Below are positions 1-64,000 of a stretch of DNA of 64,000 bases, in pieces. The stretch lies in the IMG/VR virus record IMGVR_UViG_3300036770_005682, positions 62,001 to 126,000 of that record. One strand, given 5' to 3'. The translations under genes and the position numbers were made by a program. Below the pieces are notes generated by a model, which saw nothing but the letters and a program-made list of their open reading frames with translations, was not told the DNA's origin and did not search any database. Origin of the DNA: a virus. How positions within the stretch are numbered: the stretch's first letter is position 1; each line of letters begins with the position of its first letter.

Positions 1-2
1 GT

Positions 3-461
3 ATCCAGGAGTACGCATGGTCGGATGGTGCAACCCTTCCGGTCGCCGACACCAAGGCGGATGCAATCCGTCGTGCGGCTACTCTCTCGTTCTTGTCATA
101 CTACGAGCCAACTGGCGTGGTTATGCACCCGAACGACTGGGAAGACATCGAACTGACCAAGGATGCCAACGGCCAATACCTCGTCGCAGTTTCAGTTGCG
201 ATGGGTGGCGAGCCAAAAATCTGGCGTCTCCCAATCATCGACACACCAGCAATCGCAGAGGGCACAGCTCTCGTCGGAGCTTTCGGCACCGGCGCACAGC
301 TGTACGACCGCGAGCAGGCAAGTATCAGAATCTCTGAGCAGCACGCAGACTTCTTCGTGCGCAACGCGATTGTGGTACTCGCTGAGCAGCGTCTCGCCCT
401 CGCGGTTAAGCGTCCAGAGGCCTTCGTAAAGGTGACATTCGACGGCGCACCAACCGTTTAG
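3..461 (+). CDS. Major capsid protein, C-terminal part (5' truncated)
   Basis: The reading frame is open from the window edge to TAG at 459-461, giving about 152 residues of a longer protein. The segment reading FLSYYEPTGVVMHPNDW followed by a strand-rich stretch and a final VKRPEAFVKVTFDG is typical of the end of HK97-fold phage capsid proteins. It would form the capsid shell. A strong terminator follows directly, as expected at the end of a highly expressed late gene. The start lies outside the window. Confidence 0.85.
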   Translation: MQEYAWSDGATLPVADTKADAIRRAATLSFLSYYEPTGVVMHPNDWEDIELTKDANGQYLVAVSVAMGGEPKIWRLPIIDTPAIAEGTALVGAFGTGAQLYDREQASIRISEQHADFFVRNAIVVLAEQRLALAVKRPEAFVKVTFDGAPTV

Positions 462-484
462 TAAATAGCCGCTACTAAGGACCG

Positions 485-515
485 AGCCCCTGGGTGTAAA
501 AACCCGGGGGCTTTG
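485..515 (+). terminator. Rho-independent terminator after the capsid gene
   Basis: An 11-bp stem (485-495 with 502-512) closes a 6-nt GTAAAA loop and is followed by TTTGT. It ends the capsid transcript and separates it from the nuclease gene. Confidence 0.85.
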
Positions 516-536
516 TCTATGTGGGATAATGTTTAT

Positions 537-935
537 ATGAGCCAGCGTTTTTGGTACGGAGCAACAGTTTTGAATGTCGTTGATGGTGACACAATCGACC
601 TAATGATTGACCTTGGGTTTAATATTCACCATAAAATTAGAGTACGCCTTTATGGTGTTAATACACCAGAATCCAGGACATCAAACAAGGAAGAAAAGGC
701 TCTTGGCCTTAAAGCAAAAGGTTTCACTAAGGACTGGCTGGATTCACATAAGTGGGTTTATGTAAATACCATTCCAGACAAAAACGACAAGTACGGTCGT
801 ATCCTTGCAAAAATATATAGCTCTGAGAACATCAACGATACCGCTACGGCATGTCTAAACAATGACATTATTGAGTCAGGATTGGCACGTGAGTACTATG
901 GTGTCGGAGACAAAACATGGGTGGAATTTAAATGA
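537..935 (+). CDS. Staphylococcal-nuclease-like (thermonuclease) protein
   Basis: A 132-residue protein with the SNase pattern: VVDGDTIDL at 14-22, VRLYGVNTPES at 36-46 and KYGR near 85-88. D18, D21, R37, E45 and R88 match the calcium ligands and catalytic Arg/Glu/Arg of the family, so phosphodiesterase activity on DNA or RNA is expected. ATG 537 is preferred over 513 or 519 because those overlap the terminator. GGATAAT lies just upstream of 537, so the message may be leaderless. No signal peptide is visible. It overlaps the next gene by ATGA. Confidence 0.85.
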   Translation: MSQRFWYGATVLNVVDGDTIDLMIDLGFNIHHKIRVRLYGVNTPESRTSNKEEKALGLKAKGFTKDWLDSHKWVYVNTIPDKNDKYGRILAKIYSSENINDTATACLNNDIIESGLAREYYGVGDKTWVEFK

Positions 936-1288
936 ACGAGAATAACTCATTAATGAACATAATCTCGGCGCTTGTTGGGGGCGGCGGCATCAGGATTGTA
1001 AAAATACAGCAAGAGAAGCCAACGCTCCAGCCGGAAGAAAGAGAACTAGCAGACGCCTTAGTTTCAATATCCAAGAAATACGGGAAATTTAACGAAGATG
1101 GCAAGGGGATATGGGCTGGATATAAATCTGCAGCAGAAAATCAGAAAGCTTCGATAGGGGTTAAGTGCTCTAATTGCGTTCTATACCAGGGCGGTTCATC
1201 TTGCAAAATACTTGCAATACCAGTAGAGTCTGATGGCAAATGCAGATTTGCAGTGATACCAGACGGCGTAGTTAAAGGGTACAAGTGA
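932..1288 (+). CDS. Small protein with HiPIP-like cysteine cluster
   Basis: A 118-residue protein, start overlapping the nuclease stop (ATGA). The C-terminal part carries C-x2-C-x8-C-x12-C (KCSNCVLYQ through KCRF), a spacing seen in short phage proteins that resemble high-potential iron-sulfur proteins. It could bind Fe-S or zinc; the sequence does not decide which. The N-terminal half has no recognisable domain. It is the middle gene of a three-gene coupled set with the nuclease and the coiled-coil protein. Confidence 0.7.
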   Translation: MNENNSLMNIISALVGGGGIRIVKIQQEKPTLQPEERELADALVSISKKYGKFNEDGKGIWAGYKSAAENQKASIGVKCSNCVLYQGGSSCKILAIPVESDGKCRFAVIPDGVVKGYK

Positions 1289-1554
1289 AGAAGAAGTTCA
1301 GCGACGACGTAGAAAGCCTAAAAGGCGAGATAGACGCCCTTGAGCGTGAGGTTGCATTTCTGAAGAAAGAAATTGAATCAATCTACAAGACCATGCAATT
1401 CTATGTAGAGAGACTCAAGCAAGTTGAATCACAAAAACAGAAGGCCTATACGCGCGGAATACAGCTCACAAATACGGCCGAAGACACACTGGGTGGTTTG
1501 CTGCAGAATATTGGTCAAACATATGGCCAAATAGGCGACATCACCCACAAATAG
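1285..1554 (+). CDS. Coiled-coil protein
   Basis: An 89-residue protein starting at GTG inside the previous stop (GTGA), so translationally coupled. Residues 8-50 form heptads of charged and hydrophobic residues (LKGEIDALEREVAFLKKEI), a clear coiled coil. The C-terminal part is polar with Gly and Thr. Its partner is unknown. It converges on the minus-strand gene that ends one base later. Confidence 0.75.
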   Translation: MKKKFSDDVESLKGEIDALEREVAFLKKEIESIYKTMQFYVERLKQVESQKQKAYTRGIQLTNTAEDTLGGLLQNIGQTYGQIGDITHK

Positions 1555-1851
1555 CTATCTGTAGTGGTTTCTCCACTGTGAAGGTGAGTGCGATTCCTCT
1601 ATAGCCTGACGATGTTCGTCATCCTCATACAAACGCACAATATGCACGCATGGGTCATGCTCTTCGAACTCTTCATCTTCTGCTGGCGAAGTCGGCAACC
1701 CGTCATGGGTGTAGCAGACAGGTGGCCCGCACCAACCCATTTTTATGCCATAGGACATCCATTCATTAAATGACATACCCTGGGCTTTGTAGTAATCATG
1801 GTCCATATTTGGTGCGTCTTGACCAACCACTATTTGCTCCTTCTTATGCAT
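1555..1851 (-). CDS. Hypothetical protein with CGPPVC-THDG motif
   Basis: A 98-residue soluble acidic protein. The run GWCGPPVCYTHDGLPTS near 39-55 looks like a compact metal- or redox-type motif seen in small actinophage proteins; I do not know its function. The N-terminal half (DHDYYKAQGMSFNEWMSYGIKM) is helical. Its start overlaps the end of the upstream gene by 22 bases. Confidence 0.7.
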   Translation of the reverse strand: MHKKEQIVVGQDAPNMDHDYYKAQGMSFNEWMSYGIKMGWCGPPVCYTHDGLPTSPAEDEEFEEHDPCVHIVRLYEDDEHRQAIEESHSPSQWRNHYR

Positions 1852-2024
1852 GACTCACAGGTCACTATATTGCGGTCGTTTGATATCTGTTCTGATGGCG
1901 GGTTTATCCAGCCACATACAGTTACGTCAACGACGGAAATATTATCTTTGTCAATTCGCTCCCCGTACCAGAGGTGAATTGGTTTTATTTCTGGCTTTTC
2001 TTCCCTGCGGCGAATCATGGACAT
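1830..2024 (-). CDS. Small zinc-binding-like protein
   Basis: A 64-residue protein containing VDVTVCGWINPP and a C-terminal VTCESCIRR. The C-x2-C together with the earlier Cys could form a zinc site. It lies between the lytic enzyme gene and the CGPPVC protein on the same strand, with a 3-base gap on one side and an overlap on the other, so the three are probably one operon. Function unknown. Confidence 0.65.
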   Translation of the reverse strand: MSMIRRREEKPEIKPIHLWYGERIDKDNISVVDVTVCGWINPPSEQISNDRNIVTCESCIRRSK

Positions 2025-2027
2025 ATT

Positions 2028-3224
2028 TTATCCCGGGTATCTGCCGGATGTTGCTTTCCAGTGATGCATTCCGCCATTATCGTAAAGATAACGAGCTACA
2101 GCCAGATTGCAGCTGGGCCGTAACAAGACGGTCATATCCCCCCACTTTGACTTGCAGACCCGGGATGTAACGGTAACCCACGAGCTATTAATCTGCAAGA
2201 GGCCACTGTCATACGACTTGACTGCATCGCACTTTTTGTACACCTGAGCTGGTGCCAACTTGCAGCTCCAGTGCCCCATGCCGCTCTTGTAATTCCAGCC
2301 GATTGCCTTTGGTTGGCAACGACTCTCCCTCCACATAATGTACGAAAAGTCCTTTACTGGGAGCTTGTATTTTTTGATTAACTTTTCCCATTTTGGGCAT
2401 CGCTTCACGGTCTCTTTTGTGCTTTCGGTATTGGCGCTCTGTGCGGACACCGTGCCGCCACCAACCTCCGCCGTGCGTACAGCATGCTTCTTGAGGTATG
2501 CCTTGTGTGCTGCTCTGGTTTTGGGGCCGTACCAACCGTCTACTTTGACGCCAAGAAATACCTGCAGGTCGTGGGCGGCTTTGCTTTTTTCATTTCGCGT
2601 AAACGTGAAATGAACGACGTCCTGGTAGTTCTCGTAGTAATACATCTGTGGTTTTTGCATGCGGTACTTTCCAGTCGATTTTGACTTGTAGCAGCCCCAC
2701 CCATTTAGCCCAACGGGCTTTTGGTTCCATACGTACTGCACTGGAACACCGTTGCGTCGTGCCCAATCGGGGTCCCTGTAAACAATCTGAGAATATCCCT
2801 CAACGGCAATGCGATTAGCGACAATGATTTGCTCATCCTTTGTTGCGCGGTCTGGCGATGGGGCAAACTGCTCTCCTCCATACCTTTCCCATGTTCCCAT
2901 GGACGGCTTGGGGAAGGAACTATTCGTCATTATTCCTAGGCCGCCTGCAAAACGGCCTCCATCTTTCCAGTTCTGCGCTGTTTCACACTGAGCTAATTGC
3001 TCCCAGAATTGGATGGTGGGGTATGCGTGGTTCCGTGGTGTTGACGATTTTCGAAGGTCATAATTTGAGACCTGTGTGGGATGTATCCCCCTGCGTGAAT
3101 CAATATTTGACCGGCTAACCACCCCCTCTACTGAAGAAGGGCTGGCGGACAGCTTTGCCGGTGCTGCCCCAATAACAACAATACTTAACATGAGAAATGC
3201 GAATAACCGCTTTGCTTTTTCCAA
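2028..3224 (-). CDS. Secreted two-domain lytic enzyme (Rpf-like plus lysozyme-like)
   Basis: A 398-residue protein with an N-terminal signal peptide (residues 1-28, ending near KLSAS). Residues about 70-160 resemble the actinobacterial resuscitation-promoting-factor transglycosylase domain (FWEQLAQCET, then ERYGG and an ATKDEQI-type motif). Residues about 215-255 form a peptidoglycan-binding repeat (LQVFLGVKVDGWYGPKT). The C-terminal 120 residues look like a second SLT/lysozyme-like domain with MWRESRC and SGLLQINSSW. It should cleave cell-wall glycan and could act at entry or release. The start is TTG 3224 behind AAGGAACGAACA. Confidence 0.8.
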   Translation of the reverse strand: MEKAKRLFAFLMLSIVVIGAAPAKLSASPSSVEGVVSRSNIDSRRGIHPTQVSNYDLRKSSTPRNHAYPTIQFWEQLAQCETAQNWKDGGRFAGGLGIMTNSSFPKPSMGTWERYGGEQFAPSPDRATKDEQIIVANRIAVEGYSQIVYRDPDWARRNGVPVQYVWNQKPVGLNGWGCYKSKSTGKYRMQKPQMYYYENYQDVVHFTFTRNEKSKAAHDLQVFLGVKVDGWYGPKTRAAHKAYLKKHAVRTAEVGGGTVSAQSANTESTKETVKRCPKWEKLIKKYKLPVKDFSYIMWRESRCQPKAIGWNYKSGMGHWSCKLAPAQVYKKCDAVKSYDSGLLQINSSWVTVTSRVCKSKWGDMTVLLRPSCNLAVARYLYDNGGMHHWKATSGRYPG

Positions 3225-3372
3225 TGTTCGTTCCTTTGTTCGGCCAATATTTCTCCGGCTGTGCCGGGCTACTTAATATGTATCTATCTATTATACCCCA
3301 GGGGCAGAATTTGAAACCCCAAATTTGTGCCAATACTTAACAAGAGCGGCATAAAACCCTTGCCGTATATGG

Positions 3373-3408
3373 AAAAACCGGCTGTGACCAAAGTCACAGC
3401 CGGTTTCC
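3373..3408 (-). terminator. Terminator downstream of ssb
   Basis: A 14-bp perfect inverted repeat (3375-3388 with 3393-3406) has a 4-nt loop and a T run on the minus strand. It ends the ssb transcript before the lytic-enzyme operon promoter region. Confidence 0.85.
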
Positions 3409-3413
3409 TAGGC

Positions 3414-3893
3414 TCAGAACGGCTCTTCGTCGCTCAAATCTTCGCGGCTGACCGCTGGGCGGGAAGCCTTCTTGGCTGGCTGTGTGGACTTACGAGAAGC
3501 AGTAGCTACGTTCTCATCAGCAATCCCTGCAGAGCCGCCGCCGCGACGACGCTCTACGGACTCGATTGCCATGGAGTGGATTGCGATGTTGTCGGCGATG
3601 ACGACAATCTTGGAGCGCTTCTCTCCGCTCTCCTTGTCATCCCATGTCTGCTGCTCCAGCTTGCCCATGACAACAACGCGGATTCCCTTCTCGACTACGC
3701 GAGCAATGTCTTCAGCGGTATAACGCCATCCTTCGACATTGAAGTAGGACACCTGCTCCTTCTTCTCGCCGCTCTCATCATTCCAGTAACGGTTGACAGC
3801 GAGACCGAATGTTGCCTTGGCTGTTCCGTTTTGGAAGTACTTCAATTCTGGGTCGCCAGTCGCGTTCCCAATCAGGGTGACATATGTAGTCAT
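3414..3893 (-). CDS. ssb: Single-stranded DNA-binding protein
   Basis: A 159-residue protein with an N-terminal OB fold (TYVTLIGNATGDPELKY, FGLAVNRYW, YFNVEGWRYTAEDIA), a flexible low-complexity linker and the acidic tail DEEPF. That tail is the usual docking tip for partner proteins. It coats single-stranded DNA during replication. It is monocistronic, with its own terminator and a divergent promoter region shared with the small gene at 3963. Confidence 0.95.
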   Translation of the reverse strand: MTTYVTLIGNATGDPELKYFQNGTAKATFGLAVNRYWNDESGEKKEQVSYFNVEGWRYTAEDIARVVEKGIRVVVMGKLEQQTWDDKESGEKRSKIVVIADNIAIHSMAIESVERRRGGGSAGIADENVATASRKSTQPAKKASRPAVSREDLSDEEPF

Positions 3894-3962
3894 CTTATTC
3901 TCCTTGTTTAGTGGCCGTAGCCTGTGTGAGGACCACTCTACACCCAGTGATAGAGTGTTGCA

Positions 3963-4208
3963 ATGGCAAACGACAAAAAGTTTTCAGAGGCGCTTACCAG
4001 CATTCAAAACTACATAAAAGAAGAATTTCTTGACATGACTGACCCCGGCGACCTGTCAGACAAAGAATTGATAGAGCTTGACAATTCCATGGGGGAGCTG
4101 AGCCGCGCAGTGATGCATATATTGGGTCTCGAGATAACAGAAGTGAAATCCGATACGGAGTTTGTCGCATCTATATCGCTGCAAAGCACGGAGACATTGG
4201 ACATATGA
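3963..4208 (+). CDS. Small acidic helical protein
   Basis: An 81-residue acidic protein with no recognised domain. TAGAGT lies exactly 6 nt before the ATG and no ribosome-binding site is visible, so the mRNA is probably leaderless. Its stop overlaps the ATG of the ParB-like gene (ATGA), implying coupled expression. Confidence 0.65.
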   Translation: MANDKKFSEALTSIQNYIKEEFLDMTDPGDLSDKELIELDNSMGELSRAVMHILGLEITEVKSDTEFVASISLQSTETLDI

Positions 4209-4957
4209 TTCATGAAAATCTTTCGGGCCTTCTGCTCCCGATAGACGCACTGCATCCACTCGAGGGCAACCCGCGTCGTGGCAACGTCGATGCGATTGCC
4301 GCTTCTTATAGGGAGTTTGGTCAGGTCAAGCCCATAGTTGTGAAACCTAACGGTGATGGCTCCTACACTGTAATAGCCGGGAACCACCAGCTTGAGGCAG
4401 CAAAATCGCTCGGCTGGGAAAGTATTGCAGCAGTTGTTCTAGATGTTGATGACAAAGCAGCAATTGCTTTTGCCATAGCCGACAATCGCACAGTAGAGCT
4501 TGGATATACAGACGACTCGGCGCTCTTTGAAATGCTCAACGACGTATCAGATGACTACTCCTACCTTCTGGAGCAGCTGCAGTGGGACGACTTTGAGATG
4601 GCCGCCCTGTCAGAGCATGCCGAGAAATATGACGAAGACTACGTTCAGGGGTATGTCCCACCAGAGATAGTCAAACCAATAGAAGCAATATCGACAATGG
4701 ACCCGACAACCGGAGAAAAACGGCTGGAGGCAAAACCTGACGCAGATAAAACTGTGGCGGCATCACTGGGTAGCACAGCAATCAGTGCAAGCGGCAGTGA
4801 AAAAGCAATTGTCCAGTACACCTTGGTATTTGACTCCGCAGACCAGCAGCGCAGGTGGTACGACTTTATTCGTTACCTCAAGTCTTCAGCTGTATATGGC
4901 GGGAACACAACAGCAGAGCGTCTTTTCGAATTTATCGACGCCCACGCAGACTTTTAA
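4205..4957 (+). CDS. ParB-like nuclease-domain protein
   Basis: A 250-residue protein. Residues 10-95 form a ParB/Srx-type N-terminal domain (NPRRGNVDAIAASYREFGQ, then TVIAGNHQLEAAKSLGW). The rest is acidic with an alpha/beta C-terminal tail. No HTH of a true partition ParB is evident, so it is more likely one of the phage ParB-like enzymes or DNA-modification accessory proteins than a segregation factor. It ends flush with the convergent gene at 4958. Confidence 0.75.
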   Translation: MIHENLSGLLLPIDALHPLEGNPRRGNVDAIAASYREFGQVKPIVVKPNGDGSYTVIAGNHQLEAAKSLGWESIAAVVLDVDDKAAIAFAIADNRTVELGYTDDSALFEMLNDVSDDYSYLLEQLQWDDFEMAALSEHAEKYDEDYVQGYVPPEIVKPIEAISTMDPTTGEKRLEAKPDADKTVAASLGSTAISASGSEKAIVQYTLVFDSADQQRRWYDFIRYLKSSAVYGGNTTAERLFEFIDAHADF

Positions 4958-5080
4958 CTATTCCCACATTTCGTGGTGGTTGCGTTCAATTCTATTTAGC
5001 CATGAACGCAGAGCAAGAACCCCTGCCGTAGCAATTGATATGGAGGCAATAAATACTGCCGTTACCTTATTCTTCGCCAT
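4958..5080 (-). CDS. 40-residue single-TM peptide
   Basis: A 40-residue peptide: MAKNK followed by a hydrophobic helix (VTAVFIASISIATAGVLAL) and a charged tail RSWLNRIERNHHEMWE. The start lies inside the end of the upstream gene and the stop abuts the ParB-like stop exactly, which supports a real gene. It is probably an inner-membrane micropeptide in an operon with the next three small membrane proteins. Confidence 0.6.
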   Translation of the reverse strand: MAKNKVTAVFIASISIATAGVLALRSWLNRIERNHHEMWE

Positions 5081-5282
5081 CAGAGCCTGCCTTACAATCG
5101 ATTTCTTTTAATTTATCGCGCATTGCTCTTACTAGGTACTTTTCGCGCCAGCGGTCGCGTGACTCTGTCATTACTCGCAATTCATTGGAAAGCGCATTGT
5201 TTTTGGTGTCTTTTTTAAAACACGTCAATCGTCCCAAAATGAAAGAGCACACAATAGATACAGAGAAGATTACGAATTCCAT
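5067..5282 (-). CDS. Small membrane protein with cytosolic coiled tail
   Basis: A 71-residue protein: one N-terminal transmembrane helix (FVIFSVSIVCSFILGRLTCF) then a charged helical tail. It overlaps the downstream micropeptide by 14 bases. A holin-like or spanin-like role is possible but it is far from the lysis genes near 52 kb. Confidence 0.65.
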   Translation of the reverse strand: MEFVIFSVSIVCSFILGRLTCFKKDTKNNALSNELRVMTESRDRWREKYLVRAMRDKLKEIDCKAGSDGEE

Positions 5283-5299
5283 ATAGCCCCCGTAAAGAT

Positions 5300-5416
5300 T
5301 TATTTGTCGTTGCGATTTTTCTTTTGCCGCGAGCCGAGAGTAAATCCAACCATCAACCCAACGGTACTACCAACCGTCAAGCCACTGAAATACATGAAGT
5401 ACATATGAAATTCCAC
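5300..5416 (-). CDS. 38-residue membrane peptide
   Basis: A GTG-started 38-residue peptide with a Gly-rich hydrophobic centre (SGLTVGSTVGLMVGFTLGSR) and a basic end QKKNRNDK. GGGGTGG precedes the start. It begins 1 base after the stop of the 27-residue peptide. Function unknown. Confidence 0.55.
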   Translation of the reverse strand: MEFHMYFMYFSGLTVGSTVGLMVGFTLGSRQKKNRNDK

Positions 5417-5417
5417 C

Positions 5418-5501
5418 TCACCACCCCAGTAACAGCACAGCTATACCAAGGATAATCGCTCCAATAGCTACGCAGGCAGCAGCTTTTTGTTCATTTTCCA
5501 T
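5418..5501 (-). CDS. 27-residue membrane peptide
   Basis: A peptide starting MENEQKAAACV and ending in a single hydrophobic helix (AIGAIILGIAVLLLGW). Its start sits 3 bases from the 3' end of tRNA-Met, so it is probably translated from the processed tRNA-operon transcript. Confidence 0.55.
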   Translation of the reverse strand: MENEQKAAACVAIGAIILGIAVLLLGW

Positions 5502-5503
5502 AG

Positions 5504-5576
<73 letters not shown>

Positions 5577-5582
5577 GAGATG

Positions 5583-5882
5583 TCAGTCTGCGACTGATTC
5601 CTTCTCCTGCTGCCGCTTTACACGGCGCAGAACATCGACAGTCACAGGAAGGCCACGCGCAGCACGCTGCTCATCTGTCTCTCCTCCCCATATCCCGGAT
5701 GACTGCGTTGCCACCCCATACTCACGGCAAGGGTCGGACACTGGGCACTGCCCACAAATTTCCAACGCCTGCTGAGTGAGCTTGGCACGCTTGCGGCCAG
5801 TCACGTTGCTCGGCGGGAAGAATAGGTGCCCCTTGCCGCGACACAGAGAAAAGTCCATCCAGTTAATATTTATGTAGGTCAT
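5583..5882 (-). CDS. WhiB-family Fe-S regulator (first of three)
   Basis: A 99-residue protein with the four WhiB cysteines C14, C43, C46 and C52 and the GIWGG turn at 63-67, followed by a basic RRVKRQQ tail. WhiB proteins bind a 4Fe-4S cluster and usually act on the principal sigma factor or on DNA. A phage copy could redirect host transcription or block superinfection; that role is inferred. It sits between tRNA-Met and tRNA-Thr. Confidence 0.92.
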   Translation of the reverse strand: MTYININWMDFSLCRGKGHLFFPPSNVTGRKRAKLTQQALEICGQCPVSDPCREYGVATQSSGIWGGETDEQRAARGLPVTVDVLRRVKRQQEKESVAD

Positions 5883-5924
5883 GGTTGCAGTGTAGCCCTC
5901 CTGTTTTAATTTGTCAACTATTTT

Positions 5925-5999
5925 TGGAGCCCCCGGTCGGGATTGAACCGACGACCGCTCGCTTACAAGGCGAGTGCTCTACCACTGAGCTACAGGGGC
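5925..5999 (-). tRNA. tRNA-Thr (TGT)
   Basis: Cloverleaf with acceptor GCCCCTG/CGGGGGC and anticodon loop CTTGTAA. The 3' CCA is encoded at 5925-5927. Confidence 0.92.
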
Positions 6000-6003
6000 G
6001 GGA

Positions 6004-6291
6004 TTATGAGAAATGTTTAATTATCGCTGTCGTCGCCAGAATTACCCACAGGACATTGAACAAAATTATTGTTGGAAGAGTTTTGACAGTAGAGGACCAT
6101 ATCAGGGCAATGCTGGATGCGATGGCAAAAATATACAGCCACCAGAACTGTCTTCCAAACAGCAGGCCAGGGAAAATTATTGCAATTTTTGTCGCGAAAC
6201 CCCAAGCTTCAACAGTATTGGCTTTATTCCAATACCCAGCCGAGCTCATGGTTTTAACCGCGTTCATTATGTTCGTGAAAAATTTTTTCAT
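6004..6291 (-). CDS. Small multi-pass membrane protein
   Basis: A 95-residue protein, start ATG 6291 chosen because longer frames run through tRNA-Pro. Hydrophobic segments around ATKIAIIFPGLLFG, FWWLYIFAIASSIALIW and LPTIILFNVLWVILA predict two to three membrane helices. It lies between two tRNA genes. Function unknown. Confidence 0.65.
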   Translation of the reverse strand: MKKFFTNIMNAVKTMSSAGYWNKANTVEAWGFATKIAIIFPGLLFGRQFWWLYIFAIASSIALIWSSTVKTLPTIILFNVLWVILATTAIIKHFS

Positions 6292-6295
6292 CTTG

Positions 6296-6369
6296 TCCGG
6301 ACAGCAGGATTTGAACCTGCGACCCCCTGCTCCCAAAGCAGGTGCGCTACCAAACTGCGCTATGTCCGG
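6296..6369 (-). tRNA. tRNA-Pro (TGG)
   Basis: Acceptor CCGGACA/TGTCCGG, anticodon loop TTTGGGA, T arm GCAGG-TTCAAAT-CCTGC. No encoded CCA. Confidence 0.92.
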
Positions 6370-6384
6370 GTAACACGAGAATAT

Positions 6385-7011
6385 CTATTCTATGTCATAA
6401 AAATACCTGTCATCATCTGACGTGCGCCATTTTGCTGCATCTTCGACATCCCATTTGCGAGTGTTTATCAACCTCTCTATCAACGTTCCCGACTTTGTCG
6501 TAAAAGAAGGGTCAAATAAACGCACCCTATTATTTGGCTGAATAGCGAAATTTCCATCATCTCGCAATATCACATGTCCGCACTTGTGTTGCCCAGGGTT
6601 CAGACTAAAACCAGCATTGATGACGTTGTCGTCTGGTGCGTGCCAGTCAAGTGTGAATAAATACTTGCCATTGACGAACTCTCCAGACCTAGCAACATAT
6701 GTCATACGCATGTTGCGCATTGCTTGAAATTCTGTGACTGTCACGTGTGAACTGAACGAGTTCCACAGCACAAGCTCATGAATATCTACTTCTTTAATAC
6801 CGGGCTCTGCGCAGAAAGCAGATATTGGCATTCTCCACCAAACTCCACCATCTTCCATAAGAAAATGAAACAATGGGGACCTACCTTGTATTGACGCAAT
6901 ACCAAAAATCATGCATGGGAAGTATTGGTCATGAGAATCAACTTGATTGCGTAGATAATTCCCACGAACATAGCATTCAATAGCTGGAATATTTGCATTT
7001 AGTTCTGGCAT
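6385..7011 (-). CDS. Conserved-looking phage protein of unknown function
   Basis: A 208-residue soluble protein starting MPELNANIPAIECYVRGNYL; a longer frame would invade tRNA-Gln and is rejected. The pattern of an N-terminal YVRGNYL, then FGIASIQGRSPLFHF and WWRMPISAF recalls hypothetical proteins of aquatic phages, but I cannot name a family with confidence. It fills the space between tRNA-Pro and tRNA-Gln. Confidence 0.65.
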   Translation of the reverse strand: MPELNANIPAIECYVRGNYLRNQVDSHDQYFPCMIFGIASIQGRSPLFHFLMEDGGVWWRMPISAFCAEPGIKEVDIHELVLWNSFSSHVTVTEFQAMRNMRMTYVARSGEFVNGKYLFTLDWHAPDDNVINAGFSLNPGQHKCGHVILRDDGNFAIQPNNRVRLFDPSFTTKSGTLIERLINTRKWDVEDAAKWRTSDDDRYFYDIE

Positions 7012-7035
7012 ATCTGCTACATTACATTCGTTTTG

Positions 7036-7107
7036 CTGGGGAGCGAGGACTCGAACCCCGAACTTCAGGACCAAAACCTGACGTGTTGCCAATTACACCA
7101 TTCCCCA
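7036..7107 (-). tRNA. tRNA-Gln (TTG)
   Basis: Acceptor TGGGGAA/CTCCCCA with one terminal mismatch, anticodon loop TTTTGGT, 72 nt. No encoded CCA. Confidence 0.9.
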
Positions 7108-7112
7108 TGGAG

Positions 7113-7185
7113 CGCCCTCGGCAGGACTCGAACCTGCGGCCAACGGTTTAGGAAACCGGTGCTCTATCCGCTGAGCTACGAAGGC
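7113..7185 (-). tRNA. tRNA-Arg (CCT)
   Basis: Acceptor GCCTTCG/CGAGGGC, anticodon loop TTCCTAA, T arm GCAGG-TTCGAGT-CCTGC. Confidence 0.92.
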
Positions 7186-7189
7186 AAAG

Positions 7190-7262
7190 TGGGCGTAGTG
7201 GGATTCGAACCCACGCTGAAGGGATTTTAAGTCCCCTGCCTCTGCCGCTGGGCTACACGCCC
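7190..7262 (-). tRNA. tRNA with TAA anticodon (Leu codon UUA) but a short variable arm
   Basis: Cloverleaf with acceptor GGGCGTG/TACGCCC, anticodon stem GGGGA/TCCCT and loop CTTAAAA, so the anticodon is TAA. Bacterial tRNA-Leu is class II with a long variable arm, but here only 5 nt (TCAGC) separate the anticodon and T stems. The amino-acid identity is therefore uncertain. Confidence 0.8.
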
Positions 7263-7268
7263 TTCGGT

Positions 7269-7349
7269 TTATTTCAGTGAACGACCCATAAAAATGCCAC
7301 AACATAAGACGGCGACATAGCCGATAATCATGGAAATAAATTCTGACAT
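7269..7349 (-). CDS. 26-residue membrane micropeptide
   Basis: ATG follows AAAGGAGAAAT, an excellent ribosome-binding site. The peptide is MSEF then a hydrophobic helix (ISMIIGYVAVLCCGIFMG) and RSLK. It lies between the TAA-anticodon tRNA and the gene at 7373 on the same strand. Confidence 0.65.
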   Translation of the reverse strand: MSEFISMIIGYVAVLCCGIFMGRSLK

Positions 7350-7372
7350 ATTTCTCCTTTTTCGTAGGCGCT

Positions 7373-7624
7373 TCAGATTACTTTGCCACAGCATCCATCG
7401 CAACCGTGCACCGTTTCTACTTCAGGGAGTTCGTCTGGGTCCGGATGCCCAACTCCATGTTGACAAATACGTTCCATTATTCCCCTGTCGAAACGGTAAT
7501 TCTGTGGCCAAGAGCGCATGTGGTGATTGCTTCGATTATGTACTGTGCAAAACTCTCCGAGGCACTTCGCTAAGTCATGAACGCTTATCTCAACGTCAGA
7601 GTTTTCCAACTTTACTTTTTCCAT
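7373..7624 (-). CDS. Small His/Cys-rich protein
   Basis: An 83-residue protein with HDLAKCLGEFC, HNRSNHHMRSWPQ, a RICQHGVGHPDPDE motif and a Cys-rich end HGCDGCCGKVI. The conserved-looking His and Cys suggest metal binding, and the arrangement recalls small hypothetical proteins of actinophages. It starts just upstream of tRNA-Val. Confidence 0.7.
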   Translation of the reverse strand: MEKVKLENSDVEISVHDLAKCLGEFCTVHNRSNHHMRSWPQNYRFDRGIMERICQHGVGHPDPDELPEVETVHGCDGCCGKVI

Positions 7625-7626
7625 TG

Positions 7627-7698
7627 TGGGCGCTGAGGGTCTCGAACCCCCGACCTACTCGGTGTAAACGAGTTGCTCTACCGCTGAGCTAAGCGCCC
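7627..7698 (-). tRNA. tRNA-Val (TAC)
   Basis: Acceptor GGGCGCT/AGCGCCC is perfect, anticodon loop TTTACAC, T arm GGGGG-TTCGAGA-CCCTC. Confidence 0.93.
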
Positions 7699-7704
7699 GC
7701 TCTA

Positions 7705-7887
7705 CTAGTTGTGTTTCACGTAGTAGTTGATGCACTCAATGATGAACATTGCTTTATCTTTTTCCACTCCACGGACAAAGATTTCACCAGTAGCATCTTC
7801 CGTGTCTACTTCGATTATGTCGCCCATATCTGCAGACTCATCTTGAAATGGGCCTGCCGGGTACTGAACGAAAATCATTTTGTTCAT
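7705..7887 (-). CDS. Small acidic protein
   Basis: A 60-residue acidic protein. A purine-rich ribosome-binding site (GGAGAAAA) precedes the ATG. No domain recognised. It lies between tRNA-Val and tRNA-Ile. Confidence 0.6.
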   Translation of the reverse strand: MNKMIFVQYPAGPFQDESADMGDIIEVDTEDATGEIFVRGVEKDKAMFIIECINYYVKHN

Positions 7888-7923
7888 TTTCTCTCCTTGT
7901 TTTGTTTTGTTAATTCGAGCCGG

Positions 7924-7996
7924 TGCCCCCGGCGAGAATTGAACTCGCGGCCAACACTTTATAAGAGTGCTGCTCTAACCACTGAGCTACGAGGGC
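7924..7996 (-). tRNA. tRNA-Ile (TAT)
   Basis: Acceptor GCCCTCG/CGGGGGC, anticodon loop CTTATAA, T arm GCGAG-TTCAATT-CTCGC. The 3' flank reads CCG, one base from an encoded CCA. Confidence 0.9.
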
Positions 7997-8044
7997 GTGT
8001 TGTCACGGCCGTATTCGTAGAGCAGTTAGAGACAGCATCTCTAA

Positions 8045-8290
8045 TCAGTCTTCGTTTGCTTGGATGTTTGCGAGTTCGCGCTGGTACAGCTCGGAGAACT
8101 CGTCGCGGTAGTTGTGCTGCAGAACCATCGCTGCACGACGACGGGCTTCTTGGCGCTGGCGATTTGCGAGATTCTCGCGCTCCTTGCGCTCAGCAATTTC
8201 CTTTGCGGTGAGCTTTGTCTTCTTGCGGCCGCGCTTTACTTCGCCAGCCTGCTTCAGCTCTGAATATGAACGTGGTTTCTTTGTTGCCAT
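8045..8290 (-). CDS. Small basic helical protein
   Basis: An 81-residue protein starting MATKKPRSYSELKQAGEVKR and dominated by long Arg/Lys/Glu helices (AKEIAERKERENLANRQ). It may bind nucleic acid. No known family recognised. It is the first gene on the minus side of a divergent intergenic region facing the nuclease gene at 8403. Confidence 0.65.
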   Translation of the reverse strand: MATKKPRSYSELKQAGEVKRGRKKTKLTAKEIAERKERENLANRQRQEARRRAAMVLQHNYRDEFSELYQRELANIQANED

Positions 8291-8367
8291 ATCTCCTCCT
8301 TCGAGATGTTCTTGATATTAGCCTCGTCGCTAACGCCTTGCAACCTATCCGGCAATTTTTTTATTAG

Positions 8368-8396
8368 TTGATTTTTTCGCTGCTGCATGATAGACA
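8368..8396 (+). promoter_or_regulatory. Promoter for 8403 (leaderless)
   Basis: TTGATT, 17-nt spacer, TAGACA; the -10 ends 6 nt before the ATG, so transcription should start at the start codon. Confidence 0.6.
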
Positions 8397-8402
8397 ATAG
8401 TC

Positions 8403-8852
8403 ATGACTGGCTACTTCCCGCAATACGATATCGCTGCCCCAAATTTCCTGAAAGACTTGGAGTTCGGCCAGCAAGGGGAAGGGCTAATCGCTAAATTTAT
8501 CGACGACATAGCCTCCGGCGATATTGAAGTGAAAACGGACAGATACCGCAACGGGAAAATGGTCATAGAAACAGAGCAATGGCCTGGTCGGCGTCGTGAT
8601 GCACAGGGAAACGAAATATGGGTTCTTAGTGGGATAAATGTCACAACAGCAAAGTGGTGGGTGTATCAATACCACCTAGACGGCGCATTTACCGTAGTGG
8701 CAGTTGACAGAATCAAACGGTATCTGCGTAAAAATAGTTCGCTGTTGAGTAAAACGACATTTGCGGGCAGCAGCGACAACCCGGCCAAAGGCTTTCTGCT
8801 ATTGCCTCATCAGGTTTCTGACCTAATGCTCAATGAACAATATGATTTGTGA
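8403..8852 (+). CDS. PD-(D/E)xK-like nuclease
   Basis: A 149-residue protein. DIEVKTD near 40-46 followed by GKMVIETEQW fits the D-...-(D/E)xK core of restriction-endonuclease-fold enzymes, and WWVYQYH follows at the next strand. A resolvase or recombination nuclease is the likely class, with DNA as substrate. The message appears leaderless. Confidence 0.65.
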   Translation: MTGYFPQYDIAAPNFLKDLEFGQQGEGLIAKFIDDIASGDIEVKTDRYRNGKMVIETEQWPGRRRDAQGNEIWVLSGINVTTAKWWVYQYHLDGAFTVVAVDRIKRYLRKNSSLLSKTTFAGSSDNPAKGFLLLPHQVSDLMLNEQYDL

Positions 8853-8968
8853 CATTGCGTTAGTGTGTATTTAATTATTAGCTTACTAAACGTTAAGCGT
8901 AGCTTCCCGTGCAAGGCAGAATCTTGTGCCATAATTGTTCAAACGGTACAACACCATAAGGAGAAACC

Positions 8969-9319
8969 ATGTCAACTGCAGTTCTTGCACCAACAACAAT
9001 CACGCTAACCATTCCTGGCACGCTCAGCACATCGAGCGTCGTCACAATGGCAATGCCTTTTAACGGAAAAATCACAGGCGCATATGTAGCCGTCACGACA
9101 GCACCTGCCGGCTCAGCCCTTACTGCAGACCTCAAGGTTGGCTCTGACGTTGCTGCTGCGTTCTCTATCGCCGATGCTGGTACTTCAGACGAGGGAACAC
9201 TAACCGCTGCAAACGTCGACTTCGTCGCGGGTGACCTTGTCAGTCTCGATGTTTCTGCTGTCGGTTCAGGCACAGCTGGCGCAAACATGACAGTTGCTTT
9301 CACGGTCACACAGGGCTAA
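8969..9319 (+). CDS. Beta-rich structural protein (decoration-like)
   Basis: A 116-residue protein, Ala/Thr/Val/Gly-rich with alternating beta pattern and no Cys, Trp or His. It starts at ATG 8969 behind AAGGAGAAACC. Composition and the flanking terminator fit a small virion surface protein such as a capsid decoration or fibre base domain, but no family is recognised. Confidence 0.65.
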   Translation: MSTAVLAPTTITLTIPGTLSTSSVVTMAMPFNGKITGAYVAVTTAPAGSALTADLKVGSDVAAAFSIADAGTSDEGTLTAANVDFVAGDLVSLDVSAVGSGTAGANMTVAFTVTQG

Positions 9320-9341
9320 TACAAGTACTCTCCGAAAGAGG

Positions 9342-9371
9342 GCGCTCCCTTTATTGGGGGCGCTCTTTTTT
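9342..9371 (+). terminator. Rho-independent terminator after the decoration-like gene
   Basis: Stem GCGCTCCC (9342-9349) with GGGGGCGC (9356-9363), loop TTTATT, then TCTTTTTT. Confidence 0.9.
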
Positions 9372-9394
9372 GTGCCCCAAAATAAAAGTTGGTG

Positions 9395-9423
9395 TTGACG
9401 GTTTCGAAGAAAACCAATATGAT
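9395..9423 (+). promoter_or_regulatory. Promoter for the structured RNA
   Basis: TTGACG, exact 17-nt spacer, TATGAT. It lies 24 nt past the previous terminator and about 230 nt before the next ATG, so it produces a long leader or independent RNA. Confidence 0.7.
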
Positions 9424-9504
9424 GGAAATGCTCAAAGACCATTGAAAAAACGACAACATTTTTGCATAACAGCTCAAATGAAGTGCAGAATCAATGCATC
9501 CGAT

Positions 9505-9642
9505 GAGTTACACCCCAAGAGGGGTCCCCAGTTTCGGCTTGGGCGGTCTTAGTAGCCTGGCGACGGCGCTACTAATCCGGTTTTAAAGCTTCGTCGCGCA
9601 GGTTGGCCTAGGGGGTACTATTTCTCCTAGGCTTTCCTGTTT
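9505..9642 (+). ncRNA. Structured RNA with pseudoknot and terminal hairpin
   Basis: In order: hairpin ACCCC-AAGA-GGGGT; an imperfect CCCCAG/CTTGGG stem; an 8-bp stem TTAGTAGC/GCTACTAA (9549-9556, 9568-9575) whose loop contains GCGACG; downstream CGTCGC (9592-9597), which can pair with that loop as a 6-bp pseudoknot; then a 7-bp hairpin GCCTAGG/CCTAGGC (9606-9632) followed by TTTCCTGTTT. It matches no riboswitch I know by eye. It could be a free sRNA or an attenuator for the gene at 9655. Confidence 0.6.
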
Positions 9643-9654
9643 AGAAAGGATGAA

Positions 9655-9912
9655 ATGTCACAAGACGATAACCTCGCCAAACAACTTGGTATCCGGAAAG
9701 AAGATATCAATGTCGAATATTTGGTAAATAAGGTGATAGAAGAGTTCCTCTTCCATGAAGAAATGGCAGAGATAACAATGAACAAGATGGCGCAGGCCAA
9801 AGACAAAACATCAGAGTTTATGGCGGCGTTCGACGTGTACAACAACATGTCCTACCTACTCCGTGACATGCTGCTCAAGGCAACGGACAAGGAAGACAAT
9901 GCCGCTAAGTGA
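9655..9912 (+). CDS. Small helical protein downstream of the structured RNA
   Basis: An 85-residue acidic all-helical protein. AAAGGATGAA precedes the ATG. No domain recognised. If the upstream terminal hairpin terminates transcription, expression of this gene would depend on read-through. Confidence 0.7.
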   Translation: MSQDDNLAKQLGIRKEDINVEYLVNKVIEEFLFHEEMAEITMNKMAQAKDKTSEFMAAFDVYNNMSYLLRDMLLKATDKEDNAAK

Positions 9913-10081
9913 CCCGGAAAAGCGCAGGGACTACGAGCGCGAAAGAAAACAAAAACTCAGGCTCGAGAAAATCATGAGCCTTCCGGAAACAGAAAAAACA
10001 ATCGCCCTAGAACGCAATCAGCGCAGGCGCGGCCATTCGATGAGGTGGAAACGTCACTCTTCTTCGCCGAATGACTTATAG
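9899..10081 (+). CDS. Small very basic protein
   Basis: A 60-residue protein starting MPLSDPEKRRDYERERKQ with many Arg/Lys, ending RRRGHSMRWKRH. It overlaps the previous gene by 14 bases and the convergent gene by 28. Charge suggests nucleic-acid binding. Confidence 0.5.
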   Translation: MPLSDPEKRRDYERERKQKLRLEKIMSLPETEKTIALERNQRRRGHSMRWKRHSSSPNDL

Positions 10082-10239
10082 ATAAGCTCGACACGTTCTT
10101 CTTCAGTCATCTTCATCGACTTTTCGGTTGCTCCCCAGAGCCATTCACCATCTTCATTCACGCCGATGACCTCGATAAGGCCAATCCGGCGCAATTCTTC
10201 CATGTCACGAAACAAATCTTCTTTGCTGTAGTCGCTCAT
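10054..10239 (-). CDS. Small acidic protein
   Basis: A 61-residue protein starting MSDYSKEDLFRDMEELRRIG. ATG 10239 is chosen because GAAGGGAAAAAT precedes it; a GTG ten codons upstream touches the tRNA-Ser CCA end. Acidic, probably a small helix-turn protein. Function unknown. Confidence 0.6.
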   Translation of the reverse strand: MSDYSKEDLFRDMEELRRIGLIEVIGVNEDGEWLWGATEKSMKMTEEERVELIYKSFGEEE

Positions 10240-10269
10240 ATTTTTCCCTTCGTTAAATTTATCCGACAC

Positions 10270-10357
10270 TGGCGGAGAGGGTGGGATTTGAACCCACGGT
10301 GAGTTGCCCCACGCTTGTTTTCAAGACAAGTGCCTTCGGCCGCTTGGCTACCTCTCC
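10270..10357 (-). tRNA. tRNA-Ser (TGA)
   Basis: A class II tRNA of 88 nt with acceptor GGAGAGG/CCTCTCC, anticodon loop CTTGAAA, long variable arm (about 16 nt) and encoded CCA at 10270-10272. Confidence 0.93.
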
Positions 10358-10380
10358 AAAGAGCCACGTTCACACCGTGA

Positions 10381-10602
10381 CTAAATACTACCCGCTTCTG
10401 CTTCATCAAACAAGTCCAAAACTTCATCGTATCCGCACTTGCATTTGTTCATGTTGCACAAGCAGCCATATAACCCCAAATGAATGCGCAGCACTGTAGC
10501 GACATGACGCCAATTGTCACGTTCTTTCTCGAGGCATACGTAACACAGGTGTCCATCCATATTGGCGCAGTCACATTTCGCAACTTGAGAGATATCTCTC
10601 AT
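10381..10602 (-). CDS. Small Cys-rich protein
   Basis: A 73-residue protein beginning MRDISQVAKCDCANMDGH. Cysteine pairs CDC, CYVC, CLC and CKC suggest one or two zinc sites. ATG 10602 avoids overlap with the upstream gene; a longer start at 10692 is possible. Function unknown. Confidence 0.55.
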   Translation of the reverse strand: MRDISQVAKCDCANMDGHLCYVCLEKERDNWRHVATVLRIHLGLYGCLCNMNKCKCGYDEVLDLFDEAEAGSI

Positions 10603-10627
10603 TTTGTGAGAAATACGTCGGATAAAT

Positions 10628-10981
10628 TTATCCGCCACCCGTCTCACCCTCTGTATTTTGGGTGAAGTAGATATTTGTGAAATCGAATTCACCGGCGTCC
10701 AATCTTCCCTTCAACGTCAATGACTCTGTATACCACTGACAATCTAGACACTCATCATTTAAGTGACCATCAGGGGGAGCGCCGAGACTTATCCCATGCT
10801 CCACTTCTTTTTGCATATAGGGAAGAAGTTCGTCGATAGCTTTTTTCATGCGCTCAATAACATCGGCAGCATTCATCATAGTCTCACCAGGGAAATAGTC
10901 ATTCCCGTCGTTATCCGTGAACCATTCGTCGAAAATTTCACCTTCGTGACGTAATTGCGCTATAAAAGTGATTAATTCCAT
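10628..10981 (-). CDS. Hypothetical protein
   Basis: A 117-residue protein starting MELITFIAQLRHEGEIFDEW; GTAGGAAG lies right before the ATG. It has a helical section (MMNAADVIERMKKAIDELL) and two C-terminal Cys in ECLDCQWY. No family recognised. Confidence 0.65.
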   Translation of the reverse strand: MELITFIAQLRHEGEIFDEWFTDNDGNDYFPGETMMNAADVIERMKKAIDELLPYMQKEVEHGISLGAPPDGHLNDECLDCQWYTESLTLKGRLDAGEFDFTNIYFTQNTEGETGGG

Positions 10982-10986
10982 TCTTC

Positions 10987-11205
10987 CTACAATTCGTGTT
11001 TCGTGTTCTGCGCCTCTATCCACACCCGTGCGCCACAAGAGTCTGGCACATCCGACTGTACAACTGTTGCCGCAACATGTCCACAGCCACAGGGGCAAAT
11101 AATGTCAACACGACGGTGATGAGTCGAACCTTTATAGGTCCGGTCAATAATCGCATCCAAGCCTTTGCGTATCTTCTGCTGATGTACATGAAGTATGTGT
11201 TTCAT
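10987..11205 (-). CDS. Small basic protein with CPCGCGH motif
   Basis: A 72-residue protein: MKHILHVHQQKIRKG, then IDRTYKG and a Cys-rich loop CPCGCGH with a later CGARVW. A zinc-binding small actinophage protein type. It overlaps the next gene by 4 bases. Confidence 0.65.
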   Translation of the reverse strand: MKHILHVHQQKIRKGLDAIIDRTYKGSTHHRRVDIICPCGCGHVAATVVQSDVPDSCGARVWIEAQNTKHEL

Positions 11206-11534
11206 TTTGTTGTCTTATTCCGAAGCTGATGTATTCTGCGCGCTTCACATAGTGTCTCTAGGGCTCCATCAATAGCTCGGTGAAGTGTTGGCCATTCCTT
11301 GCGATGTTTTTTCATTACCGCCCGATGGTACGACGGGCTGGGTCCTTCGTCAACGATTGCTTTTTCAATCTTTGCAAGTGCTCCCCGTAGGCGTTCAATC
11401 TCATCTGCTGCGTCAGTTATGAACATTTCTGCCCATACCGCCTCAAGGCATCCACATTCGGAGTAATTCCACGCTCCGCAAGTGCATCCTTCTCCGTGAG
11501 ATTCTCGTAGTCGGGTCACAATGTCATCACTCAT
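11202..11534 (-). CDS. VTRLR-family protein, copy 1
   Basis: A 110-residue protein opening MSDDIVTRLRESHGEGC, with CTCGAWNYSECGC and ADEIERLRGAL. The same N-terminal DDIVTRL and EIERLR signature occurs in the next gene and weakly in the one after, so these are tandem paralogs. The form resembles Ead/Ea22-type phage proteins of unknown role. Confidence 0.7.
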   Translation of the reverse strand: MSDDIVTRLRESHGEGCTCGAWNYSECGCLEAVWAEMFITDAADEIERLRGALAKIEKAIVDEGPSPSYHRAVMKKHRKEWPTLHRAIDGALETLCEARRIHQLRNKTTK

Positions 11535-11815
11535 TAGATTCCCCTACTCATACAAAATGATTCCCATAGATGTTCAGCACCATGCCAGCCACAGTCGGAA
11601 TGGGCGCAATAACCAAACTCATCTTCGTATTCCCGACATTTTCCTTCATCAGCGAAGAGTTTTGTTATATCTAGCAGTTCTTTAATGTCCGCCCGCAGGC
11701 GTTCAATCTCCTTGACGGTATCGCTAAGCAACTTCGCTTCAGCAAGAACATGAGGATGGATTGCGTATGGGATGCGTTCCTGTAGTCGGGTCACAATGTC
11801 ATCAGTCATTTCCAT
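11534..11815 (-). CDS. VTRLR-family protein, copy 2
   Basis: A 93-residue protein opening MEMTDDIVTRLQERIP with KEIERLRADIKELL and a Cys/His end CAHSDCGWHGAEH. It is paralogous to the neighbour at 11202. GGAG precedes the ATG at 11815; the stop overlaps the neighbour's start (TAATG). Confidence 0.7.
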   Translation of the reverse strand: MEMTDDIVTRLQERIPYAIHPHVLAEAKLLSDTVKEIERLRADIKELLDITKLFADEGKCREYEDEFGYCAHSDCGWHGAEHLWESFCMSRGI

Positions 11816-11955
11816 AACACTCCAAACTCATGCTTGCCAATAATTATAGTGAAACCACCCCACCTGCTGATACGGATAAAAGGCCTCATCGGCGGGTTCA
11901 TCTTTTGTTGCTTGTGATGGTGTAGTCGCAGACGTGTCACGGCATCATTTTCCAT
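11806..11955 (-). CDS. Short VTRLR-like protein
   Basis: A 49-residue frame starting MENDAVTRLRLHHHKQQ and ending in a hydrophobic FTIIIGKHEFGVLW. The AVTRLR start recalls its two neighbours. It begins 3 bases from the 3' end of tRNA-Leu and overlaps copy 2 by 10 bases. It may be a degenerate paralog. Confidence 0.45.
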   Translation of the reverse strand: MENDAVTRLRLHHHKQQKMNPPMRPFIRISRWGGFTIIIGKHEFGVLWK

Positions 11956-11957
11956 AG

Positions 11958-12037
11958 TGGGCCCGGAGGGACTCGAACCCTCACTCCGTGGAACCAGGAC
12001 CTAAACCTGGCGCGTCTGCCAATTCCGCCACGAACCC
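11958..12037 (-). tRNA. tRNA-Leu (TAG)
   Basis: Acceptor GGGTTCG/CGGGCCC, anticodon loop TTTAGGT, a longer variable region (about 11-13 nt) and T arm GAGGG-TTCGAGT-CCCTC, as expected for class II Leu. Confidence 0.9.
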
Positions 12038-12258
12038 TAAGTGTCTGCCTTCCACCGTCTGACATTTTTGATGTAGACGACGATGTAAGCGATAGAACCA
12101 AGGATAAAGCCATATGTGCCAGTTTGCAAGGCGAAAACTATCCACAGGCATTCCATGACGATGAGCCACAAGAACGCCTCCCAGCGCTTCTTGCCGACGA
12201 AATACATGCCGGCGACGCCCATGCACGCCAAAAGCCAGGACCACTGTAGTTCGCTCAT
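12037..12258 (-). CDS. Small three-helix membrane protein
   Basis: A 73-residue protein with hydrophobic segments WSWLLACMGVAGMYFVG, FLWLIVMECLWIVFAL and YGFILGSIAYIVVYI, then a basic end. It recalls a fragment of PnuC-type or small actinophage membrane proteins. The stop overlaps the first base of tRNA-Leu. Confidence 0.65.
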   Translation of the reverse strand: MSELQWSWLLACMGVAGMYFVGKKRWEAFLWLIVMECLWIVFALQTGTYGFILGSIAYIVVYIKNVRRWKADT

Positions 12259-12280
12259 AAGGGAATTAGCTTATACCCAG

Positions 12281-12353
12281 CGCCCTGAGTAGGGGTCGAA
12301 CCTACAACCTACAGATTAGAAGTCTGTTGCTCTATCCATTGAGCTATCAGGGC
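12281..12353 (-). tRNA. tRNA-Arg (TCT)
   Basis: Acceptor GCCCTGA/TCAGGGC, anticodon loop CTTCTAA, T arm GTAGG-TTCGACC-CCTAC. Confidence 0.93.
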
Positions 12354-12637
12354 CTTCCAGGTAGAATAACGCACAAGCACCGGGGGATTTCGGATAAATC
12401 CAGCCGAAGTCCATGAGGTGAAAATTGTGGCGTACGCTCCCACACACACCACCACGGCGAGTGGAAAGTTTACAAGAGCCCCGTTACTCGCAGGACATTT
12501 GATGCCGCCACATATAAATATTTATATTGATGCCGCCACATGTATTAGCGTTTGAGGCCGGCGTCGCCAGTGTCCCAAACGACATTGACAAACCTGACAC
12601 ACAAGAGTAACGTTGCTGATGTAGAAAGGCAGAACCT
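12354..12637. other. Intergenic region with direct repeats and a promoter
   Basis: No gene seen. It contains a 15-nt direct repeat, TTGATGCCGCCACAT, at 12499-12513 and 12527-12541, flanking an AT palindrome (ATAAATATTTATA), then a promoter for the next gene. The arrangement looks like a regulatory site rather than coding DNA. Confidence 0.6.
12585..12613 (+). promoter_or_regulatory. Promoter for 12638
   Basis: TTGACA, 17-nt spacer, TAACGT, followed by an AGAAAGGCAG ribosome-binding site. Confidence 0.65.
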
Positions 12638-13078
12638 ATGAACAACCTGCTCCCAGAGACCCTTTACCACGCCACTTTCCCAGACGCCGTCGATGCAATC
12701 CTAATGTCAGGCTTAGACGAAAACCAAGAAGGCGTAGTCAACCTAGCGAACAACCCTATCTATGCAGCAGGATTCGTTTCGATACGAGACTTCTCCCGCC
12801 TGGGGGAGATAACTATTGTGGATATCGACGGTATCCCGACTCCCAATATCGACCGCCAGCGCTTCGATGTGGCTCAGGTGTTGGCGATAGATGCGCGACG
12901 CCTTGACCCAGAGAAGCTTGAGATTAACCACGAAGAGGTTCGTGCCTCAGCAATAGGGGCTTTGCCCAGCGACCTAGTCACCTACCGATACAAGGGGCAC
13001 ATCCCTCGTGAGGCGATTCACATAGCTGACATATTCATTCGTAACGACAGCCGCATCCCGCCCCACTTCGCTCCATAG
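12638..13078 (+). CDS. ADP-ribosyltransferase-fold-like protein
   Basis: A 146-residue protein. The opening LYHATFPDAVDAILMSGL, then a short acidic turn and AGFVSIRDF, follows the pattern of ART/2'-phosphotransferase-fold proteins (Y-H-x-T then I...GL). A catalytic Glu cannot be assigned by eye. It may modify protein or nucleic acid, or be an inactive relative. It has its own promoter. Confidence 0.5.
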   Translation: MNNLLPETLYHATFPDAVDAILMSGLDENQEGVVNLANNPIYAAGFVSIRDFSRLGEITIVDIDGIPTPNIDRQRFDVAQVLAIDARRLDPEKLEINHEEVRASAIGALPSDLVTYRYKGHIPREAIHIADIFIRNDSRIPPHFAP

Positions 13079-13095
13079 TCCACGGGTGACACGGG

Positions 13096-13725
13096 TCACA
13101 TCCACTGACAAGCGAAGCCGCGTTTCATAAGACCATCGCCTATCGCTGCGTAGTAGGTCGCCTCGTCTTCAGGTGGCATCTCGTTCTCCACCTCTCGCAG
13201 TACCCTGCCAAATAAGTTTGGATACATGGCATTCTGACCCCTCACCTTGGTGCTGCCAGGAAAGTACAGCTCCTCGTCCCACTCAACCTTCCTGCCCCAC
13301 ATCTCTTTGTAAGGCTTGGCTATGAAGGTGACCTCGTCGTTTTCAACGTGTGTGATAGTCAGACAAGTGCTCACGGGTGACTCTGGCGCAAGATAGGCGA
13401 CATGTAGCTCCTGTCCTGCTGTTGCTTCAGGATTGGTACTGACCCACCCTTCTGCCACCATCGTGAACGCATCTATGTGCCATGCCTTCTTGACTATGCA
13501 CACAGCATCACTGACACGCTTGAACCGCTCAGTGTGGTCTCTCACCTCAGGCGTCAACGCCATAGATAGGACTAACTCTAAAGCGTGGTCTTTCCAGCAA
13601 AAGATTGACATAGGCAGGTCTTCTCCTATGCCAAATTCCTTGACACACTGCTCCTTTGCATTGACAGCACTGAGCATAGATATAGCAATCTTGTCAAGAC
13701 GATGTGTATAGCGAACGTTTCCCAC
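13096..13725 (-). CDS. Hypothetical protein
   Basis: A 209-residue soluble protein with no recognised domain, starting MGNVRYTHRLDKIAISML. Mixed alpha/beta with SIFCWKDHALELVL and ELHVAYLAPESPV. It is the only minus-strand gene in the 12.6-16.5 kb island. Confidence 0.6.
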   Translation of the reverse strand: MGNVRYTHRLDKIAISMLSAVNAKEQCVKEFGIGEDLPMSIFCWKDHALELVLSMALTPEVRDHTERFKRVSDAVCIVKKAWHIDAFTMVAEGWVSTNPEATAGQELHVAYLAPESPVSTCLTITHVENDEVTFIAKPYKEMWGRKVEWDEELYFPGSTKVRGQNAMYPNLFGRVLREVENEMPPEDEATYYAAIGDGLMKRGFACQWM

Positions 13726-13783
13726 ATCTGAATACTAGCCCTACTTCCGCCACGGGTGACATCGGACGACTAATGTATGGCAC

Positions 13784-14122
13784 ATGGCTCAGAAGAAAAC
13801 CAATAAGACAAAGAAGACTGCAGAGAAGAAGGCTCCGGCAAAGAAGAAGCCAGCCAAGAAAGCTGTAGCTAAGAAGACAGCAGCTAAGAAGACTCCTGCG
13901 AAGAAGGCTGCGCCTAAGAAGGCAGCACCCAAGAAGGCGGTACCAAAGGCTGTCGCAACAAGTTCCCAGACAAGCACAAGCACAGTCGACGCTGATGTGA
14001 TTTGGACAATCTTCAATTCAGAGACCACTGTCGACGCCACAGTAAACGGCGAAGTCATCTATGCAAATGACGTCAAGCCTGCTTCAGTAAAGAAGCGTTT
14101 CCTCGCCTGGTTCAAGCGCTAA
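13784..14122 (+). CDS. Histone H1-like Lys/Ala/Pro-rich protein
   Basis: A 112-residue protein whose first 60 residues are AKK/PAKK/APKK repeats like eukaryotic H1 tails and the basic tails of actinobacterial HupB. The last 50 residues are a small acidic-to-neutral module ending VKKRFLAWFKR. It is expected to bind DNA non-specifically and could compact phage or host DNA. TAATGT lies 7 nt before the ATG with no ribosome-binding site, so it is probably leaderless. Confidence 0.75.
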   Translation: MAQKKTNKTKKTAEKKAPAKKKPAKKAVAKKTAAKKTPAKKAAPKKAAPKKAVPKAVATSSQTSTSTVDADVIWTIFNSETTVDATVNGEVIYANDVKPASVKKRFLAWFKR

Positions 14123-14155
14123 AGGCTCACGGGTGACCCCGTGTAAAATATTCAA

Positions 14156-14470
14156 GTGAGCGATTCATTCAGAAGTCAAGACACTGTATTCGGCATACCC
14201 ATACTTAGAGCAGGTAGAGCAGAGTGTCCAGTCTGTCAGCATCCCACTGGCGACTGTTCGGAACATGAAGGTATAGAGCCAGCTGGATTGAATCACATCG
14301 CATTCACTGACAGCACTATCGAAACAATGAAAGACATACAAACAGTTCTTGTCGAAGAAAATATCTATGAAGACAGACAGATAACTCCCTTTACAAAAGT
14401 TCGCGTGATTGTTCATCACAAAGGAAGTTATGTGACAGTAGACAAAGCGAAAGAGTTAGGAATTATCTAG
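14156..14470 (+). CDS. Small protein with Cys/His zinc-like motif
   Basis: A 104-residue protein starting at GTG, with CPVCQHPTGDCSEH near 23-36 and a C-terminal strand-rich part (TKVRVIVHHKGSYVT). TAAAAT ends 6 nt before the GTG, so it is probably leaderless. Function unknown. Confidence 0.7.
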   Translation: MSDSFRSQDTVFGIPILRAGRAECPVCQHPTGDCSEHEGIEPAGLNHIAFTDSTIETMKDIQTVLVEENIYEDRQITPFTKVRVIVHHKGSYVTVDKAKELGII

Positions 14471-14536
14471 ACTGACTTGCCTACGGGTGCTGCTGTACAA
14501 TAGAGTTTCCTATCGTAAGGGACCTATACAGAAAGC

Positions 14537-16468
14537 ATGGTTATGTCGGTATTCACCTCAGAATTCCTCTCTTCATACGCATCAAAACAGACCCCTTGGG
14601 GGTTTGGCGGCCTAGGGGAGGTCGTATATCTGAGGACGTATAGCCGCCCTATTGATGGACTTAATCGTAATGAGACTTGGCCTGAAACCATCGTACGGGC
14701 TATTGACGGCGCTATTGAGATTGGTGCGCCACTCAAACAAGAGCAAGCAGAAAAACTCTTCGACCACATGTTCAATCTCCGTTGCTCTCTATCAGGGCGC
14801 GCACTGTGGCAGCTTGGTACACCTCTGGTGCAAAAGTTCTCTGGCACTTCACTGAACAACTGCTACTTCACAAACATCGAGAAGATTGAGGACTTCGAAC
14901 TGCTGTTTGACTATCTCATGCTTGGTGGCGGCGTTGGCTTCTCAGTAGAGCGCAGCAAGATTCACGAACTGCCAAAAGTAAAAGCAGGCGTCAACATCAC
15001 ACATGAACGTACCAATGACGCAGACATCATCGTGCCAGACAGTCGCACAGGATGGCGTCGCCTTTTGCACAGCGTCTTGAAGTCGTTTTTTGACACGGGT
15101 AAGTCTTTCTCGTACTCCACAATTCTGGTTCGCGAATTTGGAGCACCACTCAAGACATTTGGTGGAACAGCAAGCGGACCTGGCGCGCTCATCGAAGGCA
15201 TTGACGACATCTGCAAGGTGATGAAGAATCGCGAAGGAAAGAAGCTTCGCTCCATCGATGTTCTCGACATCTGCAACATCATAGGAAAGATTGTCGTATC
15301 AGGTTCATCGCGTCGCTCTGCACAGATTGCTATTGGCGACCCCGATGATGTTCTCTTCCTCCGTGCAAAGAATTGGTCCACGGGTAATGTTCCGGCGTAT
15401 CGTGCGAACTCCAACAACAGCATCTACGCAGACCACTTCGATGAGATTCTGCCAGAACTATGGAAAGGCTATGACGGTTCAGGCGAGCCCTATGGTTTGG
15501 TCAATCGTCGTCTCGCACGTACACATGGACGTCTTGGAGAGCGCAAGCTGGACAACACCATCGAAGGCTTCAACCCATGTGCCGAGATTGGTCTCGGAGA
15601 TGGCGAGTCGTGCAACTTGTCAACGCTGTTCTTGCCGAATATCGAATCGTTTGAGCAACTGTGCGAAATCTCCGAACTTCTCTACATCGTTCAAAAGAGC
15701 ATCACTCGCCTGAACTACCCATATGACAAGACGACAGACATCGTCCGCAAGAATGCTCGTCTTGGCCAGAGCATCACGGGTGTTCTTCAGTGTTCGCCAG
15801 AAAAGATTTCATGGCTGTCACCTGCTTACGAAAAGCTCGAAGCAATGGACAAGGAATACTCAAAGAAGCACGGGTTGCCAACATCAGTGCGTCTGACGAC
15901 AGTCCAGCCATCCGGAACGCTGTCCCTTCTTCCTGGTGTGACCCCAGGCATCCACCCTGCGTACGCTAAGTACTACATCCGTCGTGTTCGCTTTGGTGCC
16001 GCTGACCCACTTGTCGCAGCATGTCGTGCTCGCGGGCACAAGGTCCAATGGGATATCGGTCTCGACGGCCGTGAAGACCATACTCGCTATGTTGTGGAGT
16101 TCCCATGCATGTCGCCTGAGGGCTCTGTGCTCGCCGCCGAGATGACGGCAATAGAGCAACTTGAGTGGGTGAAGAAGATGCAGACGGAGTGGGCTGACAA
16201 CGCCGTATCTGTGACCGTTTATTACCGCAAAGAAGAGCTTGCGGGAATCAAGGAATGGCTCGAAAAGAACTACGACAGCAGCGTCAAGAGTGTGTCGTTC
16301 CTTCTCCACACAGACCATAACTTCCCACTGCCGCCATACGAAGAAATTGACGAGCAGACGTACAGCAAGTTGGTCAACAAGCTAGATATGACAGTACCGC
16401 TCCAATTGACTACGGGTGGCCTGTTGGAGTTGGACGATTGCTCTACGGGAGCTTGTCCGGTTCGCTAG
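14537..16468 (+). CDS. nrdJ: Adenosylcobalamin-dependent (class II) ribonucleotide reductase
   Basis: A 643-residue protein, near the size of monomeric RTPR-type class II enzymes. C109 (NNCYF) and C359 (ESCNL) match the redox pair. C348 and E350 in NPCAEI match the thiyl-radical cysteine and its glutamate. The C-terminal CSTGACPVR gives the C-x4-C reductant pair (C635, C640). It reduces ribonucleotides using B12 and supplies DNA precursors without oxygen. Thioredoxin is encoded nearby at 16855. No cobalamin riboswitch is visible in the short leader. A terminator follows. Confidence 0.93.
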   Translation: MVMSVFTSEFLSSYASKQTPWGFGGLGEVVYLRTYSRPIDGLNRNETWPETIVRAIDGAIEIGAPLKQEQAEKLFDHMFNLRCSLSGRALWQLGTPLVQKFSGTSLNNCYFTNIEKIEDFELLFDYLMLGGGVGFSVERSKIHELPKVKAGVNITHERTNDADIIVPDSRTGWRRLLHSVLKSFFDTGKSFSYSTILVREFGAPLKTFGGTASGPGALIEGIDDICKVMKNREGKKLRSIDVLDICNIIGKIVVSGSSRRSAQIAIGDPDDVLFLRAKNWSTGNVPAYRANSNNSIYADHFDEILPELWKGYDGSGEPYGLVNRRLARTHGRLGERKLDNTIEGFNPCAEIGLGDGESCNLSTLFLPNIESFEQLCEISELLYIVQKSITRLNYPYDKTTDIVRKNARLGQSITGVLQCSPEKISWLSPAYEKLEAMDKEYSKKHGLPTSVRLTTVQPSGTLSLLPGVTPGIHPAYAKYYIRRVRFGAADPLVAACRARGHKVQWDIGLDGREDHTRYVVEFPCMSPEGSVLAAEMTAIEQLEWVKKMQTEWADNAVSVTVYYRKEELAGIKEWLEKNYDSSVKSVSFLLHTDHNFPLPPYEEIDEQTYSKLVNKLDMTVPLQLTTGGLLELDDCSTGACPVR

Positions 16469-16628
16469 GCCGATTACGAGCATAAAGGTGCTCGGGATAG
16501 TATTCCATGACTATCTCGGGCACCTTTCTGCATATTCCGCACGTTCCGCGTCTATAGAGTGCCTCTGGGTAGTGGCATGGCCAATCCCTGCAACAGCGAA
16601 GAATGATTAACCCGTCAGACGGAGGCAT
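16443..16628 (-). CDS. Possible small Cys-rich protein
   Basis: A 61-residue frame: CCRDWPC then GTCGICRKVPEIVMEYYPEHL looks protein-like with a CxxC zinc knuckle. It overlaps the end of nrdJ by 26 bases and spans the nrdJ terminator hairpin, and lacks a clear ribosome-binding site, so it is uncertain. Confidence 0.4.
   Translation of the reverse strand: MPPSDGLIILRCCRDWPCHYPEALYRRGTCGICRKVPEIVMEYYPEHLYARNRPSEPDKLP
16484..16530 (+). terminator. Terminator after the ribonucleotide reductase gene
   Basis: An 18-bp stem with two G-T wobbles (16484-16501 with 16510-16527), loop ATTCCATG. The T tract is weak (TTTCTG). Confidence 0.7.
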
Positions 16629-16764
16629 TGGGCTTATTTTTCCGCTTCTTTATTTTGTAGCCATTCAGGCGCAGCACCGTCTCGATGTGCTCAGGTATTC
16701 CATCAGTAATGGGGATGCCCTTGTGATTTAGTGCTTTGCGGATTATGTCTTGTTTCTTGCTCAT
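16615..16764 (-). CDS. 49-residue basic protein
   Basis: A frame starting MSKKQDIIRKALNHKGIPI and ending KIKKRKNKPNASV; middle TDGIPEHIETVLRLNGY is helical. It sits just past tRNA-Lys on the same strand. Small and basic, possibly a nucleic-acid or host-protein binder. Confidence 0.55.
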   Translation of the reverse strand: MSKKQDIIRKALNHKGIPITDGIPEHIETVLRLNGYKIKKRKNKPNASV

Positions 16765-16775
16765 GTTTTATCCAG

Positions 16776-16848
16776 TCGGTCTGGTGGGACTCGAACCCAC
16801 AACTCTCGGGTTAAAAGCCCGTTACTCTGCCAATTGAGTTACAGACCG
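16776..16848 (-). tRNA. tRNA-Lys (TTT)
   Basis: Acceptor CGGTCTG/CAGACCG, anticodon loop CTTTTAA, T arm GTGGG-TTCGAGT-CCCAC. Separated from the main tRNA array by 4.4 kb. Confidence 0.93.
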
Positions 16849-16854
16849 GAGTCA

Positions 16855-17172
16855 TTAACCCAAATAAGCTTTTATTTTCTCTACGAACTTGTCTTTAGGG
16901 TATGCGCCAACAACCTGTTTGTCAACACGCCCATCAACAAATACGAGAACCGTAGGAATACTCATGACGCTGTAGCGCTGAGCAATATTGGGGTAGTCGT
17001 CAACATTAAGCATGCCCACGGAAATATGCTGAGCATGCTCACGGGCTACTTCCTCAATAATAGGGCTAAAGAATGAACATGGGCCACACCAGGATGCCCA
17101 TACGTCTACCAGCACGGGCTTATCAGAAGACCTGATAAAGGAATCAAAATTCTTGTCTGTTAGCTCATTCAT
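16855..17172 (-). CDS. trxA: Thioredoxin
   Basis: A 105-residue protein of usual length with the WCGPC active site (C29, C32), the cis-proline loop SIPTV and VDVWASWCGPC strand-turn. It reduces disulfides and is the likely electron donor for the class II ribonucleotide reductase encoded 0.4 kb away on the other strand. It overlaps the upstream gene by 8 bases and lies directly after tRNA-Lys. Confidence 0.95.
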   Translation of the reverse strand: MNELTDKNFDSFIRSSDKPVLVDVWASWCGPCSFFSPIIEEVAREHAQHISVGMLNVDDYPNIAQRYSVMSIPTVLVFVDGRVDKQVVGAYPKDKFVEKIKAYLG

Positions 17173-17461
17173 TGTTTATATCCGCCATCAAAACTTCTCT
17201 CATAACCCGAATCTGCTTGATTTTGGCGAGTTTCTCATTATACAGTCTAACTACTTCGGAACAGACCAAATCATTTATTTCGTCGTAATGAAAAGGGTCG
17301 AGTTTTGTTCCTCGAATGGCGTTTGCAATGTCTGGGTGCTCCAGGTGCATGATATTGAAGAACGCCTGCCCTAGTCGCTCCATTTGACGCTGAGCTCGAT
17401 ATCCAGCAGCGGGCAGCAGAAATGCCAAGTACTCCTCACCTGTGGAAAACCGAGGTTCCAT
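17165..17461 (-). CDS. Hypothetical actinophage-type protein
   Basis: A 98-residue helical protein. The stretch ERLGQAFFNIMHLEHPDIA followed by IRGTKLDPFHYDEI resembles small proteins often found in actinophages, with no known role. Expression is likely coupled to thioredoxin. Confidence 0.65.
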   Translation of the reverse strand: MEPRFSTGEEYLAFLLPAAGYRAQRQMERLGQAFFNIMHLEHPDIANAIRGTKLDPFHYDEINDLVCSEVVRLYNEKLAKIKQIRVMREVLMADINNE

Positions 17462-17469
17462 ACGTCTAT

Positions 17470-17796
17470 TTAACCACTCAATCTCTTATTGCACGACAAA
17501 CAGAATGTTGCCCACGGGTAATTCTTGCGGGATTCAACTGGGTGTTGACAGTCTCCAGCCTTAACGCATGCGTCATTGACTGCAAGACGTATGAACTCAG
17601 CCATGGACATCCCAGACTTCTCTGCTGACGATTTCCATATCTCGTGGTCAGCATCGGTTACCCGGACAATTACCTGCTTCTGGGCTGGTTCGCCAGGAGC
17701 TGAACCAGTATTCTTCTTGCGGGTTGGGGTTATCCCCTCAGCAACCTTGGCCATCGCGGCATCGAGGTTGTCAATCTGCTCGTCTTTACTGGTCAT
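17470..17796 (-). CDS. Ribbon-helix-helix protein with C-terminal zinc motif
   Basis: A 108-residue protein, start ATG 17796 preceded by CATGGAAG. KQVIVRVTDADHEIWKSSAE followed by GMSMAEFIRLAVNDA is a typical RHH DNA-binding module (as in MobC or antitoxins). A C-terminal C-x-H ... C-x2-C (CQHP, CLSCN) may bind zinc. It overlaps the terminase-small-like gene by 11 bases. A regulatory or DNA-nicking accessory role is inferred. Confidence 0.65.
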   Translation of the reverse strand: MTSKDEQIDNLDAAMAKVAEGITPTRKKNTGSAPGEPAQKQVIVRVTDADHEIWKSSAEKSGMSMAEFIRLAVNDACVKAGDCQHPVESRKNYPWATFCLSCNKRLSG

Positions 17797-18427
17797 CTTC
17801 CATGTCCTCCACAACCTCGGCGTCAACTATGTCTTCATCTGGAATAGTAATCGTCTCCAGCTGTCTACCCTTGTTAAGTATTGAATCAATGTAGTCAGCT
17901 GGCATGACACCTGACTTACCCATCAATTCAAGCAACTTGCGTGCTTCTGCCTCTGGGCTGAATTCGTCGATGGCAGCCTTGGGCGTAGCACCAGCCAAGA
18001 CAGCACGGGCTGGAATCCGTTGCCCGATATCCACATTCACGTTCACATTCTGTTGGTCCATGCCCAGGAGCTTTGCTCTTCTATCCATAATCGACAGCAC
18101 TGACGTAATGGCCTTCAGGTCGGGCTCAATCTGGACTTCACTGCCGTCCGGCTGAGTCATCTTGCGATGCTGTGTCATGGGCCAGATGGCCTGCTGGAGG
18201 GCATCAAGGCGCTCAAGCTCCATACGGAGGACTTCTGGGTATGCCAGCAACGCCTCTTGGTTAAGTTTCTCTAACTGCCTTGAAATAGCATTAGTGACAG
18301 CTTTTGTCGTGATGTTGAATCGCCGTGCAATCTCGTTATGCGGCACGCCAGCTTGGCGCATCTTGAATATTCTCAAGTCGCGCTCGGCAAGGAACTCGCG
18401 TGTCAAGCCATTGGATTTTTCCGCCAT
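17786..18427 (-). CDS. HTH protein, terminase-small-subunit-like
   Basis: A 213-residue protein. Residues about 20-60 form an HTH (MRQAGVPHNEIARRFNITTK). A long helical middle with LERLDALQQAIW and SIMDRRAKLLGMD follows; the RRAKLLG signature is common in phage small terminases. It could recognise the packaging site, but its position next to replication genes also allows a replication or regulatory role. No large terminase is in the window. Confidence 0.5.
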   Translation of the reverse strand: MAEKSNGLTREFLAERDLRIFKMRQAGVPHNEIARRFNITTKAVTNAISRQLEKLNQEALLAYPEVLRMELERLDALQQAIWPMTQHRKMTQPDGSEVQIEPDLKAITSVLSIMDRRAKLLGMDQQNVNVNVDIGQRIPARAVLAGATPKAAIDEFSPEAEARKLLELMGKSGVMPADYIDSILNKGRQLETITIPDEDIVDAEVVEDMEDDQ

Positions 18428-18435
18428 ACTATTTC

Positions 18436-20229
18436 CTAAGAGTGTTTAGTAAATTCTAGTACGACGAATGGCCAATCTGTGCCACGGGCGAGCTGCTTGG
18501 GCCAGTCGCGCTGGTCACGGGCTCCACGGAAGTGCCCCACGTTGTACACGTATCCGCTGGGGTTTGTCGGGTCTGGGGTGAGTGCGAGACCAAACTCGGG
18601 CCAGCGAGACCATACAGAAGACCCAAACGGACGCAGGTCACGAGACGACATGGAGGTTCCCAGGGGGGCGTGGTGTTCAAGCCACAAAGCGCACCCATAC
18701 ACATCACGAATCATGTCAAGGTACTTTGCTACCTCAACGGCGAGAGCCTCGCTTGTACGGGTGCCATTGTCAACAAAGGACTTGTACATAGGGCCCATGC
18801 AGATGAGTTGAGGCTGGATTTGCTCAATGTATTGCTCAATGAGAATACGGTCGCGAGCACTCGTAAGGTCCAACCCATCTGGTTTCACGACCAAGTGCGC
18901 ATCTACATGCTTTGCACCAGAGTGACGTATCGCCTGTTGCATGATGCTGCGTGAGGTACGACGAATAATGCGCTCTGGGTTTTCCAGGTCAATTGTCAGC
19001 GTTCTGACGGGTGGGATTTTTTGGAAGGTAAATGGGTGTACCCCAGCCGCTGCACAGAGTGCGACTTGGCGGGCCAGCATTGTCTTGCCGACGCCCTCCG
19101 CAGCAACGACCATAACGCGCTCGCTGCGTTCCAAAATTCCAGGAATAACCCATTCATATGATTCATCATCTGCCTCCTCTAGGAACTCCTGCCACACGAC
19201 AAGGCGGCCAGGGTTGGGATTAATGTGTTGGGTGTCAGCGCTGTTCAGCAACAGCACCGAGCGATTTATTTTCTGCTGAAGAGTGAGCTTGTCTTTGTCA
19301 AATACATCAATGATTTGAGCCAGCAATGAATCCTCTGGCTTGTCTGTCTCTTCGATTTGCTCTAACTCCGGCAGCGACGATGCGCGCTCATAAAACTCGA
19401 GCTCTACTAAATCCTCAATGTTCTTGCCAGCCGTTATGTGGTCAGTAATGTCCTTACCTACGGGTGACATCCATATGTTGCACCCACGGGCTCCCGCTGC
19501 CTTCAATAGTGCTGCCACAGCAAGAGCGTGCTGCTTTCCTACTTCATCATTGTCGGCCACTATCTCCACATGGGCTCGTGACAAGATTTCCGTATAGGAC
19601 TGGTCCCACTTGCCAGCACCGCTGTCCATAGTCGTTGCACAGATACCCAGACCAACGAGGGTTTCTACGTCTTTCTCACCCTCAACGAGCCATACGGGCT
19701 CCCCTGCTTCAATAGCCTTGATAACGCTGGGCAAACGATAGAGAACACGACGAACCGGCGGGTCCTTGAGATTCCAAATGAATTCACCAGGGCGATTTGG
19801 GTCTGGCTGTCGGTTAGCGAACGACTTACCGCCATCATCCAGGCGGAAGCGAACCTTCTCATAAAGCAGAACTCCATCTTCGTCATAGTAGGGATATGTG
19901 GTCTCTACTTTCTTTCCGACGTTGCGCTTAGCAGATGGGCTACGAGTATCTGTTTCAAACTTTGGTGCAGGCACCCACTCGTCATCGTCATCAGCGAATA
20001 GTTCACGCGGCTCCATCCCTATCGACTTACATATCTCATCGAGCGAACATGAATTTCCACGATGACAGTGCAGCAGCGCAGTGCCCTCTTCGTTCTGCGA
20101 GATTGCTAGCGATGGATTTGAGTCATCATTACGACAAGGACAGCGTGCCATCCACTGATTGCGTCCTGTTTGTCGCACGCCATCAAGGAGGCCAAGGACT
20201 GTGTCTACTGGTTTAGAGATGTTGTTCAT
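18436..20229 (-). CDS. DNA primase-helicase
   Basis: A 597-residue protein. Residues 28-62 carry a CHC-type zinc motif (MARCPCRNDDSNPS, HCHRGNSC). TOPRIM residues appear as EGEKD (183-187) and ADND (225-228). The C-terminal half is a RecA-like ATPase with Walker A AEGVGKT (377-383) and a later LTIDLENPERI. It should synthesise primers and unwind DNA at the fork. ATGA overlap couples it to the upstream WhiB. Confidence 0.88.
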   Translation of the reverse strand: MNNISKPVDTVLGLLDGVRQTGRNQWMARCPCRNDDSNPSLAISQNEEGTALLHCHRGNSCSLDEICKSIGMEPRELFADDDDEWVPAPKFETDTRSPSAKRNVGKKVETTYPYYDEDGVLLYEKVRFRLDDGGKSFANRQPDPNRPGEFIWNLKDPPVRRVLYRLPSVIKAIEAGEPVWLVEGEKDVETLVGLGICATTMDSGAGKWDQSYTEILSRAHVEIVADNDEVGKQHALAVAALLKAAGARGCNIWMSPVGKDITDHITAGKNIEDLVELEFYERASSLPELEQIEETDKPEDSLLAQIIDVFDKDKLTLQQKINRSVLLLNSADTQHINPNPGRLVVWQEFLEEADDESYEWVIPGILERSERVMVVAAEGVGKTMLARQVALCAAAGVHPFTFQKIPPVRTLTIDLENPERIIRRTSRSIMQQAIRHSGAKHVDAHLVVKPDGLDLTSARDRILIEQYIEQIQPQLICMGPMYKSFVDNGTRTSEALAVEVAKYLDMIRDVYGCALWLEHHAPLGTSMSSRDLRPFGSSVWSRWPEFGLALTPDPTNPSGYVYNVGHFRGARDQRDWPKQLARGTDWPFVVLEFTKHS

Positions 20230-20543
20230 AGGTTTTCAGTAATAGGAATCTTTGTAAATAGTTTGAGCGTGCCGTCTTTCTTGCGTTGACGGATTACCTT
20301 CTCTCGTTCTTCTAGGCTAAGCCCTCCCCAGATGCCGTGCATTTCCTGTGCTGATATTGCGTATTCAAGACATTCTGACTTGACATGGCACTCACGACAT
20401 ATTTCCTTAGCAACTAGAAAGTCTCGTGCTCGTTCCCCTTTTGCATGCCTCTCTGGAAACCACCAGTCAGTTGGATAACCGATGCATGCACCATCCTGAG
20501 GTGGATGCACTTCGTATGGTAGTACCCAGCGTATTGCTGACAT
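20226..20543 (-). CDS. WhiB-family Fe-S regulator (second)
   Basis: A 105-residue protein with C20, C49, C52 and C58 (ACIGYP, ICRECHVKSEC), a GIWGG turn and a basic tail REKVIRQRKKDG. It is co-transcribed with the primase-helicase, so it is likely expressed early. Distinct in sequence from the copies at 5583 and 48001. Confidence 0.92.
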   Translation of the reverse strand: MSAIRWVLPYEVHPPQDGACIGYPTDWWFPERHAKGERARDFLVAKEICRECHVKSECLEYAISAQEMHGIWGGLSLEEREKVIRQRKKDGTLKLFTKIPITENL

Positions 20544-20601
20544 TTAGCCTCCCTGCGTGACAGCAAGTGAGACTAGTTCGTCAAGAACAAAAACGCAACG
20601 G

Positions 20602-21069
20602 CTAATCGAACAAATCTGCTACGCGGCGAATTGCAGAGGCGACACGCTCGCGAGCTGTGCGCCGAATGCCTAAGTGGTTTTCGACAAACTCTTGCGCATG
20701 ACGATTTGACACTGAAGTTATCTCGTACACCATGTTGCGATATGAATCGGAATTAATGAAATGCTCCCACAAGAATGGGTCAAAGCCATCAAACATGTGG
20801 AACGTCATTGACTCAAGACCAGCTTTGTCAGCAATTATCTCAAGACGCCAATCAGTGTTCTTTTCGATAGCTATGAGCAATTCCGTCATAGCTGTTGCAC
20901 CATCATTATTGAATGCTGCCTTGACAAAAGCATTTATTTGACGCTGCCGGTGCAATGTCCATGCATCGTCAATCTCTTCTAGCTCCTCATCCGTCATGGA
21001 TTCGGTGCTCACCTCGATGTCGTCGTCGTCTTCCCAGTCGAACATGTCATCGGCGAAAAAATCTCCCAT
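20602..21069 (-). CDS. Hypothetical acidic protein
   Basis: A 155-residue protein with a very acidic N-terminus (WEDDDDIEV, DEELEEIDDAW) and a helical C-terminal part with basic residues (RRTARERVASAIRRV). No family recognised. It lies 4 bases after the DUF932 gene. Confidence 0.65.
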   Translation of the reverse strand: MGDFFADDMFDWEDDDDIEVSTESMTDEELEEIDDAWTLHRQRQINAFVKAAFNNDGATAMTELLIAIEKNTDWRLEIIADKAGLESMTFHMFDGFDPFLWEHFINSDSYRNMVYEITSVSNRHAQEFVENHLGIRRTARERVASAIRRVADLFD

Positions 21070-21073
21070 GTGT

Positions 21074-22102
21074 CTAGTTTAGCACCAACGAATGAGTTAG
21101 CAATTTTTTCTGAGTGACACTTGATGTATCGTCCATTGACGCCATCGCATTGCTGTACTTGTCATCTGTTCTTGAGTGGTCTAAGAACTCACCTATTGCG
21201 TTATACAAAGCCCACCCATTAAAGCCATATCCGCCTGCATTGCGGTCATTCATATAAATGTCGAGCACGTGCTCAATCAGTGATTCCCTATTTTGCTTCT
21301 GTCTTTCTGTCTCATTGCGCTGAGCGGGGAACACGCCATTGATTACATCGCTGAGTTTTTTGCTTCGCAGAGGGGTGTTTATGGAAAGCATGCGCTCGGC
21401 TTCCTTCTTGAAAGAATCGCTCCATGCAGTAGAAAGGCGCAGCACTGTCTTGGCGTCATCTATTACTGTGTCGACATTTCTTGTGTGGCGAGCAGTGAAG
21501 ACGCGCTCAGCGTTGCGAAGGCCGAGGACAACGGTGTTATTGCAGACAGCACGAATGTCGGTGTTGGCGTAACGAATTGGCCACACACCATCATGCCCTG
21601 TTGACACGACCAGGTAACGAGCAATCTTGTCATTGACTCCGGCTGGGTCAACGAATGTTGCACCCATCTCAATAGTGGCGAAGAAACGAGCTCCACCTCG
21701 GAGACATCCGACAGTATCCATGACAGCATCGCCGGATGAAGCACCAACAACTGCTAGCGCCCTCTCTAGTACTTCCCTGTTCTGCCTGACGACATAACGG
21801 GTGCCCACTGTCGCGATTGGGTCAATACTGCCGTCAGTATTTTGACGAACAGTTGCCCTGCTGTCATTGATAATCACTACAGAGCCGTCTGAATTGCGTA
21901 TTAGTTCGCCATTGTCGTCCACTGCGGCTACGCGTGTCAGGAGTACGTCATAATCAGCATCGGCTGCTTCTAGCATCGCATCAACCGTCTGGAGACCAGC
22001 CATGGGTGTTCCAAGCCTGTGCCAGGGGATTACCCTGTCACCCCCTGTGGCATAAGCCATGCGAGCTTCGCCGTTTGCCCTGAAATCTAGTTCGTGACTC
22101 AT
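21074..22102 (-). CDS. DUF932 / phage-plasmid TIGR03299-like protein
   Basis: A 342-residue protein. PWHRLGTPM near the N-terminus, RYVVRQNREVL and the long domain ending GFNGWALYNAIGEFLDHS are characteristic of the DUF932 family found in phages and plasmids. The function of the family is unknown; it is often near replication genes, as here. It is divergent from the ParB-like gene at 22248. Confidence 0.8.
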   Translation of the reverse strand: MSHELDFRANGEARMAYATGGDRVIPWHRLGTPMAGLQTVDAMLEAADADYDVLLTRVAAVDDNGELIRNSDGSVVIINDSRATVRQNTDGSIDPIATVGTRYVVRQNREVLERALAVVGASSGDAVMDTVGCLRGGARFFATIEMGATFVDPAGVNDKIARYLVVSTGHDGVWPIRYANTDIRAVCNNTVVLGLRNAERVFTARHTRNVDTVIDDAKTVLRLSTAWSDSFKKEAERMLSINTPLRSKKLSDVINGVFPAQRNETERQKQNRESLIEHVLDIYMNDRNAGGYGFNGWALYNAIGEFLDHSRTDDKYSNAMASMDDTSSVTQKKLLTHSLVLN

Positions 22103-22247
22103 ATAAATTCACCTGGAAGTACAATAGCAGCAAGGCTTTGCGGGGGGCAGAACATTTTCTGTGCTAAGGGGTTGCAAATCCCTTGAACTCATGTCTATCA
22201 TGACTCCATCCCCAACGTAGGGTTGGGGCCTTACCCGAAGGAAACCT

Positions 22248-23285
22248 ATGATTATCAAGGGAACCGACGCGGCGAAGACACCCGCGACTGGCACGGCAGA
22301 CACCGTGAGCATCATCAACACTGGAATCCAGACTCTTGGTTCATACAACCATGGTCGTGGGCTGACTATGAACGACATTGTCGTGACGTCTCTTACCCAG
22401 CCTGGCCACGTGATGAAGGCAACAATCACCCCAGAGCTTGCTCAGGCAATGCTTGAAACAATCAATGGCGAAAATCGCCCGCTGTCCCATGCCCGCGTCA
22501 AGCAGTATGCAGACGTCTTGACCCGCGGCCAGTACGTGTTCAACGGGGAATCAATCCAGGTTGGAGTCAAGGATGACAACACACTCGTCCTGCTCAATGG
22601 TCAACACCGCCTCAGTGCATGCGTGACATCCGGTGTGTCGTTCGACACAGTGCTTGTTCTCGGCCTCCCTCAGACAGTGTTCTCCACAATCGACCGTGGC
22701 AAGACCCGCAGTCATGCCGATGTGCTGTCCGTTGCTGGATACAAGAACACTCACAACATCCAGCCTGCAGCACGTATTCTCGTGTCGATGGAGGCAGGAT
22801 TCAGCCCGACAGTGCGTTCAACCCTGAACCTCGTCACCGCTGAGGACATCCTGCAGTACGTCAAGAACAACGAGGAGTTGCTCCAGGAGGCGCATGCGAT
22901 TGCCTGCCGCATCAACTCTGTCGTTGGAGGCATCAGCAGCGCATGGATTATCGCCTACGTCCGCTTGATGCAGGAGCGCCAGGCTGCTGGACACTCTGGC
23001 ATCGAGGTCGCTCAGTTCTGCCACATCGTGGAGACGGGAATCGGCCTCTCGTTTGGGAACCCTGCTCTCGCACTGCGTCAGTGGTTTGGGCGTGGCGGCT
23101 CCAAGCGCAAGGGCGCATCTGGCAAGAACGTACTGGAAGCAGCAACAATCATCACGACTTTCAACAAGTGGGTCAATGGTGAGGCTCTCCAGGTCTGTCG
23201 TCCTTGGTCTGCAGACTCAACTGACTTCCCGTCAGTCACGACGGCACCACTCAGCGCAACTGCCATTTGGCACATTGGTCGCTAA
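22248..23285 (+). CDS. ParB-like phage protein (second)
   Basis: A 345-residue protein. LLNGQHRLSACVTSG and a downstream FSTIDRGKTRSHADV match phage proteins with a ParB/Srx-fold N-terminal domain (NGQHR catalytic-type motif). The C-terminal 200 residues are helical. A CCCCAAC/GTTGGGG hairpin lies in the leader at 22210-22229 and GAAGGAAA precedes the ATG. Together with the PP-loop gene at 24243 it recalls IbrB/IbrA pairs. Confidence 0.75.
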   Translation: MIIKGTDAAKTPATGTADTVSIINTGIQTLGSYNHGRGLTMNDIVVTSLTQPGHVMKATITPELAQAMLETINGENRPLSHARVKQYADVLTRGQYVFNGESIQVGVKDDNTLVLLNGQHRLSACVTSGVSFDTVLVLGLPQTVFSTIDRGKTRSHADVLSVAGYKNTHNIQPAARILVSMEAGFSPTVRSTLNLVTAEDILQYVKNNEELLQEAHAIACRINSVVGGISSAWIIAYVRLMQERQAAGHSGIEVAQFCHIVETGIGLSFGNPALALRQWFGRGGSKRKGASGKNVLEAATIITTFNKWVNGEALQVCRPWSADSTDFPSVTTAPLSATAIWHIGR

Positions 23286-23384
23286 TGATTAAGGCGCTCT
23301 GAGAAGCGCTATCATCGTTTGGAACGTTCGTCAGCGTCGCACAAGTTCGAACGCGGCGCTGGCGAACTCCATACGGGAGGAAAT

Positions 23385-23621
23385 ATGCCAGTTGAATATG
23401 GACACGGAGTGAAGCAACACCTCTCGGATACCGAAGGTGCCATCACCCAATACACAAAATGGTTTGAAATGCATGGGTATGACTACAGCCTCATGTATCA
23501 GAACAAGTCTTTCTACGTTTTGGCCTACAAGCGTGGAACAAGCGAAACAATCCGCTGCGAAGCCGCTGACACCGTGCAAGCAGCACTACATAACGCTTAT
23601 TGCAAAATTAAATACAAGTGA
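23385..23621 (+). CDS. Small hypothetical protein
   Basis: A 78-residue protein starting MPVEYGHGVKQHLSD; GGGAGGAAAT before ATG 23385 fixes the start. Alpha/beta pattern, no family recognised. Part of the 22.2-25.4 kb plus-strand unit. Confidence 0.7.
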   Translation: MPVEYGHGVKQHLSDTEGAITQYTKWFEMHGYDYSLMYQNKSFYVLAYKRGTSETIRCEAADTVQAALHNAYCKIKYK

Positions 23622-23627
23622 GGGGTA

Positions 23628-24047
23628 ATGCAAACCTTTGTACCTTATGACACGTTCGCTCTGTCTGCGGCATGTCTTGATTATCGTCGCCTTGGGAAAC
23701 AGCGGGTAGAGACCTACCAACTTCTCCGCGCAAACCTTGGTATTGCTGGCGGGTGGAAGAACCATCCTGCTGCAGTGATGTGGCGCGACAACCCCAACGG
23801 CCTCATTGCATATGGCGTCGCAATGTGTGATGAATGGGTCAAGCGTGGCTACAAAGACACAACAAAAGAGAAAATTCTTGCGCTTGGAGAATCAAACGCA
23901 TTAGACCTTCCTTGGTGGTGGGGAGATGAGGCCGTGCACTCTTCGCATCGTTCTAACCTGCTCCGCAAGGACGCCGTATGGTATTCCCAGTGGGAATGGG
24001 AAGACGACCCAAATGCACCATATGTCTGGCCCGCGCTTGTAGCATGA
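23628..24047 (+). CDS. Pyrimidine-dimer DNA glycosylase-like protein (PF03013 type)
   Basis: A 139-residue protein with MQTFVPYDTFALSAACLDYR, RLGKQRVETYQLL, HPAAVMWRDN, CDEWVKRGYKD and a SSHRSNLLRKD motif, matching the Pyr_excise family found in actinobacteria and phages. The family is related by annotation to T4 endonuclease V and thought to excise UV dimers. It would fit an SOS-aware phage in sunlit water. Confidence 0.8.
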   Translation: MQTFVPYDTFALSAACLDYRRLGKQRVETYQLLRANLGIAGGWKNHPAAVMWRDNPNGLIAYGVAMCDEWVKRGYKDTTKEKILALGESNALDLPWWWGDEAVHSSHRSNLLRKDAVWYSQWEWEDDPNAPYVWPALVA

Positions 24048-24051
24048 TTGC

Positions 24052-24246
24052 ATGAACCGCCGAACCTTCCTCCGCAGTGCTGGCTCCATTGCAGCAATCT
24101 CCCCGGTTGTGCTGATGTCGAAGCTCGCTGATATTGGACGACAAAAACGTGAACCAATGCAGCCGATGAAAACAGGTCAAGTGCTAACTGCCTCGTACCT
24201 CAACGAAATCACAGACCGAATAAATGAATTAGAGCAGCGCCTGTGA
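24052..24246 (+). CDS. 64-residue protein with Tat-like signal
   Basis: Starts MNRRTFLRSAGSIAAISPVV, a good twin-arginine signal (RRTFLRS plus a hydrophobic stretch). The remaining 35 residues include GQVLTASYLNEITDRINEL, which resembles the GQTLTAAQMNTL opening of the fibre protein at 56978. So it may be a short exported or virion-associated peptide. The stop overlaps the next GTG. Confidence 0.6.
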   Translation: MNRRTFLRSAGSIAAISPVVLMSKLADIGRQKREPMQPMKTGQVLTASYLNEITDRINELEQRL

Positions 24247-25394
24247 CACGACAACGCCTATTTCTTGATATGACATGTGTCGATGCCGCGCGTGAGCGCA
24301 TGCGTCACGTATACGACACATTTGACACTGTGTGTGTACAGTTCTCAGGCGGGAAGGACAGTACTGCTGTTCTATATCTAGCTAAAGAGATTCACGAAGA
24401 ACGAGGCCTAGGACCAGTTAAAGTCATCTTCCGTGACGAAGAAATGGTCTCACCTGCAGTAATCAGGTTCATTGAAGAAGTCCGTGATTACGACTGGGTG
24501 GATATGGAGTGGTACTGCCTACCCACCGGACAAGAGGTATGGGTGCTTGGTCGGCGCGAATACTGTCTGCTGTGGTCCCCATACAGGGCTTCGCAGGGGC
24601 GATTGGTCAGAGAGATGCCGCCATACGCTATTCGTGCAGAGCACTTCGGGTTGAACCCCTCAGAAGTGCTGCCGCAGTCAATCGATTACTACACAATGCA
24701 GGGTAAAAAGGGGCGTGTTGCGTTCCTCACAGGGGTGCGGGCTAATGAATCAATGATTCGCTACCGCTCCTGTGTGCAAAAGCTGCATGAAAACTACATC
24801 GTCACCCCTTACCGCATGAAGAAAAATATCCCCCTGCGGTTTGCTAAAGTTATATATGACTGGACAACAGACGACGTGCTCAAATTCATTACTGAAGAGC
24901 ACGGTGCGACGTACTGTGAGTATTATGACCGCGCTGCGATTACAGGGTCTAATACAAGGGTTGGTATACCTCTCCATGCTGTGGCAATTCGAAGACTCAA
25001 TGATGTCTGCAATACGGAGCCAGAGTTCTATGACCGACTCTACGAATGCTTCCCCCACATCGACGCCCAAAGGCGACTCTGGGCAGACTACGACCTAGAC
25101 GCCCGCATCATGTCATACGCAATAGACGGTTGGAATGGTGTTCGCCGTTGCGTGGAGGAGAACATCGTCACTCCTGGATTGAAGAACCGAGCTATGGCGT
25201 TTTGTTCCGAGTTTCGCAAAAAGCACAACAAAGACCCACGCTCTTACCCTCTGCATTGGTTGGTGCGAAATCTTCTGATTAATGAATTCAGCGTCACTTC
25301 GGTAACACCAATTGGACCAGGCACACGTGCCTACACGATTCAATCACAAATCGATGAGTCGCTAGACAGGTTTGATGAGATTATTGATGGCTGA
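24243..25394 (+). CDS. PAPS-reductase-family PP-loop protein
   Basis: A 383-residue protein with the PP-loop SGGKDST at 35-41, LTGVRANESM and a long C-terminal region. It belongs to the PAPS reductase/DUF3440 type rather than assimilatory CysH, whose C-terminal catalytic Cys motif is not visible. These phage proteins are often paired with ParB-like proteins. An adenylation or nucleotide-modification role is inferred. GTG start overlaps the previous stop. Confidence 0.8.
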   Translation: MTRQRLFLDMTCVDAARERMRHVYDTFDTVCVQFSGGKDSTAVLYLAKEIHEERGLGPVKVIFRDEEMVSPAVIRFIEEVRDYDWVDMEWYCLPTGQEVWVLGRREYCLLWSPYRASQGRLVREMPPYAIRAEHFGLNPSEVLPQSIDYYTMQGKKGRVAFLTGVRANESMIRYRSCVQKLHENYIVTPYRMKKNIPLRFAKVIYDWTTDDVLKFITEEHGATYCEYYDRAAITGSNTRVGIPLHAVAIRRLNDVCNTEPEFYDRLYECFPHIDAQRRLWADYDLDARIMSYAIDGWNGVRRCVEENIVTPGLKNRAMAFCSEFRKKHNKDPRSYPLHWLVRNLLINEFSVTSVTPIGPGTRAYTIQSQIDESLDRFDEIIDG

Positions 25395-25802
25395 GGGCCC
25401 CAAAAACACCATCGCCTGAGACACGACCATCTCTCCTGTCTCTGTCTCCGCAACGATTAGCTCGACATCGGATACCGTCACGCCCAGTGCGGCTGCAAGC
25501 GAAGCCCGCATGCGACCCACTTCCTGCTCCTTGGTTGCTATTTCTGTAGCGAATACATCATGGATGTCGGCAGTGTCTACAAACACGGGTGAAGCGCTGG
25601 CTAGTGTCGCGAGTGTGTCTTCTGCCATCTTTGCTTTGACACAGCCTGTGCAGGCAATGTATTTAGTGCCTGAAACCCGCTTCCTGGTCTCGGTGTGGCC
25701 ACACTCCAGCCTGTGCAGGTACTCAACATGCCCCCAGTGGCCAGTTTTGATTATTTCAAGTACCGCCCTTTGTGGGGCACTCTTCTTGTTAATCTTCATC
25801 AT
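25362..25802 (-). CDS. Hypothetical protein with zinc-ribbon-like N-terminus
   Basis: A 146-residue protein. HRLECGHTETRKRVSG followed by ACTGC suggests a zinc ribbon at residues 30-60; the rest is Ala-rich helical. The start could be ATG 25802 or TTG 25808. Its end overlaps the convergent PP-loop gene by 33 bases. Confidence 0.65.
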   Translation of the reverse strand: MMKINKKSAPQRAVLEIIKTGHWGHVEYLHRLECGHTETRKRVSGTKYIACTGCVKAKMAEDTLATLASASPVFVDTADIHDVFATEIATKEQEVGRMRASLAAALGVTVSDVELIVAETETGEMVVSQAMVFLGPSAINNLIKPV

Positions 25803-25968
25803 CTTCAAACATATCAGCGATGAGCTTGGTGAATTCGTGGAATTCTGGGGTTAGCTTGAACAACGGTTCACCGTCGAAGCCTTCACCGATGAATTCAACC
25901 AGCCCGTTCTCGAGCATGAAAAATAACTGCCACTCGAGTTCCCACTCGTCGTCAGTCATCCACTCCAT
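25789..25968 (-). CDS. Small acidic protein
   Basis: A 59-residue protein, MEWMTDDEWELEWQLF then helical, ending MFEDDEDE-like acid. It overlaps its downstream neighbour by 14 bases and the helicase gene by 17, the tight packing expected in an operon. Confidence 0.6.
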   Translation of the reverse strand: MEWMTDDEWELEWQLFFMLENGLVEFIGEGFDGEPLFKLTPEFHEFTKLIADMFEDDED

Positions 25969-27934
25969 TTAATTTGCTCCGGCGTAAGCCTTCTGCAAAG
26001 TAGTCAAGAACAAGCTGCTGGTTTCCATCACTAAATTCTACATCGCTATTCGTATGAATAGCTTCTAGGTCGTTACCTTCTGTGGCTTGATTGACAACAT
26101 CGCGCTTCGACTCGATGAGACCATAAATCTTTTCATCGATTGTCCCTTCAGCGAGAATGTACGTAGCCATGACGGAGCCCTTCTGTCCAATGCGATGGCA
26201 ACGACTATAAGTTTGGTCGACATCGGCGGGCGTCCATGGAAGCTCAACAAACACGACATCCTGTGCTGCAGTTAGTGTGTGACCCGTCTTTGCTGCCTGG
26301 ATGGAGAGAACCATCACGGGAGCGTCGTCTATCGGCATCGTCTGGAAAAGGCGCTTGTTCTCTTCGACGTCCTCTACCCTCATGCCGCCTTGAATCTTTA
26401 GGCCCCCGTACTTCTTTGCAATGAGGTCAACTATTTCTCGGTGGTGAGCCGCAACAACAACCTTGTCTCCGGCTGTCAGTTTTCCGTCAATCCACTCATT
26501 CACCGCATCCATCTTTGCCTTGGCAGCAAGACGGCGAAGCACGGATATTCGGACTAGGTGTTCATTGGATTCAGCTTTGATGCGGGCCTGCACGGCTGCA
26601 GAGTATGGAGACTTGCCGAGTTCCTTGGCTAGCTCTTTGGCGCGATTTGCCATGTACTCGATGATGTCGTCTTCAGCCTTGGTGTATTCAGCCATGGCTG
26701 TGGGGTTGGGTGCAACAACTATCTTCGAATGCCGTACGGGTGGCAGCTCTTCGAGTACATCTGCTTTGATGCGGCGGATATAACACTGGCTGCGCAGCAT
26801 GTCATTCAGTTCGTCAAGATGTGATGCACCGTCGATATGCCACTGCCCGAACCTGTCGCGGAATGCTCCGCAGTACCGCCGGTAGAACCCCCACAGGCCG
26901 CCAAACTTGTTTAGGTTCCCCAGGATGTCCAGCTGGCTGGCATACTCGGCTGGCCGGTTGGTTATTGGTGTACCAGTGAGACACAGAACAATTCCCTCTT
27001 TGGGGGCGGAACGAGCCATCTTGACGGCAGCCTTGGTCCGCTTTGCCGTAGGCGTCTTTGCGTAGTGCGACTCATCGTAAACATACGACCGATGACCCTT
27101 TAATTCATTCTGCCAGTGGTCAATGTTGCTATACCCAACAACAAGGACATCATAAGTCCCAGCTTCAGGGAAGTCTTTGCGGTTAGTGACCGTTGCGACA
27201 CGTCGTAGTGGCAGCCACTTTTCGTATTCCTTTGCCCAGTTGAGAACGAGGGTTGGAGGACAAACGACTACAGCCGGGTAGGAGTCATGGACGTACTCGA
27301 GAGTTGCTATGGCTTGCATTGTTTTGCCTAGGCCCATGTCATCGGCAATGAAGCAGCGGCGCGCATTGGCCGCATATTTGACCCCGGCACGCTGGTAGGG
27401 GAGAAGTTCGCCCTGGAGATTCGGTATCCGTATCTCCGCATCTCGTGCCCTGGATGCTGCGATGGTCTCGTTCTTGCTCTTCTCCATAGCGGAGGCAATA
27501 ACCCTGACCCGCTCGGCTATCGGTTCATCGAACTTGTCGGCCCAGGCTATGGCGTCATGAATAACCGCCAGTGGGACTCGCCATGCCTTTGTTGGTGGGT
27601 GCCATGTAACGGATGGCAACGACTTGACAGAACGCACTTTTACTGGGTCATACAAAAAACTGAGATACACCCAGTCTTCGTCAACGTAGACACCGGCGGC
27701 TTTGTTGGTCGACTCTGGCAGATTGAACTTGAGTACCTCATTGTCAACTTTGAACCGGTTACGCTCGGCAAACTCACGGGCTTCGTGCAGGCTAGTCATG
27801 GGTATGCGCCACACCCTGGCTACCTTGTCCCACTTTGACCCCGGTATCGCCTTGACTTGAGATACTTGCTCAGCGTTGTATGGGAAAGATGCGGCAAGGT
27901 GGTCATCCCAAATAAATAGCGTACTATCATCCAT
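25952..27934 (-). CDS. SNF2-family DNA helicase (SMARCAL1/HepA-like)
   Basis: A 660-residue protein. The first 170 residues hold two similar modules (ASFPYNAEQVSQVKAIPGSK and LSFLYDPVKVRSVKSLPS) resembling HARP-type repeats. Then a SF2 core: DDMGLGKT, VYDESHYAK (DESH box), LTGTPITNRP, and the C-terminal motif VDQTYSRCHRIGQ. It uses ATP to move on or anneal DNA, probably in replication or recombination. Confidence 0.92.
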   Translation of the reverse strand: MDDSTLFIWDDHLAASFPYNAEQVSQVKAIPGSKWDKVARVWRIPMTSLHEAREFAERNRFKVDNEVLKFNLPESTNKAAGVYVDEDWVYLSFLYDPVKVRSVKSLPSVTWHPPTKAWRVPLAVIHDAIAWADKFDEPIAERVRVIASAMEKSKNETIAASRARDAEIRIPNLQGELLPYQRAGVKYAANARRCFIADDMGLGKTMQAIATLEYVHDSYPAVVVCPPTLVLNWAKEYEKWLPLRRVATVTNRKDFPEAGTYDVLVVGYSNIDHWQNELKGHRSYVYDESHYAKTPTAKRTKAAVKMARSAPKEGIVLCLTGTPITNRPAEYASQLDILGNLNKFGGLWGFYRRYCGAFRDRFGQWHIDGASHLDELNDMLRSQCYIRRIKADVLEELPPVRHSKIVVAPNPTAMAEYTKAEDDIIEYMANRAKELAKELGKSPYSAAVQARIKAESNEHLVRISVLRRLAAKAKMDAVNEWIDGKLTAGDKVVVAAHHREIVDLIAKKYGGLKIQGGMRVEDVEENKRLFQTMPIDDAPVMVLSIQAAKTGHTLTAAQDVVFVELPWTPADVDQTYSRCHRIGQKGSVMATYILAEGTIDEKIYGLIESKRDVVNQATEGNDLEAIHTNSDVEFSDGNQQLVLDYFAEGLRRSKLNGVDD

Positions 27935-27969
27935 GAACAGAAGTCTAATGCGTTAAGGATTGGAAGACA

Positions 27970-28284
27970 ATGCCGGAAGAAGTATTTTACGACCCAGAAG
28001 ACGTGTCTCGTTCGTGGACCGAATTGAACATCGGCACACCCGGTATACGCACTACTCCACCGTTGCTCGAGTACTTGGAGCTGCTCGAGTCAGTCCGGTG
28101 GATGCTGCCGCGCGTAATGGCCTACTACTCCGAGCAGGACTGGTGTGCTGGTTGGCTTGTAGACCTCGAAAAGATACTTCCCGACCGCTACCCACAAATA
28201 GGCGTAGCAGCTAAGCATCTTGGGTCAATCTGTACATACTGGGACGGCAGCGAAGGCAGTCCTGGTGAATGGGGAGAGTTTTAG
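27970..28284 (+). CDS. Hypothetical acidic protein
   Basis: A 104-residue protein with a helical centre (EYLELLESVRWMLPRVMAYY) and DWCAGWLVDLEKILPDRYP. No domain recognised. It is a single plus-strand gene between two minus-strand genes and ends overlapping the convergent one. Confidence 0.6.
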   Translation: MPEEVFYDPEDVSRSWTELNIGTPGIRTTPPLLEYLELLESVRWMLPRVMAYYSEQDWCAGWLVDLEKILPDRYPQIGVAAKHLGSICTYWDGSEGSPGEWGEF

Positions 28285-28622
28285 TCTTCTCCCCGCAACG
28301 AACGTCGGTTAGCGTTGCGCTTTGACACCCTGATGTAGCCGTCAAGTCCCTTGGCTGTTATTGAATACTGGCCATTCGGAAGTTTCTGGATGAAACCCAT
28401 CGTGGCGAGCTTCTTTATTGCATTGGTGAACATTTCCTTCTTGGGTGGAGAGGTAACTCGAAATGAGCAGTAGTCCTCATAACTGAAAATCCCACTCGGT
28501 CGTATCTTCCGCACAAAGAACGCGTATCCGAGAACCCTCTCAGCCCAAGAGTTGCGATTGAGAACCTTGAATGGGATTCCATAGTCTGGGTAACGCTGGT
28601 CCCACGGGATTTGCTTAGACAT
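28281..28622 (-). CDS. Winged-helix-like protein
   Basis: A 113-residue basic protein. AIKKLATMGFIQKLPNGQYSITAKGLDGYIRV has the recognition-helix and wing pattern of a winged-helix domain. A DNA-binding regulator is plausible. The basic tail RVSKRNANRRSLRGED supports nucleic-acid contact. Confidence 0.6.
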   Translation of the reverse strand: MSKQIPWDQRYPDYGIPFKVLNRNSWAERVLGYAFFVRKIRPSGIFSYEDYCSFRVTSPPKKEMFTNAIKKLATMGFIQKLPNGQYSITAKGLDGYIRVSKRNANRRSLRGED

Positions 28623-28730
28623 ACTGGCAGTCTACGGCCGCCACCACAAAATCAAACATACGGGGCTTTTAAGAACCCCGTTATTAAAAGCCGGGGCTGC
28701 GAAGCAGTTGTGAAGCGAGGTGTTCTGGGG

Positions 28731-28765
28731 CAAAACAAAAGGGGCGCACCAGAAGGTACGCCCCC
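28731..28765 (-). terminator. Minus-strand terminator of the lipoprotein-like unit
   Basis: GGGGCGCACC-AGAA-GGTACGCCCC with TTTTGTTTTG following on the minus strand. Confidence 0.8.
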
Positions 28766-28778
28766 AAAGTTCAGGCTT

Positions 28779-28832
28779 TTATGATGTCGCCATCAAAGCG
28801 ACTAACGCCAAAGTGACAACTACGGCAACCAT
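28779..28832 (-). CDS. 17-residue hydrophobic micropeptide
   Basis: MVAVVVTLALVALMATS. The ATG lies 1 base after the stop of the gene at 28834 and just after GGGGGG, so re-initiation is likely. Almost entirely hydrophobic, long enough for one membrane pass. Confidence 0.5.
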   Translation of the reverse strand: MVAVVVTLALVALMATS

Positions 28833-28833
28833 C

Positions 28834-29028
28834 TCACCCCCCTATCTCGGCTGTTGGGTCAAAGTACGGGTCGGGTACTGTCGTATCCCACGGACACGGG
28901 TAGTGAAAGTACTCGCAGTCGGGTACATCGCTCACGCCGAACTCCATTTTGGAACAAGCGAACGCTCCAAGACAGAGGCAGATGAACAACAAACCCCACC
29001 GCACGCACGAGCGTACGAAGTAGTACAT
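28834..29028 (-). CDS. Small secreted or lipoprotein-like protein
   Basis: A 64-residue protein with an N-terminal signal (WGLLFICLCLGAFAC) whose Cys could be lipidated, although the -2 residue is unusual for a lipobox. The mature part is acidic and aromatic (DCEYFHYPCPWDTT). It has a textbook promoter (29061-29089), AAAGGACTGTT before the ATG and its own terminator, which supports a real gene. Confidence 0.65.
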   Translation of the reverse strand: MYYFVRSCVRWGLLFICLCLGAFACSKMEFGVSDVPDCEYFHYPCPWDTTVPDPYFDPTAEIGG

Positions 29029-29060
29029 AACAGTCCTTTCTTAGGACTCCGCCCATCTGA

Positions 29061-29089
29061 AATGTACAGGTGACAAGAGCAAATGTCAA
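29061..29089 (-). promoter_or_regulatory. Promoter of the lipoprotein-like unit
   Basis: TTGACA, 17-nt spacer, TACATT on the minus strand. Confidence 0.75.
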
Positions 29090-29444
29090 GGTTTTCGCCT
29101 GTGTTCTCCGTCACACGGCTCAAAGTCACCGAAAGCCGTCGGGCGACCTGCCGGAAGAACTCCAACTGACCGGCGATGCTGGCTCAACAGTCCCGTATAG
29201 CTCTTAGAGCTCTACGGGGCTAACGCGGCGGGAAGAAGGTTTCCTGCGGGAAGTTCCGCAACCTAACACGAAAAACTCAAAAGTCAAGTTTTTGGAACCT
29301 TGAAAATAAAGGATTTCAAGTTTTGGGTTTTTGAAAATAAAAAACAAGAAACTGAAAACTCGGTTTTGCCGTCGGCACGAGTGCCATCTGAGTCCCCGTG
29401 CGGCTGACCTCGGCAGCCCCGCCGCCAGCATCTCAAAAAGATTT
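29090..29444. other. Non-coding stretch before the first boundary repeat
   Basis: No gene supported. It holds a hairpin CCCGTATAGCTC/GAGCTCTACGGG (29192-29219, one mismatch), a CGGGGCT word inside it and a long A/T-rich tract with repeated AAGTTTTG-like words. Confidence 0.6.
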
Positions 29445-29459
29445 GACGGTGGCGGAAGA
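29445..29459 (+). repeat. Cassette-boundary repeat 1
   Basis: GACGGTGGCGGAAGA, preceded by TTT. First of 16 copies. It separates the lipoprotein-like unit from the minus-strand unit 29646-29965. Confidence 0.75.
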
Positions 29460-29599
29460 GCGGGTTCGGGTCAGGGTTTTGTGCCAAACCTAGACGCTCA
29501 GAACGGCTCAGGCTGAAACGGGGTCACCGATACCGCAGAAGAGGACGAACTCCCGTGAGAGGGCGTGTGAGGGGGCTATCCGAGGCGTTTAGGGGCATG

Positions 29600-29632
29600 G
29601 CAAAGCCGACCCACCCAACTGGCAGGTCGGCT
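29600..29632 (-). terminator. Minus-strand terminator
   Basis: AGCCGACC/GGTCGGCT stem; ends the unit that starts at 29965. Confidence 0.6.
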
Positions 29633-29645
29633 CAACCGATAACTA

Positions 29646-29696
29646 CTAGACGAAGAACAGCGCAGTCAAGGCGATGACTACAACGATGGCGGTCAT
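29646..29696 (-). CDS. 16-residue hydrophobic micropeptide
   Basis: MTAIVVVIALTALFFV. Its ATG overlaps the stop of the upstream gene (ATGA), the classic coupling arrangement, and it ends just before the terminator. Confidence 0.55.
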   Translation of the reverse strand: MTAIVVVIALTALFFV

Positions 29697-29965
29697 GCTT
29701 GGGGAATACCCAAAGCGGCGAGCGTTGGGTGCGTTGAGTGTGTTTCTCCCTGTGCGTCTACCCACACAACAACATCACGACGAGGTGGTTCTTGCCCGCA
29801 TGGGTAAAAGGCTGCCTTGTGCCAACCCTTAGAGCCACAGTTGTCGCAGTAGCGTTCCCAGTCTTGCGGGTCGTCCCACCACGCATGAGTTGCGTAGTTC
29901 GCATCTGCTTCTTCTTGTGTCCCAGCGAAAGGGACTGGTTCGTTTATGAGTTGGATTACCTTCAT
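29693..29965 (-). CDS. Small zinc-ribbon-like protein
   Basis: A 90-residue protein starting MKVIQLINEPVPFAG, with YCDNCGSKGWHKAAFYPCG as a likely zinc site and a WVDAQGETHSTHP C-terminal strand. TACACT lies 7 nt before the ATG with TTGACT 17 nt further, so the mRNA is leaderless. Function unknown. Confidence 0.7.
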   Translation of the reverse strand: MKVIQLINEPVPFAGTQEEADANYATHAWWDDPQDWERYCDNCGSKGWHKAAFYPCGQEPPRRDVVVWVDAQGETHSTHPTLAALGIPQA

Positions 29966-29972
29966 GTTGTGA

Positions 29973-30001
29973 AGTGTACCTAGCACATCGCAGAAAGTCA
30001 A
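29973..30001 (-). promoter_or_regulatory. Leaderless promoter of 29965
   Basis: TTGACT, 17 nt, TACACT; 7 nt to the ATG. Confidence 0.8.
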
Positions 30002-30327
30002 GCGATGTCGGAAGAAACTTTCGAGACCTTCCTGGACGCCTGGCTGATGAACCCGATAGTCCCGTATCCCCAAGATGGGTATACGGGGCTGATGGCACGG
30101 GAAGGAAAACTTCCGGAGTTGACTTTTCACGGGCGGCTTGTTAGGTTATGCGTTTTGGTGTTTTGAGGTTTTTCACCACTTTTAGTGGTTTTTGAGCAAA
30201 GTTCGCCACGGAAAGTGGCGATTCCGAGAAAAACAACAAAACAACAACGAAGTTCTCGCCCGCCGAACGTGCGCTGAGCCGACATCAACTGGGTCGTCTG
30301 CGGGGCTGATGACCCAGTCACATTTAC
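30002..30327. other. Non-coding stretch with hairpins
   Basis: No gene seen. It contains CCCGTAT...ATACGGG around 30060-30085, ACCACTTTTAGTGGTTTTT (a terminator-like hairpin) and CGCCACGGAAAGTGGCG. The last two recur in diverged form near 30898-30950. Confidence 0.6.
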
Positions 30328-30342
30328 GACGGTGGCGGAAGA
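30328..30342 (+). repeat. Cassette-boundary repeat 2
   Basis: GACGGTGGCGGAAGA, 28 nt after a CGGGGCT word. The minus-strand unit 30387-30637 follows. Confidence 0.75.
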
Positions 30343-30345
30343 CGG

Positions 30346-30381
30346 GCAACAAGAAAGCCCGCCCCCTTTCGGAGACGGGCT
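30346..30381 (-). terminator. Minus-strand terminator
   Basis: AGCCCG/CGGGCT stem with CTTTCTTGTT on the minus strand. Confidence 0.65.
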
Positions 30382-30386
30382 CTTGG

Positions 30387-30437
30387 TCAAACTGCCAGCA
30401 GAAGAACAACTGCCAGCGTAATCACTAACGCTGTCAC
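30387..30437 (-). CDS. 16-residue hydrophobic micropeptide
   Basis: MTALVITLAVVLLLAV from a GTG 2 bases after the upstream stop (TAAgaGTG). Closely similar in pattern to the peptides at 29646 and 28779. Confidence 0.5.
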   Translation of the reverse strand: MTALVITLAVVLLLAV

Positions 30438-30439
30438 TC

Positions 30440-30637
30440 TTAGTTTGTGTCCCCCTCTTCGGGGGAAACGATGTAATCAACATCGCCCCAAACTATTTCG
30501 TGCTCTCGCACTGCTTTTACTTTTCCCAATTCGTTGGTGATGAGGTCAAGGTATGCCTCCACCTTCGCTTCTGCTTCACTTTCTGACTTTGCGTCAAAAG
30601 TGTGAACCATCAGCGTGATGTTCGCTATGTATTTCAC
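30440..30637 (-). CDS. Small protein, leaderless GTG start
   Basis: A 65-residue protein starting MKYIANITLMVHTFDAKS with a helical AEAEAKVEAYLDLI-type section and an acidic tail. GTG 30637 is chosen because the -10 element TACATT ends 6 nt before it; longer frames would contain the promoter. Confidence 0.6.
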   Translation of the reverse strand: MKYIANITLMVHTFDAKSESEAEAKVEAYLDLITNELGKVKAVREHEIVWGDVDYIVSPEEGDTN

Positions 30638-30643
30638 AGGTGG

Positions 30644-30672
30644 AATGTACACCCTGTACAACACAACGTCAA
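30644..30672 (-). promoter_or_regulatory. Leaderless promoter of 30637
   Basis: TTGACG, 17 nt, TACATT on the minus strand. Confidence 0.75.
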
Positions 30673-31053
30673 TGTGTTCTGCGTCACACCTACGTCCAGC
30701 CGATGACCTGTCGTTGCTGTGAGATGTCAGCCGCCGCAGCGATGACCAGCATCTCGTGGGCTGAGCCCCAGGTGGGCAAAAGCCCCGATGGGGTAATACC
30801 CCAGCACGGGGCTGCCAGGCGCAACCGGCCGGAAGGCCTCGATGGCCGGCCCTCCCCGAGTTATTCGAATAAGTTTTGGTCTTTGTCGAGCAAAAACGAC
30901 CACTTTTTGTGGTTTTTGGATAAATCCGACCACGGAAAGTGGTTTTTCCTAAAACTAAAACGGAAAAGTCGAGCTCAGCTCCTCGAGCTCACGTAGCTTC
31001 GCCAGCTATGCGGGGTTGTGGGGCGGGGCTCACAACCCCGACGCATCTACTTT
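30673..31053. other. Non-coding stretch with hairpins
   Basis: No gene seen. It includes a second version of the ACCAC...GTGG and CCACGGAAAGTGG hairpins (30898-30950), a GAGCTC-rich palindromic part and a strong hairpin CGGGGTTGTG/CACAACCCCG (about 31012-31041) enclosing CGGGGCT. Confidence 0.6.
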
Positions 31054-31068
31054 GACGGTGGCGGAAGA
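31054..31068 (+). repeat. Cassette-boundary repeat 3
   Basis: GACGGTGGCGGAAGA preceded by TTT, just after the CGGGGTTGTG hairpin. Boundary to the minus-strand unit 31156-31518. Confidence 0.75.
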
Positions 31069-31095
31069 CGGCTAGCGCACCTGAGCCGAGACAGC

Positions 31096-31135
31096 AACAA
31101 GCCCGCCGTGCGGGGGGAAGGGGCACGGCGGGCTT
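31096..31135 (-). terminator. Minus-strand terminator
   Basis: GCCCGCCGTGC/GCACGGCGGGC, 11-bp stem with TTGTTGCTG after it on the minus strand. Confidence 0.8.
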
Positions 31136-31155
31136 GTGCGATTGGTGAGAATGGA

Positions 31156-31518
31156 CTACTTCCAGCAGGCAGCGGAATAGACGACTTCGCTCAGGTTGTC
31201 GCAATAGACATCAAGCACTTCGTGCTCAACGACTAGCGTACCTTTCGCTTCGCCACGGTTCACGAGTCGGACACGGCGCACTTCGTACAGGTCTAGGTAG
31301 TTGAGTACCACCTCAACCGCACGACTCTCTCCGCACAGCATTAGCAAGCCAATGGTCACGCCATCGCTAGCGTTCACCTTTGCCCACTTTCCACCGCACA
31401 CAGCGAGAAAGGTCATCTTGCCCATTTGGGCTATGACCTCTTGCGGGTCGCAGTCACGACCTGAACGGTCAAGGTTGCGCAAGGCAATCAGAGACAGGTC
31501 GGTTTTCGTTGCTTTCAT
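31156..31518 (-). CDS. Hypothetical protein
   Basis: A 120-residue protein starting MKATKTDLSLIALRNLDRSG; AAAGGGGGTGAAGAA precedes the ATG. Cys at GRDCDP, AVCGG, MLCGE and VYCDN. Beta-rich C-terminal half (VRRVRLVNRGEAKGTLVVEH). Single-gene unit with its own promoter and terminator. Family unknown. Confidence 0.7.
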   Translation of the reverse strand: MKATKTDLSLIALRNLDRSGRDCDPQEVIAQMGKMTFLAVCGGKWAKVNASDGVTIGLLMLCGESRAVEVVLNYLDLYEVRRVRLVNRGEAKGTLVVEHEVLDVYCDNLSEVVYSAACWK

Positions 31519-31541
31519 TTCTTCACCCCCTTTCACCTTGC

Positions 31542-31570
31542 AGGGTACAAGTCGCAAGTGGGTAAGTCAA
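31542..31570 (-). promoter_or_regulatory. Promoter of 31518
   Basis: TTGACT, 17 nt, TACCCT on the minus strand. Confidence 0.75.
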
Positions 31571-31598
31571 TAGGACAAGTGTCACACTCGCCAGCCAG

Positions 31599-31646
31599 CC
31601 CGCCCGCACGCCCGCCCGCACGCCCGCCCGCACGCCCGTACGCACG
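31599..31646. repeat. 12-bp tandem repeat CCCGCCCGCACG
   Basis: About four head-to-tail units, the last diverged to CCCGTACGCACG. It sits between the promoter of 31518 and boundary repeat 4. Confidence 0.8.
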
Positions 31647-31701
31647 CGCGCGTAAGAGTCCCGGACGGGATTTATTCCCGACGGGGCTCCCGCACGGGAT
31701 T

Positions 31702-31716
31702 GACGGTGGTGGAAGA
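31702..31716 (+). repeat. Cassette-boundary repeat 4
   Basis: GACGGTGGTGGAAGA (C to T variant), 14 nt after CGGGGCTCCC. Confidence 0.75.
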
Positions 31717-31730
31717 GTTCCGATGCGGGC

Positions 31731-31766
31731 ACAAACAAAATGCCCGCCCCCTTGCGGAGACGGGCA
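31731..31766 (-). terminator. Minus-strand terminator
   Basis: TGCCCG/CGGGCA hairpin with ATTTTGTTTGT on the minus strand. Confidence 0.65.
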
Positions 31767-31783
31767 GTTCGTTGGAGTTTCAG

Positions 31784-32140
31784 TTAGCGGTCTGGATTCG
31801 GCGTTGCCTTCACCGTAAAAGTTCCGCTTGCATCGTGGTGGGCGAGGTGGCAAGTGAGCACTTTCGTTTCAGGGTCAAGCGAGTAACGCAATGACCATTC
31901 CGAACGGACAGTGATACTTTCCAACAACTTCATCGGAGTATCGGCGTGGAAAATGCCGTCTATCGTGCGTGCCCACAAAGGGAATCCTTCAATGCGCCAC
32001 CAAGTGTCGCCTTCGTGAAGTTCCTTGTTGTGTTCAAGCATGACTTCGGCAGTCATGGCAAACAAGTCTGTCGCCATGTCCCACTCCCACTCTTCGGAAG
32101 TGTTGCTTACCTCTTCCCACTCCAAGTCGGAGTCAAGCAT
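31784..32140 (-). CDS. Hypothetical acidic protein
   Basis: A 118-residue protein starting MLDSDLEWEEVSNTSEEW; AAAGGGGGGAG precedes the ATG. Acidic helical first half, then strands with DTWWRIEGFPLWAR and KVLTCHLAHHD. No family recognised. Own promoter and terminator. Confidence 0.7.
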   Translation of the reverse strand: MLDSDLEWEEVSNTSEEWEWDMATDLFAMTAEVMLEHNKELHEGDTWWRIEGFPLWARTIDGIFHADTPMKLLESITVRSEWSLRYSLDPETKVLTCHLAHHDASGTFTVKATPNPDR

Positions 32141-32170
32141 GACTCCCCCCTTTCATGAGTTGAGAATGAC

Positions 32171-32199
32171 AGACTACCGACTTAGTAGCGATTAGTCAA
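32171..32199 (-). promoter_or_regulatory. Promoter of 32140
   Basis: TTGACT, 17 nt, TAGTCT on the minus strand. Confidence 0.75.
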
Positions 32200-32216
32200 G
32201 TAGGCATCGTGTGACA

Positions 32217-32276
32217 TTAGGCACTTCCGAGTAAGACGATAAGAATAAGGACTACAAAGATAGGCACTAATGACAT
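32217..32276 (-). CDS. 19-residue hydrophobic micropeptide
   Basis: MSLVPIFVVLILIVLLGSA. Unlike the others it is not coupled to an upstream gene; it lies upstream of the promoter for 32140 and lacks a clear ribosome-binding site, so it is less certain. Confidence 0.35.
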   Translation of the reverse strand: MSLVPIFVVLILIVLLGSA

Positions 32277-32389
32277 GACAGCAACTTACCGCACCTGAGC
32301 CGAAAAAACAACAACCCGATGTCGGCGATGTCGGGATGGGACGGGAGCCCCGGAGGCCCGCTGCCGGCCCACGGGGCTAACGGGTATCC
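32277..32389. other. Non-coding boundary segment
   Basis: No gene seen. It contains the inverted pair AGCCCCG ... CGGGGCT (about 32346-32377) directly before boundary repeat 5. Confidence 0.6.
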
Positions 32390-32404
32390 GACGGTGGCGG
32401 AAGA
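32390..32404 (+). repeat. Cassette-boundary repeat 5
   Basis: GACGGTGGCGGAAGA, 13 nt after the AGCCCCG/CGGGGCT inverted pair. Confidence 0.75.
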
Positions 32405-32465
32405 AGGGCTCGCACTTCTCGTCGGGCTGACTTGGTCTGCTCAGTTTCAGTCGTGCTGTTTCGTG

Positions 32466-32542
32466 CGAACGCCTGTTCGGGTCGTGAGACGCTCTGCCCC
32501 TGTGTGTCTCATGCGAACACCTGTTCGGCGAACATCTGTTCT
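32466..32542. promoter_or_regulatory. Three tandem LexA (SOS) boxes
   Basis: CGAACGCCTGTTCG (32466-32479), CGAACACCTGTTCG (32514-32527) and CGAACATCTGTTCT (32529-32542). All fit the actinobacterial CGAAC-N4-GTTCG palindrome, the last with one end base changed. They lie 15-90 bp upstream of the next promoter. Confidence 0.75.
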
Positions 32543-32556
32543 GTGACAAACGACAC

Positions 32557-32585
32557 TTGCAATGTGTCCTTGACACCTGTACCCT
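32557..32585 (+). promoter_or_regulatory. Promoter for 32720
   Basis: TTGCAA, 17 nt, TACCCT; preceded by three SOS boxes. Confidence 0.65.
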
Positions 32586-32719
32586 ACTAGGTGGGACAAC
32601 CTGCCCGCCTAGCCTGTGGTGAAGCGACCTGCGTCACGGGGGGAACTAGAAAAGGTAGGGGGTGCGCCGTAGGGAAGGCGTACCTGTCCCACTCAACATA
32701 AGAACCGAGAAGGGGAACC

Positions 32720-32896
32720 ATGACACGCAAAGATTATGTCTTGCTTGCCAGTCATCTCCGCTACGCTCGTACGGGCGTTTCCGTCTCTCTGCTTGCAGGG
32801 TTTGACGAAGCCGTAGAAGCAATAGCGGACGCACTCGCAAGTGAGAACCACCGTTTTGACCGCGATAAGTTTTTGGAAGCGGTGAACCCGAACTAA
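32720..32896 (+). CDS. Small conserved phage protein (MTRKDY type)
   Basis: A 58-residue protein: MTRKDYVLLASHLRYART, then FDEAVEAIADALASEN and RFDRDKFLEAVN. This form is common among small phage and plasmid-borne proteins; its function is unknown. GAAGGGGAACC precedes the ATG. If the SOS boxes act, it would be DNA-damage induced. Strong terminator follows. Confidence 0.75.
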   Translation: MTRKDYVLLASHLRYARTGVSVSLLAGFDEAVEAIADALASENHRFDRDKFLEAVNPN

Positions 32897-32920
32897 ACAT
32901 TCCCAACACCACAGGCACAG

Positions 32921-32955
32921 AAAGCCCCATGCCGTTTGGCGTGGGGCTTTTTGTT
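32921..32955 (+). terminator. Rho-independent terminator
   Basis: AAAGCCCCA/TGGGGCTTT with an inner GCC/GGC and a TTTTTGTTT tail. Confidence 0.85.
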
Positions 32956-33054
32956 TGCCCTCAACTCCCAGTCGGAACACCTCGCCAGATGGCTTTGATG
33001 GCATCTGGTAGCCCCGGAAGCCGTGCGGCAGCAACGGGGCTCCCACAGGAGTGC

Positions 33055-33069
33055 GACGGTGGTGGAAGT
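33055..33069 (+). repeat. Cassette-boundary repeat 6
   Basis: GACGGTGGTGGAAGT, 14 nt after AGCCCCG-N18-CGGGGCT. Boundary to the plus-strand unit 33186-34699. Confidence 0.7.
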
Positions 33070-33149
33070 CCCCTGGTCTCCGCCTCTCCTCGCCTACCTC
33101 GCCCGCTGTCATCATTCGTCTGTCTCAAACTGATGTGACAAACGTCATG

Positions 33150-33178
33150 TTGTGATGTGTACCTGACAGGTGTAGTGT
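33150..33178 (+). promoter_or_regulatory. Leaderless promoter of 33186
   Basis: TTGTGA, 17 nt, TAGTGT, then 7 nt to the ATG. Confidence 0.75.
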
Positions 33179-33185
33179 GCTATGT

Positions 33186-33773
33186 ATGGAAACAGCAACG
33201 AAGGAAGCCATAGCACTACGGGTGCTTGCCGAATACTGGCAGACAGATGTAGCCCCAATGGTGAACCCACGAGCCTGTGTGCTTGCTGGACGCTTGGCGA
33301 CTGTTGTGCTTGGTCGCATCGGCATTTCCACCGCCGTCTACCACACCGACACCGTTGCTATGAATGACCTGTGGTACAACCTGTTCATCGTCAAGGGGCT
33401 TGGTCAGCAGTTCCTTCCCCCTGAGGCATGGTGTGTTGGTGCTGTCACCGCAGATGTCAAGGGAACGCACAGCACGATGGTTGGCGGTTTCAGCGGTCAC
33501 CTTGTTGTGACAACCCCGCACCACTTTGTAGACCTGAGCGCAAGCCAGTTTGACCGTCCCTCACATGACATCGTGACTGGCTCGCCACTCATCGTCCCCC
33601 GTGAGAACATCACAGACACGCCACATGGCAAGATGGTTCCGATACAGCGTGGTGTTTACATCACGAAGCCTGCCGAGAACCCTGCGTCATACCAATGGAC
33701 ACCCGACTGGCAGACCAACTACAAGACCTTTGCGAAGCCACTCATCACCCGCCTGCGGGAGATGTTCTCGTGA
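33186..33773 (+). CDS. Hypothetical protein with Cys-His-Asp arrangement
   Basis: A 195-residue protein starting METATKEAIALRVLAEYW. AWCVGAVTADVKG, GGFSGHLVVTT and FVDLSASQFDRPS place a Cys, His and Asp in an order seen in transglutaminase/papain-like folds. That reading is only suggestive. It leads a plus-strand unit of four further coupled genes. Confidence 0.65.
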   Translation: METATKEAIALRVLAEYWQTDVAPMVNPRACVLAGRLATVVLGRIGISTAVYHTDTVAMNDLWYNLFIVKGLGQQFLPPEAWCVGAVTADVKGTHSTMVGGFSGHLVVTTPHHFVDLSASQFDRPSHDIVTGSPLIVPRENITDTPHGKMVPIQRGVYITKPAENPASYQWTPDWQTNYKTFAKPLITRLREMFS

Positions 33774-34027
33774 CCGTACGAGACTGGTACGAGTTTGTGG
33801 AAACGGACTTGGAGAACTACGAGCGTGAGAAGTTTCGTGAGATGCTGTCCGACATCGGCTTTGATGACCTGTATGTGGAACGCACCGATGACCACGGCAT
33901 TTGCTACTTGTGCGAGCGTGATGGAGTGTTGTACCTTGTAATGAACAGAGGACAACTGCGTGAGACAAATGCCTACTACCTTTGCTCTACCTGTACTAAC
34001 GAGATGAAGCGAAAGACCGAAGAATGA
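33770..34027 (+). CDS. Small zinc-ribbon protein
   Basis: An 85-residue protein from GTG 33770 (overlapping the previous stop). CYLC near 45 and CSTC near 72 form a four-Cys zinc ribbon; the N-terminal part is acidic and helical. Coupled to its neighbours by 4-base overlaps. Confidence 0.7.
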   Translation: MTVRDWYEFVETDLENYEREKFREMLSDIGFDDLYVERTDDHGICYLCERDGVLYLVMNRGQLRETNAYYLCSTCTNEMKRKTEE

Positions 34028-34182
34028 CCGGAATGTTGTATTCGCAGCGCAACGCACACTCATGCCCGTGGGGGTGCTGTGGCGATTTCGTCAAGGGTCG
34101 TGGAACGAAGCACCGCTGTAAGAAGTGGCATCGCATCTTGCGTACCCGTGAGAAGCGCAACTGGAAGAAAGAGGAATGGTGA
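34024..34182 (+). CDS. Small basic Cys/His protein
   Basis: A 52-residue very basic protein: MTGMLYSQRNAHSC then PWGCCGDF and HRCKKWHRILRTRE. A zinc knuckle with a basic tail suggests nucleic-acid binding. ATG overlaps the previous stop; its end overlaps the next start by 7 bases. Confidence 0.6.
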   Translation: MTGMLYSQRNAHSCPWGCCGDFVKGRGTKHRCKKWHRILRTREKRNWKKEEW

Positions 34183-34649
34183 CTGCACCCGAATACGAAA
34201 GTTGGTGGGACAGCGATGCTGGCAAGCCCGCCAGTCTCTGCGATGCCTGCGGGCAGAAGCAACTACTAACCCAACAGACATCGCCCGCCCTTCCTGATGG
34301 GGGCTGGATTATGGAGTTTGAGCATTTCGGCTATTACGGCGGGTTCTCTGACGACATTGAGGTTGCGTTTGGCAAGCGAGACAGTAACTCATGGTCGCTT
34401 TGCCATGACTGCGTTGTGAAGTTCTTTGAGACATTCCCTGCGCTAGCGGAGAAGTTCGGTCGGGGGCACCACCCCAACTTCATTCACACAGACGACCTGC
34501 CGTACAGTGAGCGAGGCACATCTAGCCCGTCATGCTGTCGCTTTGCGTGGACATGGAATGTGACCGTTGAGAACGGAGAGAAGGTCTACGAGACTTTCTA
34601 CGGAGATGGCACAGGTGGCTGGGTTGCCCAGTCTAAGGAGCGAGTCTGA
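34176..34649 (+). CDS. Zinc-ribbon hypothetical protein
   Basis: A 157-residue protein. CDACGQK near 22-28 and CHDC near 75-78 form a likely zinc site, followed by a Gly/aromatic-rich part (FYGDGTGGW). No family recognised. Its stop overlaps the micropeptide start. Confidence 0.65.
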   Translation: MVTAPEYESWWDSDAGKPASLCDACGQKQLLTQQTSPALPDGGWIMEFEHFGYYGGFSDDIEVAFGKRDSNSWSLCHDCVVKFFETFPALAEKFGRGHHPNFIHTDDLPYSERGTSSPSCCRFAWTWNVTVENGEKVYETFYGDGTGGWVAQSKERV

Positions 34650-34699
34650 TGGTTGTCAGCATCGTCGCCCTGATAGCCATCCTTCTGCTGTTGTCCTAG
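34649..34699 (+). CDS. 16-residue hydrophobic micropeptide
   Basis: MVVSIVALIAILLLLS. ATG overlaps the upstream stop (TGATG). It is the last gene of the plus-strand unit and its stop touches the stop of the convergent zinc-finger gene. Confidence 0.55.
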   Translation: MVVSIVALIAILLLLS

Positions 34700-34908
34700 A
34701 ACAGCATTTCCCCGCTACTGCCCTCTTTCTTTTTTCTGCTTGTCTCTGTCTCTACGCAGATGGAGTGGGCGTACTTGTGCTGGTTCTTCACGCCCCTGAT
34801 GCCTGTGTTGTTGTCACGCACCCACGCCAACACGAGTTTCATAGTTCCACTTTGGTTCGGAACTACCTCTTGGTCACAGAACTCACATCGGAAGCGAACG
34901 TACGACAT
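34696..34908 (-). CDS. Small basic zinc-finger protein
   Basis: A 70-residue protein starting MSYVRFRCEFCDQEVV with a second Cys/His pair in HKYAHSIC and a Lys-rich tail. ATG 34908 is fixed by a leaderless promoter (TATTAT 7 nt upstream). Probably a DNA- or RNA-binding regulator. Confidence 0.65.
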   Translation of the reverse strand: MSYVRFRCEFCDQEVVPNQSGTMKLVLAWVRDNNTGIRGVKNQHKYAHSICVETETSRKKKEGSSGEMLF

Positions 34909-34915
34909 TATGGAA

Positions 34916-34944
34916 ATAATACCGGCCGGGGCTCCCGAGCGCAA
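34916..34944 (-). promoter_or_regulatory. Leaderless promoter of 34908
   Basis: TTGCGC, 17 nt, TATTAT. The spacer contains the CGGGGCTCCC word that precedes boundary repeat 7. Confidence 0.65.
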
Positions 34945-34957
34945 CAGCATCTTCTTT

Positions 34958-34972
34958 GACGGTGGTGGAAGA
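34958..34972 (+). repeat. Cassette-boundary repeat 7
   Basis: GACGGTGGTGGAAGA preceded by TTT, after CCGGGGCTCCC. Confidence 0.75.
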
Positions 34973-34989
34973 AGCCCCTGAACGGGGAC

Positions 34990-35024
34990 AGCAGAAAGCC
35001 CACACCCGTTTCCGAGTGTGGGCT
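34990..35024 (-). terminator. Minus-strand terminator
   Basis: AGCCCACAC/GTGTGGGCT with TTTCTGCTGT on the minus strand. Confidence 0.75.
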
Positions 35025-35047
35025 GACTGTTGGAAGCGAGTTGTGCG

Positions 35048-35503
35048 CTAGTTGTTCTTGGCGATGAGTTGGTAAAGCGTGGAGAGCAGAGCGTCTGCGA
35101 GAGAGCCGTGCGCTTCACCTTCGTCTGTCATCGGTTCATCGGGGTCGTGCTGAAAGACGACTGCCGAACCCATTGTTCCGTCACGCTCAACGCAAGCACA
35201 GAGACGCACACGCTGACGGAGTGGGTGCTGGCTTGGTGCGCCTTCCACTTCGCCGTTGGAGTTGAGTGGGGAAGCCCACCCCGTCGTCAGGACACCAATG
35301 CCCTGCTCGTACTCCTGAATGTTCTCAATGCTCGGCAGGCTCGCAAGCCCTTCGTAGATGTCTCCTGCTGTCGCAAGGACACGGAAGCCGTCGGCACAGT
35401 ACGCAAACAGGACTGCCTGTTCCATACTGAAACCTTCGTCTCCTTCCTTGGAGAGTGAGTGCTGGGCGAGTAACGCCATACGCACAGGTGTTGGTGTTGT
35501 CAC
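35048..35503 (-). CDS. Hypothetical protein
   Basis: A 151-residue protein from GTG 35503 behind AAAGGGGAACAA. Alpha/beta pattern with AVLFAYCADGFRVLA, an RVRLCACVERDG strand and a helical C-terminus (LADALLSTLYQLIA). No family recognised. Single-gene unit. Confidence 0.65.
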   Translation of the reverse strand: MTTPTPVRMALLAQHSLSKEGDEGFSMEQAVLFAYCADGFRVLATAGDIYEGLASLPSIENIQEYEQGIGVLTTGWASPLNSNGEVEGAPSQHPLRQRVRLCACVERDGTMGSAVVFQHDPDEPMTDEGEAHGSLADALLSTLYQLIAKNN

Positions 35504-35533
35504 TTGTTCCCCTTTCGTAGTGGTGACAGTTAC

Positions 35534-35562
35534 ACACTACACAGAACACAAACAAATGTCAA
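35534..35562 (-). promoter_or_regulatory. Promoter of 35503
   Basis: TTGACA, 17 nt, TAGTGT on the minus strand. Confidence 0.8.
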
Positions 35563-35708
35563 TGTGTCGTTAGGCACAGCCGGCAAGTCCAAACTTTGAC
35601 CGAGTCCAAACTTTGAGCAGGTCAAGACCGACAAACCGGAACGCCGGTGACATCTGGGGCTGAGAGCCCCGCGCCCCGCCGCAGCCCAACGGGGCTCCAC
35701 ACCACTTT

Positions 35709-35723
35709 GACGGTGGCGGAAGA
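35709..35723 (+). repeat. Cassette-boundary repeat 8
   Basis: GACGGTGGCGGAAGA preceded by TTT, after AGCCCCG-N18-CGGGGCT. Confidence 0.75.
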
Positions 35724-35731
35724 AGCCCTCG

Positions 35732-35765
35732 TGTGCGCCTGCGTGTGTGCGCCTGCGTGTGTGCG
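35732..35765. repeat. 14-bp tandem repeat TGTGTGCGCCTGCG
   Basis: About 2.5 units directly after boundary repeat 8. Confidence 0.7.
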
Positions 35766-35796
35766 TGAATGTGCCGAATGTCACTACGCACCCCTA

Positions 35797-35824
35797 TTGA
35801 CTTGCTGTTCCTGTCAAGTACACT
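35797..35824 (+). promoter_or_regulatory. Promoter of 35857
   Basis: TTGACT, 16 nt, TACACT. Confidence 0.65.
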
Positions 35825-35856
35825 CAACAACACCTACTAACCGAAGGGACGGAACA

Positions 35857-36441
35857 ATGGGAATGGACGTAATCGGGAAGAACCCGAAGAACAAGAAGGG
35901 CGAATACTTCCGCAACAATGTGTGGTGGTGGCGACCCCTGTGGCAATACTGCGAGTATGTCGCACCCGAACTGACCGACAAGGTGGAATACGCTGGCTCT
36001 AATGACGGAGACGGGCTGGACGGAGATGACGCTCGCAAGTTGGGCAACGCTCTGCGGAAAGAACTCCGCAAGGGCATGACCGCCGTGTACATCTCTGCTC
36101 GTCAGGAATACTTGGACAGCCTGCCTGTTCGCCCGTGCGCCCATTGTGAGGCAACGGGAACTCGCAAGTGGCTGGTCAATGCCACTACAAACGAGCGCAA
36201 GCCGGCTGTGACCTACAACTTCTTGGAAGCGTTCACCAACGAGCAGACGAACAACGGGCAACTGCCGACTTACGAGTACCACACGCCCGAAGAAGGCTGG
36301 GTGGAAGAGACAACCGAATGTAATGGTTGTGAAGGCACGGGTGGACAGCCTGCGTGGGAACGCTCGTACCCCCTCACCGAAGAGAATGTTCGTGAGTTCG
36401 CCACCTTCTTGGTGAACTGCGGTGGATTTGAGATTTGGTGA
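35857..36441 (+). CDS. MGMDVIGKNP-type phage protein with two DnaJ-like zinc motifs
   Basis: A 194-residue protein starting MGMDVIGKNPKNKKGEYF, NNVWWWRPLW. This opening is common in proteins of diverse phages. Two CxxCxxTG motifs (CAHCEATG, CNGCEGTGG) look like half of a DnaJ zinc centre. Function unknown; a chaperone-like or RNA-binding role is possible. GAAGGGACGGAACA precedes the ATG. Confidence 0.75.
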   Translation: MGMDVIGKNPKNKKGEYFRNNVWWWRPLWQYCEYVAPELTDKVEYAGSNDGDGLDGDDARKLGNALRKELRKGMTAVYISARQEYLDSLPVRPCAHCEATGTRKWLVNATTNERKPAVTYNFLEAFTNEQTNNGQLPTYEYHTPEEGWVEETTECNGCEGTGGQPAWERSYPLTEENVREFATFLVNCGGFEIW

Positions 36442-36659
36442 TGACCCCCGTACATGACCTTGTGCTGCGCTTCATGCGCTCAAACCTCATTGGCAAGCGT
36501 GTCACTTTGTTGTTCACTTCCGACCCCTACACCAACCTCACACGGGGTGATGAAGGCGTTGTGGACTACATTGACGACATTGGTACTGTGTTCGTCAAGT
36601 GGGACAACGGCTCTCGCTTGGGTCTTGTGGAAGGAGAAGATTTGTGGACATACAACTGA
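36441..36659 (+). CDS. DUF4314-like small protein
   Basis: A 72-residue protein: IGKRVTLLFTSDPYTNL, then RGDEGVVDYIDDIGTVFVKW and DNGSRLGLVEGED. This is the beta-barrel pattern of DUF4314, a small domain of unknown role found in phages and firmicutes. Start overlaps previous stop (TGATG). Confidence 0.75.
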   Translation: MTPVHDLVLRFMRSNLIGKRVTLLFTSDPYTNLTRGDEGVVDYIDDIGTVFVKWDNGSRLGLVEGEDLWTYN

Positions 36660-36898
36660 CAGATGAATGGGCTGACATCTCTATTGCTGAGTTGGCTGAC
36701 CTCATGGAAGAGAACTACTACCTGCTCGCAAGTACGGGTCAGGACGCTTTTTTGGCGTTCGCAGATGATGTGTTGCGTGGTGCGTTCACCGAGTATCACG
36801 GCATGAGCGAGGAACGGACTGCTTTGCTCATGGTTGAGTTTGTCAAGCGTATGGTTCTTGTGTGGGACAAGCCTGCCGTGCCTTACGAGGTGCGCTAA
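36644..36898 (+). CDS. Small helical protein
   Basis: An 84-residue acidic helical protein from GTG 36644, with AAGGAGAAGA just upstream. No family recognised. It overlaps the DUF4314 gene by 16 bases. Confidence 0.65.
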   Translation: MDIQLTDEWADISIAELADLMEENYYLLASTGQDAFLAFADDVLRGAFTEYHGMSEERTALLMVEFVKRMVLVWDKPAVPYEVR

Positions 36899-36963
36899 TG
36901 CTGTGGTTTATCGGTATGTCGGCACTCGCTAGTCTTATTTTGTACCTGCGCTTCTCTGACTAA
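36898..36963 (+). CDS. 21-residue hydrophobic micropeptide
   Basis: Starts MLWFIGMSALASLILYLR and ends FSD. ATG overlaps the upstream stop (TAATG). Last gene before a strong terminator. Confidence 0.55.
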   Translation: MLWFIGMSALASLILYLRFSD

Positions 36964-37011
36964 GTTCTCCAACAGGGGTAATCCGTCCCCCCTTTCACCT
37001 CTGTTGGACTG

Positions 37012-37058
37012 AAACCCCCAAGTCGTGTCTCACGCTGGCACGGCTTGGGGGTTTTCTC
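37012..37058 (+). terminator. Rho-independent terminator
   Basis: AAACCCCCAAG/CTTGGGGGTTT with TTCTC tail. A second hairpin TCCAACAG/CTGTTGGA lies just upstream (36968-37008). Confidence 0.85.
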
Positions 37059-37149
37059 ATGTCCGAACTTCGGTGGCCATCTACGGCCAGCATCACAGAT
37101 GGTAAATACGACCCGCCGGGGCTCCCGCCCGCCCGCCCGTCACTACTTT

Positions 37150-37164
37150 GACGGTGGCGGAAGA
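37150..37164 (+). repeat. Cassette-boundary repeat 9
   Basis: GACGGTGGCGGAAGA preceded by TTT, after CCGGGGCTCCCGCCCGCCCG. Confidence 0.75.
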
Positions 37165-37187
37165 GCAGGGACACGAGAGTGGGTACA

Positions 37188-37228
37188 CGAGAAAGGGGTC
37201 GCCCACCGCATTTGGCAGGCGACCCCTT
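37188..37228 (-). terminator. Minus-strand terminator
   Basis: AAGGGGTCGCC/GGCGACCCCTT, 11-bp perfect stem, TTTCTC on the minus strand. Confidence 0.85.
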
Positions 37229-37246
37229 AGCAGGGACGGTCAGTTG

Positions 37247-37822
37247 TCAGTTCTGCGAGTTCTGATAGGCGTGACACGCCTTCGTGAAGGCACGGAAGAT
37301 GTCGGAGACAACGCCGTGGAGTTCTCCATCAGCGATGTCAGGCTCGTCATACACAGGCAGTCCGTTGTCGTCATAGCGATAGAACACGGTCGCACCGATG
37401 GGTTCTCCGTCCCACGGATACACGCTGACGATGATGCCTTCACGAACATCGGTGGAAGGGTTCGTCTTGTATTCCTCTTCGTACGCACCACGGTCGTGAT
37501 TTTCCAACTCTTCTTCGGTCACACTTCCAGCAGGCTTGGCGTAGCCTTCCACGATGTAGGCGAGCCACTTCCAGCGAACAGACTGAAAGTTGTCCACCAT
37601 TCCTTCTGCGAGTCCTGACAACATCAACGGCAAGGTGTCGGTCGGGTGTCCTTCCATCAGGTCGGGCATAATGAAGCCGTCACCGCTCGGCAGTTCACCA
37701 ACAAGGGTGGGCGGTGCGTCCGTTATCCCTTTGTTCTCTTCACAGATGCCGTACTTGGCTTCCATCGCACGGGCAACGACAGCCAACAGAATGTCTGTTG
37801 GCGTCATCTCTTCTTCTTCCAT
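37247..37822 (-). CDS. Hypothetical acidic protein
   Basis: A 191-residue protein starting MEEEEMTPTDILLAVVAR; GGGGGAACCAA precedes the ATG. Acidic alpha/beta protein with ATVFYRYDDNGLPVYDEPD. It resembles no family I know. Single-gene unit with promoter and terminator. Confidence 0.65.
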   Translation of the reverse strand: MEEEEMTPTDILLAVVARAMEAKYGICEENKGITDAPPTLVGELPSGDGFIMPDLMEGHPTDTLPLMLSGLAEGMVDNFQSVRWKWLAYIVEGYAKPAGSVTEEELENHDRGAYEEEYKTNPSTDVREGIIVSVYPWDGEPIGATVFYRYDDNGLPVYDEPDIADGELHGVVSDIFRAFTKACHAYQNSQN

Positions 37823-37857
37823 TTGGTTCCCCCTTATGGGTAGTAGGTACAGGTGTC

Positions 37858-37886
37858 AGTTTATGGTGTGTCCAACCTGTTGTCAA
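37858..37886 (-). promoter_or_regulatory. Promoter of 37822
   Basis: TTGACA, 17 nt, TAAACT on the minus strand. Confidence 0.8.
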
Positions 37887-38021
37887 GTGCCATCGGTCAC
37901 ACGCCTGAAACTTGGAGTCAGTCCAAAGTTTGAGCAAGTCCAGCCCGCACCACGAGCCAGAAGGTCTGGCTGAGGGCAGAAGCCCCGCGCCCCGATGCTG
38001 CCGTCCGGGGCTCATCAGCCT

Positions 38022-38036
38022 GACGGTGGCGGAAGA
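38022..38036 (+). repeat. Cassette-boundary repeat 10
   Basis: GACGGTGGCGGAAGA, 10 nt after AGCCCCG-N18-CGGGGCT. Confidence 0.75.
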
Positions 38037-38064
38037 AGCCCCTGCGCCCTGTACCCTGTACCGT

Positions 38065-38226
38065 ATGGGTCGGCGTAAGCACATCGCACAACCGAAATGG
38101 ACGGCAGACGAGCGCACAGCGTTCGGTGATGGGGTGCGTACACGAGCAAGCACCGTGCCTGACAAGCGCAAGCGGGAGAGCAAGCGAGCCTGCCGACAGC
38201 CTGTGACGGACGACACAGAGAAATAG
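38065..38226 (+). CDS. Small very basic protein
   Basis: A 53-residue protein, MGRRKHIAQPKWTADERTAF then KRKRESKRACRQP. TACCCT lies 7 nt before the ATG, suggesting a leaderless start, though the -35 is poor. Small basic proteins of this form occur in actinophages; nucleic-acid binding is likely. Confidence 0.55.
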   Translation: MGRRKHIAQPKWTADERTAFGDGVRTRASTVPDKRKRESKRACRQPVTDDTEK

Positions 38227-38321
38227 TTGCTTTTCGTGTGTGGGGTGTGTAGTGTTCCCCTTGTACCTGACACCCACAGCAGGAAGCGATAAGGGTGTGG
38301 CGAATGTCACACAAGAACCTA

Positions 38322-38350
38322 TTGACAAGTGCTTGTGTCCCCTGTAAGGT
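38322..38350 (+). promoter_or_regulatory. Promoter of 38389
   Basis: TTGACA, 17 nt, TAAGGT. A TTGTCCACA DnaA-box-like word lies at 38356. Confidence 0.75.
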
Positions 38351-38388
38351 ACACATTGTCCACAAGTCCCCAAACAAGAAAGAAGGAA

Positions 38389-38811
38389 ATGACCGTGGCA
38401 CACTCAGTAGAGCAGGCAACCCGCCTGTACCTGTTGGCAAAGGAAGCCAGCGCACAAGCGGAAGCACAGAAGAAGGAAGCGGAACAGGCGTTGCGTGAGG
38501 CACTCGCCATCGCAGGCATCAGCGCAAGCGTGGTGGACGGCATCAAGGTCGCCATCGTGGAAGGCGAGCGCAAGTCCTACGACGCAGACAAGTTGGCGAT
38601 GCTCGTGAAGCCCGCCACCTACAAGAAGGTCACCAAGCCCGTCGTGGACGGGGAGATGCTCGCAAGCGCAGTCAGCGTTGGCATCATCTCGCAGGAAGTG
38701 GCAGACACCATCACAAAGGTCACCACCTACTCGCAGGTGCGTACCACCGCCGTCTCGCCCGATGCGAAGGCGAAGTCCCTGTCCGACAACGGCAAGGCGC
38801 AGGTCGCCTAG
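38389..38811 (+). CDS. Coiled-coil/basic hypothetical protein
   Basis: A 140-residue protein. Residues 10-45 are Ala/Glu/Lys-rich helix (KEASAQAEAQKKEAEQALRE); then VVDGIKVAIVEGERKSYDADK and a Thr/Val-rich end. It precedes the MoxR-VWA pair and could be an accessory to it. AAGAAGGAA precedes the ATG. Confidence 0.65.
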   Translation: MTVAHSVEQATRLYLLAKEASAQAEAQKKEAEQALREALAIAGISASVVDGIKVAIVEGERKSYDADKLAMLVKPATYKKVTKPVVDGEMLASAVSVGIISQEVADTITKVTTYSQVRTTAVSPDAKAKSLSDNGKAQVA

Positions 38812-38886
38812 CACCCACAAGTCTCGTGTGGGGTGGGAGACACCGCAGATGCTCGCCCACCCCACACAAGAAAGTGGCTACGCAGG

Positions 38887-38915
38887 TTGTGACTATCAAC
38901 CGAAGTGGCTACACT
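38887..38915 (+). promoter_or_regulatory. Promoter of the MoxR-VWA pair
   Basis: TTGTGA, 17 nt, TACACT, upstream of AAAGGGGAACCCCA and ATG 38953. Confidence 0.65.
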
Positions 38916-38952
38916 CCACAACACCAACAACTCCCACGAAAGGGGAACCCCA

Positions 38953-39693
38953 ATGACAAGTGTGGCAGACACACAAGAGACACTTCCCGCCTGTTGGCAG
39001 GAAGTCCACGATGCGCTGGAAGCGGGCATTGACCGCCTTATCCTGTTCGGCGTTCCAGGAACAGGCAAGACCTACGCAGGTCTGAACTACGGCAACACCG
39101 ATGCGGGTGCGTTCCGTCTCATCTGTACCGATGACATGACCAACGCCGATGTGACAGGGTGCTGGCAACCCAATGACCACGGCTCGTGGTCGTGGCTGGA
39201 AGGCTCGGCTATCCGTGCGTGGAAAGGCGATGGCACAGTCGGTGGTCGTCTCGTCATTGACGAGATAGACAAGGCTGGTGGCGATGTGTTCGCTACCCTG
39301 CTTGCGATGACCGACAGCCCTGAGAGCGCAAAGTGGGAACACCCGCACACCCGCAAGGTGTTGCGCCCCAACGCAGGTTTCAGCGTGGTGATGACCACCA
39401 ACATTGAGCAGATGAGCGACCTGCCGATGGCACTCAAAGACCGTTTCCCCGTGTGCGTCCGTATCAACGAACCGCACCCGTCAGCACTCGCCCGTCTGAG
39501 CGAGGACTTGCGTGACTACGCCCGTCAGATGGCAGACGCAGGCGAACGCCGTATCTCTCTCCGTGCGTTCTACGCCTTTGACCAACTGCGTACCGCACTC
39601 GGCACGAAGCGGGCGGCGCAGATGGTGTTCCGTGACCGTGCTAAGAGCGTGGTGGACGCTATCGCCATCAACACCATGACCCCGCAGAAGTAG
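38953..39693 (+). CDS. MoxR/CobS-type AAA+ ATPase
   Basis: A 246-residue protein with Walker A GVPGTGKT (33-40), Walker B RLVIDEID (99-106), a sensor-1 TTN after FSVVMTTN and an arginine-finger region KDRFPV. Size and order match MoxR/NorQ/CobS ATPases, which form rings that remodel a VWA-domain partner. The partner is encoded 5 bases downstream. Target unknown. Confidence 0.88.
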   Translation: MTSVADTQETLPACWQEVHDALEAGIDRLILFGVPGTGKTYAGLNYGNTDAGAFRLICTDDMTNADVTGCWQPNDHGSWSWLEGSAIRAWKGDGTVGGRLVIDEIDKAGGDVFATLLAMTDSPESAKWEHPHTRKVLRPNAGFSVVMTTNIEQMSDLPMALKDRFPVCVRINEPHPSALARLSEDLRDYARQMADAGERRISLRAFYAFDQLRTALGTKRAAQMVFRDRAKSVVDAIAINTMTPQK

Positions 39694-39698
39694 GGGTC

Positions 39699-41231
39699 AT
39701 GTCCAAGAGCAACGAAACGCCTGTTGAGGCGACCATCAAGAAAGGCGCAACGCCACAGTATCCCGAACCTGAGATGCTGTCTCGTGGTGACCTGACTGCC
39801 ACAACCGACAACAAGCGTTGGAACATCGTGAATGTCCAACCTGTGCGTGGCGAGCCAATGACGGAAGTGACGCACCGTGAGATGCGTGTGCCGATGTACG
39901 ACACCGAACACTCACGCCACATACGGGCGCACGAGATGACCCACGCCAAAGTCTCGCCAACTGCGAAGCAGTTTGAGAAGTGGGTCGCTCGTGGCTACGC
40001 CAAGCCCGCAACGCTCGTGCGCTGTGAGGAACTGCGTGTGAATGTGCTGTGCGCCCGTGCGGGCTTTGAGCCGATGACGCACCTGACGGACGGAAGCGAG
40101 TATCTCGCAGGCAAGCGCACAGCAGAGGCGAGCGACTTTCAGAGTGCCGTGCTGGACGCTATCTCGTTCCGTGGCACGGCAGGATACGCACCGTACTTGG
40201 AAGGGGTGAAGCAGGTGAAGCCGATGTGGGCAGACCTGCTGGAAGCCATCTCCAAGACGGGCGAGGACTACTTCACGAGCGTCACCGACAACCCACGCTC
40301 GCAACCGCAACTGTGGGACACCCACAGCCGTCTCCACTTGTCAGGCTTTGGCTATGTGGAGAACTACGCCAAGTGGGTAGAAGAACAGGTGGGTGCGCTG
40401 TGCGACAACCCGACAGGCGAGCCACAACCACAGCCCGCAGGCAAGGAAGGCGAGGGCAAGGAAGGCGAGGGCAAGCAACCTGACAAGTCACCTGCCGAAG
40501 CAACTGCCAACGCAGGTGAACGCCTGACGCAAGACCGGTGGGGTCGTGGCAGTATCCCGAAGCGTGGTCGTGCGACCTTGTGGGAAGAACTGCGTGTCGC
40601 CACGCCTGCGTTGGAACGGAATGTGATGGGTGCTATCGGGCGCAAGCGTGTGGCATCGCAGACAGGGCGCAACCCACGCCGTCTGTCTCGTATGCTCACC
40701 GACCCTGAGAAGCGCATCTTTGACCGCACCGTGAAAGGCGCAGGTGGCGTGGTACTCATTGACACAAGCGGGTCAATGTCGCTAGACCACGATGAAGTGA
40801 TGGCGATGGTACTGAACGCACCGTCAGCACTCGTGGCGCAGTATTCGGGTGGCAAGCCATCACGCCCCAACCTGTATGTGGTCGCCAACAAGGGCAAGTG
40901 TGTGAACCAACTCCCGACACCGAATGGTGGGAACGGAATGGACGCACCCGCCTTGCGTTGGGCTATCTCCAAGCGTCAGCGCAACACCGCACCTATCATT
41001 TGGGTCACAGATGGTGGGGTCACGGGCAAGGGCGATGGCTGGTACGAGGACTTGGCGATGGAATGTATCAACCTTGTGAAGCGTCACGGCATCTACACCG
41101 CCGAAACGCCTGAGCAGGCTATTGAGATGTTGCGGGCGATGTCAAAGGGCGAGAAGGTCAAGAGCATTGTGCCATCGCACCTGTCAGCCGTCTATCAGTC
41201 CATCACGGGTCACGAACTGACCTTCCGCTAG
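39699..41231 (+). CDS. HExxH metallopeptidase-like plus VWA-domain protein
   Basis: A 510-residue protein. H78-EMT-H82 (AHEMTH) is a zinc-peptidase HExxH motif in an N-terminal domain of about 230 residues. A low-complexity linker (KEGEGKEGEGK) follows. The C-terminal VWA domain has the MIDAS sequence DTSGSM at 355-360 and a later WVTDGG. This order matches DUF2201-type proteins that pair with MoxR ATPases, though here the MIDAS is intact. The pair could degrade or activate a host target in an ATP- and metal-dependent manner. Confidence 0.8.
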   Translation: MSKSNETPVEATIKKGATPQYPEPEMLSRGDLTATTDNKRWNIVNVQPVRGEPMTEVTHREMRVPMYDTEHSRHIRAHEMTHAKVSPTAKQFEKWVARGYAKPATLVRCEELRVNVLCARAGFEPMTHLTDGSEYLAGKRTAEASDFQSAVLDAISFRGTAGYAPYLEGVKQVKPMWADLLEAISKTGEDYFTSVTDNPRSQPQLWDTHSRLHLSGFGYVENYAKWVEEQVGALCDNPTGEPQPQPAGKEGEGKEGEGKQPDKSPAEATANAGERLTQDRWGRGSIPKRGRATLWEELRVATPALERNVMGAIGRKRVASQTGRNPRRLSRMLTDPEKRIFDRTVKGAGGVVLIDTSGSMSLDHDEVMAMVLNAPSALVAQYSGGKPSRPNLYVVANKGKCVNQLPTPNGGNGMDAPALRWAISKRQRNTAPIIWVTDGGVTGKGDGWYEDLAMECINLVKRHGIYTAETPEQAIEMLRAMSKGEKVKSIVPSHLSAVYQSITGHELTFR

Positions 41232-41345
41232 ACCGCACAGGCGGACTGTTCCCCCACCCACAGGGACAGCCCGCCCAAGCGTGGCGGGCGGGTGGCACTT
41301 CCCCCTTTCAGTCACCCGCCCGCCTGAACACGAAAGAGAACGCAG

Positions 41346-41507
41346 ATGAAGTGGAACACCACAGCAGTCATGGGTCACATTGTTGAGACTGTGACCACCG
41401 AAGCAGACGACATTGACACCGCAACGGAGATGGCATACGACCTGCTGGAAGGCAAGGGCTATGACCTGTCAGCCTTTGACGAAGTGACAACGGAGAGCGA
41501 GCGATGA
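41346..41507 (+). CDS. Small acidic protein
   Basis: A 53-residue acidic protein starting MKWNTTAVMGHIVETVTTEA. The stop overlaps the next ATG (ATGA). AAAGAGAACGCAG precedes it. Its beta-alpha pattern (AVMGHIVETV, DIDTATEMAYDLL) resembles the N-terminal part of its neighbour. Confidence 0.6.
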   Translation: MKWNTTAVMGHIVETVTTEADDIDTATEMAYDLLEGKGYDLSAFDEVTTESER

Positions 41508-41764
41508 GCAAGTACCGTGTTCAGGTCATGGTCGGCGTAGATGTCTCAGCCGACACAGATGGCGAGGCGATGGTGAACGCCGTTGCGAAGGTGCGTGGCA
41601 TTATCGGGGAGAACCCGACAGAGCCAATGCCGAAGGAAGCGTGGGTGACGGGCATCGCACTTGCCGACCCCGCACATTGGCATCACACGAGCGTTGAGGG
41701 GTACATGGTATTCCGACAGCCCGACCGAGCCGAGGACAACTCTTTGACGGTGGCGGAAGACTAG
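41504..41764 (+). CDS. Small protein ending inside a boundary repeat
   Basis: An 86-residue protein opening MSKYRVQVMVGVDVSADTDG, GEAMVNAVAKVRGI. Its last residues SLTVAED are encoded by boundary repeat 11, so either the gene has captured the repeat as its C-terminus or the true stop was lost. Same fold type as the 41346 protein. Confidence 0.65.
   Translation: MSKYRVQVMVGVDVSADTDGEAMVNAVAKVRGIIGENPTEPMPKEAWVTGIALADPAHWHHTSVEGYMVFRQPDRAEDNSLTVAED
41746..41760 (+). repeat. Cassette-boundary repeat 11 (inside a gene end)
   Basis: GACGGTGGCGGAAGA preceded by GACAACTCTTT, an extended form shared with repeats 13 and 14. Confidence 0.75.
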
Positions 41765-41988
41765 TCGCTGAACACTTTTTTGTCGTAGATGCGTAGGGCA
41801 TTTACGGCAAGGCTGGTCACGGCGCACTTCCAGTAAGGTGCGTTCCAGTCTGTGATGTCAGACGAACGCAAGAACCACAGCACAACCCACAGCACTCCGC
41901 CGTAAATAGAACCCGCAAGTCCAGCCCCTGCTAGCGTAACTAAGAACGCTGGTTTGGGGCTGTTTGTTATCTCAGGGTGTTTAGGCAT
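41761..41988 (-). CDS. Small two-helix membrane protein
   Basis: A 75-residue protein with FLVTLAGAGLAGSIYGG and VLWVVLWFL as membrane segments, and a basic end. It starts inside the end of the HTH gene (8-base overlap) and ends at the first base after repeat 11. Confidence 0.6.
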   Translation of the reverse strand: MPKHPEITNSPKPAFLVTLAGAGLAGSIYGGVLWVVLWFLRSSDITDWNAPYWKCAVTSLAVNALRIYDKKVFSD

Positions 41989-42355
41989 TGACGGTCTTGC
42001 CCAAGCGGTTGATGATTTGGTGAACGCGCTGGCGCGACAACCCGTACTCATCACCGATGCTTTGGAGCGACCTGCCATTTTGACGGGCAACGAGCATGGC
42101 GTTGTCCCTGTCGGGATTACCTGATGGGCCGGGCTTACATGGCCCCCATGCCCACCCTGCGAACTTCTCCAACTGTGCGATGCGCTCAGGAGACAGAGTG
42201 CCTGCCCGATACTTGATACGCACATAGGTCACCCATGACCCAAGTGAAACTGTCTCTCCGTCCACCGAACACTTGTACGAGGTCGGTACAAGGGCTGTTC
42301 CGTGTTCTGAAACGTAGGTGGATAGTGCTTGAATGTTTTTGTCCCATCGGCTCAT
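41981..42355 (-). CDS. Helicase-associated-domain plus HTH protein
   Basis: A 124-residue protein. Residues 1-70 match the helicase-associated domain pattern (LSTYVSEHGTALVP, LGSWVTYVRIKYRAGTLS, LEKFAGWAWG). Residues 85-124 form an HTH like sigma-70 region 4 (SIGDEYGLSRQRVHQIIN). Likely a DNA-binding regulator. TAATGT lies 7 nt before the ATG, suggesting a leaderless start. Confidence 0.75.
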   Translation of the reverse strand: MSRWDKNIQALSTYVSEHGTALVPTSYKCSVDGETVSLGSWVTYVRIKYRAGTLSPERIAQLEKFAGWAWGPCKPGPSGNPDRDNAMLVARQNGRSLQSIGDEYGLSRQRVHQIINRLGKTVNA

Positions 42356-42444
42356 AGTCTTGACATTACTCGACCGGCCACCGGCTGCGGCGGAACCGGC
42401 TTGACAGCCCCGCGATGCGGCCGCCAGCTTCCGGGGCCCCTGAT

Positions 42445-42459
42445 GACGGTGGTGGAAGA
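42445..42459 (+). repeat. Cassette-boundary repeat 12
   Basis: GACGGTGGTGGAAGA after AGCCCCG ... CCGGGGCCC. Confidence 0.75.
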
Positions 42460-42493
42460 CAGGGCCGGCCCTCGAGAAAGTTTTCGCCACGTG

Positions 42494-42522
42494 TTGCATT
42501 TGTCAGTTGTACTGGGTAGTGT
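42494..42522 (+). promoter_or_regulatory. Promoter of 42555
   Basis: TTGCAT, 17 nt, TAGTGT. Confidence 0.65.
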
Positions 42523-42554
42523 GACGGCACCACTTCACAAGGAAGGAGAAGGAA

Positions 42555-42764
42555 ATGGAAACCTATGACAAAGAAGCAGTAGAGAAACTGCAACCAGAGA
42601 AAGCACGGGGGGAAGTGGGAGTGCTCTCAATGGAAGGACTAGATGTCGGCGTCAAAATCGCAGACGTTCGTGTCCGCTTCGGTCATATTGATTACCTAGT
42701 CAAGCCACTCAACGGCAAGGGCGAGGTATGGGTGGAGCGCCACCGTGTCAAAGTGATGGCGTGA
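42555..42764 (+). CDS. Small beta-rich protein
   Basis: A 69-residue protein starting METYDKEAVEKLQPEKAR, with alternating strands (VGVKIADVRVRFGHIDYLV). AAGGAAGGAGAAGGAA precedes the ATG. No family recognised. Confidence 0.65.
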   Translation: METYDKEAVEKLQPEKARGEVGVLSMEGLDVGVKIADVRVRFGHIDYLVKPLNGKGEVWVERHRVKVMA

Positions 42765-42774
42765 CAAACGTCAC

Positions 42775-42803
42775 TTGACAAACTGGCTTGTGGGGTGTAG
42801 CGT
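42775..42803 (+). promoter_or_regulatory. Promoter of the 42845-44705 operon
   Basis: TTGACA, 17 nt, TAGCGT. The same word family (GTGACAAACGTCA) precedes it and the 33186 promoter. Confidence 0.75.
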
Positions 42804-42844
42804 GTACCCCACAAGTCACTACTTATCTATTAGCAAGGGGAACA

Positions 42845-42994
42845 ATGTCAGACGAACTGACCTACTGGAACTGCCACAAGTGCAAGGACACTTGGGAGCC
42901 GTACTACGGCATGCTGAGCATCAAAGACGATGTCACGCCCGCCATCATCATCTACACCTGCATCAACTGTATGCCAGACGACGAGGAGGAATGA
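42845..42994 (+). CDS. 49-residue zinc-ribbon protein
   Basis: MSDELTYWNCHKCKDTW with CINC near 40 gives a C-x2-C ... C-x2-C ribbon. AAGGGGAACA precedes the ATG. First gene of a seven-gene coupled operon. Confidence 0.7.
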   Translation: MSDELTYWNCHKCKDTWEPYYGMLSIKDDVTPAIIIYTCINCMPDDEEE

Positions 42995-43155
42995 TGCGTA
43001 CCCTCATCATCACACTCACCACACCCGACGAGATTGACCCATCAGAGGTCGCTGAAATCATGGTTGACGACTTTTACTACTCAAACCGTGCTACCGAGGA
43101 CTTCGGCCCGCACATGGAGGAGATTCTCATCTCATGGAAGGAAGAAGAGAAATGA
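42994..43155 (+). CDS. Small acidic protein
   Basis: A 53-residue protein, MRTLIITLTTPDEIDPSEVA, then helical and acidic. GAGGAGGA lies right upstream; ATG 42991 is an alternative. Overlaps both neighbours by 1-4 bases. Confidence 0.6.
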   Translation: MRTLIITLTTPDEIDPSEVAEIMVDDFYYSNRATEDFGPHMEEILISWKEEEK

Positions 43156-43472
43156 GAGCCATAGCAAGCGCTCCGATGCGCATCATGCCCATTACTGAAG
43201 CGATAGAAATCCGCTTCAGTTCCACGTCATACAAAGGCGACGTCACAAAATGGCAACTGCTCGCCAGCGTGAACACAAACGGCACCATCTCCTACACGCT
43301 TCACCGTGTTCCCCGTGCCTCGTACGGTTACTCATTGACCAGCCTTGTGGGTACCTCTCGTGTGATTCTTCCGATGAAGGCCTACGATGGGTGGCACGGC
43401 GATGTTCTTGAGTGGGTTCGTGACCACACTCTGTCAGGCAAGACCGTCTACGAGATTGAGAAGGTGCTCTAA
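43152..43472 (+). CDS. Hypothetical protein
   Basis: A 106-residue basic protein from ATG 43152, with IEIRFSSTSYKGDVTKW and aromatic strands LHRVPRASYGYSLTS. No family recognised. Stop and next start overlap (TAATG). Confidence 0.65.
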   Translation: MRAIASAPMRIMPITEAIEIRFSSTSYKGDVTKWQLLASVNTNGTISYTLHRVPRASYGYSLTSLVGTSRVILPMKAYDGWHGDVLEWVRDHTLSGKTVYEIEKVL

Positions 43473-43930
43473 TGGCTACGCGTTCTGTTGTCGCTCGCTT
43501 GACTGAAAGCGGTATTGAGGGTCGCTACGTTCATTGGGATGGTTACCCCATCCACATGATGACAGCGCTCTACGAGTTGATTCGCCGTGACGGCTACGAG
43601 ACCGTCACACGTGTTCTTCTTGACGAACACGACGGGTGGTCATCCATCAACCCGTTCCAAGAAGAAGACGACGACACGATTGGACACGTGGAGACGCTTG
43701 AGTACTGGGGCAAGTACTACACGGACACACCGAACGAACCATTCTTCACGACATTGAGCGAGGCGTACGACGCTTGGGCGGAATACGTGTACATCATCGT
43801 CGCAGAGGGTGAACAGCCTGTGGAGATTCGCTGTTACCGCCAAGACACAGACGAACCGATTCAGGTGATGCAGGTGCTGTGCGACCATGAATACGACTCG
43901 TACTGTGCGAACTGCGGGGTGGACTCATGA
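43472..43930 (+). CDS. GRYVHWDGYP-type phage protein
   Basis: A 152-residue protein. GIEGRYVHWDGYPIHMMTALYEL is a signature seen in several small phage proteins of unknown function. The C-terminus ends CDHEYDSYCANCG, a possible zinc site. In operon with its neighbours. Confidence 0.7.
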   Translation: MATRSVVARLTESGIEGRYVHWDGYPIHMMTALYELIRRDGYETVTRVLLDEHDGWSSINPFQEEDDDTIGHVETLEYWGKYYTDTPNEPFFTTLSEAYDAWAEYVYIIVAEGEQPVEIRCYRQDTDEPIQVMQVLCDHEYDSYCANCGVDS

Positions 43931-44070
43931 AAGATTTGATTGAGGAAATCATCAACATTCTCAACTTGCCTGGTGAGCAATACACAGACGGCGAATGCCT
44001 GGACCTCATCGCAGAGTTGTTGACGGAAAATGGATTTGAAGTTTTTGAGGAGCAGAATGAAAGCGCATGA
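43927..44070 (+). CDS. 47-residue acidic protein
   Basis: Opens MKDLIEEIINILNLPG and is helical and acidic. ATGA overlap with the previous gene; the next gene starts 14 bases before its stop. Confidence 0.55.
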   Translation: MKDLIEEIINILNLPGEQYTDGECLDLIAELLTENGFEVFEEQNESA

Positions 44071-44308
44071 ACTCATCAAGCAATTGATGGAACTTCCGCC
44101 AGACGAGCCCGTCTGTGCACTCGTGTGGACAAAAGCAGAGTTTGATTTCAACGACGAGTATGACGAGTTGGAATTGACCCCCGAGGGTTGGCAAAAGGTC
44201 TGCGACGACTTCTACAGTTCCCTGAACGTGCTGTGCCACACGATTGACGAAAGTCTCAACAACGCAGTATTGGACTACGCAATAGAAAAGAGTTTTGATG
44301 CCGAGTGA
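44057..44308 (+). CDS. Hypothetical acidic protein
   Basis: An 83-residue protein starting MKAHELIKQLMELPPDEPVC, a form seen in small phage proteins (LIxxLxxLPPDxPV). AGGAGCAG precedes the ATG. Function unknown. Confidence 0.65.
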   Translation: MKAHELIKQLMELPPDEPVCALVWTKAEFDFNDEYDELELTPEGWQKVCDDFYSSLNVLCHTIDESLNNAVLDYAIEKSFDAE

Positions 44309-44705
44309 ACAAGTACTCGTAAACGACGACGGGGAAATCCAATGCATATGCATGAACGAGCCGTCGTGGGATGGGTTCAGCGCATGCCACCGCAATGGCC
44401 AAGTGGATGACAATCTGCTTTCAAAGCACAACGTCGACAGCGTCTACTACCTGTGTCAGCGCTGTGGCCGAATCATTAACGAAACAACCCTCGAGGTTGT
44501 GGCAGTGCTGCAGTCAGATGAAGAAAATTTTGATGACCTGTTCACTGCGGCCGTCGGGATGAAGGAACGTGCACACCGCATAGCCCAGCAGGCGCTGGAG
44601 GAGAAACCATGGAACGTCGAGGAAATGATGGGTGACCTCTCGAGTATCGAGCGACTTCTGGTGTGCCTCCAGAAGGTGAAACTCCAGGAGCTCCAAACGT
44701 TCTGA
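44298..44705 (+). CDS. Hypothetical Cys-rich protein
   Basis: A 135-residue protein with CICMNEPSW, ACHRNGQ and YLCQRCGRI, giving several potential zinc ligands in the N-terminal 60 residues, followed by a helical C-terminal part. Last gene of the operon, ending 10 bases before boundary repeat 13. Confidence 0.65.
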   Translation: MPSEQVLVNDDGEIQCICMNEPSWDGFSACHRNGQVDDNLLSKHNVDSVYYLCQRCGRIINETTLEVVAVLQSDEENFDDLFTAAVGMKERAHRIAQQALEEKPWNVEEMMGDLSSIERLLVCLQKVKLQELQTF

Positions 44706-44714
44706 CAACTCTTT

Positions 44715-44729
44715 TACGGTGGTGGAAGA
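44715..44729 (+). repeat. Cassette-boundary repeat 13
   Basis: TACGGTGGTGGAAGA in the extended context GACAACTCTTTTACGGTGG, shared with repeat 14. Confidence 0.75.
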
Positions 44730-44758
44730 GGTTGTAATTACATAACGAAGTAGCTATT

Positions 44759-44998
44759 ATGACTAAACAAATGCTGACGCCTGATATGACGCTCCGCTCG
44801 ACACTGTGCGAGCTCAAGAAATTTGAACACCCTCCAGTGAGCCGCTTTAAATTAGGCAGTCCTTGTCGTTTCATCCGAACAATTGACATATTTGTCCACA
44901 TCGTTATCCCCGAACTTGTGGAAAAACCTTTTCCACATCTCGCGCGATATCTGCGCAACACATCCCCTCGCTGGGGCCGCAGCTGGCGGCACTGGTAA
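44759..44998 (+). CDS. Possible small protein overlapping DnaA-box cluster
   Basis: A 79-residue frame starting MTKQMLTPDMTLRSTLCELK. CGAAG lies before the ATG. The second half overlaps the DnaA-box palindrome, and its composition (HLARYLRNTSPRWGRSWRHW) is odd, so this may be a shorter gene or a non-coding region. Confidence 0.4.
   Translation: MTKQMLTPDMTLRSTLCELKKFEHPPVSRFKLGSPCRFIRTIDIFVHIVIPELVEKPFPHLARYLRNTSPRWGRSWRHW
44892..44937. promoter_or_regulatory. Cluster of DnaA-box-like sites
   Basis: TTGTCCACA (44892-44900), TGTGGAAAA (44917-44925) and TTTTCCACA (44929-44937). The last two form an inverted pair with a 3-nt gap. The first equals the actinobacterial DnaA-box consensus. Confidence 0.5.
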
Positions 44999-45015
44999 CT
45001 ACAGAAAGGAAAACC

Positions 45016-45324
45016 ATGTTTGACGACATGCCCAACCCATACGAAGACCTCTATATCTGGGATTCCCTGGAGAAACGCGGCTTCCCTATCGGCTCGGCCG
45101 TGCAATGCATTCATCTCAACGCACCAGGCGTACGTGAGGTAATTGTCAACGGAGACCCCGAAGCAATCCAGACTCTCATGAATTCCGAGGGCCGTGAGCT
45201 CAGCGAAACCATGGTCGAGGTCCTGAAGACGTTCGTCGGAATCATGTTCAAGGTTTACGCTGACCAGCCAGACGAAAAGCGGATGGAAATCCTCGAGTAC
45301 ATCAAAGGCCTGGCTGGCCAATGA
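45016..45324 (+). CDS. Hypothetical acidic protein
   Basis: A 102-residue protein starting MFDDMPNPYEDLYIWDSL; AGAAAGGAAAACC precedes the ATG. Alpha/beta, no family recognised. Its stop overlaps a micropeptide start. Confidence 0.7.
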   Translation: MFDDMPNPYEDLYIWDSLEKRGFPIGSAVQCIHLNAPGVREVIVNGDPEAIQTLMNSEGRELSETMVEVLKTFVGIMFKVYADQPDEKRMEILEYIKGLAGQ

Positions 45325-45377
45325 TGGCCACATTAATATTCGCTGCGGCGGTAGTAGCGCTATTCACGTGTAACTGA
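45321..45377 (+). CDS. 18-residue hydrophobic micropeptide
   Basis: MMATLIFAAAVVALFTCN. Start overlaps the upstream stop (ATGA), with a second in-frame ATG next to it. Confidence 0.55.
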   Translation: MMATLIFAAAVVALFTCN

Positions 45378-45396
45378 TGTGGTACCATCCCGGACC

Positions 45397-45573
45397 ATGT
45401 CGAAAAGATTTATCTGGAAATGCCCCAAGTGCTCGAACAAGCTCGAGGTGCGTGTGTCTTTGTCGACCGCCCCAGTCTGTGCGAACAAGAAAAGTCACAC
45501 CTCGAAGCCCCAGGTCATGGAGCTCATCGAGGGCGGCGAAGGGGCCATCGTTAAAAAACCAGCCAATAAATAA
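45397..45573 (+). CDS. Small zinc-ribbon protein
   Basis: A 58-residue protein: MSKRFIWKCPKCSNKLEVRV, then TAPVCANKKSHTSKP. CxxC plus a later Cys/His is a common small actinophage zinc-ribbon type. TACCAT lies 8 nt before the ATG, a possible leaderless start. Confidence 0.7.
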   Translation: MSKRFIWKCPKCSNKLEVRVSLSTAPVCANKKSHTSKPQVMELIEGGEGAIVKKPANK

Positions 45574-45589
45574 TCACTGACAACTCTTT

Positions 45590-45604
45590 TACGGTGGCGG
45601 AAGA
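45590..45604 (+). repeat. Cassette-boundary repeat 14
   Basis: TACGGTGGCGGAAGA in the context GACAACTCTTTTACGGTGG; its right edge is 15 nt before the next ATG. Confidence 0.75.
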
Positions 45605-45618
45605 CCTAGTATTACTGC

Positions 45619-46104
45619 ATGAACACAACCGCATACAACATCGAAACCTGGAATGATGGGGCCGCCGCTGCGGCAGAGAAGATATTCGACTTCCCAGTCC
45701 CCCACCCCGGTTTATCCATCATCGAGCTCCGGTCGAGCTTCACAAAGATGGAAGATTATTTCGCCCGTCATGAAAACAGTGGCATGTTCTCTATTGCCTG
45801 GTCAGACGTAGGCAACGTAGCTGCGCGCTATGCCGCTAATAGCGGCCATCGCTTTACGCAGGATGAGCTAGTTGAGACATTAGTTCGCAAGCAACGTGAC
45901 TACGGTCATAATAATATTCTCCGTTTTGGCACGTATGGCGTCATCGTCCGCTGCCACGACAAAATCGCACGCCTCGAGCACCTCCTCGAGAACGGCAAGA
46001 CACCCCAGAACGAATCAATCAAAGACAACTTGATGGACGTCGCCGGCTACGCGGCAATTGGCATCATGCTCAACCATGGATGGTTCGAAAAAGAGCTGAA
46101 GTGA
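45619..46104 (+). CDS. DUF1599 / nucleotide-modification-associated-domain-like protein
   Basis: A 161-residue protein. VRKQRDYGHNNILRFGTYG, then RCHDKIARLEHLLENG and a DNLMDVAGYAAIGIML stretch match the Nmad1/DUF1599 pattern, a helical domain predicted to act on nucleotides (MazG-like bundle). TAGTAT lies 6 nt before the ATG, so it is probably leaderless. Confidence 0.75.
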   Translation: MNTTAYNIETWNDGAAAAAEKIFDFPVPHPGLSIIELRSSFTKMEDYFARHENSGMFSIAWSDVGNVAARYAANSGHRFTQDELVETLVRKQRDYGHNNILRFGTYGVIVRCHDKIARLEHLLENGKTPQNESIKDNLMDVAGYAAIGIMLNHGWFEKELK

Positions 46105-46108
46105 GGGG

Positions 46109-46150
46109 AGTCTCAGCGCAGCCAACCTACCCACAAACCGCGCTGAGACT
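46109..46150 (+). terminator. Hairpin terminator
   Basis: AGTCTCAGCGC/GCGCTGAGACT, 11-bp perfect stem, without a clear T tract. Confidence 0.65.
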
Positions 46151-46200
46151 CTAACCCTCGTGAGGGGAAGGGGACCCTCGAGGTCCAGGTTACACCATTA

Positions 46201-46214
46201 CGAACACATGTTCG
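46201..46214. promoter_or_regulatory. LexA (SOS) box
   Basis: CGAACACATGTTCG, an exact CGAAC-N4-GTTCG palindrome, 400 bp before the candidate replication genes. Confidence 0.7.
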
Positions 46215-46256
46215 GGGATGCCGGGGCTCCCACCCACGTTGCGCTCATTAACATTT

Positions 46257-46271
46257 GACGGTGGCGGATGA
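46257..46271 (+). repeat. Cassette-boundary repeat 15
   Basis: GACGGTGGCGGATGA preceded by TTT, after CCGGGGCTCCC. Confidence 0.7.
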
Positions 46272-46279
46272 CCCCAAAA

Positions 46280-46634
46280 AAATTTCCCGAATCTGCTTGC
46301 AGCCGCCACACCCTCCTGCTACAGTTCCTCCCACAACCGAAGGCCGGCCTAAAACCTTCACTTTCAACGTTGCCCAAATCCAGCAACGTTATTTGTGTTG
46401 CCCCAACTCATGTTTTTTACCCCTGCCGCCTAGTGGGGGGGACTACAGGGGGGGGGTAAGTCACCTTACTGAACAATAATTGCGTTCTAGTACATCAGCT
46501 AGCGCTGATTGTTCTAGAAGCGTGAAATAACTTGAAGTTCTATAGTTCTTGAGTAAGGTAAGTCATAGTTAGTACTACAACTCCCCTACCAGTATGTTGT
46601 AGTACCAATGGTCGCGTAGAAGGAGTAAGTAATT
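46280..46634. other. Repeat-rich non-coding region, candidate replication origin
   Basis: No gene seen. It contains AACGTTGC/GCAACGTT (46366-46390), long C and G runs, CCTTACT ... AGTAAGG, four GTTCTAG-like words between about 46480 and 46555, ATCAGC/GCTGAT, and GTACTACAAC/GTTGTAGTAC. It ends at the ribosome-binding site of the 46635 gene. Density of short repeats next to putative replication genes suggests an origin. Confidence 0.5.
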
Positions 46635-46991
46635 TTGGCGCGGAAAAAATTGTCCGATAAAAAAGTTCCGGTAGAAAACCTCCCATACTTTTCCTCCGTA
46701 ACAGAAGATTCGGTATTTCAGGTTTTCACTATTTGGGTGGATACTTTTTGGTCCGGACGCGGACGACGTCCTGAGTTGACGCATAGCCGGCGCGACGCCA
46801 TCACTCGAGGAATAGCTGGACATGGCCTCCAGAAGGCTATTAAGGCCGTACGGGGCTGTTCACAGTCCGAGTTCCACATGGGCGGGAACGACCTGGGGAA
46901 GCAGTACACGTCGCTCGAGCTCATCTTCCGCGATGACTGGCGCATCAAGAAATTCGCTAGCATGTACAAACCGACGGTGGAGGAAGAATGA
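46635..46991 (+). CDS. Candidate replication-associated protein
   Basis: A 118-residue basic protein from TTG 46635 behind AAGGAGTAAGTAATT. VFTIWVDTFWSGRGRRPELT, then SRRDAITRGIAGHGLQ and LELIFRDDWRIKKFA resemble small actinophage proteins encoded next to helicase-loader genes. DNA binding is likely. Its last codons (GACGGTGGAGGAAGA, 46973-46987) are one base off the boundary repeat. It overlaps the next gene. Confidence 0.6.
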   Translation: MARKKLSDKKVPVENLPYFSSVTEDSVFQVFTIWVDTFWSGRGRRPELTHSRRDAITRGIAGHGLQKAIKAVRGCSQSEFHMGGNDLGKQYTSLELIFRDDWRIKKFASMYKPTVEEE

Positions 46992-47458
46992 CCAAGGATG
47001 AAGTAGTCAAAGCAGTAGAACTTCTCTACTCGCACTGGAATGACCGCCTGCCCAGCTCAGATGCCCCCAAGAAGGCCGCTCTGCGTGCCTGGGCCGAGTT
47101 TCTTATTGACCTTGACTACGAAGCCGTCGTCCGAGCCATATCGCACGCAGCCGTCTACGACACGTACATGCCGCGTCCAGGTCAGATTCGGAAAGCCGTA
47201 CTCCAGGAGTGCAGCCAATTACCAATCCCCCCGACTCCCGTGGAGGCTTGGGGTCAAGTTCGCTCTCTATGCGAATCAGTAGCGACTGGGACTTACAGCG
47301 AAGATAGCTTTCATCCCTGCGTGCTCGCCACAGTACGACAAATGGGAGGCATCGCCGGCGTCTCAGTGAACACAAACGGGGACCGAACATACTTCTTGGA
47401 AGCGTATCAGGAGCAAGTACGAGCCTGGGAAAAGCTCCACTATAAACTGATTCCGTGA
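46988..47458 (+). CDS. Putative helicase loader (G39P-like)
   Basis: A 156-residue protein. The N-terminal helical domain with LYSHWNDRLPSS, AWAEFLIDLDYEAVVRAI and YMPRPGQIRKAVLQ matches the shape of phage helicase loaders/inhibitors (four-helix domain followed by a flexible tail). It would bring the replicative helicase to the origin. ATGA overlap with the previous gene. Confidence 0.55.
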   Translation: MTKDEVVKAVELLYSHWNDRLPSSDAPKKAALRAWAEFLIDLDYEAVVRAISHAAVYDTYMPRPGQIRKAVLQECSQLPIPPTPVEAWGQVRSLCESVATGTYSEDSFHPCVLATVRQMGGIAGVSVNTNGDRTYFLEAYQEQVRAWEKLHYKLIP

Positions 47459-47472
47459 ATTAACATCTTGCC

Positions 47473-47652
47473 ATGCGCAAGAGGATGGGCCGACCGGCCA
47501 AACACGCTGCCGGCGACACGACGATTACTTTACGCGTCCCTGCCGACATCAAGAACCGGATTGTCGACATGGCAGACGCTTACGACATGACGATTACCGA
47601 GTACCTCTTGACACTTGTGGAGAGAGATGTCTCGGACACCCCAGCGCGCTGA
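47473..47652 (+). CDS. Ribbon-helix-helix protein, copy 1
   Basis: A 59-residue protein: MRKRMGRPAKHAAG, then TITLRVPADIKNRIVDMADAY and MTITEYLLTLVERD, a complete RHH domain. Likely autoregulator or DNA-binding factor. It overlaps the next RHH gene by 26 bases. Confidence 0.7.
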   Translation: MRKRMGRPAKHAAGDTTITLRVPADIKNRIVDMADAYDMTITEYLLTLVERDVSDTPAR

Positions 47653-47965
47653 GTTACCAGACGGTAAGTACAACCTCGTCGTCCAGATACCGGGCTGGCT
47701 GAAGAACGAGATACTCGACGCCTGCGGGGACGCGAGAATCAACCAGTGGGTTTCGACGGTGTTGTATGAGGCTGTGCGCGAAGCACGCGGCCTGCCGCCT
47801 GCGCCGCCACCAGCCGCGCCGAAGCCGACGACTGCCGACCAGATACGGGCCTACATGGTTGGTGAAACACTGCTCCAACCGTGTGGGAAGACCGACTGCG
47901 AACCAGTCTGGCAGGAAATACAAAACATGCAGTTTTGTGAAAAATGCGGTGTGCGGGGTATCTAG
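47627..47965 (+). CDS. Ribbon-helix-helix-like protein with zinc tail, copy 2
   Basis: A 112-residue protein. YNLVVQIPGWLKNEILDACG and INQWVSTVLYEAVREARG form an RHH-like unit; a Pro/Ala linker leads to CGKTDC and CEKCG, a probable zinc ribbon. GGAGAG precedes the ATG. The layout mirrors the RHH-zinc protein at 17470. Confidence 0.65.
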   Translation: MSRTPQRAELPDGKYNLVVQIPGWLKNEILDACGDARINQWVSTVLYEAVREARGLPPAPPPAAPKPTTADQIRAYMVGETLLQPCGKTDCEPVWQEIQNMQFCEKCGVRGI

Positions 47966-47979
47966 CGCCCTTTATTCAC

Positions 47980-47994
47980 CACGGTGGCGGAAGT
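47980..47994 (+). repeat. Cassette-boundary repeat 16
   Basis: CACGGTGGCGGAAGT, two bases from consensus. Last copy; separates the plus-strand replication unit from the minus-strand late block. Confidence 0.65.
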
Positions 47995-48000
47995 GTGTTA

Positions 48001-48351
48001 TCAGTCGCCCCACATTTGCGACAGCGTCGGTCTAGTCGGTCCGATTCCCCTACGTCTCTGTTCTGCCGCCAGTTGTCGGCTCGTCATTCCTGCCCATATC
48101 CCATGCATGTCAGCCACAGGGAACTCCAGGGCGTAATCCAGACACTGGGTTCGTACGAAGCATCCGTCGCATAGTGCTCTTGCCCCAGGTATGTAGCTGA
48201 TGTCCTTATGCCCCTTCGGGAACATCTCGTTCGTACGTCCTTTACAGTTTGCGTAGAACATCCAGCCGTTATCTTGTATATCTTGTTCCGATGGTGGCTC
48301 GGGTACTTCTAGTACGTCTTCTTCACCGGGTACTTCTAGTTGTTCTTCCAC
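48001..48351 (-). CDS. WhiB-family Fe-S regulator (third)
   Basis: A 116-residue protein from GTG 48351 (AAAGGCAGTCA upstream). An acidic N-terminal extension precedes ANCKGRTNEMF, LCDGCFVRTQC and GIWAG. The four cysteines and W turn define WhiB, with Ala in place of one Gly. Its start overlaps the Ntn-hydrolase gene end by 29 bases, so the two are co-expressed. Confidence 0.88.
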   Translation of the reverse strand: MEEQLEVPGEEDVLEVPEPPSEQDIQDNGWMFYANCKGRTNEMFPKGHKDISYIPGARALCDGCFVRTQCLDYALEFPVADMHGIWAGMTSRQLAAEQRRRGIGPTRPTLSQMWGD

Positions 48352-48973
48352 TGACTGCCTTTGGCTTAGTGGTAGGTTCTTGGATATGGGTCGAGTACGG
48401 TGCCCCTGTGCCAGGGTCGTACTTCGCAGCAATAGCAATAGCCTTGAGGGCTACCCTCTTCGCCTGCTGCAGTTCTAGCTTTTTTCCATTCACCAGAGCT
48501 TGTATTGCCCCCAGGGCGTACTGTGCTCCACTGCCGATGGCGTATAGGCCAGAAGAATCAATAATCCACGAATAATCACTGTCAACTATGTAAATGACTC
48601 CATTTACCGAAACCATGAGTGTGGAACCATGTTCGGCTACATGTTGACTAGAGTCTCTTTCGGGTAAAGAATATCCGTGATAATCAAAGCAGGACCGTAG
48701 TTCGGGTATGAACTTTAGGGTCATGTAGGCGTCAAGCTTTTTCCCAGTGACAGCCGGTGGCGGTGGTGGAACAAAAGCATGCGCAAGGAGATTTATGGCT
48801 CGTAGGTCTCCGGCAGCACCCAGTAGGAACTGTTTACTGTTGGTAATCTTGTTTACTCCCCCGCCAAGCGTAGAAGTAGACAAAATCTCTCCATCTCTCC
48901 CTATATCGGATATACGAGAGTCTCCTACCATGAGAGAGTATCCATCTCCCTGTATTCCTATTATGGTGGTCAT
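48323..48973 (-). CDS. Proteasome-beta/HslV-like Ntn hydrolase
   Basis: A 216-residue protein. Thr follows the initiator Met (MTTIIGIQGDGYSLMVGDSR), giving the N-terminal nucleophile after Met removal. D18 corresponds to Asp17; NKI places a Lys at 42; GAAGDLRA, GVIYIVDSDYSW and AIGSGAQYALGA match the proteasome beta/HslV core. It should hydrolyse peptides, alone or with an ATPase. No ATPase partner is adjacent. Confidence 0.85.
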   Translation of the reverse strand: MTTIIGIQGDGYSLMVGDSRISDIGRDGEILSTSTLGGGVNKITNSKQFLLGAAGDLRAINLLAHAFVPPPPPAVTGKKLDAYMTLKFIPELRSCFDYHGYSLPERDSSQHVAEHGSTLMVSVNGVIYIVDSDYSWIIDSSGLYAIGSGAQYALGAIQALVNGKKLELQQAKRVALKAIAIAAKYDPGTGAPYSTHIQEPTTKPKAVSGRTTRSTR

Positions 48974-49020
48974 CGCTGCCTCTGCTTTACGTTGCGGTTT
49001 GAAATGCCGCGCGTCTTTAG

Positions 49021-50193
49021 TCAGACCTTATATTCAGTGCCACGGAAGGCGCACCAACCGTCATAAATCAGGACCGACTCATAGGAGAAGCGGTGTTCTC
49101 CGCTGTCCTCGTATGTCACGACACCAAGCCCCTGTTGCCAGTCCTCATGGCGCACCAGAGGGCGTCCGTCAAGGTCTACTCCGCCTTTTGTTGACGGGAT
49201 AGCACCGTCAATACGGGCCAGACAGCCTGGTGATGCTGCCATCACCGTCTTTGGGCCGTCGTAATCCTCGCGGGTCTTGTATGCCATCTCGATTCGGTGG
49301 ATATGTCCATAGATAACGGACACCTTTTCATTACTCAGGTATCGGGTTGCTGTCACGCCATTGGAATTGACACGGTCGCCGTGGATAACACGGAGCTTCT
49401 CATTTATCCAGCAGTGTGATGCGGGATAACCAGGGAAGTACTCCACTCCGTACTCGTCCATACGGCACAGGTAAGGGACAGTCATTACTGGCCAATCGGC
49501 TGGGGTATTTCCCCTGCGAAGTCCATAGGCCGCCGCCGCATTGGTCAGAAGGTACTTGGGCAGTCTTTCCTCATGGTTTCCTGCCAACCAGCGTATTGCC
49601 GCCCCTGGTGCTGCCGCTCTCATCTGTGCGCATAGGGTCGTTGCAGCGTCAATAGACGCTTGCGTTGTCTGCTGAAATGCCGGCGTCGTCAGGTACTTAC
49701 CCATTTCCGGTAGGTCCAGGTTATCGCCCACACAGACAATCAGGTCAGGCTGAAGGTCTGTGATAATCGCCAGAGCGATACTGATAGCACGCTCGTCATG
49801 AGTGGGCTCGAGCTGCCCATCAGCATTCCTGAAATATCCGATTTGGATATCAGGTACTATCACGGCTGTTTTGAACCCTTTTGTACGTTTCTTGGGAATC
49901 TTGACTTTTGGTAATTGCACTGACGGCCCAGGATGAATAACTGGCCATTGAGGGCCGTCTTCAAAGGCCGGAGAGAACTGAAGTGCCACCAAATCGTGTA
50001 CTTCGGCTTCACCTTCTTCGTTCTTTGTCAATGATTGATACAAAGACACTCTTTTAATGGAGCCGACTTCGTCAATATTGATGTTCTTCCTCTCCAGCAT
50101 GGCCGCGATATCACCAAGGACCTTTGTGCGGTTGTCCTTACGCTGTTGCTCTGTAGAGAGGTTCTTCAGATTGTCTGCTAGTTTCTTAGTCAT
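49021..50193 (-). CDS. Calcineurin-like metallophosphoesterase
   Basis: A 390-residue protein. After a 110-residue N-terminal extension come the five motifs: VPDIQIG, VGDNLD, AGNHEE, HGD and YGHIHR. The first motif has DxQ instead of DxH. A phosphodiesterase or DNA-repair nuclease role is plausible. It is preceded by an HTH-like gene with TAATGA overlap and, upstream, an SOS-box promoter. Confidence 0.85.
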   Translation of the reverse strand: MTKKLADNLKNLSTEQQRKDNRTKVLGDIAAMLERKNINIDEVGSIKRVSLYQSLTKNEEGEAEVHDLVALQFSPAFEDGPQWPVIHPGPSVQLPKVKIPKKRTKGFKTAVIVPDIQIGYFRNADGQLEPTHDERAISIALAIITDLQPDLIVCVGDNLDLPEMGKYLTTPAFQQTTQASIDAATTLCAQMRAAAPGAAIRWLAGNHEERLPKYLLTNAAAAYGLRRGNTPADWPVMTVPYLCRMDEYGVEYFPGYPASHCWINEKLRVIHGDRVNSNGVTATRYLSNEKVSVIYGHIHRIEMAYKTREDYDGPKTVMAASPGCLARIDGAIPSTKGGVDLDGRPLVRHEDWQQGLGVVTYEDSGEHRFSYESVLIYDGWCAFRGTEYKV

Positions 50194-50501
50194 TAGACTT
50201 CCTCTGTGTATTTGTCAGGAAAGCACTCGCAGCGGCTGGAACCAGCAGCAGTGAAGCACGCCCTCTTTTGTACGACTGTGGAACGTGCAATTGTGAACCC
50301 AGCCTCACGGAGACTGTTGCAAATGCTGTTGGAGCTAGCTGAACTACGCATTGCGTCGAACAGCGCCTCCCGCGTTTCCGAGTCGAGCTCGTTGGCAAGC
50401 CGACCGAAAGCGCAGCTACCCGCGCTTGTTACAGTCAGGCTATTCAGCCTGTCCTTCAGAGACAGAGCTTGTGGTTGCTCTGGTTTGGCATGTATGCTCA
50501 T
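50193..50501 (-). CDS. HTH-like protein preceding the metallophosphoesterase
   Basis: A 102-residue protein. SASSNSICNSLREAGFTIARST looks like an HTH; the end CFTAAGSSRCECF is Cys-rich. Actinophage metallophosphoesterase genes are often preceded by such a protein. First gene after an SOS-box promoter. Confidence 0.65.
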   Translation of the reverse strand: MSIHAKPEQPQALSLKDRLNSLTVTSAGSCAFGRLANELDSETREALFDAMRSSASSNSICNSLREAGFTIARSTVVQKRACFTAAGSSRCECFPDKYTEEV

Positions 50502-50543
50502 GGATAATCAACCTCCCGCATGGATTGCCATTGATGAATAATA

Positions 50544-50571
50544 CTATTACAAACATATGTTCGCGAGTCAA
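50544..50571 (-). promoter_or_regulatory. Promoter with LexA box in the spacer
   Basis: TTGACT, 16 nt, TAATAG on the minus strand. The spacer holds CGAACATATGTTTG (50550-50563), matching the CGAACRNRYGTTYG SOS box. LexA binding there would block RNA polymerase. Confidence 0.75.
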
Positions 50572-50582
50572 GGATAGTTCGG

Positions 50583-51011
50583 ATGTCAATAGATAAAAGG
50601 CGAAAAGAGTATGGTGGCCTCACTGAGCCGCTCGAAGCCCTCATCAAGCAGGGAATCACTGAAAAGCGTTCACCCCAGGAACTAGCAATAGAAATAGCTA
50701 AGGCACTTGATGGCAAAAGCGCACAATACGCATCTGATGGAATATCGATGCTGACAGCACCAGCAAGGATGCTCATCACCCTTCTTCTTGAGCCTTCGAT
50801 GACTCAGCGCGCACTATCTATTTATCTGGGTATTTCAGAGGCCGCAGTGCAGAAAACGATACGCCAATTGACCGACATGAAGCTCGTAGCAAAGACAAAA
50901 GTTCAAAACAAAAATATGTACACAGTTGATGTCGACAAGTTTCTCAACTTGAGTGATATCAGGTACCTTCAGCAGGCAGTTTCGGCCGCTATCGAGAGCG
51001 AACCGTTCTAG
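50583..51011 (+). CDS. Winged-helix (MarR-like) regulator
   Basis: A 142-residue protein. RMLITLLLEPSMTQRALSIY, GISEAAVQKTIRQLTDMKLV and AKTKVQNKNMYTVD form a typical winged HTH. It is divergent from the SOS-boxed operon and may regulate it or itself. AAGGATAGTTCGG precedes the ATG. Confidence 0.75.
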   Translation: MSIDKRRKEYGGLTEPLEALIKQGITEKRSPQELAIEIAKALDGKSAQYASDGISMLTAPARMLITLLLEPSMTQRALSIYLGISEAAVQKTIRQLTDMKLVAKTKVQNKNMYTVDVDKFLNLSDIRYLQQAVSAAIESEPF

Positions 51012-51325
51012 TTTTGGGCTTCAGCCCACGCAGAAAAGATTTCGTCCTTAGTGGGGATTATCCACAACTGAGACGCTTCTAGGGGGTTGTCAAAGTCCCC
51101 GATAAAAGCCCAAGCAAAATCGAGCATCGGTTCTGCGTTTACCACCCCAACATTGCACTCAAGACCATAAATGTCAATAAACAGCTTAAATACGCAGATT
51201 CCGTGCTTATTTCTGCAGGGTCCGGTTTCCGAGGGGCAGTTGATTGCGGAGATTATTAAATTCGACTTATCAATAATGAACTCTATTGAGTGGCCATCAT
51301 TGTGCCACGTCATCTCTTTTTCCAT
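51008..51325 (-). CDS. Hypothetical protein
   Basis: A 105-residue protein with FIIDKSNLIISAINC, CRNKHGICVFKLFIDI and LWIIPTKDEIFSAW. Beta-rich. No family recognised. It contains a perfect TTATCCACA DnaA box at about 51058. Ends overlapping the convergent winged-helix gene. Confidence 0.65.
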   Translation of the reverse strand: MEKEMTWHNDGHSIEFIIDKSNLIISAINCPSETGPCRNKHGICVFKLFIDIYGLECNVGVVNAEPMLDFAWAFIGDFDNPLEASQLWIIPTKDEIFSAWAEAQN

Positions 51326-51507
51326 TACTGAAGTTTATCTACTTCTCGTTGCAGGAGCATGACCGCCTCGCCTATACTGGGGTTGTCTAGGTTGCGAATG
51401 CGAATATTGCGAAGAAGCCAGCGTACGTTCTCTGGCTTGCTGATGTCACGCCGCATAGCAGGGACATCCATTTCTCGAAGAAGAATATTTAAACGAATAG
51501 GTGCCAT
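51325..51507 (-). CDS. Small helical protein
   Basis: A 60-residue basic protein starting MAPIRLNILLREMDVPAMRR, overlapping the next gene by one base. No family recognised. Confidence 0.6.
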   Translation of the reverse strand: MAPIRLNILLREMDVPAMRRDISKPENVRWLLRNIRIRNLDNPSIGEAVMLLQREVDKLQ

Positions 51508-51569
51508 AGGCGCATACTACAGGGGTTTCAGGTAGGCGCGGATAAATTTAGAAAAAATCCTACATCCCC

Positions 51570-51599
51570 TTGACGGGCGCATAGGCCCACTTATATTAT
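51570..51599 (+). promoter_or_regulatory. Possible antisense promoter
   Basis: TTGACG, 16 nt, TATATT (or 18 nt, TATTAT) on the plus strand, facing into the minus-strand lysis operon. Confidence 0.35.
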
Positions 51600-51862
51600 A
51601 CAGCCTTTGAGCGTGACTTCTTTGCTGCGGTCATTGAATTATCTCCACCAAAAGCAGCAGATATTTCATCCTTGTCGAGTACGCCGTCGTCAGCATATGA
51701 CTTGAGCAGCGACTCGGTGACTTTTGCAGCAGCCATCACGCCAGCGATAGCAGCGCTCTTCCACAGCTCTACACCGAAAACGGCACCACCAGCTATCGCG
51801 GCAAGGGCGCTGGAGCCAAACACCGCACCAACGCGGCCAACTAGAGATAGAAATGTTTTCAT
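51596..51862 (-). CDS. Holin-like membrane protein with EF-hand-like loop
   Basis: An 88-residue protein. MKTFLSLVGRVGAVFG then SSALAAIAGGAVFGV and AAIAGVMAAA give one to two membrane helices. YADDGVLDKDEISAAF resembles a calcium-binding loop. Position in the lysis cassette suggests a holin or accessory. A Lys-rich end follows. Confidence 0.6.
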   Translation of the reverse strand: MKTFLSLVGRVGAVFGSSALAAIAGGAVFGVELWKSAAIAGVMAAAKVTESLLKSYADDGVLDKDEISAAFGGDNSMTAAKKSRSKAV

Positions 51863-52095
51863 GATGGAACTTCCTCTTTTTTCATAGTGACAGAAGTCAC
51901 ACAATTCTTTGAGCAATATCTGGATTCGCCAATAATGCGAATCATCCCACGAACAGTTTCGCGGCCACATTTGTCGCAGGCGCACCTAGCTGTCTTGGAA
52001 CCAATGAACATGGTGAGTGTGCCATATATTGCTGGGTCTTCAGCCTTTTGCTTCGACTGTCCTGCAATCGGTTTTGCTGGTTTTTTGCCGGCCAT
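51859..52095 (-). CDS. Small zinc-ribbon protein
   Basis: A 78-residue basic protein with CACDKCGRETV and YCSKNC, a four-Cys zinc ribbon in the C-terminal half. It overlaps both neighbours by 1-4 bases within the lysis cassette. Function unknown. Confidence 0.65.
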   Translation of the reverse strand: MAGKKPAKPIAGQSKQKAEDPAIYGTLTMFIGSKTARCACDKCGRETVRGMIRIIGESRYCSKNCVTSVTMKKEEVPS

Positions 52096-52325
52096 TATTC
52101 TTCTCCATCGCTTTTGCTCTTACCGGCGAAATATCCGCCAATGATTCCGATGAGACCAACTAGGGCATTCTGTACCAGGGCTATGGCTTCGGGGTTTGTC
52201 GCAACTGTTTCACCGGTCTGGTTCTGTGCATACAGCAGAGATGCATACTCACCCAAGACAACAAGCCCAATGAAACCCAAAATACCCAGGGTTATATAAA
52301 TCATGAGCTTGTCTTTTATTTTCAT
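52095..52325 (-). CDS. Holin-like membrane protein
   Basis: A 76-residue protein with two hydrophobic helices (MIYITLGILGFIGLVVLG and ALVGLIGIIGGYFAG), a connecting polar loop and a charged tail KSKSDGEE. This is a class II holin topology next to the endolysin. Confidence 0.65.
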   Translation of the reverse strand: MKIKDKLMIYITLGILGFIGLVVLGEYASLLYAQNQTGETVATNPEAIALVQNALVGLIGIIGGYFAGKSKSDGEE

Positions 52326-52573
52326 TAGAATTCGCCTTTTGCGTGGTCCCTGATGTGCTGGTCAATTTTTTGCTCTGTCCGCTCCACTCCCTTTTCCACT
52401 CTGTCAATGGAAATACCGAGAGATTTACCTAAGTTGTCAATCTTGTCGACAACAAAGTTGTGGTCTTGTTTATTTTCATCCCAGCGAGAATTGTTTTTTC
52501 TTCTCCCGGACTCAACCATGGCTACAAGAATCGCGCCAAAGGTCGTGATAAGTGCAACGTATACGGCTTCCAT
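52325..52573 (-). CDS. DUF2746-like lysis accessory protein
   Basis: An 82-residue protein: one N-terminal membrane helix (VYVALITTFGAILVAMVES) then a charged coiled tail (VVDKIDNLGKSLGISIDR, IDQHIRDHA). This matches the DUF2746 pattern found beside actinophage endolysins. Confidence 0.7.
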   Translation of the reverse strand: MEAVYVALITTFGAILVAMVESGRRKNNSRWDENKQDHNFVVDKIDNLGKSLGISIDRVEKGVERTEQKIDQHIRDHAKGEF

Positions 52574-52588
52574 GGCGAAAAGTGGCTA

Positions 52589-53389
52589 TCAGCCGAACAT
52601 GGCCTTCCATGTTTTAGGACCGACCTTGGTGCCTTTTCCTAGGCCGTTCTTCTCGCGCCATGCGGATACTGCCTGGCCTGTCTTTGCCCCAAAATCGCCG
52701 TCTGGCTTGGCTCCGACCTTTGCTTGAACGAGTTTAACCGCTTTTCCCTTTGAACCAACATCCAGGTCACCAGGGAATGCAGGGCCGGATGGGCTTGCAG
52801 CAGGGGCAGCAGGTGCGGCTGGGGCAGCAGCAGGTGCAGAGCCGCCACTAACAGCGGCAGGAGGGGTATCGCCGCAGACGTACTGCCAGTGCCATGCTTC
52901 AAACTCTGGTGACTTCGGGTTATCCCCTTGGAGGTAGAAACCGTACTTTGGTGCGTTTTCGCACATCCATTCGAGGCACTTCCCGCCCATCGAGGTGAGT
53001 TTGCCTTTTACTTCGTAACCAAGGTCTATCGCGAGACCAAATCCATGATTTGAATTGCCAGGGGTTGAGCTTGGGGCTTTACCGGGCTTGAGGTACCAAG
53101 TCTTGCCTTCGTACTTACGGGTGACCTGTGGTTTTCTACCCATGTCTTTCTCGCTGTAACGGTCTTTGAACATTGCAAGCTGACCCTCGAACGGGCGGAA
53201 GTCGCCGACGTTGCGCAGTTTGAACCCGGCTGCAAGTGCTGCGTCATACATCATGTTGAATGCATCAGCAGCTTCTGTCCACATGACACCGCCGGTCTTG
53301 ACCTTTTTTAGCATTTTCGGCGTCAACTTGCCGTTGCCTACTTTTTCAACTTCCTTAGGTAGCACCATCTTTTTGTATGGATACTTCAT
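52589..53389 (-). CDS. Endolysin: M15 (VanY-type) peptidase with peptidoglycan-binding domain
   Basis: A 266-residue protein from ATG 53389 (AAAGGAACAAG upstream). SNHGFGLAIDLG and EAWHWQYV carry the zinc ligands of M15 D-Ala-D-Ala carboxypeptidases. An Ala/Pro linker (about residues 190-215) leads to a PG_binding_1 repeat (VKLVQAKVGAKPDGDFG). It should cut peptidoglycan stem peptides at lysis. No signal peptide, so a holin is needed. Confidence 0.88.
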   Translation of the reverse strand: MKYPYKKMVLPKEVEKVGNGKLTPKMLKKVKTGGVMWTEAADAFNMMYDAALAAGFKLRNVGDFRPFEGQLAMFKDRYSEKDMGRKPQVTRKYEGKTWYLKPGKAPSSTPGNSNHGFGLAIDLGYEVKGKLTSMGGKCLEWMCENAPKYGFYLQGDNPKSPEFEAWHWQYVCGDTPPAAVSGGSAPAAAPAAPAAPAASPSGPAFPGDLDVGSKGKAVKLVQAKVGAKPDGDFGAKTGQAVSAWREKNGLGKGTKVGPKTWKAMFG

Positions 53390-53491
53390 CTTGTTCCTTT
53401 TAAGTCGTAGTGGACGTATGCGAGAAGGCATATGCATATTTTACAACACAAATAAAGCTACTTGCGTTAACAACTAAAAGTAAGAAGTGTA

Positions 53492-54925
53492 CTATTTGTA
53501 AGACTTCTTGACGCGGCCAAGAGTAGAAATTGCCACGCCGATACACATAATCCACAAGCCAATAATTAAGGTCCGCCAAGAATCGCTACCAGTCTCGGGG
53601 AGTGGTCCGTGACTATGAGTGCTGTGGTCATGGACTGTCGTGGTTGTTGATTCCACCATCCGCCCGTCAACTGTTTGCACAAGGCTCGTTGTTGGGGCGA
53701 CAGTCGTAGTATCCGCAACTGTCGTTGTGGGCGCATCGGTCGTAGGAACAGTTGTGGGCGCAACAATTTCAGGGGAAGTAGTTGCGGGTGCAACTGTTGT
53801 AGTCGTAGGGGGTTCTGTCGTGGTCGTCGGAGGATTCCATGAAACCGTCGCAGATACGGTTTTTGCCACACCGTTTACTGTTGCTGTGGCCGTGTAAACA
53901 GCCGTGCCCTGAGTGTTTGTACGTACAGTTATTGTTGCAACTCCACTTGAGTCGGTTGTCGCTGTGAATGTTTGGCCAGCATCAGGGCCGGCGCTCACTG
54001 TCACCGTTACCGTTACGCCAGATTGCGGAACGCCAGCCAATGTTTGTGCGGTTGCTGTAATTGTTAGGTCCTCTCCGGCGTTGGGATTCGTAGGAGAAAT
54101 AGCCAAAGTGAAAGAACTAGGAAGAGACACCGAGCCGCCACCAATCGATACGGCCACTCTTGCGCTAGTTGGAGAAGGGTATGGATAGTCAACTAGGGTT
54201 TTTAGAGTTCCTACGTTCCCAGTAAAGTATCCATGCCAACAGGCAGCAGTCATTTCATTTGTTAGACCAAAATCTGCCATTCCATCCGGTGTTGCGTCTG
54301 GGCCACCGTTGCAACCACCATTGTTATACACAGCATTTGGTAAAAGCGCAGTCAGCCAGCCGTATGTTCCCATGTTTGCAAACAATCCACCGCCAGAGTT
54401 GACGAAGTCTGCTATCACTTCTGCGTTGGATGTAAACACTGATTCAACAGCAGTTGGGCGACTCCAGTTGTCTGGTATCCATATGATTGCTGGCCTAAGA
54501 GTGTTTATGTTTGAAAAAAAGTTATTTACTTCTGTAGCGGAGTTGTAGAAATTAACTGTTGGCGCTGCGGTGAACTGCCCTAGATACTTTGTGGTCAGCA
54601 GTGTGTTCCAGTTTCCGCCACACGAGTTTGTTGTGCCATTTGTTCCCAGAATAGCTATGGTGCCATTGTTCACAGAACTTACTGAGTCATAGGTTTTCTT
54701 CAATACCTGGGCTATGTATCCCCATGTTCCTTCGTATCCAGAATGGCAAACCGGGTCCATTCCGTCCAAGACAATTGGCCCGCCTGTCCCAGATGCATTA
54801 GCAACGCTAATTATTTCAGTGTTGGTAAACGGAATAGACGAACCGAGCGATAGGCTCGAGAACACCATGATTGCTCCAAAGACGACAAGCAATCTGGAAA
54901 GTGACTGTTTAATATTATTTTTCAC
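53492..54925 (-). CDS. Secreted LPETG-anchored surface protein
   Basis: A 477-residue protein. N-terminal signal peptide (LLVVFGAIMVFSSLSLG), a folded region of about 270 residues, a bacterial Ig-like domain (ITATAQTLAGVPQSGVTVTV ... GVATITVRTN), a Thr/Pro-rich stalk, then LPETG (about 442-446), a membrane helix and the basic end KKSYK. This is a complete sortase substrate. It would be displayed on the host wall, perhaps to change adhesion or exclude other phages. Confidence 0.85.
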   Translation of the reverse strand: MKNNIKQSLSRLLVVFGAIMVFSSLSLGSSIPFTNTEIISVANASGTGGPIVLDGMDPVCHSGYEGTWGYIAQVLKKTYDSVSSVNNGTIAILGTNGTTNSCGGNWNTLLTTKYLGQFTAAPTVNFYNSATEVNNFFSNINTLRPAIIWIPDNWSRPTAVESVFTSNAEVIADFVNSGGGLFANMGTYGWLTALLPNAVYNNGGCNGGPDATPDGMADFGLTNEMTAACWHGYFTGNVGTLKTLVDYPYPSPTSARVAVSIGGGSVSLPSSFTLAISPTNPNAGEDLTITATAQTLAGVPQSGVTVTVTVSAGPDAGQTFTATTDSSGVATITVRTNTQGTAVYTATATVNGVAKTVSATVSWNPPTTTTEPPTTTTVAPATTSPEIVAPTTVPTTDAPTTTVADTTTVAPTTSLVQTVDGRMVESTTTTVHDHSTHSHGPLPETGSDSWRTLIIGLWIMCIGVAISTLGRVKKSYK

Positions 54926-55133
54926 TAGAATCTTCCTCGTCTTCTTTTTTCATTGCTTGCCAGAGGGAACCAACAAGATGTACGACCAGGGCAGCTACCG
55001 AAATCCAGATGCCCTGTGAGCGAGTGTCTCCAGAGAGGGTTATGAGAACCGTTCCGGTTCCAGCCAAAGTCCAAGCAAGGGCGTGAAACTCTGTCCCTAA
55101 CGCCTTGACAAACTTAATGACGAAACCTTTCAT
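54915..55133 (-). CDS. Small two-helix membrane protein
   Basis: A 72-residue protein with ALAWTLAGTGTVLITLS and WISVAALVVHLVGSLW, and an acidic tail. It overlaps both large secreted-protein genes by 1-11 bases, so all three are expressed together. Confidence 0.65.
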   Translation of the reverse strand: MKGFVIKFVKALGTEFHALAWTLAGTGTVLITLSGDTRSQGIWISVAALVVHLVGSLWQAMKKEDEEDSSEK

Positions 55134-56881
55134 TACTTCCTACCCCCGGTGGTAGCTACAGAAACATTAGCTAATCCCACAGTAGATAATACAACACTTA
55201 CAGTCACTATGGCGCGACGCGCGCCAACAGAAACCACGGAACCAGTTGGTACATAGGTGTCAAACTGTCCGCCGTATACGTTGATTTCTTCCTCGAAGGC
55301 TGCCCTAACCTCCTCGGGCGCAGACTGGACTGCTTCAATTATTTGTTCGGCTTGTTCTTCCGTAAGTTCTTCAACCGGAATGGCTGCAAAAACCTCAGCA
55401 GCCTGCTCTTCCGAGAGAGCCTGTACAACTTCGGTGCTAGTTGCCAACTCCAGAGCAACTTCATCTGATATTGCTTCTTCTTCAATAAGTTTGGTAAGTA
55501 TTGCATCAATCTGTTCCTCGCTAGCGTCCCCCGATAAGAGAACGTCAACAGCAGCAGATATGTTTTCGTCTGTAATCGGCTCATTTAGTAAGTCATCTAC
55601 CGCGTTTTGTATTTGGACCGCTTTTTCTTCATCTTCGTTGTCTGGCGCTGGTTCAGGTAACGGAGTCTGCGGACTCGGCTCAACAGGTGCCTCCTGTGTA
55701 GTCGTTGGTGTAATTATAGGTTCTGGCTCAGTAGTGGTAGTGGTAATAGGTTTTAGAGAACTCGTAGTAGACGGAATAGTTGTTGGGGTATCTGTCGTAG
55801 TTGGTTCTTGAGTAACTACCGGAGCCTCTGTAGTAGTTGGCTCAGGCGCGACAGTAGTTGTGGTTGTTTCTGGGGCAACAGTGCTAGTGGTTGTACTAGT
55901 AGTGGTGGTAGTACTGGTGGTAGTTGTACTGGTGGTAGTTGTACTGGTGGTGGTGGTGATTACACCCCCTGAATATTCAAGAACAATGTAAAGTCGTTTA
56001 TACGTCCCACCACATGGGTCGCCGAATATGGAATTATTAGAAGAAATTGTGGCAGACGATAAACCAATAAACGATTCAGATACTTGCTGTATCGTGTTTG
56101 TCGCGTGACATGGACCCTGCGTGAACTGTCCATTCAGTCCTTCGGGGTTGCCGTAGCTAGCAAAAACAACAGAGGTAAACGTCCCATTGTTTGGTGCCTC
56201 TATGAATAAATCCCAACCTTCATCTGCTTGCGCCCAAACCATATTGTCCGTCAATTGATAGGGAACATTGTCAACAGGGAAAACAGGAGCGGGCGGCGAA
56301 TAAGCGCATGGACGACCCCCTCCGCCACCAGAACATTCCTGCCATCCAATGTCCGATGTCCAGTTATTGGTCCCATTGAATTCCGTATTTTGGAGAAGTT
56401 CATCTCCGTCAACCGTGAGTGAAGCGGATTCAATTCTTGTTCCGTAGTTACCGGCCCAAAATTCCCCATCGCTTCCGTATATCGAAACCCTGACAGTCGC
56501 TACAGCAGACCAACCTGCGTCGCCAACTCCGTTTTTATCAACAGTCAATGAAAAATCAGAAAAAACAGTCGAATCAACAGAGATATTCCCAGTTGAGTGT
56601 TGGTATATAAGTCCGCCACCTTGCCCGTAGAGCAATATGCCGATATTTAGTACGTCTGAAGATGGTTTCCAGTCCTGTGTTTCAGAAGCACTGACTTTTA
56701 GTTCTAACGTAGATTTGCCATTGAGGCTGGTGTACACATCCTGATATATGTTTGCACCCTGGAATCCAAACACAAAAACATTTCCGTCAAGAGCATGAGC
56801 TGTCCTGGGGATTGCTGAAACTGATATCCATGCGCACAATGTCAACAGAATCCAAATACCTCGAATACTGCGCAATCGCAT
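55133..56881 (-). CDS. Secreted protein with SUEL-type lectin domain and Thr-rich stalk
   Basis: A 582-residue protein. Signal peptide 1-30; a beta-rich region; then FASYGNPEGLNGQFTQGPCH ... FGDPCGGTYKRLYIV, the pattern of galactose/rhamnose-binding (SUEL) lectins, near 235-305. A poly-Thr stalk and an acidic helical region follow, then a hydrophobic end (AIVTVSVVLSTVGLANVSV). It should bind sugars outside the cell. Anchoring is by the C-terminal helix rather than LPxTG. Confidence 0.8.
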   Translation of the reverse strand: MRLRSIRGIWILLTLCAWISVSAIPRTAHALDGNVFVFGFQGANIYQDVYTSLNGKSTLELKVSASETQDWKPSSDVLNIGILLYGQGGGLIYQHSTGNISVDSTVFSDFSLTVDKNGVGDAGWSAVATVRVSIYGSDGEFWAGNYGTRIESASLTVDGDELLQNTEFNGTNNWTSDIGWQECSGGGGGRPCAYSPPAPVFPVDNVPYQLTDNMVWAQADEGWDLFIEAPNNGTFTSVVFASYGNPEGLNGQFTQGPCHATNTIQQVSESFIGLSSATISSNNSIFGDPCGGTYKRLYIVLEYSGGVITTTTSTTTTSTTTTSTTTTTSTTTSTVAPETTTTTVAPEPTTTEAPVVTQEPTTTDTPTTIPSTTSSLKPITTTTTEPEPIITPTTTQEAPVEPSPQTPLPEPAPDNEDEEKAVQIQNAVDDLLNEPITDENISAAVDVLLSGDASEEQIDAILTKLIEEEAISDEVALELATSTEVVQALSEEQAAEVFAAIPVEELTEEQAEQIIEAVQSAPEEVRAAFEEEINVYGGQFDTYVPTGSVVSVGARRAIVTVSVVLSTVGLANVSVATTGGRK

Positions 56882-56896
56882 TACACCTCCAGACTA

Positions 56897-56955
56897 GCTA
56901 ATTTTATCATTAGCCAGCATGGCTAATGGGGTCATTCTTTCGTTGTATAATTAGC
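56897..56955. promoter_or_regulatory. Divergent promoter/operator region
   Basis: GCTAAT-N6-ATTAGC (56897-56914), overlapping TTAGCC-N5-GGCTAA (56910-56926), and another ATTAGC at 56950-56955 right after an extended -10 TGTATAAT (56944-56951). This looks like a multi-site operator between secreted and tail-fibre genes. Confidence 0.55.
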
Positions 56956-56977
56956 AAAACGCGTTTAGTGAGGTGCA

Positions 56978-57859
56978 ATGACTCTTCAGGTATTTACAGC
57001 TGGGCAAACACTTACCGCAGCACAGATGAATACGCTGCAGGCAAGTACTTACAACTATCCACTGTCAACAGTTTCAGGAACAACTTATACAGTTGAATCC
57101 GATGACGTGGGCCATATTTTGGTTTTTACAAGCAATGCCAACCCGGTGACAGTAACTGTTCCAGCAAGCTTGAGCATTAACAATGGCGACTCAATAGAAA
57201 TTGTTTATGGAGGGACTGGCTCGTTGTCAATTAGCGGCGCAGTCGGGGTGACAATCAATTCAGAGGGCTCTCTTACTTCCATCAGCAGCAGATGGGGAAG
57301 GGTGTCGCTGGTAAAAACCGCCGCCGATACTTACCTGCTTTCATGGATGACATCAATCACGGAAGCCGAAATATCTGCTGGCTCAGTAACCGAAGGGAAA
57401 ATTGGTACTGGAGCAGTAACATCAGCAAAACTTGGCTCAGACCTAGACCTCAATGGCACAACAGAAATTGACGAAATTGTAGAGACGGTTGTTATAAATG
57501 AAACTGCCTTGACGGGGACGGTAAACATCGATGCCAAAAGCGGCGCTGTTCATTACTTCACGTCGAATTCATCAGCCAACTGGACATGGAACTTTAGGGG
57601 CGATGGTTCAACAACTCTTAACTCAATGTTAGATACAGGCCAATCAATGACATTTGCTTTATTTGCCACAAATGGTGCTAATGCATACAAGCCAACGTCC
57701 TTAACCGTCGATACAACAGGAACGGTATCGGTGAAGTGGTTTGGGGGGAACTCGTATCCATCCGGCAATGCCAGCTCCGTTGATTGCTATACAGTTACAA
57801 TCGTTAAAACAGCAGCAGACACGTATACAGCATTTGCTAGCCAATCAAAGTTTGCGTAG
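56978..57859 (+). CDS. Tail-fibre-like virion protein
   Basis: A 293-residue protein, MTLQVFTAGQTLTAAQMNTL then strand-rich repeats (GTTYTVESDDVGHILVF) and ISAGSVTEGKIGTGAVTSAK, which is typical of phage fibre shafts. No enzymatic motif. It starts the right-hand plus-strand tail block. Confidence 0.75.
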   Translation: MTLQVFTAGQTLTAAQMNTLQASTYNYPLSTVSGTTYTVESDDVGHILVFTSNANPVTVTVPASLSINNGDSIEIVYGGTGSLSISGAVGVTINSEGSLTSISSRWGRVSLVKTAADTYLLSWMTSITEAEISAGSVTEGKIGTGAVTSAKLGSDLDLNGTTEIDEIVETVVINETALTGTVNIDAKSGAVHYFTSNSSANWTWNFRGDGSTTLNSMLDTGQSMTFALFATNGANAYKPTSLTVDTTGTVSVKWFGGNSYPSGNASSVDCYTVTIVKTAADTYTAFASQSKFA

Positions 57860-57865
57860 GTAATC

Positions 57866-59071
57866 ATGCCGTTTCTTGGAGGACGCGGACAGTCATCTAG
57901 GGGTTATTTCGGTGGTGGAACAACGCCTGACGCCCCTACCTCATTGTCCTCGACTGCCGGCGACCAGCAGCTATTCATAGCATTTACCGCCCCAGCGTTC
58001 AATGGCGGCCTTGATATAACCAACTACGAATATGCCATATCGTCCAACGGCGGTTCGACATACAGCGTGTGGACACCGATATCTCCTCCAGACACAACGT
58101 CGCCAGTAACAATTCCAGGCTTAATAAACGGCACCACATATTACGTTAAATTGCGTGCAGTAAACTCTCTTGGTGGCGGCGTTGAATCCGCTGCACTGAG
58201 CACCAACACAACTCCATACACAGTCCCATCAAGCCCCACTGTCACAAAAACAGCAGACACAGATACCACAGTTACGTGGACATGGTCGTCCAACGGTAAC
58301 GGCGGAAATGCAATTACACAGTGGGGATATAGTCTATCTACAGACAATGGGGCCACATGGGGAGCAGAAACAGTAGTCGGCGCAGGAACTACAACATTTA
58401 GCAAGACCATTCAAAGCGGCTCTACGTATGATACGAGTAGCTACCTTCTTAGGGCTAGGGCTTACAACGCTGCAGAATGGGGTCCATATGGGCAGGCAGC
58501 GTCGCAGTCTGTTCCATGGGTCTACGAAACGCGCAATACAGTCGAGACGGACACTAGCTGTACAGATGGAAGCTGTTCTTCAACATCGTCGACTTCACGC
58601 TCGTGTGGAACATGCGGTACAGAGTCTGGAACAACAACCGGCACAAGAACAAGAAGCAGAACTCGCACTAACGTAGAATACAGATACACAAAAACTGGAT
58701 ACACGGCATCCGCATGGGAGGTTTCAACGTATGGCGAGTGGTCTGCATACACATACACTGATTGGTCTTACTCGACATCCTGGAGTGGAACATGTACCGA
58801 AAGTGGATGCGGCGGTGCGGGATGGACAAATGTCGGTTCAGAATATCATGGACAGTACGTCACTGCTAGCGGCTTAACTCTATTTATCACATACTGGGAC
58901 CTCGATGCAAACAATACTGGCCCAACTGGATACGGTGGTTCAATCCAGAACGGATGTAGCGAGTCTACGCCATCTGGATACACTCAGGCCGTTTACTACC
59001 TCTACAGATGCACAGCAACTGGAGCACTATGCTTCTCCTATGCTGGATGCTGGGCTGTACCGGACACATAA
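57866..59071 (+). CDS. Tail-fibre-like protein with FN3 domains
   Basis: A 401-residue protein. SRGYFGGGTTPDAPTSLSST begins two fibronectin-type-III repeats (about residues 25-210). The rest is Thr/Ser/Tyr-rich with many Cys (SCTDGSCSSTSSTSRSCGTC), likely a receptor-binding or adhesive tip. 6 bases after the previous gene. Confidence 0.75.
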   Translation: MPFLGGRGQSSRGYFGGGTTPDAPTSLSSTAGDQQLFIAFTAPAFNGGLDITNYEYAISSNGGSTYSVWTPISPPDTTSPVTIPGLINGTTYYVKLRAVNSLGGGVESAALSTNTTPYTVPSSPTVTKTADTDTTVTWTWSSNGNGGNAITQWGYSLSTDNGATWGAETVVGAGTTTFSKTIQSGSTYDTSSYLLRARAYNAAEWGPYGQAASQSVPWVYETRNTVETDTSCTDGSCSSTSSTSRSCGTCGTESGTTTGTRTRSRTRTNVEYRYTKTGYTASAWEVSTYGEWSAYTYTDWSYSTSWSGTCTESGCGGAGWTNVGSEYHGQYVTASGLTLFITYWDLDANNTGPTGYGGSIQNGCSESTPSGYTQAVYYLYRCTATGALCFSYAGCWAVPDT

Positions 59072-59081
59072 AGGAACATGA

Positions 59082-59666
59082 ATGTCGCAAACCTCGAATA
59101 AAGAGATGCTCAGGCTAACTGGATTCCCTAGGAGCGGGAACAAGTTTGTCATATCCGCAGTAAAGCTTCTTTACTTCCCAGAGCTAGACCATAATTCTAC
59201 ATACCACTCACCAGATGGTGTATTTTCTAATACGGAATATCCTAATTTATTCGTTGTTAGAAATCCAAAAGATGCAGTTTCATCCTGGGTGTATCATGCG
59301 CGACACAATATGGGGGAGAGGAATAACCCCAACTACGCGCCACCTGGTTCCCTTTTGTTTTATGAATCATTTCTGTTGGCAGCCCTAAACAATATAGAAA
59401 ATGTCTGCATATTGTCATTCGACAGCTTTACTAACGATATTGAATACATAAAACAAAGAATAAACAATGCTTTCATGATTGAAAATACTGGCGAAGCAAC
59501 GGTGCAAGATGTAAAAGACTATATGACAACTAATTCGATGGAACTAAGCTTGCCCTCAGACGCAGACCTAACAGGGCTAAGAATTGAAACAGAGTCAGAC
59601 CCCGAATATGCAAGAATATACAGCCTGTATCAAGACATTATAGAAGCACACGACATTCAGGGCTAG
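59082..59666 (+). CDS. Sulfotransferase-like protein
   Basis: A 194-residue protein. LTGFPRSGNKFV (about 12-23) fits the 5'-phosphosulfate-binding loop and VVRNPKDAVSSWVYH the 3'-phosphate-binding RxPxDxxxS motif of PAPS-dependent sulfotransferases. It would transfer sulfate from PAPS to a glycan or small molecule. The next plus-strand gene encodes an APS-kinase-like domain, a likely PAPS source. Confidence 0.8.
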   Translation: MSQTSNKEMLRLTGFPRSGNKFVISAVKLLYFPELDHNSTYHSPDGVFSNTEYPNLFVVRNPKDAVSSWVYHARHNMGERNNPNYAPPGSLLFYESFLLAALNNIENVCILSFDSFTNDIEYIKQRINNAFMIENTGEATVQDVKDYMTTNSMELSLPSDADLTGLRIETESDPEYARIYSLYQDIIEAHDIQG

Positions 59667-59927
59667 TTACCATTTCCCAATTGGGCAAGTTGCACCAAGA
59701 AGTGTGGTTTTTAAGTTCATAAAGCACCCACACTCTTTACATCTAGACGATTCACTGATGAAGTGCTCACATTCAGTACATATGGCAAAACGTTCATCTT
59801 GCACCTCTTTGCTCGCGTAGGTTGTCAGTGGGTTAACGAAACTAAGCGGTGTGACACCATTTTTTAAGTGTTTTTGTAGTTTTTCTTGCTTCCACTTTTC
59901 CCAAAACGAAATGTCCATAAATGCCAT
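59667..59927 (-). CDS. CPIGKW zinc-like protein, copy 1
   Basis: An 86-residue protein with ERFAICTECEHF, CKECGCFMNLKTT and a terminal CPIGKW. Its last 45 residues match the protein at 60729 closely, so the two are paralogs on opposite strands. Metal binding is likely; function unknown. Confidence 0.7.
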   Translation of the reverse strand: MAFMDISFWEKWKQEKLQKHLKNGVTPLSFVNPLTTYASKEVQDERFAICTECEHFISESSRCKECGCFMNLKTTLLGATCPIGKW

Positions 59928-59975
59928 TTACTCCACTGGATTCCGATATTATTGACGTACTGACGAAAGGTTATC

Positions 59976-60728
59976 ATGATAGTTCTAGTAATTGGATTGC
60001 CGGGGTCTGGTAAAACAGCACTTGCAGAGCAGCTATCAAAGCGGACAAATTCTGTTCACCTAAACGGAGACGACGTCAGGTCTGAACTGAGTTCAGACTT
60101 AGGATTTTCTCACGAGGACAGACTTGAGCAGGCCAGAAGAATGGGTTCCATGGCCAGAATATTGGAACGCCAGGGACTTGACGTAGTCGTAGACTTCGTA
60201 TGTCCTACTAACGAAACTCGCCTATCTTTTGGACATGCAGACCACATCTTGTGGGTAGACAGAATCGATAAAAGTAGATATGAAGACACCAATTTAATGT
60301 GGGAAAATCCTTCTTCTTACACTCTTCGCATAAAACACGGCTTATCGATAGAAGACGAGGTTCATGCGTCTATTTCTGCTTGCGGGATGTTTGACTGGCG
60401 CAAGCCTACGACGCTAATGCTTGGAAGATACCAGCCGTGGCATGAAGGACACGATGCATTGCTGCAGGAATCTCAAAAAAATGGTGGACAGCATGTGCTG
60501 GCAGTACGCGATACGTACCAAACATCGGTAAAAGACCCATTTGATTATGAATTTGTTAAGTCGAAAATTCTGGAATCTCGCCCTGAAGCTTTTGTTATAA
60601 AAATGCCAAACATTACGAAAATAGTATATGGACGAGATGTCGGGTATTCAATAGAAAAAATTTCCCTTGATGAAAAGACGGAATCAATCTCAGCAACAGA
60701 CAAACGCAAAGAGATGGGGATAATCTAA
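59976..60728 (+). CDS. APS kinase / HxGH nucleotidyltransferase fusion
   Basis: A 250-residue protein. Residues 1-130: Walker A GLPGSGKT (7-14), LNGDDVRSELS and VVVDFVCPTNETR, as in adenylylsulfate kinases (CysC). Residues 145-250: GRYQPWHEGHD with HxGH at 156-159 and ISATDKRK, a cytidylyl/adenylyl-transferase fold. The fusion could make PAPS, or activate another small molecule. Confidence 0.8.
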   Translation: MIVLVIGLPGSGKTALAEQLSKRTNSVHLNGDDVRSELSSDLGFSHEDRLEQARRMGSMARILERQGLDVVVDFVCPTNETRLSFGHADHILWVDRIDKSRYEDTNLMWENPSSYTLRIKHGLSIEDEVHASISACGMFDWRKPTTLMLGRYQPWHEGHDALLQESQKNGGQHVLAVRDTYQTSVKDPFDYEFVKSKILESRPEAFVIKMPNITKIVYGRDVGYSIEKISLDEKTESISATDKRKEMGII

Positions 60729-60944
60729 ATGGCCAAAGAAGCTCGCCCGTGGGACTTATTTAAACGTAGCACTCAGTATGTATCAGATGAGATTCAAGAA
60801 GCACGTTATTCAATTTGTGAGAACTGCGAGTTCTTCAGACATTCGACACGCCAGTGCCGCAAGTGTGGATGCTTCATGCATATCAAGACAACTATGGCTC
60901 ATGCAGAGTGCCCGATAGGCAAATGGTCAGCCGTTAATCTGTAA
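60729..60944 (+). CDS. CPIGKW zinc-like protein, copy 2
   Basis: A 71-residue protein with ARYSICENCEFF, CRKCGCFMHIKTT and CPIGKW. Paralog of 59667. It starts at the base after the kinase stop, so it is co-expressed with it. Confidence 0.7.
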   Translation: MAKEARPWDLFKRSTQYVSDEIQEARYSICENCEFFRHSTRQCRKCGCFMHIKTTMAHAECPIGKWSAVNL

Positions 60945-61638
60945 AAAGATACTTGCCTTGCGGCGTATCGTCTGTGTCTGCCACGAAATCGAGAACACGT
61001 TTTTCTGAGTATAGAAATGAACTAATGATTAGTTTGGGCCCAGATATGGGTATTCGCGCCTCGTGAGGGTGCGTCCAGTTTGCCGGGAATATTGCGATGC
61101 GTCCTTTTTTGGGTTTCACTAATACGTTCTGATACCTAAAAGCTGTTTCGCCGCCCTCTATTACGTCGTTCATATACATAACAACACCCGCAACTCGACC
61201 ATTGTTGTGTTGATTATCGTTCCATGGGTCTCCATCTATGTGTTCTTTGTACATCCCGACTTTTGGCTCATACCACTGCCACTGATACCCACTATCAAAT
61301 ATCCCTGGGGAGTAATTGAGCCAGTCATAAATCCGCATGTACTCAGAGACACAAGCATGAAACGGGTCGTATATGGCTGAACACAACCCGTCGTACTCCA
61401 TACGTTCTGACGAATAATCGTTGTCTTTGAATCTAAATTCTTCTGTCCATTTTACGGATGGGTCCGTACCGCCGATTGTGTAACCACCAACAGCTAAGTC
61501 TCTGTGTGTCTCAAAAAAATCAAAAATTGCGTCACAAAGGTTTGCGGGTAACGCGTTATCAAAAATAACTATTCCGCCACCATGGCCAGCTGGCATATCA
61601 ACAGAGATATTTACTTCTTCTTGAATTTTTGTTTCCAA
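60934..61638 (-). CDS. 2-oxoglutarate/Fe(II) oxygenase (P4H-like)
   Basis: A 234-residue protein. YKEHIDGDPW gives the HxD pair, NWTHPHEA the distal His and SGPKLII the 2OG-binding basic residue. VVMYMND and GGETAF are typical of prolyl-4-hydroxylase-like enzymes. It hydroxylates an unknown substrate. It ends overlapping the convergent CPIGKW gene by 11 bases and overlaps the next gene by 28. Confidence 0.85.
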   Translation of the reverse strand: METKIQEEVNISVDMPAGHGGGIVIFDNALPANLCDAIFDFFETHRDLAVGGYTIGGTDPSVKWTEEFRFKDNDYSSERMEYDGLCSAIYDPFHACVSEYMRIYDWLNYSPGIFDSGYQWQWYEPKVGMYKEHIDGDPWNDNQHNNGRVAGVVMYMNDVIEGGETAFRYQNVLVKPKKGRIAIFPANWTHPHEARIPISGPKLIISSFLYSEKRVLDFVADTDDTPQGKYLFTD

Positions 61639-62438
61639 TTTTTTGTTCCTTCTTCTTGCTGTCGCAATTCTTCATCAATTTTGGCTTTTTCTTGGCGGTA
61701 AGATTTTCCAGCATCAGACCTGTCGCCAACAAGATGGCCTATAGGCATAATGTATCCAGAACCAAGCCCTCTACCTGTCGCTAGTTTAAATTTGTCTTCG
61801 CTTTCAAATATTATTTCAGTTAGTTCAGGAGAGCGTTTAAAAGGAATGATGCGCGCTATCGGCGTATTCCATTTTATTACAAAGGGCTGGTCTCCCTTAA
61901 GGTTAAGAACAATATTTGCATTGTGATAAAAATCTGTATGCACAACTGCTGGCAAAACGTCGTAGTGCTCATTTGGCTCATACGGAATAGGCATAATTAT
62001 AGATGACCAACCTGGTGCTGTGATGAAGCACCAAGGGTTGACCAGTTTTGGGTATTCGCTGTTTTCTATTTTTCGCACGCTTGTCATTGGGCATGCTCCA
62101 GTTGATTCATATGAGAAAGGGCTATTTTCGAACTTTAGCGGTTCTGTTGAAAAATCCCCCATAGCGAATTCCCATCCAAGCCCTATCGGTGATGGCCTGA
62201 AATGAACATTTGTCCACATCGGTATCGTGACACCCATTGTGAGCAAATCCTGTGTACCTGCACATTTTCTAATAGAGCCTTTATGTTTACCGGCTGACTT
62301 GAACCATCCAGGCAAATTGACCATTGAATTGATGTATGGTGCGGCATCAAATAGACGTTCGTCTTCTGGAACTATGACTATTTGCCCAGGCTTTGGTTTT
62401 GTTATTTTTGAATAACCTTTGTTACTGCCGAATTTCAT
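61611..62438 (-). CDS. Hypothetical protein of the halogenase-oxygenase operon
   Basis: A 275-residue protein from ATG 62438 (GAGG upstream). LPGWFKSAGKHKGSIRKC and GVTIPMWTNVHFRP recall proteins encoded beside cyanophage halogenase/oxygenase genes. A basic C-terminus (NWKQKFKKK) follows a helical RQEKAKIDEELRQQEEG. No enzymatic motif recognised. Confidence 0.65.
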   Translation of the reverse strand: MKFGSNKGYSKITKPKPGQIVIVPEDERLFDAAPYINSMVNLPGWFKSAGKHKGSIRKCAGTQDLLTMGVTIPMWTNVHFRPSPIGLGWEFAMGDFSTEPLKFENSPFSYESTGACPMTSVRKIENSEYPKLVNPWCFITAPGWSSIIMPIPYEPNEHYDVLPAVVHTDFYHNANIVLNLKGDQPFVIKWNTPIARIIPFKRSPELTEIIFESEDKFKLATGRGLGSGYIMPIGHLVGDRSDAGKSYRQEKAKIDEELRQQEEGTKNWKQKFKKK

Positions 62439-63897
62439 TGAGCGCCTCTGCATGGTCTACCAATTCATGGTTGTATCGTCCAAGCCTGAATTCGGACATG
62501 TCTTTCGAAACCATAACCCGTATATCTAGTCTGTCTATCGCCCGGGATGCTACCGCTTCGTTCAGCACGCCCTGGCCCTGGGCAACATGGAACATGTGTG
62601 GCCCCAGAAACATCTCTCCATGAATATGTGAGTAATCGTTTCTTGTTGGTGGACGCTCTTGCCATAGCTCGAGCATTTCGGCAAGTGAGTCATTGACTTT
62701 TGCGTTTTTAGAAGCCACCCAAAATTCTGAGTTAGTTTTGTCAGTGTAATAGTGCAACCTAATCATTGACAAAATATTGTCCATCATGATGGATATCGTC
62801 TTGTTGTAGTGCTTCTGTGATGCAGTGTGCACTTTGTCGTATGTTGCAAGATACGGTATCAAAAGTTTTATTTGTTGAATTGTTGAGCCGATGCTTGTTG
62901 CCTCAAGCGGCTCTACAAAGCCTGAAGCAAGACCTACGGCGACGCAGTTTTTCACCCATTGTTGCTCGAGGTAACCGGGGTCAAATTTAAAAACGCGCGG
63001 TGACGTTGGCTCCACTCCAACCATATCTGCGGCTTCACTGATTGCTTTTTCATCTGAAATAAAGCCAGATGAATAAACGTACCCATTACCCCGACGTTCC
63101 TGTGTTGGGATTTCCCATATCCATCCAGCGCTGGCTGCCCGTGCTCTCGTATATGACTTGATTTTTCCTGATGGGTCCGATGCTGTCGGGAAAGCAATTG
63201 CAGAATCGCACAATAGGTATTCTGAGAAGCTGACCCAATTTGCATCTGATATTTTGGATATCAGAGTTCTAGAAAAACCAGAAGCATCAACCCAAAAATC
63301 AGCTTGAAGCGTTAGTCCATCTGTGGTTTTTACTTCCGTGATTGTCCCATGCTCTGGTTCGACTAGGCAATCTTCAACCTCTCCGTCAACCATTTTGATT
63401 GCCCTACTGAAGCACAGTTCGATAAAAAATGCATTCAATTTGAAAGTATCAAAATGAAACTGGTTCACATTGTTGTGAAGATTGTGTCTCTGTACTTTGT
63501 CTTGTATGAGGCCAGCAGATGACGTTTGACTGGTGATGCTTCTTCCAGATTCAAGTATCCCCATGTAGGTGGCATAATGCCCCCACGCAAAAACATTTTC
63601 GTCTCCAGTGACGCTGTGGAAATAGTCAGGGAAAGCGTTCGACCACCCCTCAAAACGTATCCCATATTTATGCGTGGCTGCAGTCTTGCTTAATAAATCA
63701 GCCAGCGGTATGTCGCATACCTGCATAAACTGCTTCCAGTGCTCCGTGCTTCCCTCTCCAACGCCAACTATTCCAATCTTGCTAGAAGACAAAATAGTTA
63801 TTTCAGCACGTGGGAAGGCGCGTCTAAGCATTAAGGCCGAAATAAGGCCAGCTGTTCCGGAGCCAATTATTCCAATAGAAAACTTTTCTCTATTCAT
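62422..63897 (-). CDS. Flavin-dependent tryptophan halogenase
   Basis: A 491-residue protein. GSGTAGL (12-18) binds FAD, K77 in THKYG matches the catalytic Lys79 of PrnA, and GWIWEIP (258-264) is the WxWxIP halogenase motif that excludes monooxygenation. GFVEPLEATSIG is also conserved. It should halogenate an indole or aromatic group using reduced flavin. It overlaps the next gene by 17 bases. Confidence 0.9.
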   Translation of the reverse strand: MNREKFSIGIIGSGTAGLISALMLRRAFPRAEITILSSSKIGIVGVGEGSTEHWKQFMQVCDIPLADLLSKTAATHKYGIRFEGWSNAFPDYFHSVTGDENVFAWGHYATYMGILESGRSITSQTSSAGLIQDKVQRHNLHNNVNQFHFDTFKLNAFFIELCFSRAIKMVDGEVEDCLVEPEHGTITEVKTTDGLTLQADFWVDASGFSRTLISKISDANWVSFSEYLLCDSAIAFPTASDPSGKIKSYTRARAASAGWIWEIPTQERRGNGYVYSSGFISDEKAISEAADMVGVEPTSPRVFKFDPGYLEQQWVKNCVAVGLASGFVEPLEATSIGSTIQQIKLLIPYLATYDKVHTASQKHYNKTISIMMDNILSMIRLHYYTDKTNSEFWVASKNAKVNDSLAEMLELWQERPPTRNDYSHIHGEMFLGPHMFHVAQGQGVLNEAVASRAIDRLDIRVMVSKDMSEFRLGRYNHELVDHAEALNEIRQ

Positions 63898-63899
63898 GC

Positions 63900-64000
63900 T
63901 CAACGCTTTATGAGTGTGGTGACGGCAACAAAACCCTGTGCATGATAAATATCAAAGTCACCCCTATTTTTGATATTGAGATGTGTTTCTTTTGTAAAAG
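63900..64000 (-). CDS. Partial gene, C-terminal end only
   Basis: An open frame from the window edge to TGA at 63900-63902, translating as ...FTKETHLNIKNRGDFDIYHA, then QGFVAVTTLIKR. It stops two bases before the halogenase ATG. Too short to identify. Confidence 0.45.
   Translation of the reverse strand, partial: FTKETHLNIKNRGDFDIYHAQGFVAVTTLIKR

What the first reader, a model, noticed from the sequence alone, without database searches (positions are those of the whole stretch)
29445..47994. Sixteen plus-strand copies of GACGGTGGCGGAAGA alternate with single transcription units
The 15-nt element occurs at 29445, 30328, 31054, 31702, 32390, 33055, 34958, 35709, 37150, 38022, 41746, 42445, 44715, 45590, 46257 and 47980, always in the same orientation while the genes run both ways. 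Most intervals hold one transcription unit with its own promoter and often its own terminator. Many copies follow an AGCCCCG-N18-CGGGGCT inverted pair or a CGGGGCTCCC word. No -10 element follows at the right distance, so it is not simply a promoter. It could be a cassette-exchange (recombination) site, a stoperator-like repressor site or an RNA-processing signal.
Basis: partly seen in the sequence, partly recalled or inferred. Interest (0 to 1): 0.92.

Follow-up and report, generated by a model that had tools for sequence, protein, structure and literature searches.

The report
One-way repressor sites bounding phage cassettes
Uncultivated phages, probably of freshwater actinobacteria, carry many copies of a one-way 16-letter DNA signal tightly linked to a previously undescribed phage DNA-binding protein, and the genes between the signals are reshuffled among phages, suggesting an unrelated version of the mycobacteriophage 'stoperator' control system that also marks where genes are traded.

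Summary
The repeat is real and far beyond chance: 17 copies with at most 2 mismatches, all plus strand, all at 29.4-48.0 kb. About 30 related IMG/VR phages carry it too, one-way and clustered. Cassettes between copies are reordered among three related phages, with breaks enriched at the element, yet no tyrosine or serine recombinase is detectable in 21 records. The decisive find is a 124-aa protein at 41981-42355(-): HA domain plus sigma-region-4-like HTH. A motif-blind search for its relatives returned 78 loci holding 415 elements on the strand opposite the gene and 13 on the same strand; in the loci new to the motif scan the element was rediscovered as the most strand-biased 9-mer. Only about 8% of copies have a -10 at promoter spacing. 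In relatives, copies lie in largely co-directed operons and the regulator is often the lone opposing gene. Best reading: asymmetric operator/'stoperator' sites of a new regulator family, working like mycobacteriophage L5 repressor sites but with a protein showing no detectable similarity, and doubling as recombination joints. Binding and repression are inferred, not shown. No cultured phage in the collection has the protein. New variant of a known kind.

The parts
29445..29459 (+). element, exact; left edge of the cassette array
30328..30342 (+). element, exact; hairpin with CGGGGCT loop at about 30290-30320
31054..31068 (+). element, exact; hairpin with CGGGGCT loop at about 31011-31041
31702..31716 (+). 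element, 1 mismatch
32390..32404 (+). element, exact; AGCCCCG (32346) / CGGGGCT (32372) pair upstream
33055..33069 (+). element, 2 mismatches; AGCCCCG (33010) / CGGGGCT (33035) pair upstream
34958..34972 (+). element, 1 mismatch; cassette join: left flank matches G005 site 5636, right flank matches G005 site 8738
35709..35723 (+). element, exact
37150..37164 (+). element, exact; cassette join: left flank matches G005 site 8738, right flank matches G005 site 5636
38022..38036 (+). element, exact; right edge of the reordered part
41746..41760 (+). element, exact; near the 3' side of the regulator gene pair, inside the 3' end of a plus-strand reading frame
41981..42355 (-). regulator gene, 124 aa: HA domain (PF03457) plus sigma-70 region 4-like HTH (PF04545); proposed binder of the element
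42445..42459 (+). element, 1 mismatch; 90 bp upstream of the regulator start codon
44715..44729 (+). element, 2 mismatches; TAATTA follows at -10 spacing
45590..45604 (+). element, 1 mismatch; in the likely promoter of the gene starting at 45619
46257..46271 (+). element, 1 mismatch
47980..47994 (+). element, 2 mismatches; last strong copy
29460..38021 (.). reordered cassette stretch: nine intervals whose order differs in G005 and G027
38037..48758 (.). stretch collinear with G005, including AAA-ATPase (38953-39693) and a 510-aa partner (39699-41231)

Best explanation
The element ([T/C]GACGGTGG[T/C]GGA[A/T]GA) is the asymmetric binding site of a phage-encoded two-domain DNA-binding protein (HA domain plus sigma-region-4-like HTH; 41981-42355 minus). 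In most places it is not a promoter. Like the stoperators of L5-type mycobacteriophages, bound protein would block transcription moving in the element's direction, while a minority of copies sit in promoters as true operators. In many relatives, copies are spread through largely co-directed genes and the regulator gene faces the other way with copies beside it, which suggests autoregulation. In this phage's lineage the region is an array of small units in both directions; there the one-way element, often behind a CGGGGCT word or hairpin and a T-rich stretch, would insulate units from plus-strand read-through, and the repeated patch is where units are exchanged, probably by homologous recombination. 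Shown: the repeat, its polarity, its linkage to the gene, the scarcity of -10s, and cassette reordering with breaks enriched at it. Inferred: binding, repression of elongation, autoregulation, insulation and the recombination mechanism.
For: Motif-blind search with the protein: 415 elements opposite versus 13 same strand in 78 loci, reversed control 2 and 4. On 64 loci whose contigs the motif scan had not found: 277 versus 12, and TGACGGTGG is the most strand-biased 9-mer. Homologues in nearly all motif-bearing phages, always on the opposite strand. Two DNA-binding domains suit a long asymmetric site. An element lies within 400 nt of the regulator in 36 of 44 loci with at least 4 elements. Element and protein variants co-vary, r 0.47, 0 of 5000 permutations. 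TANNNT at 17-bp spacing in only 8% of 329 elements. Genes around elements 618 with, 91 against in 26 relatives. Cassette reordering with ends enriched at elements.
Against: No binding or transcription data. G028 and G020 keep elements but lack the protein. In 16 of 78 protein loci the element shows no excess on the opposite strand. All these phages are related, so part of the linkage and co-variation may be shared ancestry. In this window 11 genes oppose the element, so blocking plus-strand elongation would not repress them directly. No sign of lysogeny: no integrase or resolvase, ParA-like matches in only 2 of 10 records.
Confidence: 0.6

Rival explanations
1. Cassette-exchange (integron-like) site: the element is primarily a site-specific recombination site at which single-unit cassettes are inserted, excised and reordered, as attC sites are in integrons.
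For: One-way sites between units; units reordered among G000, G005 and G027 with orientation kept; 17 of 96 alignment ends within 15 nt of an element versus 4.9 by chance.
Against: No tyrosine or serine recombinase detected in 21 records; the best-linked protein has no catalytic domain; in many relatives the same element lies inside co-directed operons and inside gene ends; many alignment ends are not at elements.
Confidence: 0.15
2. Activated promoter element: the HA-sigma4 protein is an activator or sigma-like factor that directs RNA polymerase to start transcription at the element, with TTGACG as the -35 box.
For: TTGAC start of the site; HTH resembles sigma region 4 bound to -35 DNA; some copies have an extended -10 at 17 bp and a leaderless ATG; genes mostly run with the element in relatives.
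Against: TANNNT at the right spacing in only 8% of 329 elements; in this window many copies precede a minus-strand gene and would drive antisense RNA.
Confidence: 0.12
3. Polar DNA-level site, such as a replication, packaging or segregation signal, whose direction relates to the genome rather than to transcription.
For: Orientation is constant whatever the gene direction in this window; copies are clustered in one region of each record.
Against: In relatives the direction agrees with most genes; copies are largely between genes; the linked protein looks like a transcription factor.
Confidence: 0.08

Closest known systems
L5-clade (cluster A) mycobacteriophage repressor and its operator/stoperator sites (PMC9283540, PMC6550527)
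   Same: Many short asymmetric sites per genome, a few in promoters and most not, predominantly one orientation relative to transcription; binder with two different DNA-binding domains; site variants co-vary with the protein.
   Different: Site sequence and protein differ; no L5-type repressor among PDB chains matched by the regulator profile. Sites are confined to one region here, the regulator is always on the strand opposite the sites, and in this lineage sites bound reshuffled units in both directions. Lysogeny and repression not shown.
Promoter early stem-loops (PeSLs) of T4-type phages, the 'mobile regulatory cassettes' of modular shuffling (own knowledge; the paper is cited by holdings but was not read)
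   Same: Repeated intergenic regulatory patch, partly with a hairpin, that coincides with shuffled gene modules.
   Different: PeSLs carry an early promoter; here most copies lack a -10 and the element keeps one direction even beside opposing genes.
Integron gene-cassette arrays with attC sites (own knowledge)
   Same: One-way sites between small units that are reordered among relatives, units about 0.6-0.9 kb.
   Different: No integrase found; the core does not read as paired GTTRRRY / RYYYAAC boxes; units have own promoters.
Start-associated sequences of cluster K mycobacteriophages (PMC3203893; details from own knowledge)
   Same: Short asymmetric repeated intergenic element in actinophages.
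   Different: Those lie directly before start codons; here most copies do not.

Membership tests
L5-type stoperator system | Many asymmetric sites per genome, most outside promoters | tested here: met
   17 copies in the window; -10 at promoter spacing in 8% of 329 elements
[quoted passage not shown]
   Met in most of the 26 relatives (618 genes with, 91 against); in this window 28 with, 11 against
L5-type stoperator system | Binder is a homologue of the L5-clade repressor | tested here: inconclusive
   Profile search of PDB chains at E up to 1 returned no mycobacteriophage repressor, but L5, Bxb1 and DD5 records were not held, so no direct alignment was made
L5-type stoperator system | Protein binds the site and halts elongation in one orientation only | not testable with these tools
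   Needs gel shift and reporter assays
L5-type stoperator system | Temperate phage with immunity | tested here: inconclusive
   No integrase or resolvase in 21 records; ParA-like match in 2 of 10; records may be incomplete
Integron | Tyrosine-recombinase integrase encoded with the array | tested here: not met
   PF00589 absent in 21 records, found in 14 of 14 controls
Integron | One-way sites bounding mobile single-gene units | tested here: met
T4 PeSL mobile regulatory cassettes | Repeated patch contains a promoter | tested here: not met
   -10 in 8% of elements only
HA-domain protein with sigma-70 region 4 HTH | Both domains above or near curated cut-offs | tested here: met
   HA 59.5 bits (cut-off 28.4), Sigma70_r4 26.4 bits (cut-off 24.1)

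The most novel reading that the evidence does not exclude
The binding site of a new two-domain phage regulator doubles as the joint of a modular gene-cassette array: because every site is one-way and insulating, a foreign unit that recombines in at any site arrives already shielded from operon read-through and under the phage regulator, giving these phages an integrase-free counterpart of an integron.
Probability: 0.35. Interest if true: 0.85.

Novelty: new variant of a known kind. Interest (0 to 1): 0.72.

Why it matters
Sites that halt elongation are known from the cluster A mycobacteriophage type of repressor. A second, apparently unrelated protein family with the same one-way, many-site layout would show that this mode of control arose more than once, and would supply a named regulator and a 16-bp site for testing why orientation matters. 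It also offers a concrete, regulator-linked substrate for gene mosaicism in a large group of phages with no cultured member in the collection searched.

Tried and rejected
Promoter reading: rejected for most copies. Integrase or resolvase: none found. Known RNA family: Rfam finds only tRNAs in the window. General RNA hairpin upstream: strong hairpins before some copies (fraction with z below -2 is 0.25), but the downstream control is 0.28 and mean z is -1.2 against -0.84, so structure is not general. Hairpin formed by the core itself: not supported when variants are read by eye. DNA relatives among cultured phages: none by megablast; none by tblastn with two regulator variants. Alternative element in GC-rich homologue-bearing contigs: repeats such as CACCTACTAACGAAAGA found, but they look like leader or start-associated repeats. 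Direct comparison with the L5-clade repressor: records not held. One search used a made-up placeholder sequence and is void.
Full report
OBSERVATION. The 15-mer is present at all 16 stated places (8 exact, 8 with one or two mismatches) and at one more (46973), all on the plus strand between 29.4 and 48.0 kb; 22 matches at up to three mismatches compare with 1.8 expected, and none of 100 shuffles reached that. The window is positions 62001-126000 of a 137,811-base virus record, in which the pattern has 18 forward and 1 reverse matches at up to two mismatches, with the reversed control giving none. WhiB-like and proteasome-like genes just right of the array point to an actinobacterial host; freshwater origin is an inference.

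GENES. A home-made codon-statistics gene call shows small proteins, nearly all without Pfam families, in intervals many of which are 630-870 bp. Most short intervals hold one gene, longer ones up to eight. Genes run both ways (28 with the element, 11 against). Several plus units have their own TTGACA-type box and several minus units a terminator-like hairpin (read; the consensus scan gives only a modest excess over shuffles).

RELATIVES BY MOTIF. A scan of IMG/VR with TTTGACGGTGGYGGAAGA gave 72 stretches. In 29 of 30 of those records examined all copies lie on a single strand, clustered in one region; one record has one weak stray. Megablast against cultured phages finds nothing.

CASSETTE REORDERING. 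Comparing this phage with records G005 and G027, the part from 38 to 48.8 kb is collinear with G005, whereas the units from 29.4 to 38.0 kb are permuted: numbering by G005, G027 reads 1,2,3,7,4,5,6,x,8,9 and this phage reads (1/2),3,4,7,x,5,9,8,6. Junction alignments show left flanks conserved up to the element and right flanks conserved from shortly after it (for example 34958 and 37150). Of 96 alignment ends in this stretch 17 lie within 15 nt of an element, against 4.9 for random positions and at most 13 in 2000 trials; further starts cluster 30-50 nt upstream. Many ends are elsewhere, as expected with about 70% identity. No tyrosine or serine recombinase domain is detectable in 21 records (controls 14 of 14 and 10 of 14). 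Homologous exchange between repeated patches is therefore the simpler account.

THE PROTEIN. Profile search of the fetched loci shows that almost every element-bearing phage encodes a homologue of the 124-aa protein at 41981-42355 minus, on the strand opposite the element. Pfam gives an HA domain (E 3.9e-16) and Sigma70_r4 (E 4.9e-6, above the curated cut-off). The predicted structure (mean pLDDT 86, pTM 0.56) has two helical parts joined by a low-confidence stretch; whole-model fold matches are weak (no E below 0.001), but the C-terminal part aligns with sigma region 4 bound to -35 DNA (3n97, target TM 0.75). Invariant residues include R108, Q109, R110, H112 and Q113. No homologue was found in 50,697 cultured-phage records. 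Ten prokaryote genome contigs were hit; L206 and L207 carry 6 and 11 opposite-strand elements and are probably phage contigs in bins.

INDEPENDENT TEST OF THE LINK. Searching IMG/VR with the protein alone gave 78 newly fetched loci. They hold 415 elements on the strand opposite the gene and 13 on its own strand; the reversed control pattern gives 2 and 4. Leaving out loci on contigs known from the motif scan, 64 loci hold 277 and 12, and an unbiased count of strand-biased 9-mers ranks TGACGGTGG and CGGTGGCGG first. In 36 of 44 loci with at least four elements one lies within 400 nt of the regulator, often 86-143 nt upstream, or 20-49 or 235-273 nt downstream. Variants of element and protein co-vary (r 0.47, 0 of 5000 permutations), though shared ancestry alone could give some of this.

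NOT MAINLY A PROMOTER. In 329 non-redundant elements the core is [T/C]GACGGTGG[T/C]GGA[A/T]GA preceded by a T-rich stretch; TANNNT at the 17-bp spacing occurs in 8%. A few copies do sit in likely promoters of leaderless genes (45590 here). In 26 relatives the genes around the elements mostly run with them (618 against 91), and the regulator is often the only opposing gene. This resembles the layout described for L5-type stoperators: many asymmetric sites, some in promoters, predominantly oriented with transcription, bound by a monomer with two DNA-binding domains, and inactive when reversed (PMC9283540, PMC6550527).

EXCEPTIONS. G028 and G020 have seven elements each but no detectable regulator; at the syntenic place in G028 there is a different short reading frame. 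Mycobacteriophage D29, described as a deletion derivative of a temperate parent (PMC5712189, abstract), is a possible parallel. In sixteen protein-bearing loci, mostly GC-rich, the element shows no excess on the opposite strand; some have other repeats.

HAIRPIN. CGGG[GA]CT or AGYCCCG lies within 55 nt upstream of 114 of 329 elements but downstream of 2. Some sit in strong hairpins whose arms differ from cassette to cassette, but folding is overall little stronger than in the downstream control. With the T-rich stretch it might act as a plus-strand terminator in part of the cases; this is not established.

CONCLUSION. The feature is best read as the oriented operator/stoperator set of a new HA-sigma4 regulator family, used in this lineage also as the joint of a reshuffled cassette array. 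Linkage, polarity and reordering are shown; binding, repression and the exchange mechanism are inferred.

Noticed in passing
L175, L162, L189, strand opposite the HA-sigma4 gene: A different one-sided repeat, about CACCTACTAACGAAAGA, lies just before start codons (9, 11 and 7 copies) in contigs that have the regulator homologue but not the element; it looks start-associated.
   Followed up: partly
L146: CGGTGCCGATTT-like word, 9 copies on one strand, in a homologue-bearing contig without the element; possibly a diverged site, some copies in coding DNA.
   Followed up: no
L111 (G028:27000-46900), 9711-9984: Syntenic place of the regulator holds a different short reading frame although seven elements are kept.
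   Followed up: partly
window 28661-46857: Extra CGGGGCT words without a following element (28661, 28692, 29215, 30084, 30807, 46851), most of them near inverted repeats.
   Followed up: no
window 31600-31650: Short tandem repeat of about CCCGCCCGCACG just upstream of the element at 31702.
   Followed up: no
window 62422-63903 (-): Tryptophan-halogenase-like protein in a phage (PHROG hit E 3.7e-107).
   Followed up: no
window 5503-16848 (-): Twelve tRNA genes, all on the minus strand.
   Followed up: no
window 48001-48973 (-): WhiB-like and proteasome-subunit-like reading frames next to the array.
   Followed up: no
window 38953-41231 (+): AAA-ATPase (MoxR-like) followed by a 510-aa partner, kept next to the array in all compared relatives.
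   Followed up: no

What the first reader, a model, noticed from the sequence alone, without database searches (positions are those of the whole stretch)
53492..56881. Phage operon for host-surface display: LPETG protein plus lectin protein
Two large signal-peptide proteins, one ending LPETG-helix-KKSYK (sortase substrate) and one with a SUEL lectin domain on a poly-Thr stalk, are coupled through a small membrane-protein gene and lie beside the lysis cassette and fibres. Decorating the infected cell could block superinfection, promote clumping or help released virions stay near hosts.
Basis: partly seen in the sequence, partly recalled or inferred. Interest (0 to 1): 0.7.

Follow-up and report, generated by a model that had tools for sequence, protein, structure and literature searches.

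The report
Phage operon for cell-surface lectin display
A large virus of freshwater actinobacteria carries, beside its cell-bursting genes, an operon for two cell-surface proteins (a membrane-anchored sugar-binding protein and a wall-anchored protein) that recurs in many related viruses and probably coats the infected cell, perhaps so that other virions, or its own released offspring, cannot stick to it.

Summary
In a 137.8-kb actinobacterial phage record, 56881-53492 (-) is a tightly overlapping three-gene operon: a signal-peptide protein with a SUEL lectin domain and poly-Thr stalk, a 72-aa two-helix membrane protein, and a signal-peptide protein ending LPETG-helix-KKSYK, beside the VanY endolysin and holin-like genes.

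New here: (1) the small gene is the detached membrane anchor of the lectin protein (fused or linked in 74 of 74 distinct relatives); (2) the head is exchanged (SUEL, PA14, L-type lectin, LCCL), even between phages with near-identical endolysins; (3) the LPETG protein is a conserved family (GATase-like domain, Ig, stalk, His-rich motif), 24 of 25 complete phage members keeping [LM]PxTG; (4) cellular relatives of its domain carry LPxTG, PEP-CTERM or IPTL-CTERM anchors, and the lectin anchor occurs in sortase-bearing actinobacterial genomes. Display on the host is far likelier than a virion role. Its purpose is inferred: masking of glycan receptors around lysis fits best.

By-product: in AT-rich relatives the LPxTG and endolysin genes, and other genes of the late strand, are split by +1 shifts at CGG (C|GGN), apparently programmed.

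The parts
55133..56881 (-). Lectin-headed surface protein gene (582 aa)
56792..56881 (-). Sec-type signal peptide of the lectin protein (about residues 1-30, ends AHA)
   Evidence: sequence; hydropathy
56312..56794 (-). N-terminal head domain (about residues 30-190, GEFWAGNYG motif), shared with L008, L002, L007, L035; very weak resemblance to F-box-associated sugar-binding domains
   Evidence: alignment A4 (E 0.65, a lead only)
55985..56188 (-). SUEL (galactose/rhamnose-binding) lectin domain, residues 232-299
   Evidence: Pfam PF02140, E 5.7e-9, 36.7 bits over cut-off 31.4
55646..55954 (-). Thr/Pro-rich stalk (about residues 310-412)
   Evidence: sequence
55214..55639 (-). Conserved C-terminal domain 'ct' (about residues 415-556; FEEEINVYxGxFDxYVPxGSxxxVGxRR)
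   Evidence: alignment A3; at least 509 viral stretches; bacterial relatives
55157..55213 (-). C-terminal hydrophobic segment of the lectin protein (residues 557-575)
   Evidence: hydropathy
54915..55133 (-). 'tm' gene, 72 aa, two helices: detached membrane anchor of the lectin protein
   Evidence: fused to ct in 37 and adjacent in 36 of 74 distinct relatives; PHROG 29041 of unknown function
53492..54925 (-). LPETG surface protein gene (477 aa, GTG start)
54788..54925 (-). Sec-type signal peptide of the LPETG protein (cleavage near ANA-S)
   Evidence: sequence; hydropathy
54116..54784 (-). Class-I-glutamine-amidotransferase-like extracellular domain (residues 48-270)
   Evidence: AlphaFold pLDDT 90; best structural match 6nqc, Z 9.1, rmsd 3.9, 162 aligned; GATases and ThuA-like proteins Z 6.5-7.7; Foldseek E not below 0.001
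53843..54082 (-). Ig-like (Big_1 / invasin-intimin type) domain
   Evidence: Pfam Big_1 E 6.9e-6; invasin 1cwv Z 13.2 over model residues 270-367
53636..53833 (-). Thr/Pro-rich stalk of the LPETG protein
   Evidence: sequence
53606..53632 (-). His-rich motif HDHSTHSHG just before the sorting signal
   Evidence: HDHxxHxHG in 24 of 25 complete phage homologues
53588..53602 (-). LPETG sortase motif
   Evidence: [LM]PxTG in 24 of 25 complete phage homologues
53495..53572 (-). Hydrophobic helix and basic tail of the sorting signal
   Evidence: hydropathy
52589..53437 (-). VanY-type endolysin with peptidoglycan-binding domain (neighbour, same strand)
   Evidence: Pfam VanY 1.2e-17
52325..52573 (-). 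Small membrane protein of the lysis cassette (holin-like)
52095..52325 (-). Two-helix small membrane protein of the lysis cassette (holin-like)
56908..56928 (.). Perfect palindrome between the divergent operons (possible operator or hairpin)
   Evidence: 1 match, 0.01 expected; noticed after the fact

Best explanation
The operon makes a two-protein coat for the infected cell, expressed late with the lysis genes. Both large proteins carry Sec-type signals. The lectin-headed protein stays in the membrane through its C-terminal segment and the two-helix partner (one polypeptide in half of the relatives) and holds its sugar-binding head out on a Thr-rich stalk. The LPETG protein is linked to the wall by the host's sortase. 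The heads bind glycans on the host's own surface, most likely those that serve as phage receptors, so that superinfecting virions, or progeny released at lysis, do not adsorb to the doomed cell or its debris. Shown here: anatomy, conservation, anchor linkage, head exchange, cellular relatives. Inferred: export, sortase anchoring, late timing, glycan target, receptor masking. (Display on the host surface alone: about 0.85; with receptor masking as its purpose: the confidence below.)
For: Conserved sorting signal in 24/25 complete phage homologues under purifying selection. The domain's cellular relatives carry LPATG (Actinomycetota; TIGR01167 above cut-off), PEP-CTERM (Nitrospirales) or IPTL-CTERM (Betaproteobacteria): three unrelated surface-sorting routes on one domain. 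ct-tm in bacterial genomes with other heads (RCC1, DUF285); those genomes hold 4 and 2 sortases, and 48/61 genomes of one family hold them. tm fused or adjacent to ct in 73/74 distinct proteins, about 1.5 kb downstream in the other. Sugar-binding or adhesion-type heads: PA14 in 16, SUEL in 5, LCCL in 3, L-type lectin in 1 of 50 non-redundant proteins. Heads swap behind near-constant lysis genes (L058 vs L076: endolysin 96%, ct 87%, head 26%; L056 vs L064: 94/88/21). Lysis-gene homologues near ct in about 64 of 80 loci. Precedent: T5 Llp blocks its receptor to prevent superinfection and adsorption to lysed cell fragments (PMC9586334).
Against: No host, glycan ligand, expression or localisation data. 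Known superinfection-exclusion proteins are often early and small; these are large and apparently late. PA14 and Ig domains are not proof of sugar binding, and about half of the 50 lectin-type proteins have no recognised sugar-binding head. The GATase-like domain has no assigned role. One complete homologue (L100) lacks the LPxTG motif, and three groups (L003, L037, L072/L089) need a frameshift to join signal peptide and ectodomain.
Confidence: 0.45

Rival explanations
1. Accessory lysis proteins: the stalked, membrane-anchored lectin protein grips outer wall polymers and, with the two-helix partner (a possible holin or antiholin), helps to disrupt the envelope or to time lysis.
For: tm sits next to the endolysin in most loci and has two short helices like a class II holin; about 64 of 80 ct loci hold endolysin or holin-like homologues.
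Against: Separate holin-like genes already exist in the cassette. ct-tm occurs in bacterial chromosomes away from any lysis gene, with non-lytic heads. Fast exchange of heads is not expected of a lysis machine.
Confidence: 0.2
2. Cell adhesion or community function: decorated cells stick to other cells, particles or grazers' glycans, which brings progeny to new hosts or protects infected cells from protists.
For: Stalked, exchangeable lectin heads resemble bacterial adhesins; the Ig domain matches invasin/intimin.
Against: No evidence on ligands; benefits would have to arise within the short late phase before lysis.
Confidence: 0.2
3. Virion proteins: the two proteins are assembled on the particle as decoration or receptor-binding proteins.
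For: They lie beside tail-fibre genes; Ig-like and lectin domains are common on virions.
Against: Signal peptides, sortase signal and membrane anchors are conserved and would be pointless on a cytoplasmically assembled virion; cellular relatives are surface proteins; PHROGs gives no structural match for the large proteins.
Confidence: 0.07
4. Recently captured host surface genes without phage-specific function (cargo).
For: Both modules have cellular relatives.
Against: Only 29-38% identity to the cellular domain but 61-89% among phages, purifying selection, and stable linkage to lysis genes across many lineages.
Confidence: 0.05

Closest known systems
Phage superinfection-exclusion surface proteins (T5 Llp)
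   Same: Phage-made, exported, host-anchored protein that stops adsorption to infected cells and lysed fragments (PMC9586334)
   Different: Llp is a small lipoprotein acting on one protein receptor of a Gram-negative host; here large, stalked, lectin-headed and sortase- or membrane-anchored proteins in an actinobacterial phage, next to lysis genes; function not shown
Gram-positive LPxTG cell-wall-anchored surface proteins (TIGR01167/PF00746 signal)
   Same: Signal peptide, ectodomain, stalk, LPxTG-helix-basic tail; the Actinomycetota relative L045 passes the curated cut-off
   Different: Phage-encoded, next to the lysis cassette, with HDHxxHxHG before the motif; window protein itself does not hit the short curated models
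PEP-CTERM / IPTL-CTERM surface proteins
   Same: Same GATase-like ectodomain on L048 and L047
   Different: Different sorting enzyme (exosortase type) and Gram-negative organisms
Actinomycetia phage DSL-LC01 (OQ999401) hypothetical protein WJZ48438.1
   Same: Same head family, ct domain and fused tm anchor; the only one of 50,697 annotated phage records with a match
   Different: No LPxTG protein found there; not annotated as a surface protein
+1 frameshifting at rare CGG_A / UGG_A codons in glass-sponge mitochondria (review PMC5009743)
   Same: Extra base 5' to a GGA codon at a very rare CGG, as in the AT-rich relatives
   Different: Here in phages and almost only on the late strand; not used by the window phage

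Membership tests
Sortase-anchored (LPxTG) surface proteins | N-terminal Sec signal peptide | tested here: met
   Hydrophobic segment 13-31 behind a basic N-terminus, ANA-S site (sequence); no dedicated predictor was run
Sortase-anchored (LPxTG) surface proteins | C-terminal LPxTG, hydrophobic helix, basic tail | tested here: met
   LPETG, helix 452-470, KKSYK; 24/25 complete phage homologues keep [LM]PxTG
Sortase-anchored (LPxTG) surface proteins | Match to a curated LPxTG-anchor model (a detection aid, not a defining trait) | tested here: not met
   No TIGR01167 or PF00746 hit for the window protein at the thresholds used; the cellular relative L045 does hit
Sortase-anchored (LPxTG) surface proteins | Sortase in the producing cell and covalent wall linkage | tested here: inconclusive
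   Host unknown; no sortase in the phage; related actinobacterial genomes with ct-tm have them; linkage not testable
SUEL-type lectins | SUEL_Lectin domain above gathering score | tested here: met
   36.7 bits vs 31.4
SUEL-type lectins | Galactoside/rhamnoside binding | not testable with these tools
   needs a glycan array
Phage superinfection-exclusion proteins | Blocks adsorption or DNA entry of the same phage | not testable with these tools
   phage is uncultivated
Class I glutamine amidotransferase-like fold (N-domain) | Fold similarity | tested here: inconclusive
   Z 9.1 to 6nqc and 6.5-7.7 to GATases and ThuA-like proteins, but Foldseek E not below 0.001
Holins (tm gene) | Hole formation and lysis timing | not testable with these tools
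   two short helices only

The most novel reading that the evidence does not exclude
A widespread, undescribed surface-coat module of freshwater actinophages, related to bacterial surface proteins, is built with exchangeable lectin heads and tied to lysis; and in AT-rich relatives its LPxTG gene belongs to a set of late-strand genes that can be made only if ribosomes slip +1 at CGG (C|GGN), a code-level switch that I did not find reported for phages in the literature I could search.
Probability: 0.6. Interest if true: 0.88.

Novelty: new variant of a known kind. Interest (0 to 1): 0.62.

Why it matters
Phages are usually studied for how they attach to cells, rarely for how they re-dress the cell they have taken. 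This module is in at least 509 viral stretches of IMG/VR yet in only one of 50,697 annotated phage records. If it masks receptors, it would explain how phages of abundant lake bacteria avoid wasting progeny on debris, and its lectin heads would be a direct read-out of which host glycans serve as receptors. It also gives a well-defined two-part anchor (ct-tm) that can be tested in a laboratory actinobacterium.

Tried and rejected
Virion-protein reading: set low because of conserved signal peptides and anchors. Annotated-phage search for the LPETG protein: no match; for the lectin protein, ct and tm only DSL-LC01. PHROGs for the large proteins: no structural family. First full-length model: structural matches were filled by the Ig domain, so the N-domain was modelled alone. 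F-box-associated sugar-binding domain for the N-terminal head: only E 0.65 to FBXO6; a lead, not a claim. PDB search with ct: only weak, scattered hits. Promoter scan: five sites, no more than in shuffles, none convincing. Papers: no description of a phage-encoded LPxTG/lectin display module found, nor of CGG +1 shifts in phages; the library is incomplete. Host identification: not attempted beyond WhiB. A raw scan for +1 junction-like sites over all loci was noisy (CGG only 3.9-fold enriched) because it included non-coding frames; homology and per-strand tests resolved this.
Full report
Setting. The window is 62001-126000 of a 137,811-bp IMG/VR virus record. It encodes three WhiB-family proteins, a family that among 14 control genomes rang only in Corynebacterium, and some of its genes are shared with Actinomycetia phage DSL-LC01, a metagenome-assembled lake phage predicted to infect Actinomycetia. 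So the host is very probably an actinobacterium; its lineage is not known.

Check of the observation. All claimed features are there. The gene order on the minus strand is lectin protein, 72-aa membrane protein, LPETG protein, then 54 nt, then the VanY endolysin and small membrane proteins. The first two genes overlap by one base, the next two by 11.

The LPETG protein. Scanning IMG/VR gave 32 loci with relatives and, with later finds, 28 distinct proteins, of which two are cellular and one is truncated. The aligned phage proteins are 54-72% identical to the window protein and share many invariant residues, among them four cysteines. The stalk behind the ectodomain is unalignable, yet all but one of 25 complete phage members end in [LM]PxTG, a helix and a charged tail, and 24 carry HDHxxHxHG just before it. 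Conservation of a short motif behind a diverged stalk points to selection for sorting. dN is far below dS (most dS values are saturated). The ectodomain, modelled alone (pLDDT 90), resembles class-I glutamine amidotransferases and relatives (best Z 9.1), although Foldseek E-values are weak; it is followed by an invasin-type Ig domain.

Cellular relatives of that domain. In genome contigs the same domain (29-38% identity) occurs with Ig plus LPATG in an Actinomycetota MAG, with Ig-like domains in a Chloroflexi MAG, with an IPTL-CTERM signal in a betaproteobacterial MAG and with PEP-CTERM in a Nitrospirales MAG. One domain on three unrelated surface-sorting signals is good evidence that it works on cell surfaces. 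MAG contigs can be misbinned, so organism labels are provisional.

The lectin protein and its anchor. Its C-terminal ~150 aa ('ct') is conserved where the rest is not. In the 74 distinct ct proteins read here, the small membrane protein ('tm') is fused to ct in 37, is the next gene in 36, and lies behind the LPETG gene in one, L035. Topology is consistent in both forms: head and ct outside, C-terminal segment through the membrane, then (in fused forms) a cytoplasmic linker and a two-helix hairpin; this is inference from sequence. So the small gene is the anchor of the lectin protein rather than a coupler between two systems. Heads: of 50 non-redundant proteins 16 have PA14, 9 fn3, 5 SUEL, 3 LCCL, 1 an L-type lectin domain. 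Heads differ between phages whose endolysins are almost identical, for example L058 and L076 (endolysin 96%, ct 87%, head 26%) and L056 and L064 (94, 88, 21%); pairs whose heads are cut by contig ends are not used here. ct-tm also occurs in two actinobacterial genomes, once beside ordinary chromosomal genes with an RCC1 head, once with a DUF285 head. It is rare there (2 of 248 genomes of that order; 1 of 396 in a phylum sample), so the direction of transfer is open.

Sortase. The phage has none. The two genomes with ct-tm have 4 and 2 sortase matches; 48 of 61 genomes of one of their families have at least one. This makes host sortase plausible but does not show it for the real host.

Co-occurrence and timing. 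About 64 of 80 ct loci hold endolysin or holin-like homologues within 9 kb (counted). LPxTG proteins lie beside the endolysin in separate lineages, including ~193-kb phages, where ct is found elsewhere in the record. Records with the LPxTG protein have ct in 4 of 5 tested; records with ct have the LPxTG protein in 5 of 15. So the lectin part can stand alone and the LPxTG part looks like an addition to it. Late expression is inferred from this linkage and from the frameshift class described below.

Function. Display on the host surface I hold at about 0.85. Its purpose is inferred. Exchangeable sugar-binding heads, linkage to lysis and the precedent of T5 Llp, which blocks its receptor against superinfection and adsorption to lysed fragments (PMC9586334), favour receptor masking; lysis accessory, adhesion and anti-grazer roles are not excluded.

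By-product: +1 shifts at CGG. While checking why some LPxTG genes lacked a signal peptide in frame, I found that in three lineages (L003/L004; L037/L057; L072/L089 group) signal peptide and ectodomain are in frames that differ by +1, and that the 0-frame codon at the junction is CGG each time, the following GGN giving the Gly expected from intact homologues. The VanY endolysin is split the same way in the L072/L089 group and in L007, and homology to intact proteins shows CGG junctions in further genes, including relatives of the window's 57866-59071 fibre gene. In two large records the pattern is strand-specific: G681 + strand 13 of 19 CGG codons at +1 junctions (next codon 3.5%), - strand 1 of 28; G675 - strand 7 of 14 (next 2.1%), + strand 0 of 32; the window's record G000 0 of 116 and 1 of 122 (Fisher P 2e-6 and 6e-5). 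Of 24 junctions the shifted Gly codon is GGA 19 times; one restores the DYKTG motif of a RecB-like nuclease. The strand with the shifts carries the lysis genes and the large, structural-type genes; the other uses CGG as an ordinary codon. The likely reading is programmed +1 frameshifting at a CGG that is slow or unread late in infection, like the CGG_A sites of glass-sponge mitochondria (PMC5009743). Sequencing error is unlikely, as separate assemblies share sites and CGG alone is affected. Translation products are not shown. The window phage does not use this.

Limits. No expression, localisation, ligand or host data; signal peptides and helices were judged by hydropathy, not by trained predictors; several relatives are fragments; counts by locus include related contigs unless called distinct.

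Noticed in passing
L003/L004:8820-9010, L037:7864-8030, L072/L089:9874-10070 (LPxTG genes); L089:6587-7367, L007:1712-2585 (endolysin); G681 = L158-L168, G675 = L169-L179: Genes on the late (lysis and structural-type) strand of AT-rich relatives are split by +1 shifts, nearly all at a 0-frame CGG followed by a Gly codon in the new frame (C|GGN, mostly GGA): 13/19 and 7/14 CGG codons on the late strand versus 1/28 and 0/32 on the other strand, none to speak of in the window phage. Looks like programmed +1 frameshifting at CGG confined to late genes; glass-sponge mitochondria have similar CGG_A sites (PMC5009743).
   Followed up: partly
53606-53632: HDHSTHSHG just before LPETG, conserved as HDHxxHxHG in 24 of 25 complete phage homologues although the stalk around it is not; a possible metal-binding or sortase-presentation element.
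   Followed up: partly
56908-56928: Perfect 9+9 palindrome CATTAGCCA-GCA-TGGCTAATG in the 96-bp region between the divergent surface and fibre operons; only copy in the window.
   Followed up: partly
62422-63903: Tryptophan halogenase (Pfam E 2.4e-100) in the phage fibre region, shared with relatives.
   Followed up: no
59082-59666: Weak sulfotransferase match (E 0.009) just behind the fibre genes; might modify surface glycans.
   Followed up: no
L100:9633-11042: LPxTG-family protein with the His motif but without an LPxTG motif; helix and basic tail remain.
   Followed up: no
L135:7578-10627: Actinobacterial chromosome copy of ct-tm with an RCC1-repeat head and long poly-Thr stalk, between ordinary chromosomal genes.
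   Followed up: partly
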